From NCBI GenBank assembly GCA_020629285.1, contig JAHDDP010000018.1:1-64000 (forward strand): 64,000 nucleotides of DNA, read 5' to 3'. The translations under genes and the position numbers were made by a program. The DNA is from Maribacter sp. (GTDB taxonomy: Bacteria; Bacteroidota; Bacteroidia; Flavobacteriales; Flavobacteriaceae). Positions 1 through 64,000 of this stretch are shown here, piece by piece. Numbering within the stretch: position 1 is the first letter of the stretch; each line of letters opens with the position of its first letter. A model generated the notes under the pieces. It worked only from the letters and a program-made list of their open reading frames with translations, searched no databases and was not told where the DNA came from.

Positions 1-431
1 ATGTATAGGTAACCGGACTTGTCCAAGTTATCTCCGTTGTTATTATACTTGATTATATAGAAATAGACGCCCACTGGTAATTTGGAATCTTTATCTATGG
101 TTGCTCTACCGTCAGATGCTCCTTTAAATAAATTACTTACGTTATCATAACCAGACATCTTGTACACACTTACCCCCCATCTATTATATACTTCTACCGT
201 ATTGTTAGGGAATGACTCGATATTCTGAATCAAGAAAGAATCATTTACACCATCGCCATCTGCAACATATTCAACGTCATATGATAAATCAAATATTATA
301 CTGAAATTATAACAGAAAGATTTTTCTCCTCTGAACAATACTTCTTCCTAAGAATTATTAAAACCGCCACAAGTAGCTTAATCTTGTGGGTTTAGATATA
401 CAGCATAACAATAACTTTCTATTTTTGCCAT
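1..431 (-). pseudogene. Remnant of a T9SS-secreted protein: CHU_C (gliding motility-associated C-terminal) domain with in-frame stops
   Basis: Reading the minus strand from an ATG at 431-429, one frame gives a short segment, a stop (TAA, 380-378), a second stop (TAG, 350-348), then an open stretch running off the left edge. The open part contains DGDGVNDSF, FPNNTVEVYNRWG, YKMSGYDN, LPVGVYFYIIKY and KSGYLY, the hallmarks of the CHU_C domain (type B sorting signal) that directs large proteins to the type IX secretion system and cell surface. The frame stays the same across both stops and Cys-containing Ig-like sequence (ATCGGFNNS) lies between them, so this looks like a coding sequence damaged by nonsense mutations and lacking its large N-terminal part. 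The domain is clear. That it is non-functional is inference, since the gene continues outside the window and sequencing error cannot be excluded. Confidence 0.7.
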
Positions 432-455
432 TTTATTACTTATATACAAAAACAT

Positions 456-1095
456 AAGTAGCAAATAAATAAAGAAAATTATAGAGGAAAACTACTTCCT
501 AAATGTAAATTTTCATATTTCAAAAGACTTACTTAATAAGTAAGTTTAATACTACATATTTTATGCTACACGCACAAATCTAGTTGAAGACTAAAATGTT
601 TTATACTTTTTGTTGTAAAATGAAGATAGTTGTATGGCAAATGTTAAAAAACGTATGTGTAATATCGTAATTTTATTGCACTTTATCGATGAAGTAAGTT
701 ATAGCAGGCTTTGCAAGGGCATGTATTAAACAGAAATACTTCGCTAAAAAGTAGTTTTTGAGCTAAACCCAATATTTACGGGTCTTAAGAGCCTAAATAT
801 TGAAATTCTAATTTTGACCAAATCTTTGTGAGCAAGTGTAAATATCAGGCACACCCTAAATTGGTCAACCAGTAATTCCTACAAATATTATATTAATAAA
901 ATTTAAAAAAATGTTTATACTTTCCTGCAGAAAGTCATTCCTACTTTCTAAGTATCGCTTGCTGTCTTTATAAAAAATCCAATTAATCAATTTTTTATTT
1001 TTTCGATTCGGAATTTGCAAAAAAATAGAATTAAACAAGTCATATTTTTTAACTTCCTAAATATTGTAGAACTTTAAGTAAGAATTGTAATTGCT
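456..1095. other. Gene-free region upstream of the histidine kinase
   Basis: About 640 AT-rich bases without a convincing ORF. A perfect 9-bp palindromic pair with a 1-base centre (ACTTACTTA / TAAGTAAGT, 527-545) could be an operator or weak hairpin. Nothing else recognisable was seen; the promoter of the kinase at 1096 should lie here. Confidence 0.4.
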
Positions 1096-2184
1096 ATGAA
1101 CACCGCAGAGGATAAATTAAAAGAACGTGTAAAAGAACTTACCTGCCTTTATGAGGTTACCTCTATAATTGTTAATTCTGATTATGACCAATTAGCAGCT
1201 TCTCTTGAAGCTATCGCCTATTGTCTTAAAAGAGCCTGGCAGTTTGAAAATGTTACAGAAGTCTTTTTAAAAACAGCCGAATACCAAGTACAGACCGAGG
1301 ATTATAAAGAAGATATGGTCACCTTAGTTTCCAAAATCAAGGTCTTCAATAAAATAGAAGGCGAAGTTTTCGTTGGCTACCCTTCAAACAAATATACTCT
1401 TGACGATTTTTTGATTGAAGAAAAGGCCTTATTGAATAACGTAGCCTTAGCTATTGGTAACTTAATTGAACGAAAACAAATTCGTGATAAGGAAGCCATT
1501 ACAAGAAGAAAAATGGAGCGTACGGACCGCTTGCATATTCTAGGTGAAATTACCGCAGGTATTGCACATGAATTAAATACTCCGCTTGCAAATATTCTTG
1601 GTTTTGCTGAATTACTGACCGATAAAATTACAGATAAAGAGACCGTTAGAGACCTTGAAAAAATAATGGACAGCGCTATTTTTAGTCGAGAAATAGTGAA
1701 AAAACTGATGTTCTTTGCTTGTGAAATGCCACAAGAAATGAAGATGGTAAAACTGAACCCAATTATTACCAGTGTTATAAAATTGCTTGAACCCTCTTTA
1801 CGGCCTAAAAGTCTAAAGCTTACTACATCTTTTGATAATGATGACATTGAACTAAGGGCAGATACTGTGCAATTGACCCAAGTAATGTTCAATCTGATTA
1901 TGAATGCTATCTACTATTCACCCCATGATGGTACTATTACCGTACATGTCTTACAAACCGCAAGTCATGTAAGTATTGAAATTACCGATGAGGGAAAAGG
2001 TATACCTACCGAATTAGAAGATAAGGTGTTTGAACCCTTTTTTACTTCTAAACCTATTGGAGAAGGCTCTGGCTTAGGGTTAAGTGTCGTACATGGTATT
2101 ATTACCAGCCACAAAGGTAAAATAGAACATAAACCAAATACACCTAAAGGGACTATATTTACCATTGACTTTCCTAAATTGTAA
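1096..2184 (+). CDS. Cytoplasmic sensor histidine kinase, partner of the sigma-54 activator downstream
   Basis: A 362-residue soluble histidine kinase with no membrane segment. Residues 1-130 form a GAF-like sensory region beginning with a short coiled coil. A HisKA dimerisation domain follows, with phospho-acceptor H158 in GIAHELNTPL. The HATPase_c domain at about 255-360 shows the N box (NLIMNAIYY), the G1 box (DEGKGIP) and the G2 box (GSGLGLSVV). Its stop is 2 bases before the next gene, an NtrC/AtoC-type response regulator, so the two very likely form a co-transcribed phosphorelay pair. The signal sensed is unknown. The family assignment is firm; the GAF call for the N-terminus rests on length and position only. 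Confidence 0.92.
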   Translation: MNTAEDKLKERVKELTCLYEVTSIIVNSDYDQLAASLEAIAYCLKRAWQFENVTEVFLKTAEYQVQTEDYKEDMVTLVSKIKVFNKIEGEVFVGYPSNKYTLDDFLIEEKALLNNVALAIGNLIERKQIRDKEAITRRKMERTDRLHILGEITAGIAHELNTPLANILGFAELLTDKITDKETVRDLEKIMDSAIFSREIVKKLMFFACEMPQEMKMVKLNPIITSVIKLLEPSLRPKSLKLTTSFDNDDIELRADTVQLTQVMFNLIMNAIYYSPHDGTITVHVLQTASHVSIEITDEGKGIPTELEDKVFEPFFTSKPIGEGSGLGLSVVHGIITSHKGKIEHKPNTPKGTIFTIDFPKL

Positions 2185-2186
2185 TT

Positions 2187-3512
2187 ATGGATTTGCGCAA
2201 AGAGAACATTCTTATAGTAGATGATGACATAGATATTTTAGAGCTTTTACAAAGGCACCTGAAGTCTATGGACTACCATACCTATAAAGCCGTTTCAGTA
2301 AAAGAAGCTTTATTCATATTAAAAGATACTTTTATTGACCTACTCATTACTGATATACAAATGCCGGAAATAGACGGACTCCAATTATTAAAGTTCGCTA
2401 ATGAGCATTATCCTGAGATGCCTAAATTGGTAGTTACCGGTTACCCCTCTGTAGAAGGAACTTTAGAGGTCATAAAATCTGGAGCCATAGATTATTTGAC
2501 CAAACCCTTCACCAAAGCTGAGTTAAAAGAGGCGATTGAAAAAGCATTGACTCAAAATGTAAAACGTAAACAAGTAAAAAGTATTCAACTGAAATCTGGC
2601 GAGAATATATATTCAGATATGGTTGGCGCATCTGAAGCTTTTAAAAAAGTTACCAATATCATTGAACGCGTAAAAGATAATAAAGCAACAGTAATCGTTA
2701 CTGGTGAAAGTGGAACGGGAAAAGAATTAGTTGCCAGAGCAATTCACTATTCAGGCAAATTTTCTAGAGAGCCATTTATTGCCGTTAACTGCTCAGCCAT
2801 ACCAGAAAACTTACAAGAAGCTGAACTATTCGGATACATTAAAGGTGCTTTTACAGGTGCCAACGAAAATAGAAACGGTTTTTTTCAGGCGGCTGAAGGA
2901 GGAACTTTATTTTTGGATGAGATTGGTACAGCCTCATTAGCCGTGCAAGCAAAATTACTCCGTGCACTACAAGAGAAAGAAATTACCAGAGTAGGTTCAC
3001 AAAAGATTGAAAAAGTCGATATTAGAATTATTGCGGCTACCAATGCTAATCTACGAGAAGAGATAAAAAGCAATAGGTTTAGAGAAGATCTGTATTACAG
3101 ATTAACGGTTGTAGAAATCAATGTGCCTCCCCTACGCGAGCGTAAATCCGATATAAGTATTTTAACCGATAAGTTTTTGCGTAAATACGGTATAGAATTT
3201 AAAGATCGCTTACTTCGTATTTCTCCGGAAGCATTGCAAATACTTGAGCGATATAATTGGCCTGGAAATATTAGGGAACTAGAAAATATTATTCAAAGGG
3301 CCGTTATCATGGCAGATGGTAGTATTGAAGTAAAAGATCTTCCCGAATTTTTAAAATACCAAATTAATTTTCCAGAAAACGAATTACGCCCGCTACGTGC
3401 TATGGAAAAAGAATATATACTACAGGTGTTAGCTCACACTAAGGGTAACAAGACCAAAGCTGCTGAAATTCTTCAGATAGATCGCAAAACCCTACGCGAA
3501 AAACTAAAATAA
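2187..3512 (+). CDS. Sigma-54-dependent response regulator (NtrC/AtoC family)
   Basis: A 441-residue bacterial enhancer-binding protein. The receiver domain (1-120) has acidic residues D12-D14, phospho-acceptor D56 in LLITDIQMP and a KPF near 107. The AAA+ domain (about 142-370) has Walker A GESGTGKE at 173-180, the sigma-54 contact loop GAFTGA at 220-225 and Walker B LFLDEIG near 241-247. A Fis-type helix-turn-helix ends the protein (NKTKAAEILQIDRKTLREK). It is co-transcribed with the kinase upstream. The next gene is preceded by a near-consensus -24/-12 promoter (3639-3654) and by GGGTAATTTC direct repeats at 3517-3545 that are placed like an upstream activating sequence, so the likely target is immediately adjacent. 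Confidence 0.95.
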   Translation: MDLRKENILIVDDDIDILELLQRHLKSMDYHTYKAVSVKEALFILKDTFIDLLITDIQMPEIDGLQLLKFANEHYPEMPKLVVTGYPSVEGTLEVIKSGAIDYLTKPFTKAELKEAIEKALTQNVKRKQVKSIQLKSGENIYSDMVGASEAFKKVTNIIERVKDNKATVIVTGESGTGKELVARAIHYSGKFSREPFIAVNCSAIPENLQEAELFGYIKGAFTGANENRNGFFQAAEGGTLFLDEIGTASLAVQAKLLRALQEKEITRVGSQKIEKVDIRIIAATNANLREEIKSNRFREDLYYRLTVVEINVPPLRERKSDISILTDKFLRKYGIEFKDRLLRISPEALQILERYNWPGNIRELENIIQRAVIMADGSIEVKDLPEFLKYQINFPENELRPLRAMEKEYILQVLAHTKGNKTKAAEILQIDRKTLREKLK

Positions 3513-3516
3513 TACC

Positions 3517-3545
3517 GGGTAATTTCTCCTCAACTGGGTAATTTC
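3517..3545. repeat. Direct repeat GGGTAATTTC x2, candidate enhancer site for the sigma-54 activator
   Basis: GGGTAATTTC occurs at 3517-3526 and again at 3536-3545, 19 bases start to start. The second copy continues into ACCCC, giving a GGGT-N6-ACCC dyad. The pair lies about 95-120 bp upstream of the -24/-12 promoter, the usual range for enhancer-binding-protein sites. The role is inferred from position. Confidence 0.45.
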
Positions 3546-3638
3546 ACCCCACTTAGAAAATTTCAATAAAACAAATTATACTTATAATTAATTGAAAATC
3601 AATCTATTATATAATTATTTCATTTTCATAATATGTAT

Positions 3639-3654
3639 AGGCACATCAATTGCT
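3639..3654 (+). promoter_or_regulatory. Sigma-54 (-24/-12) promoter
   Basis: The sequence AGGCAC-ATCAA-TTGCT matches the sigma-54 consensus TGGCAC-N5-TTGCW except for the first base. The invariant GG (3640-3641) and GC (3652-3653) are separated by exactly 10 bases. It lies about 70 bp before the start of the GreA/Rnk-like gene and just downstream of a sigma-54 activator gene. Confidence 0.7.
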
Positions 3655-3723
3655 CTATAGACAACGCATAGTTAATTATTAGAAACATTTCGAATAGTCA
3701 GTACAATCATTATAAGGCAACAT

Positions 3724-4170
3724 ATGAAATACGGTAGTCTCGTTTTTGAACAAAGTGAATTTTTGATGATACAAAATCATTTAGAAAACAATGATATTAT
3801 AGAAGACTATGCTCATAAAAATACGTTAGAAATTCTGACTCAAAATATGAATTTCGCATTGTGTTTAAGTGCAGAAGATATTCCGTTCGATATTATAACT
3901 TTAAACTCTTCGCTAAAAGTTAGGGATGAATCTGGTATTTGTCAAACATTTCAAATGGTATCACCTAACGAAGTTGATGTTAAGAACAATAAAATTTCTG
4001 TAATCAGCAGTTTAGGCGCTTCGGTTATTGGCCGTGCGGTAGAAGATAAAATCTCATACGGATTACCCGGAGACCTTATTTCATTAAAAATAACAAAAGT
4101 AAACCAACCAAATACAGCCAACAAAAGCACTACTGAAGAGCAAAAGACCAAAAAAGAAAAAATTTATTAA
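3724..4170 (+). CDS. GreA/GreB C-terminal domain protein (Rnk-like)
   Basis: A 148-residue protein whose second half (about 80-128) matches the FKBP-like C-terminal domain of GreA/GreB transcript-cleavage factors and Rnk: the segment ISVISSLGASVIGRAVED followed by YGLPGDLISLKITKV reproduces the family signature (SPLG-ALIG-K-GD...P-G). The N-terminal 70 residues are helical and lack the long GreA coiled coil, so it more resembles the Rnk group, which binds RNA polymerase without stimulating cleavage. The tail is charged (KSTTEEQKTKKEK). A sigma-54 promoter about 70 bp upstream and an activator gene next door suggest stress-regulated expression together with the secreted protein that follows after 17 bases. 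Confidence 0.75.
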   Translation: MKYGSLVFEQSEFLMIQNHLENNDIIEDYAHKNTLEILTQNMNFALCLSAEDIPFDIITLNSSLKVRDESGICQTFQMVSPNEVDVKNNKISVISSLGASVIGRAVEDKISYGLPGDLISLKITKVNQPNTANKSTTEEQKTKKEKIY

Positions 4171-4187
4171 CTCTAAATCTATCAGTT

Positions 4188-4547
4188 ATGTTAAAATACG
4201 CAATTACCCTATTATTTTCAGTAAGTCTATTAAACGCACAAAACAACGTCACTAACCAAACCGAGGTAAATGTCGGTGATGTTTTTGAAATTGGAAAACC
4301 AGAATCCAACAAATACAAACACATAGATTTCCCAAGAGAAAACTTTATTATAAAGCGTGGTGGCATAGCCAATTATAGGCGAGCACATGGCGAAGAAGTT
4401 GTAGTAACAGCCGTTAAAGAATTAAAAGACGGCACAACACAAATTAAAATAAAGCGTAACGACGGCGGGCGTTTTTTTAATAGCCATACGGTAGTTACCG
4501 CAGATTTTAAAGACGCCATTACCTCAGGCGAATTACAAGCGCTATAA
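4188..4547 (+). CDS. Small secreted protein of unknown function
   Basis: 119 residues with an N-terminal signal peptide (MLKYAITLLFSVSLLNAQ, cleavage expected after the Ala in NAQ). The mature part is about 100 residues, basic and beta-rich, with VGDVFEIGKPES and KRGGIANYRRAHGEEVVVTAV. No cysteines, lipobox or recognised domain. It follows the GreA/Rnk-like gene by 17 bases in the same direction, so it is probably under the same sigma-54 promoter. I do not recognise the family. Confidence 0.65.
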   Translation: MLKYAITLLFSVSLLNAQNNVTNQTEVNVGDVFEIGKPESNKYKHIDFPRENFIIKRGGIANYRRAHGEEVVVTAVKELKDGTTQIKIKRNDGGRFFNSHTVVTADFKDAITSGELQAL

Positions 4548-4854
4548 TTATTTAATTACATATACATCCACTTGGTTTCTAATATAAATTGGCTGATATA
4601 TTAAGATTAACCAAGTGGATGTTCTAATAATACTTTTGCCTAGATACAATTATCGATTAACACACCTTGGTTACCATTAAAAATAAAGAAGCAGAGCACT
4701 TGCTATCGCAAATAGCACACACGGTGGTATTTAATAAGAAAATAGTACACTTTAAAAATGATTAAGCATATAAAATTTAGATAGGTAAAAGAAATATAAA
4801 TAGTATTTAAAGGTTATAAGTACCAATTCATTCATGAACCTTTAATAAGTATCT
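4548..4854. other. Gene-free region containing a long stem-loop
   Basis: About 300 bases without an ORF. It holds the 14-bp inverted repeat at 4564-4622 described separately and a small TGCTAT/ATAGCA dyad near 4700. The distal part should carry the promoter of the small membrane protein at 4855. Confidence 0.4.
4564..4622. repeat. 14-bp perfect inverted repeat with structured loop
   Basis: ACATCCACTTGGTT (4564-4577) pairs perfectly with AACCAAGTGGATGT (4609-4622). The 31-base loop contains a second AATATA/TATATT pair, so the transcript could fold into a long interrupted hairpin. It starts 17 bases after the secreted-protein stop. No T-tract follows on the plus strand, so it is not a classical terminator; it may be an mRNA 3' stabiliser or a small mobile remnant. 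Confidence 0.5.
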
Positions 4855-5154
4855 ATGCTAGAAATACTCGCCATTGGCTATTTTACCAAAAAAATCAGAA
4901 CAATAGCTGACGAAAAAAATATAAAACCTAGTAAGTGGATATGGAGATTGGTACTAACCTGGTTCGGTGTAGAAATAGTCACTATCATTTTATTTTTCAC
5001 GCTAACAAATACTAATATTGATGATGGTATTTTTATGGCAGTGCTACCTGCACTGATAATGGCGGCACTAAGTGCTTTTTATACCGTGGAACAGCTTAAA
5101 AAAGAGCTAAATATACCTTCCGATGATATAAAAACCGATACACTTGAAGCTTAA
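4855..5154 (+). CDS. Small membrane protein, two transmembrane segments
   Basis: 99 residues. A cytoplasmic N-terminus (YFTKKIRTIADEKNIKPSKW) is followed by two hydrophobic helices (about 31-52 and 60-78) and an acidic C-terminal tail (ELNIPSDDIKTDTLEA). No domain recognised. The gene stands alone, about 300 bp from its neighbour upstream and about 470 bp from the one downstream. Flavobacterial genomes contain many such short orphan membrane proteins; a role cannot be given. Confidence 0.6.
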   Translation: MLEILAIGYFTKKIRTIADEKNIKPSKWIWRLVLTWFGVEIVTIILFFTLTNTNIDDGIFMAVLPALIMAALSAFYTVEQLKKELNIPSDDIKTDTLEA

Positions 5155-5621
5155 GGGCTTTAGCGTCATTCAGTGTATAATTCATATTTTTAGTACTTAC
5201 ACACTAGACATTAACACTTATGTAATGAACTTATAAAGCCGAACATCATTTAACTTCGCTTAAACCCTATAATTAAAACGTATTTGCCGAATCGTTTGCA
5301 TATCAAATACATACTTAAAAATATTAGCTCAGAAAATTTATAGCTTAAATAAACCGTAAATCTTCCAAGTTAAAACAATAGTCGTTTTGTAAAAAAACAG
5401 TTAATTAACTACCTATAAAAAAGTTGATACTTTAGATGTTTCTAATTAACAATCTTACTTGTTAAAAGTGAATCTTACATATTATTTGGCGAAGTTAGCT
5501 AAGGTAAAATTGAATCGAAGAACATAGCGTTTCCCCGCTTTTATCCTTTTTAAAAAGCATGGATTCTTTGAAAACGTATATTTATTGTATCAGGTTAACA
5601 GTTCAACCTAAAATAAATATC
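5155..5621. other. Gene-free region
   Basis: Roughly 470 AT-rich bases with no ORF, tRNA or strong hairpin. An in-frame ATG at 5559 would extend the next protein by 21 residues. I consider that extension non-coding because the recognisable ATP-grasp fold begins at the ATG at 5622. Confidence 0.35.
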
Positions 5622-6671
5622 ATGAATAACATAGCGATTTTATATCAGGCAAAACTCCCACCTATTAAAAATGGAATTCAGAAACCAATGAAATCTGGTG
5701 GGTATTCAGATAGTGGAGCGGACATAGCTTATGAATTGAAAAAAAACGGCATTCACATAATTACACCAATTGAAAATCCTGATATTAACATTGATTTAGA
5801 TTGGGTCTTTCCAGATACAAAAGAAGGGATCGAACATGCCATAAGTAAAGGAGCAGACACATTTTGGTTGAATACCGTTTTATACAAAAGGCATAAAATT
5901 GAGCACTTTTTTGACAAAAAGTTTCAATTTATAGGGCAATTACCTGAAAAAGTGGACATTTATGATGATAAATATTTTACGAACGAATTATTACGAAAAA
6001 ATCAAATTCCGGTTCCTGTATCACAATTAATCATCTCAAAAGACCTTAACGAATACAAATTAAGTTTAAGTTTCCCTTTGGTCGTTAAACCCATAAGAGG
6101 TCGTGGAAGTCAAGGAGTAACATTGGTAAAAAATCAAAAAGAATTAGACAACAGCCTTAGAAATATATTCTTTGATAAAGAATATGGAAACATCGTTCTT
6201 CTGGAGCAATATTTAAATGGTCAAGAAATAACAGTTACCGTAATGCCTTCAGGCACATATGTAATTAACCAAAGCGAAATAAAACACGATACCCCTTGGT
6301 GCCTACCTACAGTAAAGAGATTTAACCATAAAGATGGTATCGCTCCATACAACGGTAATATAGCCGTCTTAAATAATAGTTTAGTGTTGAGTGATGATGA
6401 ACTGAAATCTAAAGAAATTTTAGAAGTATATAGCCATTGCCAAAAAGCTGGGGAACTGCTACAAATAAATGCACCTATTCTTATAGACTGCCGTGCAGAT
6501 GAAAATGGAGAGTATTATTTATTCGATTTAAATATGAAACCTAACATGACAGGTCCTTCTAGACCACAAAGACAAAATCAAGATAGTTTAACACTGCTCT
6601 CCGCAAGAAAAATAGACTGGAGTTATTTTGACCTTTTAAAAAACATGATAAGACAATCGTGGATTGTCTAA
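5622..6671 (+). CDS. ATP-grasp protein related to D-alanine--D-alanine ligase
   Basis: 349 residues from ATG 5622. An N-terminal pre-ATP-grasp region is followed by the ATP-grasp core: SFPLVVKPIRGRGSQGVTLV (ATP lid and binding Lys), LLEQYLNGQEITVTVMP (carboxylate binding) and the Mg-binding end FDLNMKPNMTGPSRPQ, where Ddl has FNxxPG. The order of motifs matches Ddl-type ligases, but GxxNxxPG is altered to DLNMKPN, and no mur or fts genes are nearby. It may therefore ligate another amino or carboxylic substrate. The 5559 ATG would add 21 residues outside the fold. The gene is monocistronic or pairs loosely with the DUF4272 gene downstream. Confidence 0.7.
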   Translation: MNNIAILYQAKLPPIKNGIQKPMKSGGYSDSGADIAYELKKNGIHIITPIENPDINIDLDWVFPDTKEGIEHAISKGADTFWLNTVLYKRHKIEHFFDKKFQFIGQLPEKVDIYDDKYFTNELLRKNQIPVPVSQLIISKDLNEYKLSLSFPLVVKPIRGRGSQGVTLVKNQKELDNSLRNIFFDKEYGNIVLLEQYLNGQEITVTVMPSGTYVINQSEIKHDTPWCLPTVKRFNHKDGIAPYNGNIAVLNNSLVLSDDELKSKEILEVYSHCQKAGELLQINAPILIDCRADENGEYYLFDLNMKPNMTGPSRPQRQNQDSLTLLSARKIDWSYFDLLKNMIRQSWIV

Positions 6672-6761
6672 ATTCATCATTTTAGTTTAGTTGTGCCTAA
6701 ACCGATACAACAAAGCATATGCAAAAACGTTAAAAAACCAAACTACAATCACAACAATGCT

Positions 6762-7523
6762 ATGGGCATATTCAAAAAGCTATTTGGTTCAAAAGATAAT
6801 GAAGAACCAAAAAAGGAAACTCAGAACAAACCTATTTCAAAATCTTATGATGACATTTCTTGGATGACGGATTTAAGAAGAGAAAATCTGGATATTTGTT
6901 TCAATGCCGGCTTTAAACCTACCATCTCACTACCAACAGAACTAGGCAGACAATTAAGACCTGCTATAGAAATAGCAAATAGACTACATGCCATAAAAGC
7001 ATTGGTATTATGGTTAATGGTACCTGAAGAAAATTTACCAAAAGAACACATTTTAAATTTTATTGAAAACAATGATCTTCAAGATTTCATGACCCAAAAT
7101 GAAAAAGCAATCTTAGATACACTAAGAGATGATGAACAAGCAAGAAACGCTATTGGTTGGAAATTTGAAAATGCATGGCCGTTAGCTTGGTATTTTGGAT
7201 ACAAAGAACCTGAAATAACCGGGCAAATGATGGCAGGCGATCAAATGCAAGATATTTTAAGTAATTATACATGTAAATTAGATGGCAGTATAGCAGAGTG
7301 GATAAAAGATAAGGAAATAGTCTCAAAAAACGATTTGATGCAGAAAGAAGACTTGTTCTACTGTTTACATAACGCAGTTAGAAGTGCACAGTTAGGTAGT
7401 GATACGGTTCCTGCTGGTTTTGACCCTATGGGCAATGGTGGTGTAATCCATGAAAGAAGACATTCATTAACGTACATGGTTTCTAAAGATACCAGTTGGG
7501 AAGACACAGATTTGAGTACTTAA
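6762..7523 (+). CDS. DUF4272 domain protein
   Basis: 253 residues from ATG 6762; an earlier in-frame start at 6693 would add 23 low-complexity residues. After a short MGIFKKLFGSKD leader (a common soluble-protein N-terminus in this phylum) the body matches DUF4272: RRENLDICFNAGFKPTISLP, then EIANRLHAIKALVLWLMVPEE, and a conserved aromatic stretch GWKFENAWPLAWYFGY, ending NAVRSAQLG and HERRHSLTYM. It has no transmembrane segment and no catalytic motif I can identify. The function of the family is unknown; it is often found in toxin/immunity-like neighbourhoods, but nothing here indicates that role. Confidence 0.7.
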   Translation: MGIFKKLFGSKDNEEPKKETQNKPISKSYDDISWMTDLRRENLDICFNAGFKPTISLPTELGRQLRPAIEIANRLHAIKALVLWLMVPEENLPKEHILNFIENNDLQDFMTQNEKAILDTLRDDEQARNAIGWKFENAWPLAWYFGYKEPEITGQMMAGDQMQDILSNYTCKLDGSIAEWIKDKEIVSKNDLMQKEDLFYCLHNAVRSAQLGSDTVPAGFDPMGNGGVIHERRHSLTYMVSKDTSWEDTDLST

Positions 7524-7606
7524 TATAATACCACAAAACATTTTGTACAATAACAATGTCAAGATTTTTCGTATACTTATAAAATAAGTCTTTACAATAA
7601 ACATAC

Positions 7607-8326
7607 ATGACCATATTCTCTTATCATCTTGTCAAAATACCATTTGCTTTGGCAGTTAAGGGCTTATTCACAATCCCTATAGATACGAATACAAAAGGTC
7701 TTGTGCATGTTGAATATATGTCTGCCATGACCTTAGGCTCCCCTATTATTTCAACTTCTAGGTTTCTAATAAACCAAGTTGCTATTTTTGCACAGTGGGA
7801 AAATGAAGATGCACTTAAGAACTATCTTAAAAATGAAAAATTCGGTAACGTTTTATCTAAAGGCTGGCATGTTCGCTTAGTATTTATGAGAGAGTGGGGT
7901 AAAATTACGGGTTTCAAAATTCCAGAAGAAAAGGCAATTTTAGAAAATGAATCATCTGCAGTAGTAGCAGTTACCATTGCTAGAATGAACCCCCTAGCAA
8001 TTCCAAGATTTTTGAAATGGGGAAGACCTGTCGAAAAACTGGTTAGAGATCATTCAGGCACTATACTTTCATTGGCTTCTATTAAATTTCCTAATACCGT
8101 ATCTACTTTTTCTATTTGGAAAACTGAAAAGGAAATGATCAGCATGGTTCACGGCCATAGTAATATGCCCAAACCAAAAAGACATTCAGATGCTATGAAA
8201 GAAAGAAATAGAAAAGACTTTCATTTCGAATTTACGACCTTACGTTTAAAGCCTGTTTCTGAATTCGGCATGTGGAAAGGACACCAAAACTTTATTCCTA
8301 CCACTCAATTGAATAAATTCGAGTAA
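7607..8326 (+). CDS. Spheroidene monooxygenase (CrtA)-like protein
   Basis: 239 residues resembling CrtA-type carotenoid ketolases. The central part (ARMNPLAIPRFLKWGRPVEKL, then STFSIWKTEKEMISMVHGHS and RKDFHFEFTTLRLKPV) follows the CrtA pattern of a paired ABM-like ferredoxin fold ending in a SFW/SIW and a His-rich segment. CrtA enzymes add oxygen to acyclic carotenoids using haem. The crtI-crtB-crtZ operon lies 44 kb away in this window. The stop is directly followed by the ATG of the next gene, indicating translational coupling. The substrate is not predictable, since many Bacteroidetes carry such proteins with no spheroidene pathway. Confidence 0.6.
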   Translation: MTIFSYHLVKIPFALAVKGLFTIPIDTNTKGLVHVEYMSAMTLGSPIISTSRFLINQVAIFAQWENEDALKNYLKNEKFGNVLSKGWHVRLVFMREWGKITGFKIPEEKAILENESSAVVAVTIARMNPLAIPRFLKWGRPVEKLVRDHSGTILSLASIKFPNTVSTFSIWKTEKEMISMVHGHSNMPKPKRHSDAMKERNRKDFHFEFTTLRLKPVSEFGMWKGHQNFIPTTQLNKFE

Positions 8327-9202
8327 ATGGCATTCGCACCTATAAAACAAAATTTTCAAGATTGGATCACCCAGCAATGGGTAATTCTATTTGGTAAAAA
8401 AATAAATCGTAAAGAATACCAATGGCTTTTGGGTCCGTTTGGTAAGACAAATGGTATTGGTTTAAAATTTATTCAGCAATTAGCAAAAGGAGAAAACTTA
8501 AGAATAGATAATAAACAAGTTGACAAAGGCTTATTACATTCTATCAGTCAATTTAACCTACCAGAAAGTGAGCGTAAAAAATTATCAAAAAATGTAATTG
8601 ACTTTTACGAAAACACCAGTAATTACGATTTTGACTTGAGCGTAAAATGGAATCCTGTTTTCAAGATATTTGGAGGTTTGCTAAAGGACTTATTTAGTAA
8701 TCGTATTCAACAATTGAATATACCCATGGGATCCAATAAAGATTCTGAAGTCTTACAAAGTAAAATTATTCATTTAATAGATGATCAAAAAAATGAAGTT
8801 AAACGAACCATTTGGCTAAGAACATTCGAAAACTCTAGTCAAGTAGTTTATTCAGGTGTTTATGAAGTTTGCACCCTACCCAATGGCACCAATTGTATAA
8901 AAGCGATTTTTCCTTTACCTAATGGTAGTGCAACCGTTATATTAAAACCTGCAGTCGGTGAAAATGGCGAACTCATTTTAAACTCATCGGGTAAAAAAAT
9001 AGGGGATAGTGGTTTTTACTTTCTACTTAATGATGCTAAAGGAAACTTATGGACTAAATTTATAAGCTCATTTAAAGACACCCTAGTGGTCAGTTCAAAT
9101 AACGGTAAAGTTATAGCTATACAGACTTTAACCTTATGGAATTTAAGAGTATTACAATTCACTTATAACATAAAAAAGAAGTCTGGCTTTAATTCCGTTT
9201 AA
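8327..9202 (+). CDS. Conserved hypothetical protein, coupled to the CrtA-like gene
   Basis: 291 residues, soluble, starting at the base after the preceding stop codon. The N-terminal third is helical (QQWVILFGKKINRKEYQWLLGPFGKTNGIG), the C-terminal two thirds beta-rich (GVYEVCTLPNGTNCIKAIFPLPNGSATVIL, GDSGFYFLLNDAKGNLW). No known domain. It sits between a CrtA-like monooxygenase and a DUF4442 thioesterase-like gene, all on the same strand with gaps of 0 and 14 bases, so the three are probably one operon. A lipid-related role is a guess from the neighbours only. Confidence 0.6.
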   Translation: MAFAPIKQNFQDWITQQWVILFGKKINRKEYQWLLGPFGKTNGIGLKFIQQLAKGENLRIDNKQVDKGLLHSISQFNLPESERKKLSKNVIDFYENTSNYDFDLSVKWNPVFKIFGGLLKDLFSNRIQQLNIPMGSNKDSEVLQSKIIHLIDDQKNEVKRTIWLRTFENSSQVVYSGVYEVCTLPNGTNCIKAIFPLPNGSATVILKPAVGENGELILNSSGKKIGDSGFYFLLNDAKGNLWTKFISSFKDTLVVSSNNGKVIAIQTLTLWNLRVLQFTYNIKKKSGFNSV

Positions 9203-9216
9203 TACAATAATCAAAT

Positions 9217-9750
9217 ATGTCCCTTTACAAAAAAGTTGAAGCAGTAGCATCTAAAGTATTTAAGAAGAACACCATTTTTAAATATGGTTTTAATCTATCA
9301 CCCATGTACAAAAGAAGTACTGCCAAGATAATTGAGGTATCAGAAGATTTATTACACGTTAGAATTAAATTACCGCTTTCTTATAAAAACAAAAATTACG
9401 TCAATTCCATTTTTGGTGGTAGTCTATTCTCTGCCGTAGATCCCATACCTATGATTCAGCTTTTGAGCATTATGGGCAACGACTATGTTGTTTGGGATAA
9501 ATCTGCTGAAATATTCTTTAAAAAACCGGCAAAAGAAAATCTATATGCAGACTTTAATTTTTCTGAAGATGAGCTTGCAGAAATTAAAGCTCAGGTAGCC
9601 GAAAAGAAAGAAATTGATGTTATTAAAACCACGCAGCTCACCAATAAAGAAAAAACTCAAGTATTTTGTGAGGTTAGAAAAACAATTTACATAGCTAACA
9701 AAGCGTATTTTAAAGAGAAGCGTAAGAAAAAACAAGTGGTTAGTGCTTAG
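9217..9750 (+). CDS. DUF4442 hot-dog fold thioesterase-like protein
   Basis: 177 residues that fit DUF4442 (hot-dog thioesterase superfamily): NLSPMYKRSTAKIIEVSEDLLHVRIKLPLSYKNKNYVNSIFG followed by GGSLFSAVDPIPMIQLL, the region that forms the long central helix of the hot dog, and SAEIFFKKPAKENLYADF. Such proteins probably act on acyl-CoA or acyl carrier thioesters in the cytoplasm. The tail is strongly basic (KAYFKEKRKKKQ). It is the last gene of the three-gene unit starting at 7607. The substrate is unknown. Confidence 0.7.
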   Translation: MSLYKKVEAVASKVFKKNTIFKYGFNLSPMYKRSTAKIIEVSEDLLHVRIKLPLSYKNKNYVNSIFGGSLFSAVDPIPMIQLLSIMGNDYVVWDKSAEIFFKKPAKENLYADFNFSEDELAEIKAQVAEKKEIDVIKTTQLTNKEKTQVFCEVRKTIYIANKAYFKEKRKKKQVVSA

Positions 9751-9776
9751 TTGTGAGTTGTTGGTTGCTGATTGCT

Positions 9777-9815
9777 GGTAGTTGGTAGTTGGTAGTTGGT
9801 AGTTGGTAGTTGGTT
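9777..9815 (+). repeat. Tandem heptamer array (GTTGGTA)n
   Basis: Four perfect GTTGGTA units (9781-9808) plus partial units on both sides, 27 bases after the stop codon of the DUF4442 gene. It is non-coding, so length change would not shift a reading frame; it is probably a slippage-derived microsatellite. Confidence 0.85.
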
Positions 9816-9984
9816 AGGTAAGTGAAATATATTTTTTCATAAGAGTTGAACATACTATTTACCAATTATAAACCACTGAAATCGAGTTTAATAAATCTGA
9901 AAAAATCGTAAATTTTAAATTGAATTTTTAATGCTATAAATCTGCATTAGCTTTAAGTATACTAAGAAATAGTATCTTTATTTT

Positions 9985-10027
9985 TTACCCACTATAACTT
10001 AAATATTAAAGAACTAAAAGTGGGTAA
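9985..10027. promoter_or_regulatory. Inverted repeat TTACCCACT...AGTGGGTAA upstream of the DUF2147 gene
   Basis: Perfect 9-bp arms (9985-9993 and 10019-10027) separated by 25 AT-rich bases, about 35 bp before the ATG at 10062. It could be an operator or a leader hairpin; there is no T-run for termination. The role is not established. Confidence 0.35.
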
Positions 10028-10061
10028 TAAATCAATTAACAATATAACATAGCACAAAAAC

Positions 10062-10481
10062 ATGAAAAATTTATTTACGCTTTTATTAATGACAATAAGC
10101 TTTATTAGCTACGGACAAACTATTACCGGTCAATGGGAAACCTATGATGATGAGACTAACGAGAAAAAAGCGCTTATTGAAATTTACAAAACAAACGATA
10201 CGTATTTCGCCAAAATAGTTAATAGCTATAAAAGTGATGCAGACAAAGTTTGCGACAACTGTAAGGGTGCTAAAAAAGGTCAAAAAATAAGAGGTCTAGT
10301 TATCATCGAAGATATTAAGAAAGACGGCGACGAATATAATGACGGTACAATTTTAGATCCAGAAAACGGTAAAGAATATAAGTGTTACTTAGAATTGGAA
10401 GAACCTAACAAACTGAAAGTAAGAGGTTATTTAGGATTTTCTCTTTTAGGAAGAACCCAATACTGGATCAGAAAGCAATAA
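10062..10481 (+). CDS. Secreted DUF2147 protein
   Basis: 139 residues. The signal peptide (MKNLFTLLLMTISFISYGQ) is followed by the DUF2147 fold: GQWETYDDETNEKKALIEIY, a CDNC pair (KVCDNCKGAKKGQ), GLVIIEDIKKDGDEYNDGTILDPENGKEYKC and the terminal GRTQYWIRK. DUF2147 proteins are small exported lipocalin/FABP-like beta-barrels common in Bacteroidetes and Proteobacteria with no assigned activity. The Cys pair may be a disulfide. The next gene follows 12 bases later, suggesting co-transcription. Confidence 0.8.
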   Translation: MKNLFTLLLMTISFISYGQTITGQWETYDDETNEKKALIEIYKTNDTYFAKIVNSYKSDADKVCDNCKGAKKGQKIRGLVIIEDIKKDGDEYNDGTILDPENGKEYKCYLELEEPNKLKVRGYLGFSLLGRTQYWIRKQ

Positions 10482-10493
10482 ATAAATAAATAA

Positions 10494-11417
10494 ATGCAAA
10501 CCATACTTGGGGCAAACGGTCAAATTGCAATAGAATTAGCTAAAGAGTTAAAGAAAAAGTATACTTCTAACATTAGGCTTGTAAGTCGGGATCCGCAGAA
10601 GGTCCATGATACCGATGTGCTTTTTTCCGCTAATTTATTAGACAAGCAAAAAACCGAAGAAGCCGTAAAGGGAAGTGAAATTGCATATTTAACGGTTGGT
10701 CTACCCATGAATACCAAAATGTGGGTAGACCAATTTCCAATAATGATGCGTAATGTTATCGATGCCTGTAAAAAGCACCATACCAAATTGGTGTTCTTTG
10801 ATAACACCTACATGTATGCCCAAAATGAAACTCCATTAACCGAAGAGAGCGAATTTGCACCTGTAGGACCAAAAGGAAAAGTAAGAGCAGAAATTACCAC
10901 AATGCTTTTAGATGAAATGGCTGCAAATAATTTAGAAGCAGTTATTTGCAGAGCTCCAGAATTTTATGCTCCTGGCAAAACGCAGAGCATCACCAACGCC
11001 ATCATTTTCGACAATATAAAACAAGGCAAAAAATTAAAAGTATTTATTAGCGACGCTACCTTAAGAACACTAATATGGACACCAGATGCCAGTAAGGCAA
11101 TGGCTCTAATAGGTAATACGCCCAACGCCTACAATCAAACCTGGCACCTACCCTGCGATGATGACCGATTAACCTATGAACAGCTTATAGCGTTGACCTC
11201 AAAGATTTACGGCAAACAGTTTTCATATACCATTGTACCTAAAATTGCTTTTAAAATAGGTGGTGTTTTTAAGTCACAGATGAAAGAGTTGCAAGAATTG
11301 TTACCAAGGTACAAGCATAATAACATTTTCGTTTCTACCAAGTTTAAAAATAGATTTCCAGAGTTTTCGGTTACCACCTATCAAGAAGGCATTGAGCAAA
11401 TAAAAAATGAGCGATAA
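10494..11417 (+). CDS. NAD(P)-binding epimerase/dehydratase-like protein (atypical SDR)
   Basis: 307 residues with an N-terminal Rossmann glycine motif (LGANGQIAIELA, residues 5-16), an acidic/basic cofactor region (LVSRDPQKV), the AYLTVGLP segment and VFFDNTYMYA in place of the classical SDR YxxxK. The C-terminal half (TYEQLIALTSKIYGKQFSYTIVP) is the substrate lobe of NmrA/extended SDR proteins. No catalytic YxxxK is evident, so it may bind NAD(P) without dehydrogenase activity or act on a sugar or quinone. It follows the DUF2147 gene by 12 bases. Confidence 0.75.
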   Translation: MQTILGANGQIAIELAKELKKKYTSNIRLVSRDPQKVHDTDVLFSANLLDKQKTEEAVKGSEIAYLTVGLPMNTKMWVDQFPIMMRNVIDACKKHHTKLVFFDNTYMYAQNETPLTEESEFAPVGPKGKVRAEITTMLLDEMAANNLEAVICRAPEFYAPGKTQSITNAIIFDNIKQGKKLKVFISDATLRTLIWTPDASKAMALIGNTPNAYNQTWHLPCDDDRLTYEQLIALTSKIYGKQFSYTIVPKIAFKIGGVFKSQMKELQELLPRYKHNNIFVSTKFKNRFPEFSVTTYQEGIEQIKNER

Positions 11418-11889
11418 AAATCAGCAATGTTTTACTGATTAAAACAAATTACGTTTTAGTTATGTCTCTTTGTAATTAACTAAACCTTAATTTTTCTTTC
11501 CTATCTATAAATAGACCAATCTACTGTAAAAATTTATTATGAATATTATTCGTAATTTATCAGAATACATCACAATTTTTTCTCATTTAGCTTAATAATT
11601 TTACATAATAATGCGAAAATTCAACTATGATTAAAATTTAACTTCCAATCACTAATTATTTTCTCATAAAAAACTAGACAATCACCAAAACCTATCTTCC
11701 CATTCTTTAAAAGGAATTTAAAATTCATATAATTGTTTAGCACGTACAAAGAAGGCATCTCTTAATTAGTACCGGCTGCGCTTTCCCATAATTATATATT
11801 TAATTCTAGTGTAAAAAAGGGCATATAGCTTTGGCTACAAATATTTAAATATGGACTATTAATAGAGCGTAAAAGTTTTGATCACTTAA
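11418..11889. other. Gene-free region upstream of the Tat FAD oxidoreductase
   Basis: About 470 AT-rich bases with no ORF. Close to the end, TAGCTTTG (11826-11833) fits the Bacteroidetes -7 box TANNTTTG, though no clear -33 TTTG is present. It would place transcription start about 50 bp before the ATG at 11890. Confidence 0.4.
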
Positions 11890-13866
11890 ATGACTCGCAG
11901 AAATATGAAAAGAAGAAAGTTTTTTAAAAAATCTGTCAAAGGCACATTGGGTGCTAGCATGATACCTTTAAGCGGATTTTCCAACCCGGCAGAAAAAACA
12001 AGAACAGACTATAATTCAATAAATACTGAAACACCATTTGGAAACACAGATCCAAAACAATGGCACCAAATGGGTTCTGGTAAAAAGCCAAGACCAGACA
12101 GGCGTAAAACTGTTACATATGACGTTGCCGTAATTGGCGGTGGCGCAGCCGGTATGTGCGCTGCAATATCAGCCGCAAGAAACGGATCTAAAGTAGTTTT
12201 AATTCAAGATCGCCCTATTTTAGGCGGTAACTCTTCAAGCGAAATACGTGTGCACCTTAATGGTGTAAATCATTTGAGAAATGGATTACCTGAACGCGAA
12301 ACCGGTATTATAGAAGAGATACTACTGCACAATCGTTTTCATAATCCGCAAGACTCCTATCCCGTTTGGGACCATGTTTTGTATGACTTTATAACCAAAG
12401 AAGAGAATCTTGACCTAAAACTGAACACCACGGCAATTAGGGCAATACTGTCAGACGACGGTACTATTAAAGCTGCTTATTGCTGGCAGTTGACCACTGA
12501 AACCGAATTTACCATAGAAGCGAATATGTTCATTGACTGCTCTGGTGATGGACTATTGGGAGCAACTGCAGGTGCACTATACAGAACCGGTAGAGAAGCC
12601 TCATCTGAATTCAACGAGAAATATGCACCCAATGAGGCAGATGGATGGCAAATGGGTTCTACCGTTCTTTTAGGATCAAAAGATATGGGTAAGCCAATGC
12701 CTTTTGAACCGCCACATTTTACCTTAAAATACGATGCGGAAAAATCTCATAAAGAAAGACAGTTAAAACCTTTTGAATTGGGTTTTTGGTGGGTTGAACT
12801 AGGAAGTGATGAAGATATTATAGGTGAATTTGAAGACAATAAGCATAAACTATTAGGGTATGCCTATGGCGTTTGGGATTACATGAAAAACTCGGGTAAA
12901 TTCCCAGAGACAGAAAACTATGCCCTTGATTGGGTATCGTCATTACCAGGTAAAAGAGAAAGCCGCAGATTTATTGGTGACTATATTCTTAGCGAGCCAG
13001 ATTTAATAGGAAACAAACAGTTTGATGATGCCGTAGCCTTTGGCGGATGGTCTTTAGATGAACATAACCCTGGCGGTATTGAGAATTTAAGCGAACCGCC
13101 TAGTTATTTTCATGAAGATTTTGAAGAACCCTATCAAATTCCGTTTCGCTCGTTGTACTCTAAAAATGTACCAAACCTGCTATTTGCGGGCAGAAATATA
13201 AGTCAGACACATATTGCATTATCCTCTTCGCGCATAATGGCTACCTGTGCTTTAGAAGGGCAAGCAGTTGGTACTGCGGCAGCCTTGTGCGTGAAAAAGA
13301 AAATATTACCACGTACTTTAGGTGAAAACCATATAAACGATTTACAAGAACAATTAATTAGGGACGATGCCTTTATACCCAACAGACCTGCAAATGACAA
13401 CACGGATCTGCTCAAAAGCGCTGCGTTGATTTTTGGCTCTAGTACTTCTTCTGGCGATGCTAAATTATTGAAAGACGGTTGGTCTAGAGATTACCACGAT
13501 AAAAAACATCATTGGCAGTCTGACGGATTACCGGCACACGTTCAAGTAGAATGGGAAGACCGTGTTAGCATTTCTAAACTTGAAATAAAATGCGATACCA
13601 ACGTAAAACGGAACTTAATGCTACGTAGAGACAGTTTAGAGAATGACATATACACTACCAAGATTCCAAAAGAGATGCTACAATCGTTAGATATTGAAGC
13701 TCGTATAAACGGTAAGTGGGTCAACATAAAAAGTATCGACAAAAACAAAACTAGATTGATCAAGTTCAATTTTGACACAATTGAAACTACAGCCATTCGT
13801 ATAAATTTGAAAAGCACGTATGGCGCACAACATGCAAAGTTATTTGAAGTAAGATGTTATAGTTAA
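11890..13866 (+). CDS. Tat-exported FAD-dependent oxidoreductase
   Basis: 658 residues. The N-terminus has a twin-arginine signal (MKRRKFFKKSVKGTLGAS from residue 6), so it is probably folded with its cofactor in the cytoplasm and exported to the periplasm. FAD binding is shown by VAVIGGGAAGMCAAISAARNG (about 77-97) and by the second FAD segment NLLFAGRNISQTHIALSSSR. The middle part resembles the FAD_oxidored group (PF12831) often found near polysaccharide or xanthan-lyase genes. The last 120 residues (VQVEWEDRVSISKLEIKC... ETTAIRINLKS) look like a galactose-binding, discoidin-like beta sandwich, suggesting a sugar ligand. The gene downstream, 13 bases away, encodes a VDAxSGxT protein and is probably co-transcribed. 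The substrate is unknown. Confidence 0.85.
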   Translation: MTRRNMKRRKFFKKSVKGTLGASMIPLSGFSNPAEKTRTDYNSINTETPFGNTDPKQWHQMGSGKKPRPDRRKTVTYDVAVIGGGAAGMCAAISAARNGSKVVLIQDRPILGGNSSSEIRVHLNGVNHLRNGLPERETGIIEEILLHNRFHNPQDSYPVWDHVLYDFITKEENLDLKLNTTAIRAILSDDGTIKAAYCWQLTTETEFTIEANMFIDCSGDGLLGATAGALYRTGREASSEFNEKYAPNEADGWQMGSTVLLGSKDMGKPMPFEPPHFTLKYDAEKSHKERQLKPFELGFWWVELGSDEDIIGEFEDNKHKLLGYAYGVWDYMKNSGKFPETENYALDWVSSLPGKRESRRFIGDYILSEPDLIGNKQFDDAVAFGGWSLDEHNPGGIENLSEPPSYFHEDFEEPYQIPFRSLYSKNVPNLLFAGRNISQTHIALSSSRIMATCALEGQAVGTAAALCVKKKILPRTLGENHINDLQEQLIRDDAFIPNRPANDNTDLLKSAALIFGSSTSSGDAKLLKDGWSRDYHDKKHHWQSDGLPAHVQVEWEDRVSISKLEIKCDTNVKRNLMLRRDSLENDIYTTKIPKEMLQSLDIEARINGKWVNIKSIDKNKTRLIKFNFDTIETTAIRINLKSTYGAQHAKLFEVRCYS

Positions 13867-13879
13867 CTTAGCATTACAG

Positions 13880-14977
13880 ATGAAAAATTTACTTCATTTC
13901 ATTACTTCTGCTTGCCTTTGCCTATGGGTTGGTTTTAATTCTACAGATGAAATAAAACATTCTTTACAAATTATACATAAAGGTATCAGCTTAACCAAGC
14001 CTGTTATTTGCACCTTGGTAGAAGTAACAAATGATAATGCCTTGCCCCATGAATTTTATATGGATGTAGAATCTGTTGTATGCGGAGACAATCAATGTAA
14101 AATAGATGTGGTTCGCATATATTGGGATGAATTGGGGCGTTTTAATAAGCTGGTATTACCAAAAGATGTACATTTAGAAAAAGCCGAAGGTATAAGCTTT
14201 ACCGATAAAGATTATAATAAACTAAATGACATATTAAAAAATGAAGACTCTCCACTACAAGATGTTTTTAAAGATGAAATTGTAGGTACCGTTGGTGGCG
14301 AAGGGGTTGATGCTATGTCTGGAGAGACCATTTTATTGGAAAAATCGGCATATGTAAAAGGTGCCGTGTGGACGTGCTACTCTCTCTGGCATTGGGTTCA
14401 TGGCGATATAAAACAACACATAAAAGATATTACAGGAAAATCGTATTCAAAACAAGATTTGCGGTTATTATTGAAACAAAAGGATTATCAAGCATTTGCC
14501 ATCGAGCAATTGACGAAGAAAGAAGGTTATTCAAAACAAACGGCCCATGTTATCTTAAATGCAATAGAAACAGACCCTTCGCTATTGAAATCAAGTTTAC
14601 CTTACTGGGAAAATGCACCTAAAAGCATATACGCTTTTGGTTCAGAAGAGTTATTATCCATGCTAAAGCCTACGAACCGTATGCTATTCTTAACTTCTAT
14701 TCTGCAAACTCAACAAGAACTGAGTCCTGATTTTTTTAATCAACTCACCCCTTTAGTTTCTGAGTTTACCTACCAAGAAATTGATATTTTCCTGAACATT
14801 TTAAAGGAAAAGCAAATGGTAACGAATAATATAATCCAAAGCCTTGTACCGTTACTTAAAGCAGAGAATTTTATCATAAGCCGTAGGGCATATTATTTTT
14901 TAGAAGGTATAGACTTATCCAAAGAGAATGAAAGAAAAACCTCTAATTTTTTCGAGAAATGGAAAGATAGACTCTAA
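13880..14977 (+). CDS. Exported protein with FMN-binding-like VDAxSGxT motif
   Basis: 365 residues with a hydrophobic N-terminal signal (ITSACLCLWVGFNS). Near residues 138-165 it has GGEGVDAMSGETILLEK followed by KGAVWTCYSLWHWVHGDI. VDAxSGxT resembles the SGAT motif whose Thr carries covalent FMN in NqrC/RnfG-type domains, and the YTLWH-like segment after it is seen in related exported proteins. The rest (about 180-365) is alpha-helical, HEAT-like. Its position directly behind a Tat-exported flavoprotein suggests a shared periplasmic redox role. A CGDNQC motif near residue 68 could form a disulfide. FMN attachment is inference; the classical Ala in SGAT is Glu here. Confidence 0.6.
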   Translation: MKNLLHFITSACLCLWVGFNSTDEIKHSLQIIHKGISLTKPVICTLVEVTNDNALPHEFYMDVESVVCGDNQCKIDVVRIYWDELGRFNKLVLPKDVHLEKAEGISFTDKDYNKLNDILKNEDSPLQDVFKDEIVGTVGGEGVDAMSGETILLEKSAYVKGAVWTCYSLWHWVHGDIKQHIKDITGKSYSKQDLRLLLKQKDYQAFAIEQLTKKEGYSKQTAHVILNAIETDPSLLKSSLPYWENAPKSIYAFGSEELLSMLKPTNRMLFLTSILQTQQELSPDFFNQLTPLVSEFTYQEIDIFLNILKEKQMVTNNIIQSLVPLLKAENFIISRRAYYFLEGIDLSKENERKTSNFFEKWKDRL

Positions 14978-15117
14978 TAAACAGGTGGTAAAAGTCTTTA
15001 AAAACAATATTGAAATTTTACATTTTAATAAATAGTTTAAGTGTTAATTTTTAGTAGTTTAGAACCGAATTTATTAAAATAAAATTCAGCAGAAACTACA
15101 GCTAATAAACATTTAAA

Positions 15118-15696
15118 ATGCAAGACCAACATTTTCTAAAGCATATATTCTCCCCTACTACTTTTTCAGAAAGCGAACTGAAAATCATTATTCCAAAATT
15201 CAAAAAAGTAAGTTTTAGTAAAAACGACTATCTTTTAAAAGAAGGTAAAACCGAAAACCACTATTGGTTTATAGAAAGCGGTTTTGCGCGTTCGTTTGTT
15301 AATGACACCAAAGGCAACGATATTACTACAGATTTTTATGGGCAAGGCGAAATCGCAATAGATTGGTCTTCCTTTTTTCTTCGCAACCCTACGAGAGAAA
15401 ATATTCAAGCCTTGACCGACGTTGTTTGCTGGCAATTAGACTTTGATACCTTTCAACAACTCTTTCATAGCATTGAACCTTTTAGGGAGCAAGGGCGTAA
15501 AAAATTGGTGAGTAGTTATTTTGCTCTTAAAAATCAGCGTGTATCATTTATAGCAGATGAAGCAAAAGAACGCTATCTACAATTATTACAAGAGAAACCT
15601 CACGTTATTAAAAACGTTTCGTTACAGCATATTGCTACATATTTAGGCATTACTAAGTATTCGTTAAGTCGTATTCGCAAAGAAATAGCATCGTAA
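15118..15696 (+). CDS. Crp/Fnr-family transcriptional regulator
   Basis: 192 residues. The N-terminal cyclic-nucleotide-binding-like domain runs to about 120 (YLLKEGKTENHYWFIESGFARSF, then FYGQGEIAIDWSSFF). The C-terminal winged helix ends with VSLQHIATYLGITKYSLSRIRKEIAS, a standard recognition helix. The usual cNMP-binding Arg/Ser pair is not clear, as in most Bacteroidetes CRP paralogues, and there are no Fnr-type Fe-S cysteines. It stands alone but precedes the small DUF1569/DinB-like and membrane-protein genes, which it might control. Confidence 0.88.
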   Translation: MQDQHFLKHIFSPTTFSESELKIIIPKFKKVSFSKNDYLLKEGKTENHYWFIESGFARSFVNDTKGNDITTDFYGQGEIAIDWSSFFLRNPTRENIQALTDVVCWQLDFDTFQQLFHSIEPFREQGRKKLVSSYFALKNQRVSFIADEAKERYLQLLQEKPHVIKNVSLQHIATYLGITKYSLSRIRKEIAS

Positions 15697-15796
15697 AGTC
15701 CGTTTTTGCCATAGGGCAATTTTTTAGTGAAAAGTGGCATATATATTTGTCTTTATAACCACAGCTGTTCAAAAAGGCAAAAAATAAAACCACTTT

Positions 15797-16240
15797 ATGA
15801 AAACAATATTCGATAAGAACACTAATAGCGAACTGATTGAAAGAATTCAGAACTTGAAAGAATCTGACAGTGCAAAATGGGGTAAGATGAACGCATATCA
15901 AATGCTAAAACATTGCACGTTGGGCGAAGAAATGTTTCAAGGTAAAAAGCAATATAAAAGACTCTTCATTGGCAAATTATTTGGCAGAATGGCATTAAAG
16001 GGAATTATAAAAAACGAACACCCAATGAAGAAAAACCAACCTACTCATCCTGAATTAAAAATATCTGGGTCAGGAGATTTCGATATTGAAAAGAAAAAGT
16101 GGATCAGTTTACTTAACGAGTATAACGGGTATTCAAGTTCTAATTTTATTCATCCATTCTTCGGAAAAATGACCAACGACGAAATTGGCATATTTGTATA
16201 TAAACATACCCATCACCACTTACAGCAATTTGGTAGATAA
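15797..16240 (+). CDS. DUF1569 (DinB-like four-helix) protein
   Basis: 147 residues that match DUF1569 of the DinB/YfiT superfamily: AKWGKMNAYQMLKHCTLGEEMFQG at 31-54 and a C-terminal HTHHHLQQFGR. The His from the first block and the C-terminal His cluster resemble the metal triad of DinB-fold proteins, which include bacillithiol/mycothiol transferases; no function is proven for DUF1569. It is followed after 9 bases by a membrane-protein gene on the same strand. Confidence 0.8.
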   Translation: MKTIFDKNTNSELIERIQNLKESDSAKWGKMNAYQMLKHCTLGEEMFQGKKQYKRLFIGKLFGRMALKGIIKNEHPMKKNQPTHPELKISGSGDFDIEKKKWISLLNEYNGYSSSNFIHPFFGKMTNDEIGIFVYKHTHHHLQQFGR

Positions 16241-16249
16241 TTAAAAGTT

Positions 16250-16879
16250 ATGCTAGAAGCCGTATTTTTATTCATTACACTACTTACCTTATTCTTGTTT
16301 TATATCGGAACAGGAAAAAACCTAAAAGTGGCATCTATTTTTATTGGATGGCAGTTAGTAATAGGACTTCTGTCTTACTTTGAAGTCTTTAAAGAAAAGC
16401 CGCTATTATTCCCATTGGCCATCATTGGTACTATTCTATTATCCGTTTTGTGTTTTAGGATGATTACCGTCAGCAAATTGAAAAGAAATTTTTTGATAGG
16501 AATTCACATTATAAGAATCCCTGTAGAATTATGCCTTTATGCACTTTACATAGAAAGTATGATTCCTGAAATTATGACATTCTCAGGTTGGAATTTTGAT
16601 GTATTCATCGGGATGTCCGCAGGTATTATTTTAATATATGAACTGGTAAAAAACAAAGTGATGGCACGAACATCTTTCATAGTTTGGAATTACATTGGGC
16701 TGCTATTTCTATCTTTTATTGTAATTATAGCCATATTGTCTTCCCCTTTACCAATTCAGCAATTTGCATTTGAGCAACCAAATATGGCTCTTTTTCAGTT
16801 TCCATATTGTTTTTTACCGACATGTATAGTACCCATCGTTTTTATGTCTCATTTCTTGCTTATTAGACACCTTAAGTAA
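16250..16879 (+). CDS. Hypothetical integral membrane protein (six helices)
   Basis: 209 residues, almost all hydrophobic, with about six predicted membrane helices (near 3-20, 24-42, 50-68, 78-98, 112-128, 140-160 and a last one near 185-203). The only long polar loop is after the fifth helix (ELVKNKVMARTS). No recognised family. It starts 9 bases after the DUF1569 gene and is probably co-transcribed with it. Confidence 0.6.
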   Translation: MLEAVFLFITLLTLFLFYIGTGKNLKVASIFIGWQLVIGLLSYFEVFKEKPLLFPLAIIGTILLSVLCFRMITVSKLKRNFLIGIHIIRIPVELCLYALYIESMIPEIMTFSGWNFDVFIGMSAGIILIYELVKNKVMARTSFIVWNYIGLLFLSFIVIIAILSSPLPIQQFAFEQPNMALFQFPYCFLPTCIVPIVFMSHFLLIRHLK

Positions 16880-16970
16880 TTCTAAAATACTAGTAATCAG
16901 TATTCCTGTTTTAACTTAATCTTTTCATTTTTTAAATAAAGGCGTAGTATTTTTAGCACAAACACAACCA

Positions 16971-17822
16971 TTGCCAAAACATTTACTATTCATACTTATA
17001 GCAGTACTAGCCTCCTTTTTGGGGTTTGGCCAAGACAATACTACCTTATTAAAAGGCAAGGTTTCAAGTTCTAAAAATGATGTCTCTAACGTATTAATCG
17101 TAAATCTCAATTCTAACAAATCTACCATAACAGATACCCTTGGTTTGTTTTCTATTGAGGTAAAGTTAAAAGACTCGGTACGTATTACTGCAGTGCAATA
17201 CCTACCTAAAGAAATAGTAATTAGTGAATCTCACATGAATAGCAGTTTAATAACCATACAACTCATTGATAATATTATTGATTTAAATGAAGTTACAGTT
17301 ACCCCCTATAATTTAACCGGTGAGATTGACAGAGATATAGATAGGCTGCATATAGAACCTACAGTAACATCATATTCCTTAGGGCTACAAAATGCAGATG
17401 TCACCAAAATGACCCAAAGTGAAAGGCTGTTACAAGAAGCTGATAGAGGAAAATATGTAAGTCTCCAAATTATGGATGAGTACGGTAAGCTAAATGAAAT
17501 TTTGAGTTATGTTGGGTTGAGTGTTAAAGTAAACACCCATAAAATCATGAACAAAGTTTCTGGCAGAACTAGATCATTAGAAGAAATGGTGGAGCGCGAT
17601 GAAAACATGAACTTAGAAAAAGAAATTATTTATAAATTTTCAAAACGAACAATAGCAGAACATTTTAATGTACCAGAATCAAACTTAAACGGCTTTCTTA
17701 CCTATTGCCTTTCACAACCCGATTTCAATGAACTATCCGATTCAGGTAATATGGCAGAAATATGGACCTACCTAGAAACTAAAAGTGTTGATTTTAATAA
17801 GAACGATTTTTCCGAAGAATAG
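16971..17822 (+). CDS. Secreted CarboxypepD_reg-like (DUF4480-type) protein, TTG start
   Basis: 283 residues from a TTG codon at 16971, chosen because it opens a good signal peptide (LLFILIAVLASFLGFGQ) and no ATG is available. The mature N-terminus is a carboxypeptidase-regulatory-like beta sandwich (LLKGKVSSSKNDVSNVLIVNLNSN... TDTLGLFSI... DLNEVTVTPYNLTGEID), the same module as the plug-proximal domain of SusC proteins, but no TonB plug or barrel follows. The C-terminal half is helical and charged. Such proteins are common periplasmic or outer-membrane proteins in flavobacteria with no set function. It is convergent with the FUSC gene, 17 bases away. Confidence 0.7.
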   Translation: MPKHLLFILIAVLASFLGFGQDNTTLLKGKVSSSKNDVSNVLIVNLNSNKSTITDTLGLFSIEVKLKDSVRITAVQYLPKEIVISESHMNSSLITIQLIDNIIDLNEVTVTPYNLTGEIDRDIDRLHIEPTVTSYSLGLQNADVTKMTQSERLLQEADRGKYVSLQIMDEYGKLNEILSYVGLSVKVNTHKIMNKVSGRTRSLEEMVERDENMNLEKEIIYKFSKRTIAEHFNVPESNLNGFLTYCLSQPDFNELSDSGNMAEIWTYLETKSVDFNKNDFSEE

Positions 17823-17839
17823 CATAATCTAAATTCTTA

Positions 17840-20065
17840 TCACAAACTTGAAGTCAACTTCATCATAGTAGAACTTAGGGAATATAACCAACGTAACTGT
17901 TCCCAAATTAGCTGTTCTTCTTGATGATTTCGTTTTATAATACTATTATCTTCAACATTCAAATTCACATTTTCAGAATCGAACTTAGGCAATTGTTTTT
18001 CAAATGAAACTACCTCTTCAAAATTAGGCTCATTACCACTGTCAATACTATTGGAAAGTGATTGTAGCACCAATCCAAGATTTTCATCTATTTTAGAAAC
18101 AATACCACTAAATCGTTCTGATGCTTCTGTTGTGGTATGGTGTTGAATATAAATACTTAATGATGCCAACGAGGATAAAAAGTTATGGTTCAGCTCAACC
18201 AACTCATAAATTTTATTCAAGTTCTTCTGCTTAGAGTGTGGTTCTTGAGTCATGCGCTGAAATGCCGAACTTAAATTTGAAGTTTGTAAAAAGGCACTTT
18301 TACGTGCCAGTCTATAGCTTGTAGGTACGGTGCCCTTGTTTACATAATAATCTGAAATTTTAGATAAATACATTCTGTTCGCTTCAACACTCTTTGTAAT
18401 ATCTTTTTGTATTTCTTGAAAACTCCAGCTAGGCCATAAAAAAAGAAAACCCAAATACGATAAACCTGCCCCTAAAAGGGTATCGATAATTCGGTATTGA
18501 ATTACCGTCATTACATCGGGCTGCAAAATTCCATAAATAAATACAATACTTAGCGTTACGTATATGGCAGATGCCTTATAATTTTTTTGAAGCATGGATA
18601 ATGCGATGACAAATGAAATCAATGCCAAAGTAGCGTACACATATACATCTTGTACCAAGTAAACAATGACCGTGGCTATGATACCACCAATTAAAGTACC
18701 AATAGTTCGGTCTTTAGAGCGCGTTTTGGTAAGGCCATAATTTGGTCTCATGATTAATATAATGGTCAACAAGATCCAATATGGATTTTGGAAAGCGAAT
18801 ACATTACCCAGTACAAAACCGATCATTAAAGTAATCGCCATACGCAATGAATGTCTAAAAATAGTAGACCTAAAACTGAGGTTTCTCAATAAAATACGCG
18901 GACTGTAATCTTGAGAAATCAAGAAACGTTTTAAAATCTCTTTATCTATAAATTCTTCTGAAGCAACGTCATGATCACTGAGCAACCACTTTATGCGCTT
19001 AAGTGTATCAAATTGCTTTTCTTGATATTCCAACAAGTTTTGGAACATTATAAAAGCTTCATAAGCCTTGGCATCTTTTATCTTACCAAGTTCTTCTATT
19101 TTAATCCGTATTTTTTCAAAGCGGGTATTTAGCTCAACATGACTAGGTATTTTGTTAGGCTTGTTACCAATTTCACCAATTGTTCGTAATTGCTTTGCCA
19201 TTTCGTAAATAAGGCTTTGAAACAACTTAATAAACTCTGGATACATTTGAAACTGCTCATCCATCTTGGCATAATTAACCGGATTGGCGCCAGCAGTCTC
19301 TAGCATTTCTATAAGCTGCACTAAAACTAGCACTCGCTTACCATTATACACTGATATACCCGAATTTTTACGGGATAGAATAAGAATTTCACGAAGGGTT
19401 TCATGTTGCTCAGTAAGTTGGCTCTGTATTAAGAATAAACCTTTGAGCAATTTTTTTCTATTAGAATTCTCATCGATAAGTTTTCCCCTTTTTTTTAATA
19501 ATTTACCGGTATGCCCAATGGTTTCATATAAAATCTCTTCTGTCTGTCCTTTTGGGTTTATCTTAAACCAAAGTAGAGATACTGCCAAATACCATAGCCC
19601 GCCAAGACCAACCAATAAAGAATACTCATAAATTTTTAGCTCACCAGGCGTATGGGCAAAACTTAATATCAATGCCAATAAACCAGAAAAACTAATGAGC
19701 GAAGCCCTAAAGCCATAAGCCGAAATCAAAGAAATAGCAAAACTGGTTACACCTAATATCACTAAAGAAAGTAAAAGAGAATAATGAACATAGCCGCCTA
19801 TAAAGCTTACTACCATAACCAAGGCCGCAGAAAATAGAATACCGTAGACCTTATGTTTAAGGCTACCATTTACATCACTTGGGTTACACCAAAAGGCACC
19901 AAAACAAATAGCAACGCCTATTTCTGCATAACCTGTAAATAAACCTATACCCAATGGTGTTACCACGGCAAGTACCGTCAAAACCGATTTTGAAAAACTG
20001 GTGCTACCAAGAAACTGTAGCAGTTCGTTAAAAGTAGTTGTAGTATAATCTTGTATGTTGCCCAA
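17840..20065 (-). CDS. FUSC/YccS-family integral membrane protein
   Basis: About 742 residues from the TTG at 20065. The order is a block of about six membrane helices, a long cytoplasmic coiled-coil region, a second block of helices and a C-terminal soluble part, i.e. the YccS/YhfK plan. The first block begins STSFSKSVLTVLAVVTPLGIGLFTG and contains FGAFWCNPSDVNGSLKHKVYG; the second has RNLSFRSTIFRHSLRMAITLM and MRPNYGLTKTRSKDRTIGTLIGG, the FUSC signature. Members relate to fusaric acid and aromatic carboxylate efflux. An ATG at 20164 would extend the protein through the terminator hairpin of the upstream gene, so I reject it. TATCTTTG on the minus strand at about 20083-20090 may be its -7 box. 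Confidence 0.85.
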   Translation of the reverse strand: MGNIQDYTTTTFNELLQFLGSTSFSKSVLTVLAVVTPLGIGLFTGYAEIGVAICFGAFWCNPSDVNGSLKHKVYGILFSAALVMVVSFIGGYVHYSLLLSLVILGVTSFAISLISAYGFRASLISFSGLLALILSFAHTPGELKIYEYSLLVGLGGLWYLAVSLLWFKINPKGQTEEILYETIGHTGKLLKKRGKLIDENSNRKKLLKGLFLIQSQLTEQHETLREILILSRKNSGISVYNGKRVLVLVQLIEMLETAGANPVNYAKMDEQFQMYPEFIKLFQSLIYEMAKQLRTIGEIGNKPNKIPSHVELNTRFEKIRIKIEELGKIKDAKAYEAFIMFQNLLEYQEKQFDTLKRIKWLLSDHDVASEEFIDKEILKRFLISQDYSPRILLRNLSFRSTIFRHSLRMAITLMIGFVLGNVFAFQNPYWILLTIILIMRPNYGLTKTRSKDRTIGTLIGGIIATVIVYLVQDVYVYATLALISFVIALSMLQKNYKASAIYVTLSIVFIYGILQPDVMTVIQYRIIDTLLGAGLSYLGFLFLWPSWSFQEIQKDITKSVEANRMYLSKISDYYVNKGTVPTSYRLARKSAFLQTSNLSSAFQRMTQEPHSKQKNLNKIYELVELNHNFLSSLASLSIYIQHHTTTEASERFSGIVSKIDENLGLVLQSLSNSIDSGNEPNFEEVVSFEKQLPKFDSENVNLNVEDNSIIKRNHQEEQLIWEQLRWLYSLSSTMMKLTSSL

Positions 20066-20129
20066 TACCTGTAAAATATAACACAAAGATACACTTTGGT
20101 AATAAGAGACATTGACTACATAAAAACAA

Positions 20130-20161
20130 AAAGTGTTGAGATGATTATATCTCAACACTTT
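20130..20161 (-). terminator. Rho-independent terminator of the RR-GT2 gene
   Basis: AAAGTGTTGAGAT (20130-20142) and ATCTCAACACTTT (20149-20161) form a perfect 13-bp stem with a 6-base loop. On the minus strand it is followed by GTTTTTATG. It lies about 38 bases after the stop of the gene at 20199-21365. Confidence 0.85.
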
Positions 20162-20198
20162 CAAAACTAAACCTATGATCCCAAAATTTTAAACAATA

Positions 20199-21365
20199 TT
20201 ATCTATAGTGAACTGCAATTTGAGCAAGCTGACCTACAATTTTCAAAGAATCTCTCATTGATAATTTAGACCCATCAGCATGAATCCATCTTTTTAAAGG
20301 TTGTTCACAAATCATCTTTTTTACGGCTTTTTTGCCATAGTGTTTTTTCATTCTCATAAATAGCTCAACATCGAACAACCATTTGGTAACAAATTTTTTA
20401 TTGAACATATTAGAGGCTATCTCCCTATCCATTACTTTAGCACCACATTGGGTATCTTTAAATGGCATACCCAAAATAGTCTGAATGATCAGGTTAATGG
20501 TAGAGCTAATAATTTTTCGAGCAGACTCTTTTGTAATATTAGCGCCCATTCTAGCTATTCGAGAACCGCTTACTATTTTAAAATCTGAACTTTCAATGGT
20601 TTTGACCAAATCATCGAAATCTCTAAAATCAGTAGACAGGTCGGCATCTAAAAAGCCTATATAATCTAATTGTTGATCTTTTACCAAATGAAGGATACCC
20701 TGCCGTACGGCTTCTGCCTTACCCCCATTTTGTTTACAGTTATAAATACTAATATTAGCAGGGTTCTCTTTTTTTAATTTATTAAGAACCGCCAGCGTAT
20801 TATCGGTACTACCATCGTTAACAAAACATAAATGATAGCCTAGGTTTTTATGTGCAAAATCTTTAAAAGCTTCACTTGAGAGTCTTTCTTCTTCATTATA
20901 ACAAGGTATGACTACACCTACACAATTCTTCTGTAGAATACGAGTATCTGTCTTTATTTCGCTTTTAACGCCACTGGTTTTAGGAGCACCTATTATTCTT
21001 TTGATCCTAGCGGCCATTTCATCTAAACTCACAGGTTTCTTTAAATAATCATTGACACCTAAATCAAAATTCTGCATAATCACATGCTCATCAGTATTAC
21101 CTGACATCACCAGAATAGGCGTATCGTTTCTCATGAACAATCGTATATATTTGACCACTTCTGTACCGGTACACGAAACCAAATCTGTACCAGACATTTC
21201 TGGCATGTTCATATCCAACAACACCAAATCTGGTTGAAAAGAGTTGAATAACTGTATACCTGTCTCTATAGAAGTTGCAGTTTCAACCACATAGCCCAAT
21301 TCCGTCAATCGTTTTTCAACGGAAAGGAGAATAAGCTTTTGGTCGTCTATGGCTAAAATTTTCAT
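20199..21365 (-). CDS. Response-regulator receiver fused to family 2 glycosyltransferase (copy 1)
   Basis: 388 residues. The receiver domain (1-125) has D7/D8, phospho-acceptor D51 in LVLLDMNMP and a switch Lys in DYLKKPVS. A linker leads to a GT2 domain (about 148-388) with VVIPCYNEEERL, FVNDGSTDNTL, NGGKAEAVRQGI and the DxD metal site FLDADLSTDFRDFDD. The end (QPLKRWIHADGSKLSMRDSL) matches dolichyl/undecaprenyl-phosphate hexose synthases, so it probably loads a sugar on a polyprenyl phosphate at the inner membrane. A receiver joined directly to GT2 suggests control of catalysis by phosphorylation. Against its paralogue at 30146-31285 it has an extra 8 residues (about TDLVSCTG) after MSG in the receiver. 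A tandem 21-bp regulatory repeat lies 72-113 bp upstream. Confidence 0.92.
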   Translation of the reverse strand: MKILAIDDQKLILLSVEKRLTELGYVVETATSIETGIQLFNSFQPDLVLLDMNMPEMSGTDLVSCTGTEVVKYIRLFMRNDTPILVMSGNTDEHVIMQNFDLGVNDYLKKPVSLDEMAARIKRIIGAPKTSGVKSEIKTDTRILQKNCVGVVIPCYNEEERLSSEAFKDFAHKNLGYHLCFVNDGSTDNTLAVLNKLKKENPANISIYNCKQNGGKAEAVRQGILHLVKDQQLDYIGFLDADLSTDFRDFDDLVKTIESSDFKIVSGSRIARMGANITKESARKIISSTINLIIQTILGMPFKDTQCGAKVMDREIASNMFNKKFVTKWLFDVELFMRMKKHYGKKAVKKMICEQPLKRWIHADGSKLSMRDSLKIVGQLAQIAVHYR

Positions 21366-21396
21366 ACGTTCGGTTATGGTTAGTGATAGTTTACAT

Positions 21397-21416
21397 TGCC
21401 AAATTTAGGTGCCAAA
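21397..21416. repeat. Direct repeat TGCCAAA x2 between RR-GT2 start and the LytTR-like box
   Basis: TGCCAAA at 21397-21403 and 21410-21416, 13 bases apart, with minus-strand TAAATTTG (fits TANNTTTG) between them. It is probably the core promoter of the RR-GT2 gene, about 30-50 bp upstream of its start. Confidence 0.4.
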
Positions 21417-21436
21417 CATTTTTATTTTGGTCAAAA

Positions 21437-21478
21437 GAAGATGGTTGACCGTTTAGTGTAGACCAATGGTTTAAATCA
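21437..21478 (-). promoter_or_regulatory. Tandem 21-bp LytTR/AlgR-like box 1
   Basis: Two 21-bp units (21437-21457 and 21458-21478). On the plus strand the second reads GTAGACCAATG; on the minus strand CATTGGTCTAC, close to AlgR-type CCGTTCGTC sites. The unit recurs at 32857, 34135 and 44683 with the same 21-bp period. Here it is 72-113 bp upstream of the RR-GT2 start (21365) and about 165 bp before the GT-C gene (21642). Confidence 0.55.
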
Positions 21479-21641
21479 ATCGTTCACAAATTTGACAATC
21501 AATAGATTTTAAGTTATTAAATTAGCAAATTAAAATATTGTAAGTAATCTATTGTTAAAACAAAAACAAAACTATTTTTATTGGAAAAATCTTCTTATAT
21601 ATTTTAAGTACCTTTATGTAGAATTAGTTCTAATATAACTT

Positions 21642-24600
21642 TTGAAAAAAAAAACCAATACCCTTTTAATACTGGCTTTAATCGTAGGGCTAGCGTTTCA
21701 TGGTTCTGCCATTTTCTTTACGTTAGAGTATACCTACGATGCTTTGATCCACTTATTTTTTGCCGACCATTATGCCAGCAGCTGGTTCGACCCTTGGGAA
21801 TATAGATGGTATACAGGCTTTACGGTACAGTCGTACCCTCCATTGGTTCACCAGCTTATAGGTATACTTTCCTATATTGGTGGGCTTAAGTTTGGCATGT
21901 ACACCGTTGCGTTAATAGCCATTGTGCTGTTCATAACAGGCGCCTATAGGTATACCCTACTCATGACAGGCAGCCGACGTATTGCAGGTTACGGGGCAGT
22001 TATGGCGGTATTTTCATCAACATTTGTTGAAACACTGCACATTTTCGGCCAGCTGCCGAGTGTATCGGCATTATCCATTCTGTTACACTCCATGACAGAA
22101 ATTTACCTTTGGATAAAAACGGGCAAGACACGGTATTTTATAACATCTGCAACCATGCTAGCGGTAACGGTAACATCTCATCATGTAACTCCGCTGTTCG
22201 GTATGGTTTTCTTTATAGCCCCGTTAATGGGCATGGCCGTTATGGATGCCGCCAGAGAAAAGGTTGAATCTTATAAAGCACTTACCTTCAAAGTATTTTG
22301 GGGCACTACGTTACAGCATTTCTGGCGAATTGCCAAGTTTGGTGGTACTGCAATATTTTTACTGGTTTTCTGCATATTCCCATACTGGTACAACTCTAAG
22401 AGAAACCCAATTACCCAAGTGGCCATACCACATGGTTCTCGAGATAATTTCTTGGAGATCACCTCATCGGGCCTTGTGTTTTTCCTGATTCCTTGGGGTG
22501 TGTTCCTTTTTATATTACCCTACTTCTTTTACAGATATTTCAGTAAAAGGTATGTTTTCTTCGGATTATCATTTACGCTATTGACCATTTTAGGTACAGG
22601 TGGTACCACCCCTATACCACGCTTAATGTTGGGTGAAATGGCTTTTAACATTTTAACCTTGGATAGGTTTACCTTATGGGCCACCATTATGGCGCTCCCA
22701 ATATTCGCCGAGTTCGCCTACCGGATGGTAGAAGGTGATCTTAAAACATTGATACAAGATAAATTCGGAGGTGTTTACCATAGGGTATTGGGCGGACTTA
22801 TAGCCGGCGGTATGTTGTTTATGGTGCTTTTTACAATGACATTGGGGTATTTTAGGCCATCGCAACCCGCTAAGATAAAAATGCTGCCTATTGTTAACTT
22901 TCTTGGGGCAGATTCCCATGACTCGTGGCGCTATTTACCTTTAGGTTTTGGCGACCAAATGGCATGGCTCTCTGCTCAGACAAGAGCAATGACCGTTGAT
23001 GGTAATTACCACTCAGCACGCAGATTGCCAGAATTAACTACCAGAGCTATAGAGCGAATAGAAAACTCCAAATTTAGAGGTGTAGAAGGTATTGGGTCGT
23101 TACAACAGTTCTTGACCGTACCAGAAAAGTATAATTTAAAGTATATATTTTCTAACGATAAATTCTACGACCCCATACTCTATTATTGTGGTTGGCAACG
23201 GCTGCAGCAATTAGAAAACGGCATTATGGTTTGGGAAAAGCTCAATGTGGCACCCATACCGCAAATTATGCCGAAGCAAGATGTACCTACTATAATGAAA
23301 ATTATGTGGGGCATTATACCTATATCTACAGTACTCATAGCCATAATGGTAAATATTCAAATGATATGGATCAGGCTTTTAAAGTCTAGAAAAGTACCGG
23401 TCCATTCTTTTATGAAGTTAGAATTGCCATACAATAAATTTCCCTCCAAATTATTGACCTTCTCCCATTGGTGGGCGTTGTTAATACTGATTTGTATGGG
23501 CTATGGAATGTATCTTTTTTATGTAAAGAACGTAACACAAATTTCGCCCAACAACGTTGTAGAGGCTTATTACGATGCGCTAGATTTCAAAGAATTCTCA
23601 AGAGCACATTCATACATTGACCCAGAAGATGATATTGATATTGCCCAATATATGCTAGAGGTCTCTGTAACCGATGGTATTTTGAGCTCATACGCCAAAC
23701 TAGACTCTTTAGGCGTAGAAATCTATGACAAGACGGAAAATAGTGCAAAAGCCAAAGTAGCTACACGCTGGATCACCCCTTTGGAAAATGTATTCAATAA
23801 CGAGTTTTATGAGCTGGTAAAACGAAAAAACAAATGGTACCTAAAATCGTTGAAATTTGATAACGACATACCGCCAGATCAATTATTTACCGCTAATGGC
23901 ACTACGTATTATAACCATGGTAGAAGAAAGATCACAACTCAAGAAACCTATCATGAAGATGTATTAAAACAACCTGTACTAGAAATTTTATCTGCCAAAT
24001 TGGTGAAATACAAGGGTCAATATAGCATTATAGGCGAGTTACAAAATGTGGACAACACACCGGCAGATATTGTAATTAAAGCCACGCTTTACAACGACGA
24101 TAACAAAGAATTGGCGAATTACAATGCAAAGCATCAAATAAAACATAAGTTAATGCCGAAAGAAACAACGACTTTTAAAATTAACTTTGAAGGTATTGCA
24201 TGGTCATCGACAAAAGATACCTTACCACCAACATTCGACCCAGACCAATTTACACCGGTCAGTTTTGAACAGCAACCCACTAAGTTCAACCTACAATCTG
24301 CAGGTAATACCGCTAATACAGATTTATATAAACATGTGACCCTACAGGATCTAGAATATACAGAACAAGGTTTTAACGGAGTCTTGTTTAACTCTGGAGT
24401 ACAAGAAGTGACCATTCCGCAATTGATCATTTCTTACTACGATGAAAATAAAGAACTTATTTGGGTGGATCATAAATTTGTTGCGGAAGGTGTAAGAATT
24501 CAGCGAAAGCAATTTTTCAATTACAAACCATTGGAATTAGATAGTCTAGAGGTAATAAGTAGCAGTCTAGAAAACTGCTTTGTCAACGGTTCACCTAACA

Positions 24601-24731
24601 AAGCTATTGCAGATAAGCTTTTTCCCAATAGAAAATTAGAACACGGTATACAACAGACACAGCCTTTTAAAGGGAAAGGGTTTGAACATATAAAATTTGA
24701 GATCAACAGTTATATCGGTAATCCTAAATAG
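21642..24731 (+). CDS. Large polytopic GT-C-like membrane enzyme with periplasmic NTF2-like and beta domains, TTG start
   Basis: 1029 residues from TTG 21642 (no usable ATG; the leader KKKTNTLLILALIVGLAF is a typical first helix). Residues 1-560 contain about 11-12 membrane helices. The first periplasmic loop has acidic and His residues (EYTYDALIHLFFADHY) as in GT-C glycosyltransferases that use polyprenyl-phosphate sugars, and the region resembles the PTPS-related membrane proteins (PF10131). After a last helix (about 628-650) comes an NTF2/DUF4878-like domain (NNVVEAYYDALDFKEFSRAHSYI to about 740), then beta-rich FxLYD-like repeats. It heads a three-gene operon with a lipoprotein and a GH5-like protein, so it is probably the polymerase or transferase of the polysaccharide locus. 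Sugar and acceptor are unknown. Confidence 0.75.
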   Translation: MKKKTNTLLILALIVGLAFHGSAIFFTLEYTYDALIHLFFADHYASSWFDPWEYRWYTGFTVQSYPPLVHQLIGILSYIGGLKFGMYTVALIAIVLFITGAYRYTLLMTGSRRIAGYGAVMAVFSSTFVETLHIFGQLPSVSALSILLHSMTEIYLWIKTGKTRYFITSATMLAVTVTSHHVTPLFGMVFFIAPLMGMAVMDAAREKVESYKALTFKVFWGTTLQHFWRIAKFGGTAIFLLVFCIFPYWYNSKRNPITQVAIPHGSRDNFLEITSSGLVFFLIPWGVFLFILPYFFYRYFSKRYVFFGLSFTLLTILGTGGTTPIPRLMLGEMAFNILTLDRFTLWATIMALPIFAEFAYRMVEGDLKTLIQDKFGGVYHRVLGGLIAGGMLFMVLFTMTLGYFRPSQPAKIKMLPIVNFLGADSHDSWRYLPLGFGDQMAWLSAQTRAMTVDGNYHSARRLPELTTRAIERIENSKFRGVEGIGSLQQFLTVPEKYNLKYIFSNDKFYDPILYYCGWQRLQQLENGIMVWEKLNVAPIPQIMPKQDVPTIMKIMWGIIPISTVLIAIMVNIQMIWIRLLKSRKVPVHSFMKLELPYNKFPSKLLTFSHWWALLILICMGYGMYLFYVKNVTQISPNNVVEAYYDALDFKEFSRAHSYIDPEDDIDIAQYMLEVSVTDGILSSYAKLDSLGVEIYDKTENSAKAKVATRWITPLENVFNNEFYELVKRKNKWYLKSLKFDNDIPPDQLFTANGTTYYNHGRRKITTQETYHEDVLKQPVLEILSAKLVKYKGQYSIIGELQNVDNTPADIVIKATLYNDDNKELANYNAKHQIKHKLMPKETTTFKINFEGIAWSSTKDTLPPTFDPDQFTPVSFEQQPTKFNLQSAGNTANTDLYKHVTLQDLEYTEQGFNGVLFNSGVQEVTIPQLIISYYDENKELIWVDHKFVAEGVRIQRKQFFNYKPLELDSLEVISSSLENCFVNGSPNKAIADKLFPNRKLEHGIQQTQPFKGKGFEHIKFEINSYIGNPK

Positions 24732-24732
24732 T

Positions 24733-25980
24733 ATGCAATATACCATTATACTACTTTTAGGTCTTTTATTATTGGGGTGTTCTGAAAAAAAAGAAGAACA
24801 GCCAAAGGAAATTAATATACCCAAAACCGAGTTATTATCACATTCAGAAAATAGTGTTGCAGGTGAAGTAATCGCAATAACCTTCAAAACCGATACACCA
24901 AATGAAACCTATAAATTACAGGTCAAAAATGCGTACGGCAGTGTTTTTATAGATCCTGAAGAGACGAGTACCGACACCATCAAATTCAGCATTCCTAAAA
25001 ACTTCACGAGAATTGCAGGTCCGTTTAATTGGAAATTAGTCTTTAATAACGAAGTTTTAGAAGAAGGCATACATCATATTGCTACAAATGCCTCAAAGGC
25101 CACCTATGTAGAATCTTATTTTGGTCCACGTAGTGTTACAGCAGGTAGAAATGATTTTTCTATGTTGACCGTTTCCCCTACAGATGTTTATGATAACCCT
25201 TTGGATAATGGTACAGAGGTAACCGTTAAATATCAGTTTTTAGAAAATATTGAAGAACTACAAATTACCACTGAAAGTTTTATAGCGTGGTACAATGTCG
25301 CGTCTACCCTAAAGTCTGGAAGAATATTGGTAACATCAGAATGTAACGGTACAACATCTAAAGAATTGGCAACCATCGTCTACCCTGCCAATGCCGTTAA
25401 TTTTTCAATAAGCAGCTCAAGTGCCCATAATTTCGCTGATGGCAATCAAATAATAACATTTTTATCCGATATCATAAGAGATGAATTTGGCAATACGGTT
25501 ACCAATGGTACCTTGGTAACTTTTGTAATAAAAAATGAAAAAGACCAATATCTATATACCATTGGCACCACGATCAATGGTATTGCAGAAGCTAAAACCC
25601 TACATCCAGATAAAGCCGCTACTTGGGAAATACAGGCTTTTGTAACAGGGGCAGCAGAAAGTAACACTACTAAATTCGAATTCAAGTCTGCCATTAAAGA
25701 TTATGCCGTTCATTTTTCTAAAGGCAACAGAAATATAGACGTAGGACCTTTTGAAAGTTTTATGAAACAGCTGATACCAGACGGGCTCTTATTACAATTA
25801 GATATTTATGATGGTAACAGAAAGTTCATTGAAACAAAGAAAACCACATCTAAAAATGGCGTATGCAACATCTACCTAGGTGAACATTTTCTAGAAGATG
25901 GAGATTATATATTAAAATTGACCGCTGCAGGTATTACAAAAGAATTTACAAAGAATATTCATGGCGATACAGTTAAATAA
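24733..25980 (+). CDS. Lipoprotein with Ig-like beta-sandwich domains
   Basis: 415 residues from ATG 24733, one base after the preceding stop; an earlier in-frame start inside that gene would hide the signal. The leader MQYTIILLLGLLLLGC is a lipoprotein signal with lipobox LLGC (C16). The mature protein is beta-rich with invasin/Big-1-like repeats: VSPTDVYDNPLDNGTEVTVKYQF near 150 and DIIRDEFGNTVTNGTLVTFVI near 250 share the D-x-x-x-NPL/GNTV-NGT-V pattern. It probably anchors in the outer membrane or the periplasmic face and helps assemble or bind the polymer. It overlaps the next gene by 20 bases, so the three genes are translationally linked. Confidence 0.75.
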   Translation: MQYTIILLLGLLLLGCSEKKEEQPKEINIPKTELLSHSENSVAGEVIAITFKTDTPNETYKLQVKNAYGSVFIDPEETSTDTIKFSIPKNFTRIAGPFNWKLVFNNEVLEEGIHHIATNASKATYVESYFGPRSVTAGRNDFSMLTVSPTDVYDNPLDNGTEVTVKYQFLENIEELQITTESFIAWYNVASTLKSGRILVTSECNGTTSKELATIVYPANAVNFSISSSSAHNFADGNQIITFLSDIIRDEFGNTVTNGTLVTFVIKNEKDQYLYTIGTTINGIAEAKTLHPDKAATWEIQAFVTGAAESNTTKFEFKSAIKDYAVHFSKGNRNIDVGPFESFMKQLIPDGLLLQLDIYDGNRKFIETKKTTSKNGVCNIYLGEHFLEDGDYILKLTAAGITKEFTKNIHGDTVK

Positions 25981-27499
25981 AACATTGTACAGAACGGTAC
26001 TAATAGCCACCTTTTTGGCTATAAACGCACTTATAATATACGGTATAGGAGCCGCTTGGGCTTTTATGAACACCGGGGCCGACAAAACATCCATGCTACA
26101 TTTAGAAGTACCCATGGAAGATGTTTATAAACCCAACTTAAACTGGACAGATCTTGATAACCCAGGCAGGGAAATGGAAGAGCAAGCCTTAGGTGAGATT
26201 ACTAATGATTATATGAATGCCTGGCATGTTAGAAATATAGCGTTCAAGAAAAATGACCGCTATGGAATTGAAGATTTTTATACCGATAGTGCCCGCGTAA
26301 GATTGTACGACAATATAGATTTGAACGTAAAAAACAACCATTGGTATAAGCGCACCACCCTAAACCATAATCCGGCGCTTGATTTTTATACTGCCGATGG
26401 TACCATGGTCGTATTTAAAGATTATAATGTAGAGGAATATCAAGAAACCTATGAAGGCGAAAATCTTCTTTTTAAGGAAAAAGATACTACCAGCTACCAG
26501 GTAATGATGTTATTGGAAGATGGTTTTTGGCGTATACGTCACTTAAAGCAAATACCTAACGTTAGTGACACTACTACTCTAAAGCAAAGAGATATAAAGG
26601 CGAAACTAGAGAAAATAAAAAATCAGCAAGGGTTGAACTATTATCCGAAAGATTCTCCTTGGGATACTTTTGGAAAGCGTTTTAATGATACCATAATCAA
26701 TAAAGATTTTAAAATAATACATGATATGGGTCTAAATACCATACGTGTATTTATACAGTATGAAGATTTTGGAAAAAATAAGGTAGATGCAAAAAAACTA
26801 GAACTCTTAAAAAAACTTTTAGATAGGGCAAAAGAAAACAAGATTGATGTTCTTATAACACTGTTCGATTTTTATGGGGATTATGACATATCTAATTGGA
26901 CATTGACCCACAGGCACGCAGAAGCCATTGTAAATGCCGTAAAAGACCACCCAGCACTTTTAGGATGGGATATAAAAAATGAACCCGATTTAGATTTTGA
27001 CTCTCGTGGTAAAGACAATGTAGTACAATGGCTCAATCAAATGATTTTGGAAATAAGAAATTGGGACTCTAAAAACCCAATAACCATAGGTTGGTCTAAC
27101 CCAGAGGCAGCATTGATTCTAGCCGATGAAGTTGATTTTATTTCCTTTCATTACTACAAAGAGCCTCAACATTTTATAGAGTCTTTTAAAATATTAAGGT
27201 ATTTGGCACCAATTAAACCTATAGTTTTACAAGAATATGGTAATTCTTCTTATGATGGTATGTGGAGTTTGTTCTCAGGTTCTAAAGAAAAACAGGCCGC
27301 CTATTATAAAGAAATGCAAGGCTATTTACAAAAAGAGAATATACCTTACCTATTCTGGACTCTTTATGACTTTGAAAAAGTACCGACTTCAGTTGCCGGC
27401 AGCCTTCCTTGGAAAACAAAGAAACAACACTTCTTTGGTTGCATAGATTCGTTGGGCAACAAAAAGCCATCCTATTACGAATTAGTGATAAAGAAATGA
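25961..27499 (+). CDS. Membrane-anchored GH5-like glycoside hydrolase with NTF2-like domain
   Basis: 512 residues. One N-terminal membrane helix (11-36) puts the rest in the periplasm. Residues about 75-200 form an NTF2-like domain (ALGEITNDYMNAWHVRNIAFKK... DGFWRIRHLKQI) like the one in the GT-C protein. From about 225 a TIM barrel of the GH5/clan A type follows, with NTIRVFIQYEDF, acid/base E341 in GWDIKNEPD and nucleophile E425 in VLQEYGNSS. It overlaps the lipoprotein gene by 20 bases. A periplasmic hydrolase in a polysaccharide synthase operon usually trims polymer or stray periplasmic chains, as PelA or BcsZ do. Substrate inferred only as a beta-linked glycan. Confidence 0.85.
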   Translation: MAIQLNKTLYRTVLIATFLAINALIIYGIGAAWAFMNTGADKTSMLHLEVPMEDVYKPNLNWTDLDNPGREMEEQALGEITNDYMNAWHVRNIAFKKNDRYGIEDFYTDSARVRLYDNIDLNVKNNHWYKRTTLNHNPALDFYTADGTMVVFKDYNVEEYQETYEGENLLFKEKDTTSYQVMMLLEDGFWRIRHLKQIPNVSDTTTLKQRDIKAKLEKIKNQQGLNYYPKDSPWDTFGKRFNDTIINKDFKIIHDMGLNTIRVFIQYEDFGKNKVDAKKLELLKKLLDRAKENKIDVLITLFDFYGDYDISNWTLTHRHAEAIVNAVKDHPALLGWDIKNEPDLDFDSRGKDNVVQWLNQMILEIRNWDSKNPITIGWSNPEAALILADEVDFISFHYYKEPQHFIESFKILRYLAPIKPIVLQEYGNSSYDGMWSLFSGSKEKQAAYYKEMQGYLQKENIPYLFWTLYDFEKVPTSVAGSLPWKTKKQHFFGCIDSLGNKKPSYYELVIKK

Positions 27500-27512
27500 T
27501 CATGTACAAAAA

Positions 27513-27536
27513 AAGGCTGGTTACCACACCAGCCTT
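27513..27536 (-). terminator. Bidirectional terminator between convergent operons
   Basis: AAGGCTGGT (27513-27521) pairs with ACCAGCCTT (27528-27536) over a 6-base loop. On the minus strand a run of seven T follows, making it the strong terminator of the GT4 operon ending at 27559; it can also serve the GH5 gene ending at 27499. Confidence 0.9.
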
Positions 27537-27558
27537 CAAATACTAACCATATCGATTC

Positions 27559-28788
27559 TTAATGAACCAATTTCTTCTCCATAGTTGATATATCTATATT
27601 AAAACCTGTTTCTTTAGATTTCTGTATTGCCTTAAAGTAATCAATATACATTTGTGTTATAGCCGACATTGGTAAAGAACAGGCCGCTTTATAATTTTGT
27701 TTCGCCAAATGAATTCTATATGAGTCATCTGTAATGATTTTCTCAATGGCATTTGCCAAAGATGACGTATCGTGAGCATCAAAAAACTCGCCTACATAGC
27801 CTTCTTCTTTGACCAATACGCTTAAATCACCCAAATCTGGTAAAGCAACTGCATTACCATAACTGCCTGCTTGGTGCAGTACCCCAGAACTACCTGTCGT
27901 AGAAGTATATGGAAAAACCGTAACCGCACTTTCCCCAAATATTTTTGGCACATCTTCTTCAGCTACGTAGCCGGTATATCGTATTTGCGGTACATGACTA
28001 TATTTCTGTTTCATTTCTTCTAAATACCCTGGTGTGTTAGGGCTATCGGTACCGGCAATAACAATTTCTATATCCTCGTTTGTTCTAGCTCTAATTTCTT
28101 CTACTGCCTCTATTAAAATCTCTACTTTTTTATAGGTACCGAACTTGCCAAAGGCCATAACTTGTTTTGGACCTTGGGGAAGATTGAAATCTGGCTCTGG
28201 GGGAGTCTCAAAAGCACCATGCGGAATTAAGGCAACATTTTTAACCTTATATTTATCTTCTAAAGTGTTTACATACTTACTGATAGTTACTGCAAGTATG
28301 TCTGAGGCCAATACGAACTTCGTCAATGTAGTACCAATAAAATTATAGATACTTTGAAGCACCTTGTTCTTGGTAAAACCAGCATTTTCCAGATCTACCT
28401 GTTCAAGAATATTATGCAATAATGAAATTGTAGGTATACCTTTGGTTTTACATATAAATGGTAACATTAAGCCCATTGCAGCTGGTATTTTCTTATCTCC
28501 GAATTTTAAAAACTGAAGGTTGAACAAGACAGCATCGGGTTTTAGCTTTGTAATAGTTTTACTAATACTGAAAATGTTACCATAACTATTAAAACTCCAA
28601 CATTCTTCTACGGTTATTTTACAACCTTCGCCTTCAAAATTTAAATCTTTGGGGCCTTCGGTCTTATCTGTGATCAATATTAATTCTGTTACCTCTTCTT
28701 GCAGTCTAAAATGCTTTACCAGATAGTAACCATATTCTGTTAAGGTTACTTTACTAGGCGGGTATGCGGTTACTATGGCTAATTTCAT
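27559..28788 (-). CDS. Family 4 glycosyltransferase, GT-B fold (copy A)
   Basis: 409 residues with two Rossmann lobes. The N-lobe starts LAIVTAYPPSKVTLTEYGYYL; the C-lobe starts PKQVMAFGKFGTYKKVEILI, a typical GT4 donor-lobe opening, followed by DIEIVIAGTDSPNTPGY and VFPYTSTTGSSGVLHQAGSYG. In that last block the usual EX7E glutamates of GT4 are replaced, so the catalytic details may differ. It is 64 bases after the flippase gene and last in the RR-GT2/flippase/GT4 operon. A close paralogue with nearly the same start and length is at 31551. It probably adds a sugar at the cytoplasmic face, like PelF-type enzymes. Confidence 0.88.
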   Translation of the reverse strand: MKLAIVTAYPPSKVTLTEYGYYLVKHFRLQEEVTELILITDKTEGPKDLNFEGEGCKITVEECWSFNSYGNIFSISKTITKLKPDAVLFNLQFLKFGDKKIPAAMGLMLPFICKTKGIPTISLLHNILEQVDLENAGFTKNKVLQSIYNFIGTTLTKFVLASDILAVTISKYVNTLEDKYKVKNVALIPHGAFETPPEPDFNLPQGPKQVMAFGKFGTYKKVEILIEAVEEIRARTNEDIEIVIAGTDSPNTPGYLEEMKQKYSHVPQIRYTGYVAEEDVPKIFGESAVTVFPYTSTTGSSGVLHQAGSYGNAVALPDLGDLSVLVKEEGYVGEFFDAHDTSSLANAIEKIITDDSYRIHLAKQNYKAACSLPMSAITQMYIDYFKAIQKSKETGFNIDISTMEKKLVH

Positions 28789-28853
28789 TTGAATTATATT
28801 ATATTAAACAGGACTATTTTTTTAATGTAGCATTACTGCATTTTATACACGTT

Positions 28854-30110
28854 CTATACTTTTATGGATTTGGAATCCGATTTATTTTTAATGATGAAAA
28901 ACAATAGTTGAGCTACTAGTAATATGACCATGGCAATAATTTGCATATGAACTACAGTCTCTAGATTATCATGGTAGAGCATGATCAAAGCAACTTGTGA
29001 GAAGCCCAATAAACCAGATAATATTACAGGTGAGTATTGATTTAACGATAAAAAGTAATAGGCAAATATGTTAGACACGGCGAACAGTGATGTCGCCAAG
29101 GCATACTTCCATAATAAGTGAGCGATTGATAAATAAGCATCACCGAACATTAAGGTGATAATCAAATTAGGAAACAAAGAACACACCACTACAATGAAAG
29201 TTGATAAACTACCGATAAAGAATACATACTTAAACAGCACCGGCGCCGTTGGCTCACGATCTTTTTGTTTCTGAATGACCGTTGGCATTAAAAGCATAAC
29301 AAACATCCAAGCCACAAAGTACACTACCCTACCAATCAATGCCAATGAAGAGTATAAGCCAGCTTGCTTATCATCAAAATAATGCTTGACCAATAAAATG
29401 TCACTATTGTTTATTATAATCTGGGTAAGTTCATAACCTGCAGTTAGACCAATGAATATCCAAACCTGTTTTAGATCTGGTGCAGCCAACTTATCTTTTG
29501 AAAATACCTGAACACCTTTAAAATCTGAAGGATAAAGTCCGAACACAAAAGAAAGTGCTATACCAGTCGCTATCATTATACCCGATTCAAAAGGCAGTAA
29601 AAACAATAAGGCAAAGGTGAGCAAAAGCCTGCTCCACATTTCGGTTTGGTACGTACCTGCCAATTTTCCAAAATCATGACCTCCTTGAAATCTTCCCCTA
29701 TTTACACTCATTACGAAATATAAAGGTATGGCCACCGCAAAAATCATGAACATGTAGTGATTTTGGGTATTGAACAGTTCTTGAAGGTTCTTAGAAAAAA
29801 CGAGTACCAAAATACCTGTAAATATGCCAAATACCAATGCGTACCTGTACATGGTATTTTTAAATGCCAACCATTTATTATCAGTGAATAAAACCGCAAA
29901 TTTTGTAGTGGCCAGTTGAAATGTCATGCCCACAAAAGACAGAACCAAAAGTAAAGTGACCAACAATGCAGCATCTGCAAAGGCTTCTGGCCCCAACAAT
30001 CTACCTAACAATAGATTGTAAAGGTAATTGCCCCCATTTACAAGTAAAGCACTGCCCATAAACAATTGTTTAGGGGAGATTCGCTTTAAGGCTAATTTAA
30101 TCGCAGTCAT
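28854..30110 (-). CDS. Polysaccharide flippase-like membrane protein, MOP superfamily (copy A)
   Basis: 418 residues with about 12 hydrophobic helices. The first block (MGSALLVNGGNYLYNLLLGRLLGPEAFADAALLV) is the typical start of Wzx/MATE-like polysaccharide transporters; RGRFQGGHDFGKLAG in the middle is also characteristic. Later comes NNSDILLVKHYFDDKQAGLYSSLALIGRVVYF, a strong family signature. It lies between RR-GT2 copy 2 (35 bases upstream) and GT4 copy A. It probably moves a glycan or lipid-linked intermediate across the inner membrane. It is full length, unlike its paralogue at 33010. Confidence 0.88.
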   Translation of the reverse strand: MTAIKLALKRISPKQLFMGSALLVNGGNYLYNLLLGRLLGPEAFADAALLVTLLLVLSFVGMTFQLATTKFAVLFTDNKWLAFKNTMYRYALVFGIFTGILVLVFSKNLQELFNTQNHYMFMIFAVAIPLYFVMSVNRGRFQGGHDFGKLAGTYQTEMWSRLLLTFALLFLLPFESGIMIATGIALSFVFGLYPSDFKGVQVFSKDKLAAPDLKQVWIFIGLTAGYELTQIIINNSDILLVKHYFDDKQAGLYSSLALIGRVVYFVAWMFVMLLMPTVIQKQKDREPTAPVLFKYVFFIGSLSTFIVVVCSLFPNLIITLMFGDAYLSIAHLLWKYALATSLFAVSNIFAYYFLSLNQYSPVILSGLLGFSQVALIMLYHDNLETVVHMQIIAMVILLVAQLLFFIIKNKSDSKSIKV

Positions 30111-30145
30111 TTTGATAATGTGGTTTTTGGGGGTTAGAGGTGTAA

Positions 30146-31285
30146 TTATCTATATACAACCGCAATTTTAGCAAGTTGACCAACAATTTTAACAGAATCT
30201 TTCATTGACAGTTTTGATCCATCTGCATGAATCCATCTTTTAAGAGGCTGCTCACAAATAAGCTTGATAGCTTCATTTTTGCCAAAGTATTTTCGCATTC
30301 GTATAAACATCTCCACATCAAACAACCATTTAGTTATAAAGGGTTTGCTAAACATTAGTGGTATTACAGAACGATCCATAACCTTAGCTCCACATTGAGT
30401 GTCATTAAAGGGCATTCTTAAAATAGTGCGTATGATCAGGTTAATGGTCATACTAATTATTTTACGAGCAGATTCTTTGGTAATATCCGCCCCCATTCTA
30501 CTCATTCTAGAGCCACTGACAATTTTAAAATCAGATTTATCAAGAGTTTCTACCAAATCATCAAAATCTCTAAAATCGGTGGAAAGATCGGCATCTAAAA
30601 AACCTATATAGTCTAGCTGTGGATCTTTAGCCATATGTAGCATACCTAAGCGTACAGCTTCTGCTTTACCGCCATTTTTCTTACAATCATAGATACTTAT
30701 ATTGCTTTCGTTGCCTTTTTTCAATTCTTCTAAAACTTCTAAAGTCTTATCGGTACTACCATCATTTACAAAGCAAAGGTGATATCCAAGGTTATTGTGT
30801 GCAAAGTCTCTAAACTCTTTACCTAAAAGTCGTTCTTCTTCGTTATAACAAGGTATAACAACACCTACACAATTTTTTTGAAGCATTCTACCGGCATTGG
30901 CAACATCGGTATTCATTTCAACAATAGGTGCACCAATTAGCCTTTTAATACGAGCTGACATTTCTGACAAGCTCACTGGCTTTTTCATATAATCATCGAT
31001 ACCTAGGGTAAAACCATCCATGATCACCTTTTCTTCTGTATTACCGGACATTACTAAGACCGGGGTAGATTTTCTATCGCCACCTTTAATGTGCTTTACA
31101 ACATCTAAACCAGACATACCCGGCATATTTATATCAACAAGTACCAAATCAGGTTTAAAAGAATCATATAATTCTATTCCTTTACTACCCGAATCTGCCG
31201 TTTTAACAGTATAGCCAAGCTCGGTAAGTCGTTTTTCAACAGATAATAAAATTAGCTGTTGATCATCAATAGTTAGTATTTTCAT
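30146..31285 (-). CDS. Response-regulator receiver fused to family 2 glycosyltransferase (copy 2)
   Basis: 379 residues, very similar to the protein at 20199-21365. The receiver (1-118) has D7/D8, phospho-acceptor D51 in LVLVDINMP and DYMKKPVS. The GT2 domain has VVIPCYNEEERL, FVNDGSTDKTL, the metal site FLDADLSTDFRDFDD and the C-terminal QPLKRWIHADGSKLSMKDS. It lacks the receiver insertion of copy 1. It is first in a compact operon with flippase A and GT4 A. No 21-bp box is seen upstream; only a TTACATA pair (31289-31315) is visible near the start. Keeping the phosphorylation site in both copies argues that receiver control is functional. Confidence 0.92.
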   Translation of the reverse strand: MKILTIDDQQLILLSVEKRLTELGYTVKTADSGSKGIELYDSFKPDLVLVDINMPGMSGLDVVKHIKGGDRKSTPVLVMSGNTEEKVIMDGFTLGIDDYMKKPVSLSEMSARIKRLIGAPIVEMNTDVANAGRMLQKNCVGVVIPCYNEEERLLGKEFRDFAHNNLGYHLCFVNDGSTDKTLEVLEELKKGNESNISIYDCKKNGGKAEAVRLGMLHMAKDPQLDYIGFLDADLSTDFRDFDDLVETLDKSDFKIVSGSRMSRMGADITKESARKIISMTINLIIRTILRMPFNDTQCGAKVMDRSVIPLMFSKPFITKWLFDVEMFIRMRKYFGKNEAIKLICEQPLKRWIHADGSKLSMKDSVKIVGQLAKIAVVYR

Positions 31286-31501
31286 GGTTTACATAAGTAA
31301 GATTTAACTTACATATAACGGAGAAGTTTCGTAAAATTGTACTTTAAGAGTCAAAAATTTTTATAAAATCATTACTAACCACCTAGTATATTTGATTATT
31401 GATGTTTAAAAAAAACTGTATTCATTTAAATAGCTTGCACAAAATATAGTTGTGAAAACGTAATTATCACCTAAATATATAGGTCATGATTTTAAATAAA
31501 A

Positions 31502-31529
31502 GGGGTAGCTAACCACACTACCCCCTTTT
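31502..31529 (-). terminator. Terminator of the GT4 copy B gene
   Basis: GGGGTAG (31502-31508) pairs with CTACCCC (31518-31524) with flanking A and T tracts on both sides (AAAA before, TTTT after), 22 bases after the GT4 stop. One extra C is bulged on the right arm. Confidence 0.8.
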
Positions 31530-31550
31530 CACTAAACCTAACCAAAACGT

Positions 31551-32780
31551 TTATATCGTTAATTCTTTCTCCAATAAAGAGATATCTAATTGAAATCCTT
31601 TAGATTTTGCCATTTGTAATGCTTTAAAATATTCTATGTAGATATTTGTAATATCTGACATTGGTATTGAACAAGCCGCTTTATAGTTCGCCTTAGATAA
31701 ATACTTTCTGTAAGAGTCATGCTCTAAAATATTCTCAATAGCATCTGCCAATGAAACCGCATTATTAGGTTTAAAAAATTCACCTTTATAACCTTCTTCT
31801 TTCACGAGAATACTAAGGTCTCCAATGTCTGGTAACACAACCGCTTTACCATAGCTACCTGCTTGGTGCAGCACTCCAGAACTACCTGTAGTAGACGTAT
31901 ATGGAAATACAACAATTGCACTTTCTTTAAATACACGCGACACATCTTCTTCTGGAACATAACCTGTAAAACACAATTGATCAATATGTGCATATTTCTT
32001 TTTCATACTATCTAAATACCCTAAGGTATTTGGGCTATCTGTACCGGCAATAACAATTTCTATATCAAGTTCGGTACGTTGCCTGATCAATTCTACGGCT
32101 TCAATCATAATTTCCACCTTTTTGTAGGTGCCAAACTTACCAAAAGCCATCACTTTCATTGAACCCATAGGTAATTCATAATTTGGCTCTTGCTGTATTT
32201 CAAAACATCCGTGCGGAACTAAAGCTACATTTCTAGATTTATACTTCTGCTCTAAAATGGTTTTATATTTACTTATGGTAACGGCTACAATGTCTGATGC
32301 CAACACAAATCTTGTAAGCGCATTTCCAATTACATTATATACTTTCTTTACCATTCTATTAGAAGTGATTCCTGCATTTTCTAAATCGACTTGTTCTAAT
32401 AAATTATGAAATAACGATATGGTAGGTATACCTCTTAATTTACACACAAGAGGTAGCATTAAACCAAGTGCTGCTGGTATATTCTTATCTCCGAATTTTA
32501 AAAATTGTAAATTAAAAAATATGGCATCTGGCTTGGTTGCAGATATTACCTTATTGATTTGGAATAGATTGTTGTAATCATTAAAACTCCAGCATTCTTT
32601 TACCAAAACATTACATCCATCCTCATTAAACGTTAAATCTTTTTCCCCCTCTGTTTTATCTGTTATCAAAATAATTTCAGTAACCTCTTTTTGAGTTCTA
32701 AAATGTTTAACCAAGTAATAACCATACTCTGTTAATGTTACTTTGCTAGGCGGGTATGCGGTTACTATGGCAAGTCTCAT
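31551..32780 (-). CDS. Family 4 glycosyltransferase, GT-B fold (copy B)
   Basis: 409 residues, the same length as copy A at 27559 and highly similar throughout (LAIVTAYPPSKVTLTEYGYYLVKHFR, FGKFGTYKKVEI, TSTTGSSGVLHQAGSYG). It is a monocistronic unit with its own terminator (31502-31529) and its own upstream regulatory repeat at 32857-32898, 77-118 bp before the start. The EX7E glutamates are absent here too, so the substitution is a family feature, not decay. It probably performs the same or a variant transfer as copy A under different control. Confidence 0.88.
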   Translation of the reverse strand: MRLAIVTAYPPSKVTLTEYGYYLVKHFRTQKEVTEIILITDKTEGEKDLTFNEDGCNVLVKECWSFNDYNNLFQINKVISATKPDAIFFNLQFLKFGDKNIPAALGLMLPLVCKLRGIPTISLFHNLLEQVDLENAGITSNRMVKKVYNVIGNALTRFVLASDIVAVTISKYKTILEQKYKSRNVALVPHGCFEIQQEPNYELPMGSMKVMAFGKFGTYKKVEIMIEAVELIRQRTELDIEIVIAGTDSPNTLGYLDSMKKKYAHIDQLCFTGYVPEEDVSRVFKESAIVVFPYTSTTGSSGVLHQAGSYGKAVVLPDIGDLSILVKEEGYKGEFFKPNNAVSLADAIENILEHDSYRKYLSKANYKAACSIPMSDITNIYIEYFKALQMAKSKGFQLDISLLEKELTI

Positions 32781-32856
32781 AAGGTTAAGTTTTAAAATTC
32801 AATTCGGTTATTTCTTTCACAAATATCGAACTAAGAAAAAGCTAAACAGAAGATCA

Positions 32857-32898
32857 TTAGCCCGATGAAGAATTACTGTAGACGAATGGAAGTTTTGA
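32857..32898 (-). promoter_or_regulatory. Tandem 21-bp LytTR/AlgR-like box 2
   Basis: Unit 2 at 32878 reads GTAGACGAATG on the plus strand (CATTCGTCTAC on the minus strand, the best AlgR-like core of the set). A weaker unit precedes it at 32857. The pair is 77-118 bp upstream of GT4 copy B. Confidence 0.55.
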
Positions 32899-33009
32899 TC
32901 GGTTAAACTCTTTTGACAAATACACTTTAGTCATCAATATTCTTAAATATAATTTCAAAAGACCCAAAAACACTAATCATTTGACTACCATACATAACTA
33001 AAAATCGTC

Positions 33010-34056
33010 TTACATATATTTATGTAATATGGAATTATGCTTAAAAAAAAGTATTTGAGCTGTCAATAAGAAGACCATAGCAATAATCTGCATCTGTACC
33101 ACTATAACCAAAGAACTATGAAAGAAGGCGATTATTATAATTTGAGCTATTGCTATCACCCCAGATAGGATGACGGGTAAATATTGATTTAGCGATAAAA
33201 AATGATATGCAAATAGGTTTGAGATAGCAAAAAGTGAACTAGCTAATGCATATTGCCATAGTAATGGTGCCATGCCCAAAAAAGCCTCACCAAGCATTAA
33301 ATTGATAATAAACTTCGATAAAACGGTACAGCCGATTATTATACAAATTACCAAAAGACCAATATAACCTATATATTTCATGAGTACAGGTGCCGTTACC
33401 TTACCATTTTTTTGTCTTTGTATTACAGCGGGTATTAAAAATAATACGAACATCAAAATCACGAAATAAACTATACTCCCTATCATTGCCAACGAACTAT
33501 AAATACCCACATCTACCGTATCGAAATAATGTTTTACCAAAAGTATATTACAGTTGTGTATTACTATTTGGATAAATTCAAGGTAAGCGATCAAAATTAC
33601 AAAACTGACTACCTTACGTTCGTTCTCTTTGTTTAAAGAAACTTTTTGAAGGTTATACTTTAAACTGAACACTACAGAAAAAACAAAAATTATATAGAGT
33701 AGATCAGATGCTGTATAAAACTCATATAGCAAGTTATCGGTAAAGGTAAATAGAAGCAAACCTATTAACATTCCAAAAACAAGGGCAAATTTATAAGGCA
33801 CATATTTTAAGATCGCCCGCTCATCATTAACAAATATGTCTACCAATTTTGCGGTGTTCGGTAGAAATGTCAATATTAAAAGAGATAAAACAAGCAAGAA
33901 CCTAATCAACAAAGCGACATCACTACGCACCTCAGATTTAAACAGACTACCCGAAACAATACTATAAAAATAATTACCAAGGTTAACGAAGAGTATGCCA
34001 CCTATAAGTATTTTTTTAAAACAAACTTTCTCACATATTAATTTAAGAGCTATCAT
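33010..34056 (-). CDS. Truncated MOP-type flippase (copy B) with internal deletion
   Basis: 348 residues, paralogous to the 418-residue flippase at 28854. Both ends align well: GGILFVNLGNYFYSIVSGSLF at the start, NCNILLVKHYFDTVDVGIYSSLAMIGSIVYF and WQYALASSLFAISNLFAYHFLSLNQY later. About 70 residues are missing in the middle, where copy A has RGRFQGGHDFGKLAG and two or three helices; in copy B KYNLQKVSLNKENERKVV bridges the gap. The reading frame is open, so it is either a protein with changed topology or an early pseudogene. It has its own upstream 21-bp repeat (34135-34176). Loss of these helices probably abolishes ordinary transport. Confidence 0.75.
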   Translation of the reverse strand: MIALKLICEKVCFKKILIGGILFVNLGNYFYSIVSGSLFKSEVRSDVALLIRFLLVLSLLILTFLPNTAKLVDIFVNDERAILKYVPYKFALVFGMLIGLLLFTFTDNLLYEFYTASDLLYIIFVFSVVFSLKYNLQKVSLNKENERKVVSFVILIAYLEFIQIVIHNCNILLVKHYFDTVDVGIYSSLAMIGSIVYFVILMFVLFLIPAVIQRQKNGKVTAPVLMKYIGYIGLLVICIIIGCTVLSKFIINLMLGEAFLGMAPLLWQYALASSLFAISNLFAYHFLSLNQYLPVILSGVIAIAQIIIIAFFHSSLVIVVQMQIIAMVFLLTAQILFFKHNSILHKYM

Positions 34057-34134
34057 ATGTAGTATTTAAAGTGACTAACATTCTAGTAGTTGGTTCTCAA
34101 AGATCTTAATGGCAGGCTTCTTTTTTTAAGCAGT

Positions 34135-34176
34135 TAAGATGAATGACCATTAGGTGTAGATGAGTCGCAATTAAGC
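34135..34176 (-). promoter_or_regulatory. Tandem 21-bp LytTR/AlgR-like box 3
   Basis: Units TAAGATGAATG (34135) and GTAGATGAGTC (34156), each followed by NNNATTA, 21 bases apart and matching at 13 of 21 positions. They are 79-120 bp upstream of the flippase B start (34056) and 103-144 bp upstream of the TPR/barrel gene (34279), so they could act on both. ACCGTTAGG (34245-34253), a LytTR-consensus half-site, follows nearer to the latter. Confidence 0.6.
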
Positions 34177-34278
34177 TACTTCCATAGCCATTGATACAAT
34201 TTTATCTTTACAATATTCATATTGACAAATAAATTGCAATAATTACCGTTAGGTACTTGTAGTATAAATCTTACTTTA

Positions 34279-36339
34279 ATGATTAAAAAAATAGTATTCT
34301 TTTTTCTTTTAAGCTCTACAGTGCTTAAAGCCCAATCCGACATGACGAAAGGCTTTGGTTTTTTAGAAAAAGGAAATTTTCAGGAAGCGGAACTTTTTTT
34401 TGGTGAATACCTAAAAGAAGATCCCAATAACAAAACAGCACTACTGTGTTACGGTAGAGCAGTTGGCTTAAGTGGTGAACCCAAAAAAGCAACAGGTCTA
34501 TTCGCAGATTTACTAAAGGAATATCCAGGAGATTTTGAAATATTGATCAACTACAACGAATCTTTTTTATGGGCCAAAGAATATGAAGAAGCTAGACCTC
34601 TATATGCAGATTTGGTAGAAAAATTCCCCACGAAATTCGGTGCAGTATTGGGCTACGCCAATACATTAAGTAATCTAAAAGAATATAAGTTGGCATTAAG
34701 TTGGGTAGAAAAGGCAATTGCACTAGAGCCTGAGAATGAAAGTGCCAAAATTTCAAGAAAATTCATGCGACTGGGCTATGCAAGTGCCTTTGTGAACAAC
34801 CAGCAATATGAACAGGGAGAAAAAACGTTGCAAAAAATATTTGAAGATTTCCCCAATGATAAAGATGTACTTATTAACCTGGCCAATCTTTATCTCATAA
34901 CCAAACAAGCTGATAAAGCTAAAAACATGTATGCTAGGTATGCTACCTCTCCAAAAGATTCCATTACGGCATTGAACGGTATAGCCCTTGCAGAACATTT
35001 AGACGAAAATGACAAAGAAGCTTTAGTTATCGCTAAAAAGGCTACCATTAAGGTTGATAAATTGAATGATATAAAATTGACCCAAAGTACTTACGACCGT
35101 TATGTACAGGCTTTGATATGGAATAAGAAATTTATACCGGCACGTAAAAAAATCGATAGTTTAGAATCTCATTTTGTCAATAAGAATTGGATACATGCGC
35201 TAAAAGCAACCTTAGGTCTTTACACGGGCGATGCCAAAGCAAGTATTGAAAGCTATGATAGAATTTTGGTCAATGACAGTGCTTCTTTCGACGGAAATTT
35301 AGGAAAGGCTAATGCCCTATTTGCGTCAGATAGAATAATACCGGCATATAACATGGCAAACCAGACTTTAAAATTTTATGACAATCAAAAAGATGCCAAA
35401 GGCTTTATAAAAAAACTAAACTTAATGCATACACCTACTATTGAAGAGCACGCCGCGTATACTTTCGATAATGGTAATAATTCGGCCTTTTTTACAAACA
35501 CGACGGTAGAAGTACCCTTCTCCACTATATTTAAAACTACTTTTTCTTATTTCTTTAGGTCTACCGAAAATACGGTAACAGATAACAAAGCAACTTCTCA
35601 TGTAGCCCTAGTTGGTTTGCAATATAAATTATTTCCTAAAACAATTTTGAAATCTGTAATAGGCTTTAATAATTCTAGATTTTTGGAACAAGCATATACA
35701 CAGCCCGTTCTTGATGTTAAATTAGATTTGCAACCTTTTAAGTTACAGAATTTAACCCTGGGGTACCAAAGAGAAGTGCAAAGTTTTAATGCCGAATTAA
35801 TAGAGCGTGAAATAGTACAGAACCACTACGGTCTAAATTATAATCTTGGTACCAATGTAAATTTTGGATGGTACACACAACTAATGCATACACAACAGAG
35901 CGATGACAATGTGCGAAATTTACTTTTTACATCACTGTATTATAATGTACTTAAGAAACCAGCTTTAAAAATGGGTCTTAACTATCAATACATAACCTTT
36001 AAGGATCAAGTACCTACCATATACTTTAGTCCAGAAAAATACCAAGCAGTTGAACTCTTTGCTGATGTTAGAGGTAAAATCTCGGAAAAGACTACTTACA
36101 TGGTAAGCGCAGCCACCGGAATTCAAAAAGTCGAAGACGATCCCAAAACAAATATCTTTAGGGCAGAAGCATCTATACAACACCAATTCTCAAATAGGTT
36201 TAGCTTGAATTTCTATGGTAAATACAGTAATATAGCCTCTGCGACAGCAGCTGGTTTTGAATTTACGGAAATAGGAATAAAAGCAAAGTGGCTATTTTTA
36301 AAGAAACCCTTGTTTTACAATAAACTAAATTTAGATTAA
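34279..36339 (+). CDS. TPR protein with C-terminal outer-membrane beta-barrel (YaiO-like)
   Basis: 686 residues. Signal peptide MIKKIVFFFLLSSTVLKAQS. Residues about 22-390 are tetratricopeptide repeats (GFLEKGNFQEAELFFGEYLKED, YKLALSWVEKAIALEPEN and others). From about 400 a beta-barrel of the YaiO type follows, with alternating strands such as TTFSYFFRSTEN, LVGLQYKLFPKTILKSVIG and LNFYGKYSN. TPR plus barrel is the layout of outer-membrane polysaccharide exporters (BcsC, PgaA, PelB), so it probably exports the polymer made by this locus. It is divergent from flippase B and shares the upstream 21-bp box. Confidence 0.85.
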   Translation: MIKKIVFFFLLSSTVLKAQSDMTKGFGFLEKGNFQEAELFFGEYLKEDPNNKTALLCYGRAVGLSGEPKKATGLFADLLKEYPGDFEILINYNESFLWAKEYEEARPLYADLVEKFPTKFGAVLGYANTLSNLKEYKLALSWVEKAIALEPENESAKISRKFMRLGYASAFVNNQQYEQGEKTLQKIFEDFPNDKDVLINLANLYLITKQADKAKNMYARYATSPKDSITALNGIALAEHLDENDKEALVIAKKATIKVDKLNDIKLTQSTYDRYVQALIWNKKFIPARKKIDSLESHFVNKNWIHALKATLGLYTGDAKASIESYDRILVNDSASFDGNLGKANALFASDRIIPAYNMANQTLKFYDNQKDAKGFIKKLNLMHTPTIEEHAAYTFDNGNNSAFFTNTTVEVPFSTIFKTTFSYFFRSTENTVTDNKATSHVALVGLQYKLFPKTILKSVIGFNNSRFLEQAYTQPVLDVKLDLQPFKLQNLTLGYQREVQSFNAELIEREIVQNHYGLNYNLGTNVNFGWYTQLMHTQQSDDNVRNLLFTSLYYNVLKKPALKMGLNYQYITFKDQVPTIYFSPEKYQAVELFADVRGKISEKTTYMVSAATGIQKVEDDPKTNIFRAEASIQHQFSNRFSLNFYGKYSNIASATAAGFEFTEIGIKAKWLFLKKPLFYNKLNLD

Positions 36340-36554
36340 GTGACTTTTTCACCTTTATAGTATTTCAGGCTATATATTAAAATCAACAAAAAAACATTGC
36401 CAATCTTTCATATCATATGAGATAAAACCGATTTTAATATTTATAATCAATATTAATTTCAATTTTGTAAGAATTTTATCTACTTTAGCGTAAGTTTTAT
36501 AGACTTTACATGTTCGAGAACACAAAATGAAAAAGATACTATAATAGATCTTGT

Positions 36555-38342
36555 ATGTGGAAGAAAGTTTTAAAAATGTTTATTGGCCTTTATGTGCCAC
36601 TTTTTGCGCTTACCCTTTTTTTATATCACTCTCAAAAGGCAGAGCAAATTGATGCTATTATGGAGCGTCAGATTCGTGCTAACACGATGAAGAAAGTTTC
36701 TTTTGAAGAAAAATATCTTTCTTTTTTGCGTAATATCCAATATTGGGCCAATTTAAAATATCCAAAGAATTTTGATCCTCTAGCAGAGCATTCTTCTTTC
36801 TTAAATTCATATCTAGAACTTATTGAATATATAACTATCTATGATCAATTTCGCTTTATAGATTTAGAAGGAAAAGAATTTTTTAGAGCACAACGCGTAG
36901 GAAACGATACCCTTATCATTAACCCTTTACAAGATAAAAATCAACATACCTATGTTAAAGCAGGGTTACAATTAAAAAAAAATCAAATATACCTTTCTCA
37001 AATAAGCTTAAATAAGGAAAATGGGAAAATTGAAATACCGCATAAACCGGTAATGAGAGCTGTGGCTCCTATTTTTGATATCGATGAAAATCAAATTGGT
37101 TTAGTGGTCATCAATTTTAAAATGAAAAAAATGCTAGATCAAATAAAATCTAGGGTTGAAGAAAAAAATATTTATTTATTAGATGAGAATTTTAAAGTTA
37201 TAACTGCAAGTACTATAGAAGAAGATCTACCCTATGAATCTGAAAATAAAAATAGTTACTTAGATGGTATTTTAAATACCAAAGCAATAACCCATTTTAG
37301 AGACAGCACTTTTGTTGAAAATGGTCATATTTGGTCGCAGCAGTCCATTAATTTAAATGGAAAGACATTTACGTTTGGTTCTCAATCTAACCTACCTACA
37401 GAAGTAGTAACCCAGGCTAATTTGCTTTTGGCTTTAGAAGTTCCTCCTAGAGTAGTAGAAGCCGAGTTACTACCTTTATTTCGAAGTCTGTTCATGTTTA
37501 ACATTTTTGCTATAGCGGGTCTTTTAATACTATGTTATGTATTTCAAAAAAAGAAAATAGAAAAAGAACAATTCTACAAAGAGTTAGAAGGTAAAAACAT
37601 CTTATTGACCAGAAGTAAAGATAAATTAGAGGAGAATAATAAAAAAGTAAAGAAAATAAACAATAGTCTAGAAATCAGAAATAAACAATTAAGTGATTTC
37701 AACTATTTAATTTCTCATAATTTACGTTCTCCTGTCACCAGTATGTCAGTAATAGTTGAAATGATACAGAATGAGAAAAATCCAGAGGTACAACAACAAT
37801 TATTACCAAAACTTAATCAAGTTGCCACTAGCATTACCCATTTAACCGAAGACATAAATGATTATGTATCTATTTTAGATAACAAAGAGCTAAAAATAGA
37901 TAACATAGATTTAGAAAATTTGGTAGAAGAGATTAAGCATGAATTTACCGAAACGCTATTTGAATACAGTGGTTTTAAAGTATTACTGGACTTAAAAACC
38001 TGGAAAAATATATCTTATTCAAAATTCTATTTACAAAGTATTATCCATAATTTTATATCTAACGCCATTAAATATAAAAGAAGTGACGTTGAAGCTTATA
38101 TTGAATTTGAATCTGCAATTGAAAACGACCAAAAAGTTTTATACGTTAGGGACAATGGTATAGGTTTAGATTTGGATAGGCACGGTGAGAGTGTGTTTAA
38201 ACTATATAAAAGATTTCATAGAAATGTTTCTGGAAAAGGAATGGGATTATTTCTTGTAAAGTCTCAATTAGAGGCTCTAAATGCCACAATAACGATAGAT
38301 AGTAAAGTAGGCATAGGCACTACATTTAAAATTATATTTTGA
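36555..38342 (+). CDS. Membrane sensor histidine kinase with periplasmic sensor
   Basis: 595 residues. The first helix (9-25) and second helix (about 310-330) flank a 280-residue periplasmic sensor with Cache-like features (FRFIDLEGKEFFRAQRVGND, then VMRAVAPIFDIDENQIGLVVINF). A coiled coil (332-380) leads to HisKA with H388 in LISHNLRSPVTS and an HATPase with NFISNAIKYKR, DNGIGLD and GKGMGLFLV. The stop is one base before a CheY-like regulator gene. The pair is convergent with the NO-sensing operon and next to the polysaccharide exporter, so it may feed the same response. The ligand is unknown. Confidence 0.9.
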   Translation: MWKKVLKMFIGLYVPLFALTLFLYHSQKAEQIDAIMERQIRANTMKKVSFEEKYLSFLRNIQYWANLKYPKNFDPLAEHSSFLNSYLELIEYITIYDQFRFIDLEGKEFFRAQRVGNDTLIINPLQDKNQHTYVKAGLQLKKNQIYLSQISLNKENGKIEIPHKPVMRAVAPIFDIDENQIGLVVINFKMKKMLDQIKSRVEEKNIYLLDENFKVITASTIEEDLPYESENKNSYLDGILNTKAITHFRDSTFVENGHIWSQQSINLNGKTFTFGSQSNLPTEVVTQANLLLALEVPPRVVEAELLPLFRSLFMFNIFAIAGLLILCYVFQKKKIEKEQFYKELEGKNILLTRSKDKLEENNKKVKKINNSLEIRNKQLSDFNYLISHNLRSPVTSMSVIVEMIQNEKNPEVQQQLLPKLNQVATSITHLTEDINDYVSILDNKELKIDNIDLENLVEEIKHEFTETLFEYSGFKVLLDLKTWKNISYSKFYLQSIIHNFISNAIKYKRSDVEAYIEFESAIENDQKVLYVRDNGIGLDLDRHGESVFKLYKRFHRNVSGKGMGLFLVKSQLEALNATITIDSKVGIGTTFKIIF

Positions 38343-38343
38343 T

Positions 38344-38757
38344 ATGAAAACGAAGCCAAATATATTACTAATAGATGACGATGAACTTTATCTCTATTTA
38401 ATGGAGAAAACCATTAAGCAATTATCCAATGAATTGGTGGTAAGTACCTTTACAGATGGTGAACAGGCCGTTGAATATATTGAAAGATGTACCGAAGATA
38501 ACATTGAGTTGCCCGAGGTTATATTTTTAGATATCAACATGCCATTTTTAGATGGATGGGGGTTTTTAAATGAATTTAAAAAACTGAAACCTAAAATCAT
38601 AAACAGCATAAATATTTATATGGTAAGTTCATCTATGCGAGAAATTGATGTTAAAAGGGCATCTAATTTTGAAGAACTTACGGGGTATGTAATAAAGCCG
38701 GTAACCAAAGTGGAATTAGCAGAAATATTTGAGAAAATCTACCATGAAAACTGGTAG
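38344..38757 (+). CDS. Single-domain CheY-like response regulator
   Basis: 137 residues, only a receiver domain: acidic residues D11-D13, phospho-acceptor D63 in VIFLDINMPFLDGWGF, and the K in VIKPVTK. There is no output domain, so it must act by protein contact or as a phosphate sink. It is directly behind the membrane kinase. It is distinct in sequence from the CheY-like protein at 44223. Confidence 0.9.
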   Translation: MKTKPNILLIDDDELYLYLMEKTIKQLSNELVVSTFTDGEQAVEYIERCTEDNIELPEVIFLDINMPFLDGWGFLNEFKKLKPKIINSINIYMVSSSMREIDVKRASNFEELTGYVIKPVTKVELAEIFEKIYHENW

Positions 38758-38778
38758 ATGCACAATGGTTTTTAAATT

Positions 38779-39483
38779 CTAAAGCAAGTTTAACCGTCTC
38801 ATTAATTCAGGGCGGTTAGAACGGCTTATGGGTACAACGTTCTTAGCGATCAGCACGCTGTTATCTTCAATATCGATAATTTTAGTAAAGTTGATGATAT
38901 AAGATCGGTGTATTTGTAAAAATAGGCGCTCAGGCAATTTTTCTTTTATCTTTTTTAGGGTGGTGTGTACTCTATAATCTTCGTTAACCGTTTTAATATC
39001 TATATAATCTCCTTTAGCCTCAATAACCAAAATATCATCTAGTTTCAACTTAATCAACCTTCTATCGATATTAATATATAGATCTTTCCCTTCAGAAGAA
39101 TTTTGTTCAGCTGTTGAAGGTGCTTGTTTTACCTTACTATTCTTGATTTTTACTATACTTTTTTCGAATCGATCAAAAGTTATCGGCTTTACCAAATAGT
39201 CAACGATACACTCATATTCGTAAGCGGCAATAGCAAAATCGGTATCTGAAGTGGTCATGACCACTTTTGGTGGGTTTTTAAGTGTTTGCACAAAATCAAC
39301 ACCACTGAACCCAGGCATTTGAATATCCAAAAAAATAACATCAACAGTTTGCTGATTTAAAAACTTAATAGCCGAAATAGCATTGTCAAATTCTTCAACT
39401 ACATCTAAATCAGGTATTTTAGAACACAATTGTTTTACAATTGCCCGTGCGGTAGACTCATCATCAATTATTATACAGTTCAT
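38779..39483 (-). CDS. LytTR-family response regulator
   Basis: 234 residues. The receiver (1-118) has D7/D8, phospho-acceptor D53 in VIFLDIQMPGFSG and LVKPITFD. The LytTR DNA-binding domain (about 132-234) shows LIKLKLDDILVIEAKGDYIDI, TTLKKIKEKLPERLFLQIHRSYIIN and the final SRSNRPELMRRL. LytTR domains bind 9-bp repeats spaced by about 12 bases on one face of DNA. It is the last gene of the NO-sensing operon, one base after the HPt gene. A tandem repeat with exactly 21-bp period lies at four promoters of this window and resembles an AlgR site, making them candidate targets. Confidence 0.93.
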   Translation of the reverse strand: MNCIIIDDESTARAIVKQLCSKIPDLDVVEEFDNAISAIKFLNQQTVDVIFLDIQMPGFSGVDFVQTLKNPPKVVMTTSDTDFAIAAYEYECIVDYLVKPITFDRFEKSIVKIKNSKVKQAPSTAEQNSSEGKDLYINIDRRLIKLKLDDILVIEAKGDYIDIKTVNEDYRVHTTLKKIKEKLPERLFLQIHRSYIINFTKIIDIEDNSVLIAKNVVPISRSNRPELMRRLNLL

Positions 39484-39804
39484 TTAAATCGTTTTAATAT
39501 ATTGTTCAATGATCTCTAAAACTTCATCGAATTTAGATTTAATATCGCGTTTACCGTCTAGCAATTCCATTTCATAAGCTACCGCTAGTCTATAGGCATT
39601 TTCCATGCCCAAAATATTGAATTTATGTTTCAATTTATGAACCATCTCTGCAGCTTCCCTATCTTTACTGCTTTCTACAAATTCAAAATATTCTTGTTTT
39701 TCTACAGGAAATTCAGATTTAATGATATCTATGAATTGACCTCTAAATGCAGCATCATCTCCTGCAAGTTCATCTACATACTTAAGGTTTGGTTGGTCTA
39801 TCAT
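39484..39804 (-). CDS. HPt histidine phosphotransfer protein
   Basis: 106 residues from ATG 39804, which overlaps the stop of the kinase upstream (ATGA); a longer start at 39864 lies inside that kinase. A single HPt four-helix domain: MVHKLKHKFNILGM carries the phosphorylatable H56. It has no catalytic activity and shuttles phosphate between receivers. It sits between a histidine kinase and a LytTR regulator. As the two kinases of the operon have no own receiver or HPt domain, this protein probably passes phosphate to LytTR, to the CheY-like proteins or to the RR-GT2 fusions. Confidence 0.88.
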   Translation of the reverse strand: MIDQPNLKYVDELAGDDAAFRGQFIDIIKSEFPVEKQEYFEFVESSKDREAAEMVHKLKHKFNILGMENAYRLAVAYEMELLDGKRDIKSKFDEVLEIIEQYIKTI

Positions 39805-40865
39805 GAATTCTTTTTTAAAGTAATATAAAATGTAGTACCTACATTTTCCTTTGAAACCAAGCAAACATCACCTTCATAAAGTACCGCAATTTTTTTAACA
39901 ATTGCAAGACCTATACCCGTAGCATTATTGGTGGTTTCTAATTTTTTGAACATTTGAAAAATACCCTCTTGGTGTTTAATAGGTATGCCCTTACCATTAT
40001 CTGAAACACTGAACTTCCAATACTCTTTGTCTGGTTCATATCCAACTTTTATAATTCCGTTTTCCACATGTTCAGTTGCATTGACGGCATTGGTAAATAA
40101 GTTCATAAACAATTGTTCTAAACGCGATTTCTCAAAGTTCATTTGGGGCAAATCTTTTTGATATTCAAAAGTGATATTATCTGGAACAAAAATTGTTTTT
40201 TCAATATCCCTTAAACTATCTTCTAGATTGAATAAGGTCTTGTGTTCTTCGGTCTCGCCCATGGTAGCATGGTTCAAAATCCCCGTAATCAGCTTATCCA
40301 TTTTTGTTAGATTCTCAGATACCAATTCACAATTACCCTTACTAGACTCACTAAACTTATCTTTTTCATCTTCCATAATCCAATTCATCAAAGCCGATAT
40401 ATTTCTTATAGGCGACTTTAAATCGTGCGAGACCATCTGTGCATAGTTATGTAAAGATTGATTTTGCATTTCCAAACTTTTAAGAAGTTTATCTTTTTCT
40501 GCAGACATTTCAGATATCTGTAATGCCAAATTACTAATATAGCCTGCTAGGTGTTCTGCGTTGAAGTCCTCATTTATAGTTTGGCCAAATAATTGATCTT
40601 CATTTAAATAATCTGTTAAACTAAGAATAGCATTTTCTAACGATACAAGTATTTTTTTCTGCTGTTCTGCCTCTTTCCTCAATTTTTTATTGGCAATAAA
40701 AAGCTCTTCTGAACTTATACTTGAGGCTCTATGCAACATAGAAAACTTATCGTCATAGTTTTCATATGACTTTTCTATAGCATCTAAAAATTGCTCCATT
40801 TCTGGATTCGATTCTAAATCTGCAGGTAAATATTTTCTAATTTGTCTTTTTAACAGAGAATGCAT
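39801..40865 (-). CDS. Cytoplasmic histidine kinase, probable partner of the FIST sensor
   Basis: 354 residues, no membrane segment. The N-terminus (KYLPADLESNPEMEQFLDAIEKSYENYD) is the type of leader common in kinases associated with FIST/NosP proteins. A coiled coil precedes HisKA with H147 in QMVSHDLKSPIRN; the HATPase has LFTNAVNATEH, DNGKGIP and ATGIGLAIV. It directly follows the FIST gene (adjacent coordinates) and overlaps HPt by 4 bases, so its input most likely comes from the FIST protein by contact. In NosP systems of other bacteria the haem protein regulates such a co-operonic kinase (established for NosP/NahK). Confidence 0.9.
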   Translation of the reverse strand: MHSLLKRQIRKYLPADLESNPEMEQFLDAIEKSYENYDDKFSMLHRASSISSEELFIANKKLRKEAEQQKKILVSLENAILSLTDYLNEDQLFGQTINEDFNAEHLAGYISNLALQISEMSAEKDKLLKSLEMQNQSLHNYAQMVSHDLKSPIRNISALMNWIMEDEKDKFSESSKGNCELVSENLTKMDKLITGILNHATMGETEEHKTLFNLEDSLRDIEKTIFVPDNITFEYQKDLPQMNFEKSRLEQLFMNLFTNAVNATEHVENGIIKVGYEPDKEYWKFSVSDNGKGIPIKHQEGIFQMFKKLETTNNATGIGLAIVKKIAVLYEGDVCLVSKENVGTTFYITLKKNS

Positions 40866-41996
40866 TTATTCGCTAAATAAAGTTAGTGTCATGGTCTGGT
40901 TATGCAATTTACAACTATCTTGACCACTGAACGGAGCCATTTCGCCATACGAATAAAATCCGCTTATTACCGTATCATTACCAACTATGGCCTTTACCTC
41001 CTCCAATTCTTCTTCGGTGCGTTGGTCCATGACCAATTTTCTTCCAATACAGCTAATTAACAATGCTAGCTCTGGTGGCATTTTTCTACCATTCATAGCC
41101 AGCTCAGCAGCTTGTGAAGCACCGTTGGCAATGTCGTCTACAGAAGACATCATTAATTGAACCCTCGCACCTTCTGGAACATCACCGGCTAGCAACATGG
41201 TATTCTCTTTTTCATCTATATTAAGAATGGTGCGTACCAGTGGATCTGAATTTTCAGTTTCCTTTACACTAAGTGGATATAATAATGCTGATTTTGGTAA
41301 TTCATCTGCCTTTTCCCCTAAGTACGTTTTATAAAGATCTAAGGCCGGTTTACCATCTAGTTCATAAAGTAAATTACCTTCAGATTTTGTTATTATACGT
41401 TCAGGTCCAAAAGTGGTCCAACCGCCATAGTTTGAACTCGTAATCTCTAAACTCTCGCCATAAAAGCCAATGGCGATAATTTCACCCTCTTTAGGCGTTT
41501 CGTTGTAAGATGCCAATGTTCTTTTAAAACGATCGTCATCTCCACAAAGACCACCAGATAAACCAAAAGTAGTACTCTTTAAATTTTCAAGGCCTTTTAT
41601 AAGTGCACTACCGTTTACCGTACTACCTTCAGATATTACGAACAAATGTTTTAAATGCTCTTTAGGGAATTCTGCAATTAAATGTTTTCCTAACTTTTCA
41701 TCATCTTGGTGAAAATCATCTACGTTACGGTTTTTTACTATAAATGAACTTTTTTCGAACTCTATAGCAGTTAAAACAACCGTACCGTCTAAAACCTTGT
41801 CATCTATAATTTCGCCAGATGTAGACCCGAAAATAATATGACCATTAGGAAACAGTTCACGAACCTCATCGTAAATATCGTTGCTCTCCAACATATATCT
41901 ATTGCCAAAGACCAAGACTAAAGGTTCATTTAAATCAGCCTGGTTTTGAAATACAAAAGATTCATTTTTTCTTTTAATTGCTTGTACCGTTTTCAT
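40866..41996 (-). CDS. FIST-domain sensor protein (NosP-like)
   Basis: 376 residues with FIST N (about 25-215: LVLVFGNRYMLE, GSTSGEII, GLSGGLCGDDDRF) and FIST C (about 220-365: AL DLYKTYLGEKADELP, LISCIGRKLVMDQRTEEELEEV, GFYSYGEMAP). FIST proteins sense small ligands; one branch, NosP, binds haem and NO. No fixed signature of the haem site is known to me, so the haem call is inference, based mainly on its place between two kinases in an operon starting with H-NOX. It starts 10 bases after the kinase upstream and is followed directly by the second kinase. Confidence 0.85.
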   Translation of the reverse strand: MKTVQAIKRKNESFVFQNQADLNEPLVLVFGNRYMLESNDIYDEVRELFPNGHIIFGSTSGEIIDDKVLDGTVVLTAIEFEKSSFIVKNRNVDDFHQDDEKLGKHLIAEFPKEHLKHLFVISEGSTVNGSALIKGLENLKSTTFGLSGGLCGDDDRFKRTLASYNETPKEGEIIAIGFYGESLEITSSNYGGWTTFGPERIITKSEGNLLYELDGKPALDLYKTYLGEKADELPKSALLYPLSVKETENSDPLVRTILNIDEKENTMLLAGDVPEGARVQLMMSSVDDIANGASQAAELAMNGRKMPPELALLISCIGRKLVMDQRTEEELEEVKAIVGNDTVISGFYSYGEMAPFSGQDSCKLHNQTMTLTLFSE

Positions 41997-42006
41997 CTAT
42001 AGTTGT

Positions 42007-43608
42007 TTAAATAATGGTCTTTTTTATGGTAAAATGAAACTGGGTACCTTCGCCAACAACACTGTCTACCCACACCTTACCTTGGTAGCGATCTATAATC
42101 TTTTTTACTATTGAAAGCCCTATACCGGTTGATCTTTCATTATTACCTATAGATTGGAAGATATCAAAAATCTTTTTATGATATTCTTCTGGTATACCTA
42201 CGCCGTTATCACTGATTGTAAATTGCCAAAAATCTTTGTTTTCATTAAAAAGAACTTCTACAAGACCTACTTCTCTTTCTATATGAACAACTGCATTACC
42301 TATAATATTTTGAAAAACCTGGTGCACTTTAGTCCTATCTGCCATAATTGTAGGCAACATTTCAGGTATGACCAATTTTACATGGTCTGGAATAAAAATG
42401 GTTTCACCAATATCGTTGATCACTTCATTTAAGTCGACTCTAGAATCATCTAAAGCAGAATTATTTGCGGTAGAATATTCGAGAATTCCATGTATCAACT
42501 TATCCATAGAGGCTACTTTCTCTTGCATTAACGACAAGTTTTCTCTGCCAGGTTCATCTAATACATCTTTATAATCATCGCTAAGCCAAGTAGCAAGGGC
42601 ACTAATACTTCTAAGCGGCGATTTAAGATCATGAGAAACTATATGGGCGTATTCTTGCAAGCTTTGATTACTATTCTCCAAATCATTTAACAGTTGCTCT
42701 TTCTGTATTTCCAGTTCTTTTTGTTTGGTAATGTCCTCTAGCATTGCCAATACAAAACCTGTTTTACCTTGTATATTTTTAACAGAATTAAGAGATACCT
42801 TTAAGTATAAGACTTCGCCGTTCTTCTTTACATATTTTTTAGATATTGTAGCATCATCTATTTCACCATTGTAAATTTTTTGCATTAATATATTACTGTT
42901 CTCCACATCATCAGTAGCCGTAATATCATCTATGCTCATCATTTTAAATTCTTCAAAACTATAGCCTAACAGGTCTGTCATGGCGTGGTTGACCTTAATG
43001 ATCTTTTCTGTATTGGCAAGAACAATTCCCAATGGGGATGCATTCACGATAATATCCAATTGTCGTTTTTGTTCAGACAACATCTCTGTCACCTCCATTT
43101 CTTGGGTGATATCGCGAACAATACCTTGTGCCGCTATAGGCTGCTTGTCCTTATTATAAATTAAACTTGCATTAATCTCTATCCATTTTTCGACATCATC
43201 TCTTACAATTATCTTAGCCCTATAATTTTTAAGTTTACCAACCTCTTGTAAACTACTAAATGATTCTATGGTATACTCCATATAATCTTTGTGTACCATT
43301 TTCCAAAGATTGATAGTATCTTTTTTATGATCATACCCTAAAAAGTTTTTTGCGGATTGGTTCATACTTATCACGTTAAATGACAAGTCCATGACTACAT
43401 AAGGGTCAATTATATTGATAAAGACACCATCTAGCTCAGAAGTTTTTTCACTTAATAAGTTTTCTAATTTATGATTAGACTCTTTCAAATGACGTGCCTC
43501 TTCATAAAGCTGAAGGGATTTTTGCTCTAATAGCTTTTCGGCTTGTTGGCGAGCCATCTTTTGCCTAGCTAAAGCTTTTTTAAGAAGAGTAACTTCTTTA
43601 CTATCCAT
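42007..43608 (-). CDS. PAS-PAS histidine kinase, probable H-NOX partner
   Basis: 533 residues from ATG 43608, which overlaps the H-NOX stop by 8 bases; a TTG start at 43623 would overlap more. A coiled coil (about 5-60) is followed by PAS1 (about 63-170, IDPYVVMDLSFNVISMNQSAKNFLGY) and PAS2 (about 185-300, VNASPLGIVLANTEKIIKVNHAMTDLLGY), each with a PAC motif. HisKA has H326 in HIVSHDLKSPLRS; the HATPase has NIIGNAVVHIE, DNGVGIP and STGIGLSIV. No membrane segment. Gene overlap with H-NOX strongly suggests that the kinase is controlled by NO-bound H-NOX, as known for HahK/HnoK systems. The family call is firm; the control is inference from context. Confidence 0.92.
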   Translation of the reverse strand: MDSKEVTLLKKALARQKMARQQAEKLLEQKSLQLYEEARHLKESNHKLENLLSEKTSELDGVFINIIDPYVVMDLSFNVISMNQSAKNFLGYDHKKDTINLWKMVHKDYMEYTIESFSSLQEVGKLKNYRAKIIVRDDVEKWIEINASLIYNKDKQPIAAQGIVRDITQEMEVTEMLSEQKRQLDIIVNASPLGIVLANTEKIIKVNHAMTDLLGYSFEEFKMMSIDDITATDDVENSNILMQKIYNGEIDDATISKKYVKKNGEVLYLKVSLNSVKNIQGKTGFVLAMLEDITKQKELEIQKEQLLNDLENSNQSLQEYAHIVSHDLKSPLRSISALATWLSDDYKDVLDEPGRENLSLMQEKVASMDKLIHGILEYSTANNSALDDSRVDLNEVINDIGETIFIPDHVKLVIPEMLPTIMADRTKVHQVFQNIIGNAVVHIEREVGLVEVLFNENKDFWQFTISDNGVGIPEEYHKKIFDIFQSIGNNERSTGIGLSIVKKIIDRYQGKVWVDSVVGEGTQFHFTIKKTII

Positions 43609-44143
43609 GCTGTACAACGTCAAATTTTACTTCTGTACCATCTTCTTTTAGAAGTTCGTAGGCAATATCGGCTTTTCCATTAAAGTGCTCAAAAGCCTTT
43701 TCTATAAGACCATGAGCCAATCTGTACAATCCTCTAGAAGAAGAATAGACCATTGAAATAGAGTTCTCTGTTTTTTCTAGAATCTTAAACGTAGGTAGCT
43801 CGGCCTCTGGATATAGCTTTTGCACATGTACATGAATGTGATCTTCTATGGAATATAGAAGTCCAATAGGAGATTTGTAATTTTGAATAACCTCTGGATG
43901 TGCATTTTTTAGACTAGAAAACAAATACAGTCCAAATGCATAAATCAAATCCCCAGGCGGCAAATCTACTTCTGCACTTAACTGGGTGATCAACGCCACC
44001 ATTTCGTTAAATTCGTAGGTTGCAACAGAGGTGTAAATGCCCTGAGAAGGCAAATCTGCTTTTTCAATAATATTGTCAACGGTCTCTAATCCGAATTCAG
44101 ATTCGACCATTTCTAAAAACTCGGTAAATACTATTCCTTTCAT
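43601..44143 (-). CDS. H-NOX (haem nitric oxide/oxygen binding) sensor protein
   Basis: 180 residues, the standard size of stand-alone H-NOX proteins. The proximal haem ligand is most likely H104 in DHIHVHVQKLYPEAELPTF (His followed by Pro at +8, as in family members). The haem-propionate motif YxSxR is Y133-S135-R137 in YSSSRGLYRL. The distal pocket lacks an obvious H-bonding Tyr, which would favour NO over oxygen, but this cannot be shown without alignment. It is first in a six-gene operon ending with HPt and LytTR and overlaps the following kinase gene. A TANNTTTG box lies 22-29 bp upstream. Confidence 0.92.
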   Translation of the reverse strand: MKGIVFTEFLEMVESEFGLETVDNIIEKADLPSQGIYTSVATYEFNEMVALITQLSAEVDLPPGDLIYAFGLYLFSSLKNAHPEVIQNYKSPIGLLYSIEDHIHVHVQKLYPEAELPTFKILEKTENSISMVYSSSRGLYRLAHGLIEKAFEHFNGKADIAYELLKEDGTEVKFDVVQHG

Positions 44144-44164
44144 TTGAATTTTTTATAACATATT

Positions 44165-44172
44165 CAAACGTA
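44165..44172 (-). promoter_or_regulatory. Candidate -7 box of the H-NOX operon
   Basis: The minus strand reads TACGTTTG, a perfect TANNTTTG Bacteroidetes -7 element, 22-29 bp upstream of the H-NOX ATG. A -33 TTTG at the right distance is not clear. Confidence 0.4.
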
Positions 44173-44222
44173 GGAAAATTAATACGTAAATAAGTAAAAA
44201 TGTTGTGAAATGAGCTTTTTTG

Positions 44223-44624
44223 TTAGCCTTTTACTAGTTGGTTAACACTCCAATACTTCAAAACCGCATTTAATTTGTATTCATAATCTTCATATTTGAG
44301 CGGCTTAATTACATAACCGGCAATACCAGCTTGGTAACATTTAAGCAAATCTGCCCTATTTTCAGATGTTGTCAAAATAACCGTAGGCAAATATTGAAAT
44401 ATCTCATCTGCCTTTAATATATTTAAAAACTCAATGCCGTTCATTCTAGGCATGTTCAGGTCTAATAGAATAATATCAGGTAATTTTTCACCCGATCTTA
44501 AAAAGGTCAAAGCTTCTTCACCATTCTTAGCTTCTTTAATCGAATGCTTAAGTTCAAGTTTAGAAACTGTTCGTTTCAATTTCATTACTTCAATTAAATC
44601 GTCTTCTATTAGTAAGATATTCAT
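44223..44624 (-). CDS. Single-domain CheY/Rcp1-like response regulator
   Basis: 133 residues, only a receiver of the Rcp1 type: E7-D9 acidic cluster, phospho-acceptor D55 in ILLDLNMPRMNGIEFL, Thr switch in ILTTSENR and K in VIKPLKYEDYE. There is no output domain. It is 79 bases upstream of the H-NOX operon on the same strand and has a 21-bp tandem repeat 59-100 bp before its start, so it is probably autoregulated by the same LytTR regulator. It may be a phosphate sink or shuttle for the two kinases. Confidence 0.9.
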   Translation of the reverse strand: MNILLIEDDLIEVMKLKRTVSKLELKHSIKEAKNGEEALTFLRSGEKLPDIILLDLNMPRMNGIEFLNILKADEIFQYLPTVILTTSENRADLLKCYQAGIAGYVIKPLKYEDYEYKLNAVLKYWSVNQLVKG

Positions 44625-44682
44625 TGTGGTTTATTTTTGATACTACAAAGATGAAAGATTACCTACAAATAATCTCATCAGT

Positions 44683-44724
44683 GTAGACGAGTGACAATTA
44701 AGTGTCGGTGAATGGTAATTAAAT
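44683..44724 (-). promoter_or_regulatory. Tandem 21-bp LytTR/AlgR-like box 4
   Basis: Unit 1 GTAGACGAGTG (44683) and unit 2 GTCGGTGAATG (44704), each followed by N3-ATTAA, 21 bases apart, 14 of 21 positions identical. ACCGTTGGG, a fit to the LytTR half-site consensus, follows in the same phase at 44725-44733. The pair is 59-100 bp upstream of the CheY-like gene. Confidence 0.6.
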
Positions 44725-44748
44725 ACCGTTGGGCATTTAACAGTTTAC

Positions 44749-45996
44749 TTAAAATGAACGATTGGGATCAAAAGCCGCTATATTTATAGACGTCTTATTA
44801 CCAGACAATAACTCTGTAATTAATTTACCGGTAGCGGGTCCTAAACTCCACCCCATCATGGCATGACCTGTACCAATCGTTAAATTCTTGATTTTAGTTG
44901 ATTTGCCAATATAAGGTAGGCCATCTGGTGAAACGGGTCTTAATCCTGTTTTTACATTTTTAATTTCAGTTTCGTTGATTGTCAAATCTGGATAAAAAGA
45001 TTGGGCACCATTTGCAATAGCCATTACACGTTCATTTCTTACAATATTATTATTGCCAGAAAACTCCATGGTACCAGCAAATCTAGTAAATCCGTTCATA
45101 GGCGTAACTGCCATTTTCGATTCCATTAAAATAGCCGGTATTGAAATTCCGGTATCACGCTCTACATTAATTCGATACCCCTTACCACCTTGCAGGGCCA
45201 GTTTTAGTTTCATTTTTTTAGCAAGTTCTCCACTCCATGAGCCTGCAGCTAATACTACCTCATCTAGTTGATAATTATCTTTATCTGTAATAACTTCTAT
45301 TATTTTATTGCTTGAGCTCTTTATATCAACAACTTCTTCATTTGTTTTAATGACGACACCTACACCTTTTAGGTATGCCAGCAATTTGGGCATAATTTCA
45401 GTTGGTGTTGTATGGCCATCACATTCATAATGTATAGCTCCTTCTGCAGCGATGTTTACGTTAGGTTCTAGTTTTAGCAATTCTGACTTGTTCAAATCAG
45501 ACACTTCTAGTCCTTCAAAGGCTACCCTTTTCGCAACTTGCTTTTCATGTAGGTAAGCAGCTTCGGTTTTGTAAAGCATTAGAAGTCCTTTTCTTTCTAA
45601 TTGAAAATCACCCAAATCTCCAGAATTTTTAATATCGGTAAACAGTTCTCTGCTGATTAGGTTGATTTCTTTTATTGCCGGAATTGCTTTTTCAACCTTT
45701 TCAGGTGTAGATGACTTATGAAAATACCAGGACCATTTTAAAAAATCAGCATCTAATCTCGGTTTCATGTAAAACGGACTAGCAGAATTGAACATCATCT
45801 TAATACCTTTTGCTATCATACCTGGTGATGCTAAAGGAATAATATGACTTGGGGTAATGTAACCAGCATTCACAAATGATGCGCCAGTAGTTATGTCGCC
45901 TTTATCAATTACCGTTACTTCAAAACCTTCTTTATGCAGATAGTAGGCAGTACTGAGCCCAACAATTCCTCCTCCAATAATAACGACACTTTTCAT
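44749..45996 (-). CDS. FAD-dependent D-hydroxyproline dehydrogenase (D-amino acid dehydrogenase family)
   Basis: 415 residues. The FAD Rossmann motif is at the N-terminus (VVIIGGGIVGLSTAYYLHKEG). DAO/DadA-type blocks follow: ITPSHIIPLASPGMIAKG, CDGHTTPTEIMPKL and the C-terminal LRPVSPDGLPYIGKSTKIKNLTIGTGHAMMGWSLGPATGKL. In the hydroxyproline pathway this enzyme oxidises cis-4-hydroxy-D-proline to 1-pyrroline-4-hydroxy-2-carboxylate. The step is assigned from the operon: epimerase, aldehyde dehydrogenase and DapA-like deaminase are all directly upstream. The next gene is 10 bases away. Family assignment is firm. Confidence 0.88.
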   Translation of the reverse strand: MKSVVIIGGGIVGLSTAYYLHKEGFEVTVIDKGDITTGASFVNAGYITPSHIIPLASPGMIAKGIKMMFNSASPFYMKPRLDADFLKWSWYFHKSSTPEKVEKAIPAIKEINLISRELFTDIKNSGDLGDFQLERKGLLMLYKTEAAYLHEKQVAKRVAFEGLEVSDLNKSELLKLEPNVNIAAEGAIHYECDGHTTPTEIMPKLLAYLKGVGVVIKTNEEVVDIKSSSNKIIEVITDKDNYQLDEVVLAAGSWSGELAKKMKLKLALQGGKGYRINVERDTGISIPAILMESKMAVTPMNGFTRFAGTMEFSGNNNIVRNERVMAIANGAQSFYPDLTINETEIKNVKTGLRPVSPDGLPYIGKSTKIKNLTIGTGHAMMGWSLGPATGKLITELLSGNKTSINIAAFDPNRSF

Positions 45997-46006
45997 TCTC
46001 TGTATA

Positions 46007-47014
46007 TTAAATTACTTGAAAACCGTGAGCGTACGGATCATCATCATCAATAGTAATCGTATTCTGACCATATATTTTTGCCCATCCTTTTATACTAGGT
46101 ACTATAGCAGGTATACTCGCTAAAGTAGTTTCTTTTTCTATACGACCTATAAATTGAGACCCTATGAAACTTTCATGTATAAAATCATCACCTACTTTCA
46201 ATTTTCCTTTTGCATACCATTGCGCCATGCGGGCAGATGTTCCTGTACCACAAGGAGAGCGATCAATAGCTTTATCGCCATAGAACACGGCATTTCTAGC
46301 AGTAGCTTTATCGGATATTGTTTTACCCGCCCACAAAATATGACTCACATCTTTAATGGTTTCATTTTCTGGATGTATAAATAAATCAGGATATTTCAGA
46401 TTGATTTTTTCCCGAATTTCTTGACTGAACTGAATTAGCTGATTGGCAGAATAATCTTGTATACCGTTAAAATTCTTTTGTGGATCAACAATGGCATAAA
46501 AATTTCCTCCATACGATACATCAAAAACCAATTCACCCAACGCAGAAGAGTCAACCGTTAGTTCAGTAGCTGCCAGGTAAGATTTTACATTGGTCAATTT
46601 TACCCAATCAACTTTTTTTCCAGTTTGCTGGTATGCAATATGTACCAAACCAGCGGGAGTTTCCATACGAACTTCACCAGGAGTTTTAGGCTGTATCAAC
46701 CCCTCTTCAATACCAATGGTAATGGCACCAATAGTTCCGTGACCGCACATGGGCAAACATCCGCTAGTTTCAATAAACAAAATACCGAAATCATTATTTG
46801 GGTCGCTTGGCGGATAAAAAATACTACCGCTCATCATATCATGACCCCGTGGCTCAAACATCAACCCTTTTCTTATCCAATCATAATCCCTTAGAAAATG
46901 CTGACGTTTCTCGCTCATAGTAACACCGACTAAGTCTGGACCGCCTTGTTTTATAACCCTAACAGGATTACCACAAGTATGAGCATCGATACAAACAAAA
47001 GTGCTACTGGCCAT
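46007..47014 (-). CDS. 4-hydroxyproline 2-epimerase (proline racemase family)
   Basis: 335 residues. Both catalytic cysteines of racemases/epimerases are present: C90 in SGCLPMCGHGTIG and C255 in DRSPCGTGTSARMAQ, which excludes the trans-3-hydroxyproline dehydratase branch (Ser/Thr at the first site). The start MASSTFVCIDAHTCGNPVRV is the usual opening. It converts trans-4-hydroxy-L-proline to cis-4-hydroxy-D-proline, the first step of the pathway encoded by the operon 44749-49651. It lies between the dehydrogenase (10 bases) and the aldehyde dehydrogenase (21 bases). Confidence 0.92.
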   Translation of the reverse strand: MASSTFVCIDAHTCGNPVRVIKQGGPDLVGVTMSEKRQHFLRDYDWIRKGLMFEPRGHDMMSGSIFYPPSDPNNDFGILFIETSGCLPMCGHGTIGAITIGIEEGLIQPKTPGEVRMETPAGLVHIAYQQTGKKVDWVKLTNVKSYLAATELTVDSSALGELVFDVSYGGNFYAIVDPQKNFNGIQDYSANQLIQFSQEIREKINLKYPDLFIHPENETIKDVSHILWAGKTISDKATARNAVFYGDKAIDRSPCGTGTSARMAQWYAKGKLKVGDDFIHESFIGSQFIGRIEKETTLASIPAIVPSIKGWAKIYGQNTITIDDDDPYAHGFQVI

Positions 47015-47035
47015 ATTAAGAGTCTGTTATATGTT

Positions 47036-48613
47036 TCAGTTTTTAGTGTATTCCCCTTCTACCAATCGGGTAATTTTAAGAGGATTTTCATTTTGCAGAG
47101 CCAATGGTAATAATTTATTTGGCCAATCTTGAAAAGAAACCGGACGCACCCACCTTTTAATTGCCGATGTACCTACAGATGTAAAACGAGGATCTGTAGT
47201 TGCAGGAAACGGACCTCCATGGATCATAGAAGAATTAACCTCTACACCAGTTGGTACACCATTGAACAAAATTCGCCCTACCCTACTCTGTAAAGCATCT
47301 ACAACGCCAGAATTATTCTCTAAATCTTCTTCAGAGCCTAAAATAGTTCCTGTTAACTGTCCTTCTAGATGATTTAAGATAGCTTCTAATTCACTTGTAT
47401 TCTCACATTCAACCACTACGGAAAAAGGTCCAAAAACTTCTCTATGTAATTTTGTATTCGCCAAAAAATCTGCACCACTCACTTTTAAAATAGAAGGTTT
47501 AGCAGTATTCGCATTTGTATCCTTCTTATAATCTGCAGTAATGGTTACTCCGCTCTGCGCCGATAATTCATTTTTGCCTTCATTATATTTAGCATAGATG
47601 TTTGGATGCAACATGCAAGTAGGCTCCAGCTTTACTATTTCTTCTGATAATGTTTTTATAAATCCATCTAACTTTTCACCCTTAACTGCCAACACCAAAC
47701 CAGGGTTGGTACAAAACTGACCAGCACCTAAAGTAATTGAAGAAGCATATTTAGTTGCCCAAGCATCACTATCGTTTATTAAAGCTGACGGTAATACAAC
47801 CACTGGGTTTATACTTCCCATTTCTGCAAATACGGGAATAGGCTCATCTCTTTCATTTGCCAATTTATACAATGCCGTACCACCATTTATACTACCGGTA
47901 AAACCAACAGCTTTTACTTTTGGGTGTTTCACCAATTGCTGCCCTACTTCTATACCACTACTATTCAAATTAGAAAATACACCATTTGGCATACCCGTTT
48001 TCTCAGCTGCCTTGACAATAGCAGAAGATACCAGTTCACCGGTACCAGCATGCATTGGGTGACTTTTTACAATTACTGGACAGCCTGCAGCAAGAGCACT
48101 TGCCGTATCTCCCCCAGCTGTAGAAAATGCCAATGGAAAATTACTTGCACCAAAGACCACCACCGGACCTAGAGGAAATAGCATTTTTCTGATATCAGAT
48201 TTTGGCATGGGTTCTCTATTAGGCTGTGCTTTTTCAATAACAGCCTCTACCCAAGAACCCTCTTTTAATAAATTGGCAAAAGCACGAAGTTGCCCCATGG
48301 TACGCCCACGTTCACCTCTTGCTCTACCATCTGGCAAACCCGATTCCATACAATAAGTATCAATTAGGTCATCTCCAATAGCTTCAATTTCATCGGCAAT
48401 CGCTTCTAAAAACCCTGCCTTTTTAGCTCCTGAAAAATCTTTATAAACCTTAAAAGCGGTTGTTGCCAAATCAATGGCTTCATCAATTTCATTAGCAGAT
48501 GCTTCGTAGAATGTCCACTCCGTATCTATATTTTGCTTAGGATCAAAAGTCTTAAAAGTTTTATTTCCTTTCTTTGAAGATTTGCTCCCTATTGCATTTG
48601 TACCGCTTATCAT
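47036..48613 (-). CDS. Alpha-ketoglutaric semialdehyde (2,5-dioxovalerate) dehydrogenase
   Basis: 525 residues, aldehyde dehydrogenase superfamily. Catalytic Cys in TLGAGQFCTNPG and Glu in VFAEMGSINP are present; substrate-binding and NAD segments include FGASNFPLAFSTAGGDTASALAAGCPVIVKSHP, the KGSADH branch signature (SNFPxAFxxxGGDTASALAAG). It oxidises 2-oxoglutarate semialdehyde to 2-oxoglutarate, the last step of hydroxyproline breakdown. It follows the DapA-like gene by 120 bases and precedes the epimerase. The same enzyme also serves sugar-acid pathways, but the neighbours point to hydroxyproline. Confidence 0.92.
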   Translation of the reverse strand: MISGTNAIGSKSSKKGNKTFKTFDPKQNIDTEWTFYEASANEIDEAIDLATTAFKVYKDFSGAKKAGFLEAIADEIEAIGDDLIDTYCMESGLPDGRARGERGRTMGQLRAFANLLKEGSWVEAVIEKAQPNREPMPKSDIRKMLFPLGPVVVFGASNFPLAFSTAGGDTASALAAGCPVIVKSHPMHAGTGELVSSAIVKAAEKTGMPNGVFSNLNSSGIEVGQQLVKHPKVKAVGFTGSINGGTALYKLANERDEPIPVFAEMGSINPVVVLPSALINDSDAWATKYASSITLGAGQFCTNPGLVLAVKGEKLDGFIKTLSEEIVKLEPTCMLHPNIYAKYNEGKNELSAQSGVTITADYKKDTNANTAKPSILKVSGADFLANTKLHREVFGPFSVVVECENTSELEAILNHLEGQLTGTILGSEEDLENNSGVVDALQSRVGRILFNGVPTGVEVNSSMIHGGPFPATTDPRFTSVGTSAIKRWVRPVSFQDWPNKLLPLALQNENPLKITRLVEGEYTKN

Positions 48614-48733
48614 TTTCTATATTTATGGTGTTACTCAAAAGTAAATAAACATGCTGAAACAAATTTCTATTCTTTCCTTACATTTCTATCCATATGCATA
48701 TTTCTTACTTAAATATCAAAAAGTACTATTTCC

Positions 48734-49651
48734 TTAATTGATCTCCTTATAATTTGGCAATGTTGGTCTAGTTGCCATACCTTGTTTTATAATAGCCGCT
48801 ACTCTTTCTCGTTCTCCGTCCACTAACGGTAATCTTGGTGCACGGACATTCTCGGTACCAATACCTGTAGCCACTTCTGCCATTTTTATGTTCTGCACCA
48901 ATTGCGGACTAATATCCAATTCTAACAATGGTAAGAACCATCGGTAAATTTCTAAAGCTTCTTTAATTCTACCAGCTCTGGCCAGTTCAAAAACTGCACA
49001 TGTTTCTGCCGGAAAAGCACATACCAAGCCGGCAACCCAACCATCGGCTCCCATTAGTGTACTTTCCAAACCTAAAGTATCAACACCTGTTAACACATTA
49101 AGTCTATCTCCAAATCTTGCTTTAATACGGGTAATATTAGATATATCTCTAGTAGATTCTTTTACCGCCTGTATATTTTCACAAACCGTTAACTCCTCTA
49201 GCATATCAAGAGTAACCATTATACCATAATCTATAGGGTTATTATAAATCATAATCGGCAAATCTGTACTATTGGCAGTTTCTTTAAAATACGTGACTGT
49301 TTCATGGTCATTGGCCTTATACCGCATTGGCGGTAACATCATTAAACCTGTTGCACCACATTCTTTAGCTACTTGAGCCGCATGAATGGCTCCTTTGGTC
49401 GTTTGTTCGGCAATGTTAATGATTACGGGTACTTTACCTTCTACCAGTTTTACGGTCTCTCTCGTTAAAACTTTCTTCTCGTCATAGGTAAGTGTACTGG
49501 CTTCACCCAAAGTTCCACCCAAAATTATTCCGCTTACACCTGCATCTAGTTGCGCTTTAATATTAATAGAGAACATATCTAGATCAAGTTCATCTTTATC
49601 TGTAAATTTTGTGGTAACCGCTGGCATAACGCCTTTCCATGAAATACTCAT
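48734..49651 (-). CDS. DapA-family deaminase (1-pyrroline-4-hydroxy-2-carboxylate deaminase)
   Basis: 305 residues, a (beta/alpha)8 DHDPS-like protein. Schiff-base Lys K164 in IQAVKESTRDI and Tyr Y136 in PIMIYNNP are conserved, together with GGTLGEASTLTYDEK near the substrate pocket. In this gene context it probably deaminates 1-pyrroline-4-hydroxy-2-carboxylate to 2-oxoglutarate semialdehyde. It is first in the operon and divergent from the AraC regulator at 49779. True DapA is unlikely given the catabolic neighbours. Confidence 0.88.
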   Translation of the reverse strand: MSISWKGVMPAVTTKFTDKDELDLDMFSINIKAQLDAGVSGIILGGTLGEASTLTYDEKKVLTRETVKLVEGKVPVIINIAEQTTKGAIHAAQVAKECGATGLMMLPPMRYKANDHETVTYFKETANSTDLPIMIYNNPIDYGIMVTLDMLEELTVCENIQAVKESTRDISNITRIKARFGDRLNVLTGVDTLGLESTLMGADGWVAGLVCAFPAETCAVFELARAGRIKEALEIYRWFLPLLELDISPQLVQNIKMAEVATGIGTENVRAPRLPLVDGERERVAAIIKQGMATRPTLPNYKEIN

Positions 49652-49700
49652 TTTGCTTTCCTTTATTTAATATCCAAAATTAGGTATATCATGCTGTTTT

Positions 49701-49741
49701 ATATGTCGTCATATTATCTAGACATGGTACTATTCTACCAT
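49701..49741. promoter_or_regulatory. Candidate operator in the hydroxyproline divergent promoter
   Basis: Two dyads lie between the DapA-like gene and the AraC gene: ATATG-N4-CATAT (49701-49714) and ATGGTA-N6-TACCAT (49724-49741). Either could be bound by the AraC regulator. Confidence 0.35.
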
Positions 49742-49778
49742 CTTATCATTCAATATTTATTTTTTAGTGATAAATTAG

Positions 49779-50630
49779 ATGCATATGAAAGTATTTCCCT
49801 TTAAAATACCAAAGCCCTTAGATGAGCATTTAATAGTTCAAGTAGATAAGGAACCTGTTTTTTATAATAAGCTTCATCAACATGAAGAAATACAAATAAG
49901 CTACATTATAAACGGTAACGGAAAGTTGTTGGTAGGCGATAGCATTCATCAATTCGCTATGGGAGATATCTACGTTATCGGCAGTAACATGCCACACGTT
50001 TTTAAAAGCATACCAGGACAGCAAGATGCACATATGTTAACTGTATTCTTTACTGAAAATTCCTTTGGCACATCATTCTTTAAGCTACCATATTTAAATG
50101 ACCTTGGTAATTTCTTTGCTAATGCCGTCGGCGGATTTAAAGTAACATCAAACCATAAACAAATTGCCCATCAATTATTAGAAATACAGTCGCAACAAAA
50201 ACTAAATCTTTTTGTTTCCTTTTTATATCTTTTAGAAGAACTAAGTAAAGTACATAAAGAACCCCTTAGTAAGTTTATATACTCTAAAACGCTGAGTTCT
50301 ACAGAAGGCAAGCGGTTACAGGACATTTTTGATTTCGTATTCAAAAACTTGCATCAACCAATTTCATTAAATGAGATAGCGAAAATGGCATATATGACAC
50401 CTAATGCCTTCTGTCGTTTTTTTAAACAACGTACAGACAAGACCTTTTTTCAATTTTTAATAGAACTACGTGTTGCACATGCCTGCCAATTATTGATTTC
50501 AAATAAAGAACTGAATGTTAATATGATAGCCGAACTTTCTGGTTTCAATTCTATTTCTAATTTCAATAAGAAGTTTAAAAAAATAAAAGGGATTACACCA
50601 ACTGAATATCAACGTTCACTTTCAACTTAA
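49779..50630 (+). CDS. AraC-family regulator of hydroxyproline catabolism
   Basis: 283 residues. The N-terminal cupin (about 20-110) has KLHQHEEIQISYIINGNGKLLVG and GDIYVIGSNMPHVFKS, a ligand-binding half. The C-terminal two helix-turn-helix motifs are typical AraC: ISLNEIAKMAYMTPNAFCRFFKQ and NVNMIAELSGFNSISNFNKKFKKIKGITPTEYQ. It is divergent from the catabolic operon with 127 bp between starts. Binding hydroxyproline or a pathway intermediate is inference from location. A second ATG 6 bases later would also fit. Confidence 0.88.
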   Translation: MHMKVFPFKIPKPLDEHLIVQVDKEPVFYNKLHQHEEIQISYIINGNGKLLVGDSIHQFAMGDIYVIGSNMPHVFKSIPGQQDAHMLTVFFTENSFGTSFFKLPYLNDLGNFFANAVGGFKVTSNHKQIAHQLLEIQSQQKLNLFVSFLYLLEELSKVHKEPLSKFIYSKTLSSTEGKRLQDIFDFVFKNLHQPISLNEIAKMAYMTPNAFCRFFKQRTDKTFFQFLIELRVAHACQLLISNKELNVNMIAELSGFNSISNFNKKFKKIKGITPTEYQRSLST

Positions 50631-50711
50631 GCAAATGTTATTATTTAAGTTGTTATATTATTTTAAATTGAAATATAGCTTTCTATATTTGCCAATCTAT
50701 TGATTAAATAT

Positions 50712-50795
50712 GCCCACGTGGTGGAATTGGTAGACACGCTACCTTGAGGGGGTAGTGTTCGTAAGGACGTGCTGGTTCGACTCCAGTCGTGGGCA
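50712..50795 (+). tRNA. tRNA-Leu (anticodon GAG)
   Basis: 84 bases. Acceptor arms GCCCACG / CGTGGGC pair perfectly, with discriminator A at 50795. The anticodon stem CTACC/GGTAG encloses a 7-base loop TTGAGGG with anticodon GAG (Leu, reads CUC/CUU). A long variable arm (TGTTCGTAAGGACG) and the T-arm GGTTCGACTCC confirm a class II leucine tRNA. CCA is not encoded. A terminator hairpin follows at once. Confidence 0.97.
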
Positions 50796-50796
50796 C

Positions 50797-50826
50797 AAAA
50801 AGGTTAGATTTAGGTCTAACCTTTTT
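50797..50826 (+). terminator. Terminator of tRNA-Leu
   Basis: AAAAAGGTTAGA (50797-50808) and TCTAACCTTTTT (50815-50826) make a 12-bp stem with a 6-base loop and T-tail, directly after the tRNA. Confidence 0.9.
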
Positions 50827-50876
50827 TATTTTGATAATTTTAACTATCAAGTGCCCTAATACATTTTAATAAATTG

Positions 50877-50884
50877 TAGATTTG
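50877..50884 (+). promoter_or_regulatory. Candidate -7 box of the carH-crtIBZ operon
   Basis: TAGATTTG fits TANNTTTG and ends 21 bases before the ATG at 50906. No clear -33 element. If used, transcription starts near 50890, which excludes the TTG start at 50882. Confidence 0.4.
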
Positions 50885-50905
50885 TTTAATCCTTTTTCAG
50901 AAAGT

Positions 50906-51805
50906 ATGAACAATGTAAAAAAGCAATTTAGTATAAGAGATCTTGAAAACCTCTCTGGTATTAAAGCACACACCATAAGAATTTGGGAAAAAAGATACAA
51001 TCTTTTATCTCCTGAACGAACGGATACGAATATTAGAACGTATAGCCTTTCTAGCCTACAAAAGCTACTTAACGTTACACTACTATATAATAACGGACAT
51101 AAAATTTCTAAAATCGCCAAGATTTCTGATAAAGATATTCCGTACGTAGTTCGTGAAATAGTAGCAAAACATAGTCATAAGAGTCAAGCTATCAATGCTT
51201 TTAAACTAGCCATGGTCAATTTTGATCAGACTATGTTCTTTAATACATATAACGCGTTGTTGGGTGAAAATTCATTTAGAGAGATTTTTAAAGAAACTTT
51301 CATTCCATTATTAAATGAACTTGGACTACTATGGCAAACGGATACTATAAGTCCGGCGCATGAACATTTTATCAGTAGTCTTATAAAACAAAAGATTTTA
51401 CTGAACACAGAAAAGCTGCAACATTTAGAGCCAACTAAGAAAGATAAAGTCTTTGTTGCTTTTTTACCTGAAAATGAAATTCATGATATAGGATTATTAT
51501 ATATCAATTATGAAATTATTTTAAAGGGATATAAGTGCATCTATTTAGGCCCAACCATACCAATGGAAAATCTTGAGGATGTTCTTAAATATTTTGATGA
51601 TATTTATTTCGTTTCTTATTTCACCGTTTTTCCAGAAAAAGATAAAGTAAATAAGTATATGGAAGATTTCTCTGAACTGGTATCTGCATATAACAATCCT
51701 AATTTTTGGATTTTGGGTAGGCAAACAAATTTCATTGATGAAGATACCAAACCAGCATTCTGCAGAACATTTAGTTCTATAGACAGCCTAGTAAACAACC
51801 TATAA
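50906..51805 (+). CDS. CarH/LitR-type MerR regulator with B12-binding domain
   Basis: 299 residues from ATG 50906, chosen over the TTG at 50882, which lies inside a probable promoter. A MerR helix-turn-helix (FSIRDLENLSGIKAHTIRIWEKRY, about 8-75) is followed by a B12-binding cap and a Rossmann domain. The cap keeps W143-x9-E153H154 as in CarH (Trp over the adenosyl group), and E191-x-H193-x-x-G196 is the lower axial His motif. Such proteins bind adenosylcobalamin in the dark, repress carotenoid genes and release DNA on illumination. It is 15 bases from crtI and is thus probably the light switch of this operon. Light response is from family knowledge, not proven here. Confidence 0.85.
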   Translation: MNNVKKQFSIRDLENLSGIKAHTIRIWEKRYNLLSPERTDTNIRTYSLSSLQKLLNVTLLYNNGHKISKIAKISDKDIPYVVREIVAKHSHKSQAINAFKLAMVNFDQTMFFNTYNALLGENSFREIFKETFIPLLNELGLLWQTDTISPAHEHFISSLIKQKILLNTEKLQHLEPTKKDKVFVAFLPENEIHDIGLLYINYEIILKGYKCIYLGPTIPMENLEDVLKYFDDIYFVSYFTVFPEKDKVNKYMEDFSELVSAYNNPNFWILGRQTNFIDEDTKPAFCRTFSSIDSLVNNL

Positions 51806-51820
51806 TCTCAGAGAATTATA

Positions 51821-53278
51821 ATGAATAAAAGTTGTATTGTAATCGGTTCTGGGTTTTCATCACTTTCAGCATCATGTTATTTGGCAAAGGCAGGGTGGAA
51901 CGTAACCATCTTTGAAAAAAATGAATCTGTTGGCGGTCGTGCATCGCAATTCATAAAAGATGGTTTCACTTTTGACATGGGTCCCAGTTGGTATTGGATG
52001 CCCGATATTTTTGATAAGTTTTTTGCTGATTTCAATAAACAAACATCAGATTACTATCAATTGGACAAACTGAGTCCGGCCTATAAAATTTTCTTTTCAG
52101 ATGATGTTATTACCATTGGTGATAGTATGGATAAAATTTGCGAGGAATTTGAACGCATAGAGCCAGGTAGCTCAAAAGCATTAAGAAAGTTTATTGATAA
52201 GGCACAAGAAAATTATGATATTGCCATCAATAAGGTAGTTCTTAGACCAGGGCTTTCACCTTTAGAATTGGTAACTAAAGAAACGATTCTAAAAGTTGAT
52301 CAGTTTTTTAAAACTATCAGTTCACAAGTACGTAAGTCTTTTAAAAATCCGAAATTGGTATCTACCCTAGAATTTCCTGTGTTGTTTCTTGGCGCAAAGC
52401 CCAGTAATACACCGTCATTCTATAATTTTATGAATTTTGCAGATTTTGGTTTAGGTACTTGGCATCCTAAAGGTGGTATGTATGAGGTAATAAAGGCTAT
52501 GAAAAGCTTAGCTATAGAGTTGGGTGTAACCATACATACAAACTCACCTATTAGTAAAATTATCGTTGACAATGGCAACGCTACCGGTGTTGTGTGTAAT
52601 GAGAAGACTTATAAGGCCGACAAAGTTCTTAGCGGAGCAGATTACCAGCATTCAGAAAGTTTATTGGATAAAAAATACCAACAATACAGCCATGACTATT
52701 GGGAAAAAAAGGTTTTTGCACCCTCGTCTCTTTTATTTTATATTGGGTTTGATAAAAAATTAAATAATGTAGAACATCATAATTTATTTTTTGACACCGA
52801 TTTCGAATTACATGCGAAAGAAATCTATGACAATCCTAAATGGCCCACAAATCCATTATTCTATGCTAATTTTCCTTCTATAACAGATGCGAGTATGGCT
52901 CCTGAGGGTTGTGAGACAGGTTTTTTCTTGGTGCCAATTGCTACGGCATTAGAAGACACGCAAGAACTTAGAAATCAATATTTTGATATTATAATGGATC
53001 GTTTTCAAGAAAGAACCGGCGAAAACATCAGAAATAATATTATATTCAAAGAAACATTCTGTGTAAATGATTTTGTGGACAGATACAATTCATACAAAGG
53101 AAATGCTTATGGAATGGCAAATACATTGACACAAACGGCTTTTTTGAGACCAAACTTAAGAAGTAAAAAAGTTACCAACCTTTACTTTACAGGACAACTG
53201 ACAGTACCTGGACCAGGAGTACCACCCGCTTTGATCTCTGGAAAATTAGTGTCAGAATTAATTATTAAGGACAACTAG
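51821..53278 (+). CDS. crtI: Phytoene desaturase CrtI
   Basis: 485 residues. The N-terminal FAD motif is IVIGSGFSSLSASCYLAKAGWNVTIFEKN with VGGRAS, and the C-terminal signature is LYFTGQLTVPGPGVPPALISGKLVSELI, characteristic of carotenoid desaturases. It converts phytoene to lycopene by successive desaturation at the membrane. It is second in the operon carH-crtI-crtB-crtZ and separated from crtB by 6 bases. The family also contains CrtD/CrtO-type enzymes, but the direct crtB neighbour favours CrtI. Confidence 0.92.
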   Translation: MNKSCIVIGSGFSSLSASCYLAKAGWNVTIFEKNESVGGRASQFIKDGFTFDMGPSWYWMPDIFDKFFADFNKQTSDYYQLDKLSPAYKIFFSDDVITIGDSMDKICEEFERIEPGSSKALRKFIDKAQENYDIAINKVVLRPGLSPLELVTKETILKVDQFFKTISSQVRKSFKNPKLVSTLEFPVLFLGAKPSNTPSFYNFMNFADFGLGTWHPKGGMYEVIKAMKSLAIELGVTIHTNSPISKIIVDNGNATGVVCNEKTYKADKVLSGADYQHSESLLDKKYQQYSHDYWEKKVFAPSSLLFYIGFDKKLNNVEHHNLFFDTDFELHAKEIYDNPKWPTNPLFYANFPSITDASMAPEGCETGFFLVPIATALEDTQELRNQYFDIIMDRFQERTGENIRNNIIFKETFCVNDFVDRYNSYKGNAYGMANTLTQTAFLRPNLRSKKVTNLYFTGQLTVPGPGVPPALISGKLVSELIIKDN

Positions 53279-53284
53279 TGATTT

Positions 53285-54124
53285 ATGAAAGATACTTTTG
53301 ATCAAGTTTCGTACCAGTGCAGTAAAATCGTTACAAAACGATATAGCACATCTTTTGCATTAGCAACTAAAATGCTACACCCATCTATACGTAGCCACAT
53401 ATATAATATTTATGGCTTTGTGCGCTTTGCAGATGAAATTGTTGATACCTTTCACGATTTCGACAAAGTAGTTCTTTTTGATAAATTTGAAGAGGAGTTA
53501 GAAGCGTCTTTACGAGATAAAATCAGTCTTAATCCAATTTTAAACTCATTTCAACATACCTTCCACACCTACAGTATACCTAAGCATTTAGTTGATTCGT
53601 TTATGAAAAGTATGCGAATGGATTTGGTGAAGAATATTTACCGAACCGATGCAGAGTATAAAGAGTATATATATGGTTCTGCAGATGTTGTCGGCTTAAT
53701 GTGTCTTCAGGTGTTCGTAAAGGGTGATGTTGAAGAGTATAATAGATTAAAAGAATCGGCAATGGCTCTAGGATCGGCATTTCAAAAAGTGAATTTTTTG
53801 AGAGACGTAAAAGCTGATTTTGAAGAACTAAACAGATCGTATTTCCCCAACACTAACTTAAAAGAATTAGACGAGGCATCTAAGAAAAGAATTGTTGAAG
53901 AAATAAAGGCAGATTTCAAATTAGGCTATGAAGGTATCGTTAATTTACCTGCAGAAGCTAAATTCGGAGTATATACTGCTTATAAGTACTATTTTAAACT
54001 ACTTAAAAAATTACAGGGCACACCTTCTTTGGAAATTAAAAATGCACGTATAAGAGTACCAAACTATCAGAAATTTGGACTACTTGCACGCTCATATGTT
54101 AAATTTAAAATGAACTTAGTATAA
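53285..54124 (+). CDS. crtB: Phytoene synthase CrtB
   Basis: 279 residues of the squalene/phytoene synthase family. The first aspartate-rich motif is D50-EIV-D54 in VRFADEIVDTFHD, the second is in NFLRDVKADFEELNRSYFP. SADVVGLMCLQVF is a further conserved block. It joins two geranylgeranyl diphosphates into phytoene. Its stop (TAA) shares one base with the crtZ ATG. No crtE (GGPP synthase) or lycopene cyclase is in the window. Confidence 0.93.
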   Translation: MKDTFDQVSYQCSKIVTKRYSTSFALATKMLHPSIRSHIYNIYGFVRFADEIVDTFHDFDKVVLFDKFEEELEASLRDKISLNPILNSFQHTFHTYSIPKHLVDSFMKSMRMDLVKNIYRTDAEYKEYIYGSADVVGLMCLQVFVKGDVEEYNRLKESAMALGSAFQKVNFLRDVKADFEELNRSYFPNTNLKELDEASKKRIVEEIKADFKLGYEGIVNLPAEAKFGVYTAYKYYFKLLKKLQGTPSLEIKNARIRVPNYQKFGLLARSYVKFKMNLV

Positions 54125-54570
54125 TGAATATAGTTATTGGAATATTGATTTTTCTAGGAACATTCTTGTTCATGGAATTTATGGCGTGGTTTACCCACAA
54201 ATACGTAATGCATGGTTTTTTATGGAGTCTTCATAAAGATCATCATAAAAAAGACCATGACTCGTGGTTTGAAAGAAATGACGCCTTCTTTATTTTCTAC
54301 GCAATAGTAAGTATGTCTTTGTTTTATGCAGGCACTACCGGTTTTTGGTATGGTTACCCGTTAGGATTAGGTATTTTAGCTTATGGTATCGCCTACTTTT
54401 TAGTACATGACATATTTATTCACCAGCGTTTTAAGCTTTTTAGAAATGCTAATAATTGGTACAGCCGTGGTGTTAGAAGAGCACACAAAATGCACCATAA
54501 ACATATTGGCAAAGCAGACGGCGAATGTTTTGGGATGCTTATAGTACCTTTTAAATATTTTAAAAAATAG
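54124..54570 (+). CDS. crtZ: Beta-carotene hydroxylase CrtZ
   Basis: 148 residues, membrane di-iron hydroxylase of the fatty-acid-hydroxylase superfamily. Histidine boxes are HKYVMHGFLWSLHKDHH, HDIFIH and RAHKMHHKHIG. Four hydrophobic helices. It hydroxylates beta-ionone rings to give zeaxanthin, the usual yellow pigment of marine flavobacteria. It is the last gene of the operon, overlapping crtB by one base. A ring-forming cyclase must be encoded elsewhere. Confidence 0.93.
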   Translation: MNIVIGILIFLGTFLFMEFMAWFTHKYVMHGFLWSLHKDHHKKDHDSWFERNDAFFIFYAIVSMSLFYAGTTGFWYGYPLGLGILAYGIAYFLVHDIFIHQRFKLFRNANNWYSRGVRRAHKMHHKHIGKADGECFGMLIVPFKYFKK

Positions 54571-54588
54571 GAATTACAACAACTAGGT

Positions 54589-55143
54589 TTATTCTGCTAT
54601 AAGTTGATTTAAGAGTGTATCGACTTTTTCGTTATCCCAATCTGCAATTGCGTTTTGGTGTATTACTATCGCACCATTTTTATCGATAACATAAGACCCT
54701 GGTGGTTTTAGTAATGATATAGGGCTTGGTTCTCCAATAATTTGATAGGTTACAGGAAAAGTATACCCCTGCTCACTCATAAAAAGTTCTACTGGACCCC
54801 TCTCTTCATTGGTTATTACATAGAACTTCATCTTGTCGCCGTAAGTATCATAAAGGTATTGTATGTCTTTTAATTGCGCTTGAGAAGGCATATGCCAAGA
54901 AGTCCAGAAAGTAATGAACACTACCTGCCCTTTCGCCTCGTCAAAATTAAAAAACTTCCAATTTACATCTTTCAACTTCCAGTCGTAATCAGTTATCTTA
55001 CCGCGTTTTTCTGGCTGTATAATGGTTGGGGAAGTGGCAAAAACCCTGTTGAGAACAATCTTGCTATAATCACCTAAAGGAGTAACAAAAAAAGAAAGTA
55101 CAAAAGCAATGATCAATAAGGTAAAAACCGTTTGTCTCTTCAT
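54589..55143 (-). CDS. TlpA-like thioredoxin-fold protein lacking the CxxC
   Basis: 184 residues with an N-terminal membrane anchor (FTLLIIAFVLSFFVTP). The fold matches TlpA/ResA-type redoxins: GQVVFITFWTSW, then LKDIQYLYDTYGDKMKFYVITNEE, PVTYQIIGEPSPISLLKPPGSYVIDKNG. Where family members have WCPPC this protein has H84-M-P-S87 (FWTSWHMPSQAQ), so neither catalytic Cys is left and a disulfide exchange role is unlikely. It may be a scaffold or binding protein. It is convergent with crtZ (18 bases) and 78 bases upstream of nothing else on its strand. Confidence 0.8.
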   Translation of the reverse strand: MKRQTVFTLLIIAFVLSFFVTPLGDYSKIVLNRVFATSPTIIQPEKRGKITDYDWKLKDVNWKFFNFDEAKGQVVFITFWTSWHMPSQAQLKDIQYLYDTYGDKMKFYVITNEERGPVELFMSEQGYTFPVTYQIIGEPSPISLLKPPGSYVIDKNGAIVIHQNAIADWDNEKVDTLLNQLIAE

Positions 55144-55169
55144 AAAAGTTAGATAGGCATCAAAACTAA

Positions 55170-55197
55170 AAAACTCCTGATTAATATCAGGAGTTTT
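55170..55197 (-). terminator. Terminator downstream of the aconitase gene
   Basis: AAAACTCCTGAT (55170-55181) and ATCAGGAGTTTT (55186-55197), a 12-bp stem with a 4-base loop. On the minus strand a T-run follows. It separates the aconitase (ends 55222) from the TlpA-like gene. Confidence 0.9.
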
Positions 55198-55221
55198 CCT
55201 TACAAATTTTGAGTTGTTGAA

Positions 55222-57495
55222 TTATGAGGCATTTTCCCTCTTAATAACGTTTAAAGCAGAACCTTCTCTGTACCACCCTATTTGAGCGGCATTATATGTA
55301 TGGTTCAATTTCAATACATCTTTACTACCATCGGCATGAACTACCTCAACGGTCAGTTGCTTATCTGGAGCAAATTCCGCTATGTCTATAAAGTTAAAAG
55401 TATCGTCTTCTTGAATAAGATCATAATCGCTTTCATTAGCGAATGTCAACCCAAGCATACCCTGCTTTTTAAGGTTTGTTTCATGAATACGTGCAAACGA
55501 TTTAACTATTACCGCAGCAACACCTAAGTGACGTGGCTCCATTGCAGCATGCTCACGTGAAGAACCTTCACCATAGTTGTGATCACCGACAACAACACTT
55601 CTTATTCCTGCTGCTTTATATGCCCGCGCAGTATCTGGCACTCCGCCAAACTCACCGGTTAATTGGTTTTTAACCATGTTCGTCTTTTTGCCGAATGCAT
55701 TTACGGCACCAATTAGACAGTTATTAGAAATGTTATCTAAATGCCCGCGAAAACGCAACCATGGTCCTGCCATAGAGATATGATCCGTTGTACACTTACC
55801 AAATGCTTTGATCAGTAACTTTGCACCGATTAGACTTTCATCCTTTATTGGAGTAAAAGGCTCTAACAGTTGTAATCTTTCAGAATCTGGTGAAACTTTA
55901 ACCTCTACGCCTGAACCATCTTCATCTGGCGCTAAGTATCCAGCATCTTCAACTTCAAAACCTTTAGGAGGCAATTCCCATCCCGTAGGCTCATCGAACA
56001 TTACTTCTTCTCCCTTTGCATTGATTAGTTTATCCGTCATCGGGTTAAAATCCAATCTACCTGCAATAGCAATAGCAGCTGTAATTTCTGGAGAAGCTAC
56101 AAAGGCATGTGTGTTAGGGTTACCATCAGCACGCTTAGCAAAGTTTCTATTAAAAGAATGAACAATACTATTTTTAGGTGCATTTTTAGGGTCACTATAA
56201 CGTGCCCATTGTCCAATACATGGTCCACATGCGTTGGTAAAAATCTTAGCATCCAACTTTTCAAATATTCCAAGAATACCATCACGATCAGCTGTATATC
56301 TTACTTGTTCAGAACCAGGGTTGATTCCTAATTCCGACTTCATTTTAATTCCTTTATCAATAGCTTGTTGCGCTATTGAAGAAGCTCTAGATAAATCTTC
56401 ATAAGAAGAGTTGGTACAAGAACCGATCAAGCCCCACTCAACAGCCAATGGCCATTCATGAGAAGTAGCTTTTTCTGTCATATCACTACCAACTTTCGTT
56501 GATAAATCTGGCGTAAAAGGACCATTTAATAATGGCGTTAATTTTGAAAGGTCTATTTCAATAACCTCATCAAAATATTGCTCTGGGTTTGCGTACACCT
56601 CGGGATCTGCAGTTAAATATTCTTTCACCTTGTTTGCGGCATCGGCAATATCAGCCCTATCGGTAGCTCTTAAATAACGCTCCATAGACTCATCATAACC
56701 AAAAGTAGAAGTGGTCGCCCCTATTTCAGCTCCCATGTTACAAATAGTTCCTTTACCTGTACAAGAAAGGTTCTTGGCTCCCTCGCCAAAATATTCCACT
56801 ATCGCTCCTGTTCCACCTTTAACGGTAAGAATTTCGGCAACTTTTAATATAACATCTTTCGGTGCTGTCCAACCAGAGATATTACCGGTTAACTTAACAC
56901 CAATTAATTTTGGAAACTTAAGTTCCCAAGCCATACCTGCCATTACATCAACGGCATCGGCACCACCAACACCAATTGCGACCATACCTAACCCACCTGC
57001 ATTAACGGTATGCGAATCGGTACCGATCATCATTCCGCCCGGGAAAGCATAATTCTCTAATACTACTTGGTGAATAATACCTGCACCTGGCTTCCAAAAA
57101 CCAATTCCGTATTTATTTGAAACAGACTCCAAGAAATCAAAAACCTCTGCACTTGTTGAGTTTGCCGACTTTAAATCTGCTGTAGCACCATTTTTAGCTT
57201 GAATCAAGTGATCACAATGAACCGTTGTAGGTACTGCAACCTTTGGCTTACCGGCTTGCATAAATTGTAACAAAGCCATTTGAGCCGTAGCATCTTGACA
57301 GGCAATACGATCCGGAGCAAAATCAACATAATCCTTTCCTCGGGTAAATGCTTCGGTTGGGTTACCATCCCATAAATGAGAATATAAAATCTTTTCTGAA
57401 AGTGTAAGTGGCTTACCTACCACATCTCTTGCCTTGTCTACACGTTCCGACATGGAAGCGTAAACTTTTTTAATCATATCTATGTCAAAAGCCAT
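55222..57495 (-). CDS. Aconitate hydratase, AcnA/mitochondrial-type
   Basis: 757 residues, the length of mitochondrial-type aconitases in Bacteroidetes. The [4Fe-4S] ligands are the Cys in [15 protein letters not shown] and the CxxC of [10 protein letters not shown]. Other blocks: [26 protein letters not shown] and the swivel domain [22 protein letters not shown]. It interconverts citrate and isocitrate in the TCA cycle. A different aconitase (AcnB type) is encoded at 59388. The upstream region (57496-57839) separates it from the divergent PLP decarboxylase gene. Confidence 0.95.
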
Positions 57496-57839
57496 AAAAT
57501 CTATTTATAAAAATTGTTAATCTATCTTGCCTGTACAAGATACAAAATGTAAGATGATTTTGAGAGCGCATATGAAATTAAGAATGATTATAAAAAATGC
57601 GGTTATAAAAGGCTTTATGACCATACGGCTTTTAGGGCTTCTTATTTATGGACAACTTTAGATGATGACCAATTCTTTCAATGAAATACAAGTTCAACTA
57701 TACCGAACAGCTCTTTTGCATATTATCTATAGACTCATGCAACTAAACTAAAATCTATGACCCTACCTGTAAAAACGCTTATAAAACAAACTTTTATATG
57801 ATTTAAACTTGATGTAATTTTGAACAAAATTGAAACTTT
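57496..57839. other. Divergent promoter region between aconitase and PLP decarboxylase
   Basis: 344 bases without ORFs. TAATTTTG (57815-57822) fits the -7 box and lies 18 bases before the decarboxylase ATG. Nothing else was recognised. Confidence 0.4.
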
Positions 57840-59282
57840 ATGACATCACCTTTTCATTTATCAAAAGAAGAAATGCAATCCTATGGTTATAAAGTTGTCG
57901 ATTTCATTGTTGAGCATTATACAGAAATTGAAAATAAAAATCCTGTAAGTATTGCCACAAGAAAAGAAATGGATTCTCTTTTTTTACAAGAAGCTCCGGA
58001 TCATGGTATGCCTGCAGATGAAGTTTTAGACTTTGTAATGGATAATGTAATACCAAATTCCAATATATCCGGTCATCCAAAATCCTTCTCATTTGTACCA
58101 GGACCAAGTAATTTTATTAGTGCTATTTCAGATTCCCTAGCAACAGGTTTTAATATTTTTTCTGGCGGATGGATTATTTCCGCTGCTGCGGCAGAGCTAG
58201 AAATCGTTACTTTAAACTGGCTTTTGAAGATGTTTAATTTTCCCATCAAAAAAGGTGGAGGTATTTTTACAAGTGGTGGTTCTATGGCTAATTTAACAGC
58301 ATTAGTAACGGCTAGAAGAGTAAAATGTGGGGATGATTTTTCCAATGCTATTATTTATTTGTCTGACCAAGCCCATTCTTCCAATATTAAAGCAATTAGG
58401 GTCTTAGGATTTAAAAAAGAACAAATTAAAATAATTCCTACCGACTTAGAATTTAAAATAAGCATCAATAAACTTAAAAATGAAATTGCAAAGGATAAAA
58501 TTGAAGGCAAAAAACCTTTTTGTATCATCGCTTCTGCAGGTACGACAAATACGGGCACGGTAGACCCTTTAGACACCTTAGCAGATATTTGTGAAAAAGA
58601 AAAGCTTTGGTTTCATATTGATGGTGCTTATGGTGGAGCGGCTATTTTATCCGATAAAGGAAGTAAACTTTTACAAGGTATTGAACGTGCAGATTCGTTA
58701 ACCGTAGACCCTCATAAATGGTTCTTTCAGCCTTATGAAATTGGATGTTTATTGGTAAAGGATTCTTCTTGGCTAAGTAACACCTTTAGCGAAAAACCAG
58801 AATACTTAAGAGATATAGAAGGTAACGAATCAGAAATTAATTTTTACGATTACGGCATTCAATTAACAAGAAGATTTAGAGCCTTAAAGTTTTATATGTC
58901 AATTAAAACGTATGGTTTAGACGCTTTTAAAAAAGCAATCTCTTATAATATCGACTTAGCCGATAAAACAGAAGATCTTTTAAGAGAAAGTGGTAATTGG
59001 GAAATTGTTTCGTTAGCAACTTTGGCTATTATTAATTTTAGATATAACCCATTGGAATTAAAATTATCTGAAGTTGAATTAGACAAGCTAAATCAAGAAA
59101 TTTCAGCTAGAGTCGTAGCTTCTAAAGAAGCACTTTTAGTAACTACAGTCTTACAAAACCAAGTGGTCATTAGAATGTGCTTAATCAACCCAGACACGAC
59201 ATTAGATCATATTAAAGACACTTTAAATCAATGTGAAAACTTCGCACAACAGATTATTTTAGATTGGAAAAAATCGGTTTAA
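57840..59282 (+). CDS. Pyridoxal-phosphate group II amino acid decarboxylase
   Basis: 480 residues. The Schiff-base lysine is K293 in TVDPHKWFFQPYEIG; H179 in SDQAHSS stacks on PLP and D261 in FHIDGAYGGAA binds the ring nitrogen. GGSMANLTALVTAR and NTGTVDPL are further signatures of the aromatic-L-amino-acid/glutamate/2,4-diaminobutyrate decarboxylase family. The substrate cannot be decided from these motifs. It is flanked by two aconitase genes, with no visible operon partner. A shared terminator follows at 59334. Confidence 0.9.
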   Translation: MTSPFHLSKEEMQSYGYKVVDFIVEHYTEIENKNPVSIATRKEMDSLFLQEAPDHGMPADEVLDFVMDNVIPNSNISGHPKSFSFVPGPSNFISAISDSLATGFNIFSGGWIISAAAAELEIVTLNWLLKMFNFPIKKGGGIFTSGGSMANLTALVTARRVKCGDDFSNAIIYLSDQAHSSNIKAIRVLGFKKEQIKIIPTDLEFKISINKLKNEIAKDKIEGKKPFCIIASAGTTNTGTVDPLDTLADICEKEKLWFHIDGAYGGAAILSDKGSKLLQGIERADSLTVDPHKWFFQPYEIGCLLVKDSSWLSNTFSEKPEYLRDIEGNESEINFYDYGIQLTRRFRALKFYMSIKTYGLDAFKKAISYNIDLADKTEDLLRESGNWEIVSLATLAIINFRYNPLELKLSEVELDKLNQEISARVVASKEALLVTTVLQNQVVIRMCLINPDTTLDHIKDTLNQCENFAQQIILDWKKSV

Positions 59283-59333
59283 TAATAATTATTAAAAAGT
59301 CTGACTATAAAACTCTATTTATTAGTAGCAACA

Positions 59334-59364
59334 AAAAATGCCTGAGTTAAACTCAGGCATTTTT
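59334..59364. terminator. Bidirectional terminator between decarboxylase and AcnB
   Basis: AAAAATGCCTGAGTT (59334-59348) and AACTCAGGCATTTTT (59350-59364), a near-perfect palindrome flanked by A and T tracts, between the convergent genes ending at 59282 and 59388. Confidence 0.92.
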
Positions 59365-59387
59365 ATTATAAAATAATTACTTATCTA

Positions 59388-62162
59388 CTATCTCACTAAT
59401 TGCTTGGTAGAAGGTTTAAACTTCGTTAAAACAATACCATCAACAGCTGCTTCATATTCTGCCATTGTAGGAGTTCTTCCTAAAATCGTAGATAATACTA
59501 CAACAGGAGTAGATGATAATAATGACTCCCCTTTTTTCTCACCCGTATCTTTTACAACACGACCTTGGAATAAACGAGTAGATGTTGCCATTACCGTATC
59601 ACCTGGTTCTGCCTTTTCTTGGTTACCCATACATAGGTTACAACCAGGGCGCTCTAGGTATAGCATGTTTTCGTACTTGGTACGTGCCAATCCTTTAGGT
59701 GCGCTATCATCAAATTCAAAACCTGAGTATTTTTGTAATACTTCCCAATCTCCTTCTTCTTTTAACTCATCTACAATATTGTATGTTGGAGGAGCCACTA
59801 CTAAAGGAGCTTTGAATTCTACCTTTCCGTTTTGGGCCTCAACGTTTTTCAACATTTGAGCTAATATTTTCATATCACCTTTGTGAACCATACATGATCC
59901 CACAAAACCTAAATCTACTTTCTTGGTTCCACCATAGTAAGATAATGGACGAATATTGTCATGCGTATAACGCTTAGAAACATCTTCATTATTTACATCT
60001 GGATCAGCAATCATTGGTTCAGCAATTTCATCTAAATCAATAACTACTTCTGCATGATACTTAGCATCTGCATCTGGTCTTAAAGATGGTTTAATACCTG
60101 TTTTAAGTTCCGTAATTCTAGTTTCTGCTTTATCAACAAGTCCTTGAAGTACACCCTTTGCATTGTCCATACCCTTTTCGATCATGATTTGGATACGACC
60201 TTTTGCAATCTCTAATGACTCTATTAAAGTATCGTCTTCAGAAATACAAATAGATGCTTTCGCTTTCATTTCTGCTGTCCAATCGGTAAACGTAAATGCT
60301 TCATCAGAAGTTAACGTACCAATATGAACCTCTATTACACGACCTTGGAATACGTTTTCGCCTCCAAACTGTTGTAACATTTGTTGTTGTGTAGCATGTA
60401 CCACATCACGGAAATCCATGTAAGATTTCATCTGTCCTTTAAAGGTCACTTTAACCGATTCCGGAATTGGCATGGATGCCTCACCCGTAGCCAATGCTAA
60501 AGCAACTGTACCTGAATCAGCACCAAAAGCAACACCTTTAGACATACGTGTGTGCGAATCTCCACCAATAATGATATCCCAATCACCAACAGTAATATCG
60601 TTCAATACTTTATGAATAACATCTGTCATTGGAAAATACTTTCCTTTTGGATCACGACCGGTAATTAAACCGAAATCGTTCATAAAGCTCATTAACCTTG
60701 GAATATTGGCTTTAGACTTATCATCCCAAACCGAAGCTGTATGACAACCGGATTGGTAAGCGCCATCCACAATTGGAGAAATAACCGTTGCTGCCATCAT
60801 CTCTAATTCTTGAGAAGTCATTAAACCTGTAGTATCTTGTGAACCTACAATGTTTACTTCAGCACGAACGTAAGAACCTGCATGCAATGTAGCTCCTGAA
60901 GTACCTACAGCATTTCTATTGAAAATTTTCTCAACAGCTGTTAATCCTTGTCCTTCTATAGAAACTTCTTTTGAAGGTGCGTACACTTGTGGCACTTCAA
61001 TTCCTAAAGTTTTACAAGCAAATGTTTGTAATTTTTTACCAAAAACAACGGCATAAGAACCACCTGCTTTCATAAACTCCATTTTCTGAGGAGTAAATGC
61101 TGCAGAAACATCTTTTAATTCAACTTTACCGTGATAAAGCTTTTTCTCTTTTGTATTAATAGTAAGCACCGTACCTGTAGCAACAGAATACAATTGTTTT
61201 AGAATTGGCTCGCCATCTTCATCAACTATAGTATTACCCGCTTCATCTTTTTGCTTCACCCAGTTTTTAAGGTCTAACCCTATACCACCGGTTACACCTA
61301 CTGTGGTCAAGAAAATTGGAGCGATACCATTTGTACCGGCAATTACCGGAGCAATATTAATAAAAGGTACATACGGACTAGAAGAAATACCTGTCCATAA
61401 TGCTACGTTGTTTACACCAGACATTCTAGAAGAACCAACGCCCATTGTTCCTTTTTCCGCAATCAGCATTACTCGCTTATCAGGATGTTGCTCCTTTAAA
61501 GCCAATAATTCAGCTTGCATTTCTTTATTATGCTCAAACATACATTGACCATGTAATTCGCGGTCTGATCTTGAGTGTGCATCGCCACCTGGCGATAATA
61601 AATCTGTAGATATATCTCCAACACCGGCAATGTATGTTACCACCTCAATTTCTTCTTCTACTTCTGGAAGCTTCGTAAAGAATTCCGCTTGCGCGTAACT
61701 TTCTATAATCTCTTTTGCAATGGCATTACCATTTTTTAAAGCTTCTTCTAATCGAGACGTATCTGCCTCATATAGGAAAACCTGAGTTTTCAAGACCTCC
61801 GCTGCCTGTTTTGCCAAAGCTTCATCAGAACCTAAAGCGATATCTAACAATACCTTCACAGAGGGTCCACCCTTCATATGAGATAATTGCTCAAAAGCAA
61901 AAGCGGGAGTAATCTCTTTTACGACCGACTCACCAAGAATGATCTCTTTTAAAAATTTAGCTTTTACCCCTGCAGCACTAGTTGTACCAGGTAAAACATT
62001 ATAGATAAAAAAGTTTAGAGATTCTTCTCTATACTCATTATCTACATCTTTAATTTGTTCAATGATTTTGCTTAGTAATTCAGCACCATCAATTGGCTTT
62101 GGATGAAGACCTTGACTTTTACGCTCTTCGATCTCCTTAAGGTAATCTGTATAAATGCTCAT
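59388..62162 (-). CDS. acnB: Aconitate hydratase B
   Basis: 924 residues with the AcnB order: HEAT-like domain first (about 1-160), then the swivel domain (GVGDISTDLLSPGGDAHSRSDRELHGQCM), then the catalytic core. Cluster Cys residues are in FVGSCMVHKGDM and CNLCMGNQ. GGDSHTRMSKGVAFGADSG is a further core block. AcnB is the main TCA aconitase and can act as 2-methylisocitrate dehydratase. It is monocistronic, with a terminator shared with the decarboxylase. It is paralogous at fold level only to the aconitase at 55222. Confidence 0.96.
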   Translation of the reverse strand: MSIYTDYLKEIEERKSQGLHPKPIDGAELLSKIIEQIKDVDNEYREESLNFFIYNVLPGTTSAAGVKAKFLKEIILGESVVKEITPAFAFEQLSHMKGGPSVKVLLDIALGSDEALAKQAAEVLKTQVFLYEADTSRLEEALKNGNAIAKEIIESYAQAEFFTKLPEVEEEIEVVTYIAGVGDISTDLLSPGGDAHSRSDRELHGQCMFEHNKEMQAELLALKEQHPDKRVMLIAEKGTMGVGSSRMSGVNNVALWTGISSSPYVPFINIAPVIAGTNGIAPIFLTTVGVTGGIGLDLKNWVKQKDEAGNTIVDEDGEPILKQLYSVATGTVLTINTKEKKLYHGKVELKDVSAAFTPQKMEFMKAGGSYAVVFGKKLQTFACKTLGIEVPQVYAPSKEVSIEGQGLTAVEKIFNRNAVGTSGATLHAGSYVRAEVNIVGSQDTTGLMTSQELEMMAATVISPIVDGAYQSGCHTASVWDDKSKANIPRLMSFMNDFGLITGRDPKGKYFPMTDVIHKVLNDITVGDWDIIIGGDSHTRMSKGVAFGADSGTVALALATGEASMPIPESVKVTFKGQMKSYMDFRDVVHATQQQMLQQFGGENVFQGRVIEVHIGTLTSDEAFTFTDWTAEMKAKASICISEDDTLIESLEIAKGRIQIMIEKGMDNAKGVLQGLVDKAETRITELKTGIKPSLRPDADAKYHAEVVIDLDEIAEPMIADPDVNNEDVSKRYTHDNIRPLSYYGGTKKVDLGFVGSCMVHKGDMKILAQMLKNVEAQNGKVEFKAPLVVAPPTYNIVDELKEEGDWEVLQKYSGFEFDDSAPKGLARTKYENMLYLERPGCNLCMGNQEKAEPGDTVMATSTRLFQGRVVKDTGEKKGESLLSSTPVVVLSTILGRTPTMAEYEAAVDGIVLTKFKPSTKQLVR

Positions 62163-62529
62163 TAAAAATTGATTTGTGTGTTAGTTTAGACGTTGAGTAT
62201 GTAGTTTAATTTCTATTTCGTTCTGAAGATTTGTTGTTGAAATGAAATTCATGATAACTACAAACTGACAGAAACAATTGATATGAATACATATTATTGA
62301 TGTAGCACAATATATACTTGTTTAAATCCATCAATGTCAAATGTCATCTGTTAATTAATATTAAGTTAACGCAATTTCGTAAAATTACGTAATATAGAAC
62401 GGATTTAAAATTAATTAAGTATGATTACTTATTTTTTCTCAAATGATATAATAAGGGCGTAGATATTAAACAATAGTAATGTTTAAAGAGCTTAATTTCA
62501 CTTAAAAACGCAGAAAACAAGGTGTTTTA
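62163..62529. other. Gene-free region
   Basis: About 370 AT-rich bases between the AcnB start and the MoxR stop. It should hold the acnB promoter. No ORF, repeat or clear terminator was recognised. Confidence 0.4.
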
Positions 62530-63483
62530 TTAAAGTAACTTATCAATAATATCCTCTTCACTGATACCTTCTGCCTCTGCTTTGTAGTTTTTTATGATAC
62601 GATGACGTAGTATACCTTTAACAACGGCATGTACATCTTCTATGTCTGGAGAGAACTTTCCGTGAATGGCAGCATTTGCCTTTGCCCCTAAGATAAGGTT
62701 CTGAGATGCTCTTGGTCCTGCTCCCCAATCTAAATATTGTTTTACGTAATCTGAAGCTGAGTCTAAGTTAGGTCTTGTACTATTTACCAATTTTACCGCA
62801 TACTCCACAACATTATCTGCCACAGGTATTCTACGTACCAAATCTTGAATAGCTATAATATCTTTAGCATTGAAAAGTGCGTTAATAACCGGCTTGCTAT
62901 TCGCAGTAGTATTCTTCACCACTTGTATTTCTTCGGCTATAGATGGGTATTTTAATTCTATGGCAAACATAAAACGGTCTAATTGCGCTTCTGGTAAAGG
63001 GTAGGTTCCCTCCTGCTCAATCGGGTTTTGTGTAGCCAAAACAAAGTATGGCAAATCTAACTTATGCTGATGACCGGCAATAGTTACCGCTCGCTCTTGC
63101 ATAGCCTCTAAAAGTGCTGCCTGAGTTTTTGGCGGAGTTCTATTGATCTCATCTGCCAAAATAATATTTGAAAATATAGGACCTTTTATAAACTTAAAGT
63201 TTCTGTTCTGGTCCAAAACCTCACTACCAAGAATATCACTTGGCATTAAATCTGGCGTAAACTGTATTCTTTTAAAATCGAGACCTAATGCTTGGGCAAT
63301 GGTATTCACCATTAAAGTTTTTGCCAAGCCTGGCACGCCGATCAGCAAAGAGTGACCACCTGTGTAAATAGAAAGCAAAATCTGTTCAATAACCTCATCT
63401 TGACCTACAATGATCTTGGCTATTTCTTTTTTAAGCTCCGCATGTTTTACAACTAGGCGTTCTATTGCCGCAACGTCTGACAT
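62530..63483 (-). CDS. MoxR-family AAA+ ATPase
   Basis: 317 residues. Walker A in IGVPGLAKTLMVNTIA, Walker B in IILADEINRTPPKTQAALLEAM, sensor 1 in FVLATQNPIEQEGTYPLPEAQLDRFMF and the C-terminal lid with GAGPRASQNLILGAKANA. MoxR ATPases are chaperone-like proteins that work with VWA-domain (BatA-like) partners; those would lie on the minus strand beyond the left of this gene but are not present, so it is not within a full Bat operon here. It starts 4 bases after the stop of the parvulin gene. Confidence 0.93.
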   Translation of the reverse strand: MSDVAAIERLVVKHAELKKEIAKIIVGQDEVIEQILLSIYTGGHSLLIGVPGLAKTLMVNTIAQALGLDFKRIQFTPDLMPSDILGSEVLDQNRNFKFIKGPIFSNIILADEINRTPPKTQAALLEAMQERAVTIAGHQHKLDLPYFVLATQNPIEQEGTYPLPEAQLDRFMFAIELKYPSIAEEIQVVKNTTANSKPVINALFNAKDIIAIQDLVRRIPVADNVVEYAVKLVNSTRPNLDSASDYVKQYLDWGAGPRASQNLILGAKANAAIHGKFSPDIEDVHAVVKGILRHRIIKNYKAEAEGISEEDIIDKLL

Positions 63484-63487
63484 ATAT

Positions 63488-64000
63488 TTATTCTTTTACC
63501 CAGTTATTAGCGAACTCACAATCTTTGTTTTCATCATTAACGCTGATATAGGTATCCTTAATATGCTTGTCCATCCATTTTTTAATGGCGTTGTATTTCT
63601 TTTCAGTAAGTGCCAATTCCTGAATTTTTGTGTAATCTTTAGAAAAATCGGCTACGTGCTCATCATACCTATTGGTAATCTTTAGAATTTTATATTTGGG
63701 CGCTCCACCTCTTGGATCTTCTTCAAGTACAGGATATGTAATTTCATTGTCCTTTAAATTTTGTACTTGATTATATAAGGTTGGATCCATTTTTGTCAAC
63801 TCAAATTTAGAATCGAAGTTTACAGGGTTACGCAACAATCCGCCATCAAATTTTGTCTCTTTTTCATCAGAAAAATTCAGTGCCGCTTCTGCAAAAGTAA
63901 ATTCACCATCTATAATTTTCTTTCTAATGCTATCTAGCTCTGCCTTTGCCTCGTCCATTACTGCTTGAGATATTTCTGGCTGAATCAATATATGTCTTAA
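63488..64000 (-). CDS. Parvulin-type peptidyl-prolyl isomerase, partial (SurA-like)
   Basis: At least 170 residues, open at the right edge. The visible N-terminal part RHILIQPEIS is the usual start of a parvulin domain, followed by AELDSIRKKIIDGEFTFAEAALNFSDEK, GGLLRNPVNFDSKFELTKMDPTLYNQV and GAPKYKILKITNRYDEHVADFSKDY. It is probably the C-terminal parvulin of a periplasmic SurA/PpiC protein that helps outer-membrane protein folding. It ends 4 bases before the MoxR gene on the same strand, suggesting an operon. The true start is outside the window. Confidence 0.85.
   Translation of the reverse strand, partial: LRHILIQPEISQAVMDEAKAELDSIRKKIIDGEFTFAEAALNFSDEKETKFDGGLLRNPVNFDSKFELTKMDPTLYNQVQNLKDNEITYPVLEEDPRGGAPKYKILKITNRYDEHVADFSKDYTKIQELALTEKKYNAIKKWMDKHIKDTYISVNDENKDCEFANNWVKE

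Follow-up and report, generated by a model that had tools for sequence, protein, structure and literature searches.

The tandem 21-bp repeats in the window, the whole 64,000-nt stretch of DNA analysed here, are very probably bound by the LytTR response regulator whose gene lies at 38779..39483, and would mark an autoregulated regulon that is fed by a phosphorelay and controls exopolysaccharide promoters. LytTR would bind head-to-tail 11-bp units that lie two helical turns apart, two in each promoter and often three in relatives, at a fixed 33 nt before a TTTG, most likely activating transcription. One site, at 44683, lies before the operon to which the LytTR gene itself belongs, and thus the regulator is probably autoregulated. 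The remaining sites in the window precede genes for a flippase, a GT4 glycosyltransferase and a receiver-fused GT2 glycosyltransferase, through which LytTR may direct surface-polysaccharide synthesis. This gives the H-NOX operons of Flavobacteriaceae a concrete, conserved candidate output, in which the promoter code, the proposed regulator and its candidate targets are all specified. The question of how NO affects marine flavobacterial surfaces and biofilms is reduced to four promoters and one regulator. It also supplies a grammar of activator site and -7 box for the Bacteroidota, whose regulons are, to our knowledge, little mapped.

Layout of the four promoters

A sequence-only reading of this DNA had located four tandem pairs upstream of minus-strand genes, and all four are present where it placed them, with a period of 21 bp and the distances to the start codons that it gave (Table 1). 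Its ranking of the pairs needs correction. The pair at 44683 has 14/21 positions matching between partners and 34135 has 13/21; the weakest is 21437 (6/21), not 32857 (10/21) as had been claimed. In 4/4 promoters, exactly 33 nt separate the end of the downstream unit from the TTTG of a putative -7 box of the Bacteroidota kind. A shared TTTG offset within 20-45 nt has a chance of ~1e-7 at the TTTG frequency of the window. The -7 consensus of Bacteroidota primary-sigma promoters is TAnnTTTG (available text of PMC9723704); TTTG is found in 4/4 promoters and the complete box solely at 21437. A third upstream unit is present in many relatives' H-NOX-operon promoters. The earlier reading contains neither the phasing nor the third unit, and it names no Hpt-like gene and no target beyond the window.

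Table 1. Coordinates of candidate promoter elements and of genes in the window
Feature	Coordinates	Strand	Remarks
Promoter 1 (H-NOX operon), downstream unit	44683..44693	-	CACTCGTCTAC on minus strand
Promoter 1, upstream unit	44704..44714	-	CATTCACCGAC on minus strand
Promoter 1, third-unit position	44725..44735	-	degenerate in the window, better preserved in many relatives
Promoter 1, TTTG of -7 box	44646..44649	-	33 nt after downstream unit
Promoter 2 (flippase B), downstream unit	34135..34145	-	
Promoter 2, upstream unit	34156..34166	-	
Promoter 2, TTTG of -7 box	34098..34101	-	
Promoter 3 (GT4 B), downstream unit	32857..32867	-	degenerate
Promoter 3, upstream unit	32878..32888	-	CATTCGTCTAC
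Promoter 3, TTTG of -7 box	32820..32823	-	
Promoter 4 (receiver-GT2 copy 1), downstream unit	21437..21447	-	degenerate
Promoter 4, upstream unit	21458..21468	-	CATTGGTCTAC
Promoter 4, TTTG of TAAATTTG -7 box	21400..21403	-	
CheY-like receiver protein, operon gene 1	44223..44624	-	
H-NOX haem-NO-binding protein, 180 aa	43601..44143	-	Pfam HNOB 131.6 bits, cut-off 25.5
PAS-PAS histidine kinase, 538 aa	42007..43623	-	
FIST protein, NosP-like	40866..41996	-	Pfam FIST + FIST_C
Histidine kinase, 354 aa	39801..40865	-	
Hpt-like phosphotransfer protein, 106 aa	39484..39804	-	also listed as 126-aa ORF 39484-39864, TTG start
LytTR response regulator, proposed binder, last operon gene	38779..39483	-	Pfam LytTR 72.4 bits + Response_reg; co-occurrence
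Flippase B, candidate target	33010..34056	-	Polysacc_synt_3
GT4 B glycosyltransferase, candidate target	31551..32780	-	Glycos_transf_1
Receiver-GT2 fusion copy 1, candidate target	20199..21365	-	Response_reg + Glycos_transf_2

Among 52 upstream regions scored in the window, the four sites reach 20-21 and the next region 15, on a consensus derived from the four sites themselves and with 2 extra points for a TTTG at +33. This scoring took in 53/65 ORFs; overlapping antisense ORFs were dropped, and one lay too near the window end. A second model draws solely on the H-NOX-operon promoters of 28 relatives; the window itself (L014) was deliberately kept out, and L034 (G012) was omitted for the poor fit of its promoter. 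When these promoters were picked, TTTG at +33 earned an extra 1.5 points, and a bonus-free scan, of the plus strand only, had chosen the same place in most readable loci. With this model the four sites are ranks 1-4 among 73 window matches (E-values 1.3e-18, 1.2e-9, 2.6e-6 and 0.0018), and rank 5 (E 0.005) is intragenic. Across the assembly they rank 1, 2, 3 and 9 among 18 matches, the 21437 site being weak alone (14 bits, E 0.1 genome-wide). A pair pattern derived from the window sites themselves and allowing up to 3 mismatches matches three times in the 3.6-Mb assembly, at 44683, at 34135 and within the final part of a CoA-transferase gene, this last match being discarded as chance; the reversed control gave 0.

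Beyond the four, only three of the 18 assembly matches front genes like the relatives' targets. C21:18619 precedes a DoxX-like gene (TTTG at 33), C42:2734 a PAS-kinase gene (TTTG at 34) and C54:8546 the gene for an 85-aa secreted protein (TTTG at 30). Near C119:88541 there is no forward ORF of 80 aa, and the remaining ten matches were rejected as lying within coding sequence or without TTTG at +33. The small-secreted-protein family was also rejected as a universal target: neither of the two C124 copies in G000 has a site within 260 nt (best 12/22), none was found at the C75 and C54:16396 matches, and C54:8195 is the only copy with one (17/22).

The window's two receiver-GT2 genes are identical at 278/388 aligned positions, and it also holds two GT4 and two flippase genes, so the shared sequence might be a relic, with no regulatory role, of promoters that were recently duplicated between paralogous polysaccharide genes. 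Such an origin is exceedingly improbable, because the units and the TTTG are kept while most intervening bases differ, and because such sites also precede unrelated genes (CheY, DoxX-like) and occur across many genera.

Conservation across LytTR loci and in relatives

The region upstream of CheY is readable in 77 of 80 LytTR loci, and 72/77 score at least 16 of 22; the five below are L149 (11), L152 (13) and L165, L183 and L186 (15 each). The best period, over a range of 14-29, is 21 in 67/77. A score of 16 is reached by 34/1600 random 250-nt windows, some of which hold real sites, by 2/78 opposite strands and by 0/380 regions preceding genes inside the operon. Model matches in the 80 loci lie on the operon strand in 230/231 cases. 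The spacing of TTTG is looser across these loci: 13 of the 72 CheY promoters have it at 33 and 17 have it at 52-54, while the others have it at neither position.

In relatives, the motif fronts genes for flippases, GT4, receiver-GT2, DoxX-like proteins, PAS kinases and small secreted proteins; no TTTG at 24-45 was found in their three PAS-kinase promoters. One of 41 matches in the relatives' stretches, in L094, has no assigned gene. The L109 match precedes a 54-aa ORF, with the receiver-GT2 gene beginning 375 nt further on, and the L103 match at 4817 has its ORF, of 86 aa, 250 nt away. A naive test of flippase upstream regions over the 80 loci gave 4/49, which is counted neither way, since the N-terminus is frequently missing from tblastn matches. 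Receiver-GT2 genes of the copy-2 type have a site on their own strand in 0/9 cases and on the other in 2/9. The TPR gene has one on its own strand in 2/54 and on the other in 40/54, in line with the divergent promoter.

LytTR as the probable binder

LytTR sites are repeats of 9-11 nt with an 11-13-nt spacer (available text of PMC4847170). The pairs in the window have a period of 21 in 4/4, which leaves a spacer of 12 for a 9-nt half-site and 10 for the full 11-nt unit. Their core, as the earlier reading held, resembles that of AlgR of Pseudomonas aeruginosa, CCGTTCGTC, near CATTCRTC / CGTTCGTC (PMC4064291, in the part available), but no common consensus unites LytTR proteins (PMC4847170, available text). 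AlgR is likewise a LytTR regulator at exopolysaccharide promoters (alginate). Its sites are not necessarily direct repeats 12 bp apart (same part of PMC4064291), whereas here two to three phased head-to-tail units occur, in a different phylum, at a different promoter type and with an H-NOX operon. The site of YpdB, an E. coli LytTR protein, is the spaced direct repeat GGCATTTCAT (PMC4847170, available text), and LytTR site spacing is also mentioned for AgrA (PMC4064291, available part).

Geometry and co-occurrence, and perhaps the core, point to the regulator at 38779 as the likely binder, as had been proposed. Among 149 family genomes from 148 genera, the motif (E<=1e-4) is present in 49/61 that carry a LytTR orthologous to the one in the window and in 0/88 that do not; minus the window genome and three model genomes, the counts are 45/57 and 0/88. 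Scans covering 40 genomes apply stricter filters. G012, with both LytTR and H-NOX, has zero matches even at E<=0.01. The motif tracks LytTR, not H-NOX: it is present in 6/9 genomes with LytTR and no H-NOX, and in 0/3 with H-NOX and no LytTR. It is not randomly dense in this genome and its relatives and recurs before orthologous genes, in keeping with the earlier reading. Since the motif is confined, in the genomes sampled, to those with this LytTR, whose gene usually lies beside an H-NOX gene, this regulator probably controls the surface-sugar genes as well as its own operon.

The genome encodes at least nine other LytTR proteins (11 matches to the LytTR domain in all, 10 at E<=2.1e-13), and LytTR half-sites can resemble each other. 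A paralogue, or several, might therefore bind the sites, with the window LytTR just a neighbour of the targets. This is improbable, as the motif follows the orthologue group of the window LytTR in the counts above. Same-genus genomes with a paralogue only (E 1e-40 to 5e-47) have 0 matches in G007, G009, G011 and G024 and 1 in G013 (E 0.0035), while G006, whose LytTR is 57% identical, has one match (E 0.0013), 7 kb from that gene. Within 5 kb of the other LytTR genes in the window's own genome, C33:75857 (E 7) is the sole model match.

Co-occurrence alone does not prove contact, and in 12/61 genomes with LytTR the model finds nothing at E<=1e-4. A regulator of another family, co-inherited with the operon, could be considered on these grounds, and is very unlikely. 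Of the genes in the window's operon, which are those that the annotation covered, L135, L140 and L144 have just CheY and LytTR in recognisable form, and the motif stands before CheY with TTTG at 33. Direct repeats with a period of ~21 are, moreover, the form of LytTR sites (PMC4847170, available text).

The H-NOX operon and its possible signal

Behind the 44683 site the gene order is CheY-like, H-NOX, PAS kinase, FIST, kinase, Hpt-like and LytTR, presumably co-transcribed. Because the operon encodes these proteins beside LytTR, the likely input is a phosphorelay running from kinase to receiver to Hpt to LytTR and gated by gas sensors (H-NOX and the NosP-like protein). The H-NOX translation contains a YxSxR motif, which we take to bear on NO binding by the haem. 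Haem NO sensors of the NosP/FIST type likewise combine FIST and FIST_C beside a kinase; the FIST protein here scores 51.3 bits against a cut-off of 450 for the NCBIfam NosP model, and is NosP-like at most.

The Hpt-like protein falls under the cut-off of Pfam Hpt (13.1 against 24.6 bits) and has zero NCBIfam matches. Its helical model (pLDDT 93.7) is consistent with the helical-bundle HPt fold, and HPt-type phosphotransfer proteins fill the top 19 places among its Foldseek matches (best TM 0.75; best E 0.009, none E<=0.001). VHKLKHK is found in aligned orthologues, with the histidine in 22/22. VHK[LIM]K[HN] occurs in 71/72 extracted orthologues, a count that is biased because extraction (72/80 loci) itself asked for H[KR][LIM]K. 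The predicted product is called only Hpt-like here.

The LytTR sites may be real and the signal something other than NO, with H-NOX and FIST as accessories. This is compatible with LytTR as the binder, would change the signal only, and is a lesser but substantial possibility. Loci and genomes that have LytTR but no H-NOX keep the motif, many LytTR loci have no recognised gene for FIST or the second kinase, and the FIST protein is far under the NosP cut-off. Against it, H-NOX is found in 52/61 family genomes with LytTR, the HNOB score is far over its cut-off, and the YxSxR motif is present, its role being assumed as above.

In Shewanella and Vibrio, the H-NOX/Hno phosphorelay likewise has H-NOX beside kinase and receiver proteins. 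The outputs described for it comprise c-di-GMP enzymes, quorum sensing, HnoC and iron-uptake genes, with transcriptional feedback via HnoC in S. oneidensis, and the review focuses on c-di-GMP and quorum sensing (PMC8738867, available text). Here the proposed DNA-binding output is LytTR, a Hpt-like step is added, and GGDEF has no match in the 83%-complete assembly, which makes c-di-GMP unlikely as the output. Among the matches listed, no paper describes by title or abstract an H-NOX/LytTR regulon in Bacteroidota. A tentative and rather doubtful extension is an NO switch for surface polysaccharide without c-di-GMP, in which the H-NOX/FIST relay would work both through LytTR, on transcription from the flippase, GT4 and receiver-GT2 promoters, and through phosphorylation of the receiver domain of receiver-GT2. 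If true, the relay would reach one output twice, transcriptionally and post-translationally, the second time via an enzyme whose gene LytTR would control.

In NCBIfam the LytTR protein matches BtsR best, at 130 bits and below the cut-off of 246. The E. coli LytTR proteins BtsR and YpdB answer to pyruvate via LytS-type kinases (PMC5552118, available text), whereas HisKA-type kinases, a lone receiver and a Hpt-like protein accompany LytTR here.

Paired repeats and a putative -7 box in the window

The sequence-only reading described four tandem pairs with a period of 21, each facing a minus-strand gene, and all are present at the distances it gave (Table). The unit reads CATTCRTCTAC on the gene strand. 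The weakest pair was said to be that at 32857; judged by partner-to-partner identity, it is instead the pair at 21437. In all four promoters, TTTG begins exactly 33 nt after the downstream unit. From the TTTG frequency of the window (0.0078 per position), the chance of four promoters having a common TTTG offset anywhere in 20-45 is ~1e-7. The primary-sigma box of Flavobacterium psychrophilum is described as TAnnTTTG at -12 to -5 (PMC9723704). The full TAnnTTTG is found only at 21437, and GA or CA replaces TA at the other three promoters. In the place of the -33 TTG, 17-21 nt upstream of the putative -7 box, inspection by eye shows no TTG in any of the four, which fits promoters that depend on an activator. 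When 52 upstream regions of the window are scored with a consensus drawn from these same sites, the four score 20-21 and the next best 15.

Locations of the promoters, genes and side observations (G, genomes compared, G000 being the window's own; C, contigs, of G000 where no genome is named; L, loci from relatives)
Feature	Location	Observation
Pair before the CheY-like/H-NOX operon	window 44683	partners identical at 14/21
Pair before flippase B	window 34135	partners identical at 13/21
Pair before GT4 B	window 32857	partners identical at 10/21
Pair before receiver-GT2 copy 1	window 21437	partners identical at 6/21
Assembly match, rank 5	C21:18619	before DoxX-like 132-aa gene; TTTG at 33
Assembly match, rank 6	C42:2734	before PAS-histidine kinase; TTTG at 34
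Assembly match, rank 8	C54:8546	before 85-aa secreted protein; TTTG at 30
H-NOX gene	window 43601-44143	orthologue query
LytTR gene	window 38779-39483 (-)	last in operon
Receiver-GT2 fusions, two copies	window 20199-21365; 30146-31285	278/388 aligned positions identical
TPR protein	window 34279-36339	divergent from flippase promoter
1029-aa ORF, TTG start	window 21642-24731	divergent from receiver-GT2 copy 1
Cache-type sensor kinase and lone receiver	window 36555-38757	converging on LytTR gene
Small secreted-looking family	G000 C54:8195; C124:16201/16857	
Side-by-side LytTR genes	L149; L152; G059 C2:381139-382687; G204 C1:1376298-1378238	
H-NOX reading frame	G123 C9:21096-21629	one in-frame TAG

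A model built from relatives and its targets

With the H-NOX gene as query, orthologues were found in 44 of 100 genomes searched, own included. Thirty H-NOX loci were fetched, one being the window itself, and 28 of the other 29 were used; L034 was left out because its promoter did not fit. The 28 promoters align gap-free over 95 columns and contain two or three units and a putative -7 box. Promoter selection gave a bonus to TTTG at +33, despite which two of the 28 (L031, L043) have TTTA. The resulting model uses sequence only and contains no window sequence. It ranks the four sites 1-4 in the window (E = 1.3e-18, 1.2e-9, 2.6e-6 and 0.0018), followed by a match within a gene (E 0.005). The scan of the whole genome and relatives proposed in the sequence-only reading bears out its motif: among 18 matches in the 3.6-Mb assembly (83% complete), the four sites rank 1, 2, 3 and 9, and their targets recur in relatives. 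Together with the matches on C21, C42 and C54, the regulon of this genome may comprise about seven promoters.

Sixty genomes were scanned with the model (own, 36 genus or family relatives, 23 from other families), and 34 have a match at E ≤ 0.01, including 2/23 from other families. Twenty stretches from six genomes, chosen for holding model matches, contain 41 matches. These precede the CheY/H-NOX operon (1), flippase (5), GT4 (5), receiver-GT2 (4), DoxX-like (4), PAS-kinase (3) and small secreted protein (17; 76-86 aa) genes, with one before a 54-aa ORF ahead of receiver-GT2 and one with no gene assigned. Thus, the window's three non-operon targets, flippase, GT4 and receiver-GT2, are recurring targets in relatives. 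All 18 flippase, GT4, receiver-GT2 and DoxX-like matches in these stretches have TTTG at 32-33, all 17 secreted-protein promoters have TTAG at that position, and none of the three PAS-kinase promoters shows TTTG between 24 and 45.

The small secreted-looking proteins (76-86 aa, C-terminal EVARLYKxKNxR...) form tandem arrays in L092, L096, L099, L103 and L107, with the motif and TTAG for TTTG; their 17 matches lie in arrays of 2-5 in five stretches and singly in one. Two scanned members gave no Pfam match over cut-off, and the motif is absent before both C124 copies in the own genome.

Of the two receiver-GT2 genes in the window, the motif lies upstream of copy 1 only. The fusion of a receiver to a family-2 glycosyltransferase points to a sugar enzyme under the control of phosphorylation. 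The TPR protein has a weak BCSC_C match under cut-off, and many of the best 80 LytTR loci have it recognisably close to LytTR; the 1029-aa ORF has no Pfam match at E ≤ 0.001.

Association of the motif with LytTR

Scanning GTDB species genomes with the LytTR protein confirmed 572 loci, of which the best 80 were used, some from genomes that also served for the model. Model matches at E ≤ 0.1 number 231 in these 80, and all but one (230) lie on the operon's strand. The CheY upstream region is readable in 77, and a pair of at least 16/22 is found in 72; when periods of 14-29 are compared, 21 scores best in 67/77. Controls reach the threshold in 34/1600 random windows (some containing real sites), 2/78 on the opposite strand, and 0/380 regions before tblastn matches of the H-NOX, PAS-kinase, FIST, kinase, Hpt-like and LytTR genes. 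GT4 upstream regions have a pair in 30/47. Against a TTTG background of 0.0086 per position, 13 of the 72 CheY promoters have TTTG at 33, 17 at 52-54 (roughly one period beyond 33) and the rest neither; for the 30 GT4 promoters, the counts are 17 and 9. With TTTG so scattered, the spacing outside the closer loci is looser than in the window.

Among 149 family genomes drawn evenly from 148 genera, 49 have a model match (E ≤ 1e-4), 61 a LytTR orthologue (E ≤ 1e-60) and 55 an H-NOX (E ≤ 1e-20). The motif occurs in 49/61 genomes with a LytTR orthologue versus 0/88 without (Fisher p 2.6e-28; species not independent), or 45/57 versus 0/88 after removal of the window's own genome and of three genomes that served for the model (p 1e-26, with the same non-independence). 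It is found in 43/52 genomes with both genes, 6/9 with LytTR but no H-NOX, 0/3 with H-NOX but no LytTR, and 0/85 with neither. In L135, L140 and L144, CheY and LytTR are the sole window-operon genes recognised, and the motif precedes CheY with TTTG at 33. Judged by this co-occurrence, the motif follows LytTR rather than the gas sensor. The exceptions are 12/61 LytTR-containing family genomes with no model match at E ≤ 1e-4 and, within the genus, G012. Five CheY upstream regions score under 16, among them L149 and L152, where LytTR genes are adjacent and the missing motif perhaps reflects changed specificity. The interrupted H-NOX frame of G123, a genome without LytTR orthologue or motif, is perhaps a decaying operon.

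The operon and its putative phosphorelay

The predicted operon has the order CheY-like, H-NOX (HNOB 131.6 bits), PAS-PAS-kinase, FIST, kinase, Hpt-like and LytTR. Among solved structures, the H-NOX protein is closest to the two chains 6bde and 6bdd, which the file labels aldolase and which we take to be a Kordia algicida H-NOX; the chain after these carries the name haem NO binding domain protein, and further ones belong to H-NOX or guanylyl-cyclase. The 126-aa ORF has no Pfam match at E ≤ 0.001 and scores under the Hpt cut-off. It is predicted to be Hpt-like from VHKLKHK in aligned orthologues (extracted by a pattern requiring H[KR][LIM]K), a helical model (pLDDT 93.7) and a fold search whose 19 best matches are all HPt-type (highest TM 0.75; lowest E 0.009). 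Each receiver keeps its aspartate string intact: LLDLNMP in CheY, FLDIQMP in LytTR and LLDMNMP in receiver-GT2. From this gene content, we infer a putative relay of kinase, CheY-like, Hpt-like and LytTR, in that order.

Two or three LytTR subunits would bind one helix face, 21 bp being two turns. If the -7 box lies at -12 to -5, the last unit would end ~42 nt before the transcription start, beside polymerase, in an activator position. Outputs would be the flippase, GT4 and receiver-GT2, and LytTR's own operon as feedback. NO may either raise or lower output.

LytTR sites are described as lacking a common consensus, with repeats of 9-11 nt separated by 11-13 nt (PMC4847170), and AlgR, whose site is given as CCGTTCGTC, as controlling alginate (PMC4064291). 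H-NOX pathways are described as ending in c-di-GMP enzymes, quorum sensing, HnoC or iron uptake (PMC8738867). A GGDEF search found none in the own assembly (83% complete) and was positive in 8/14 control genomes. No paper describing this LytTR/H-NOX regulon by title or abstract was found, so the combination appears new as a variant: a candidate LytTR regulon that has a fixed promoter grammar and is joined to H-NOX via an Hpt-like relay. The Cache-type kinase and lone receiver are recognised beside LytTR only in L119, L120, L121 and L126 of the best 80 loci.
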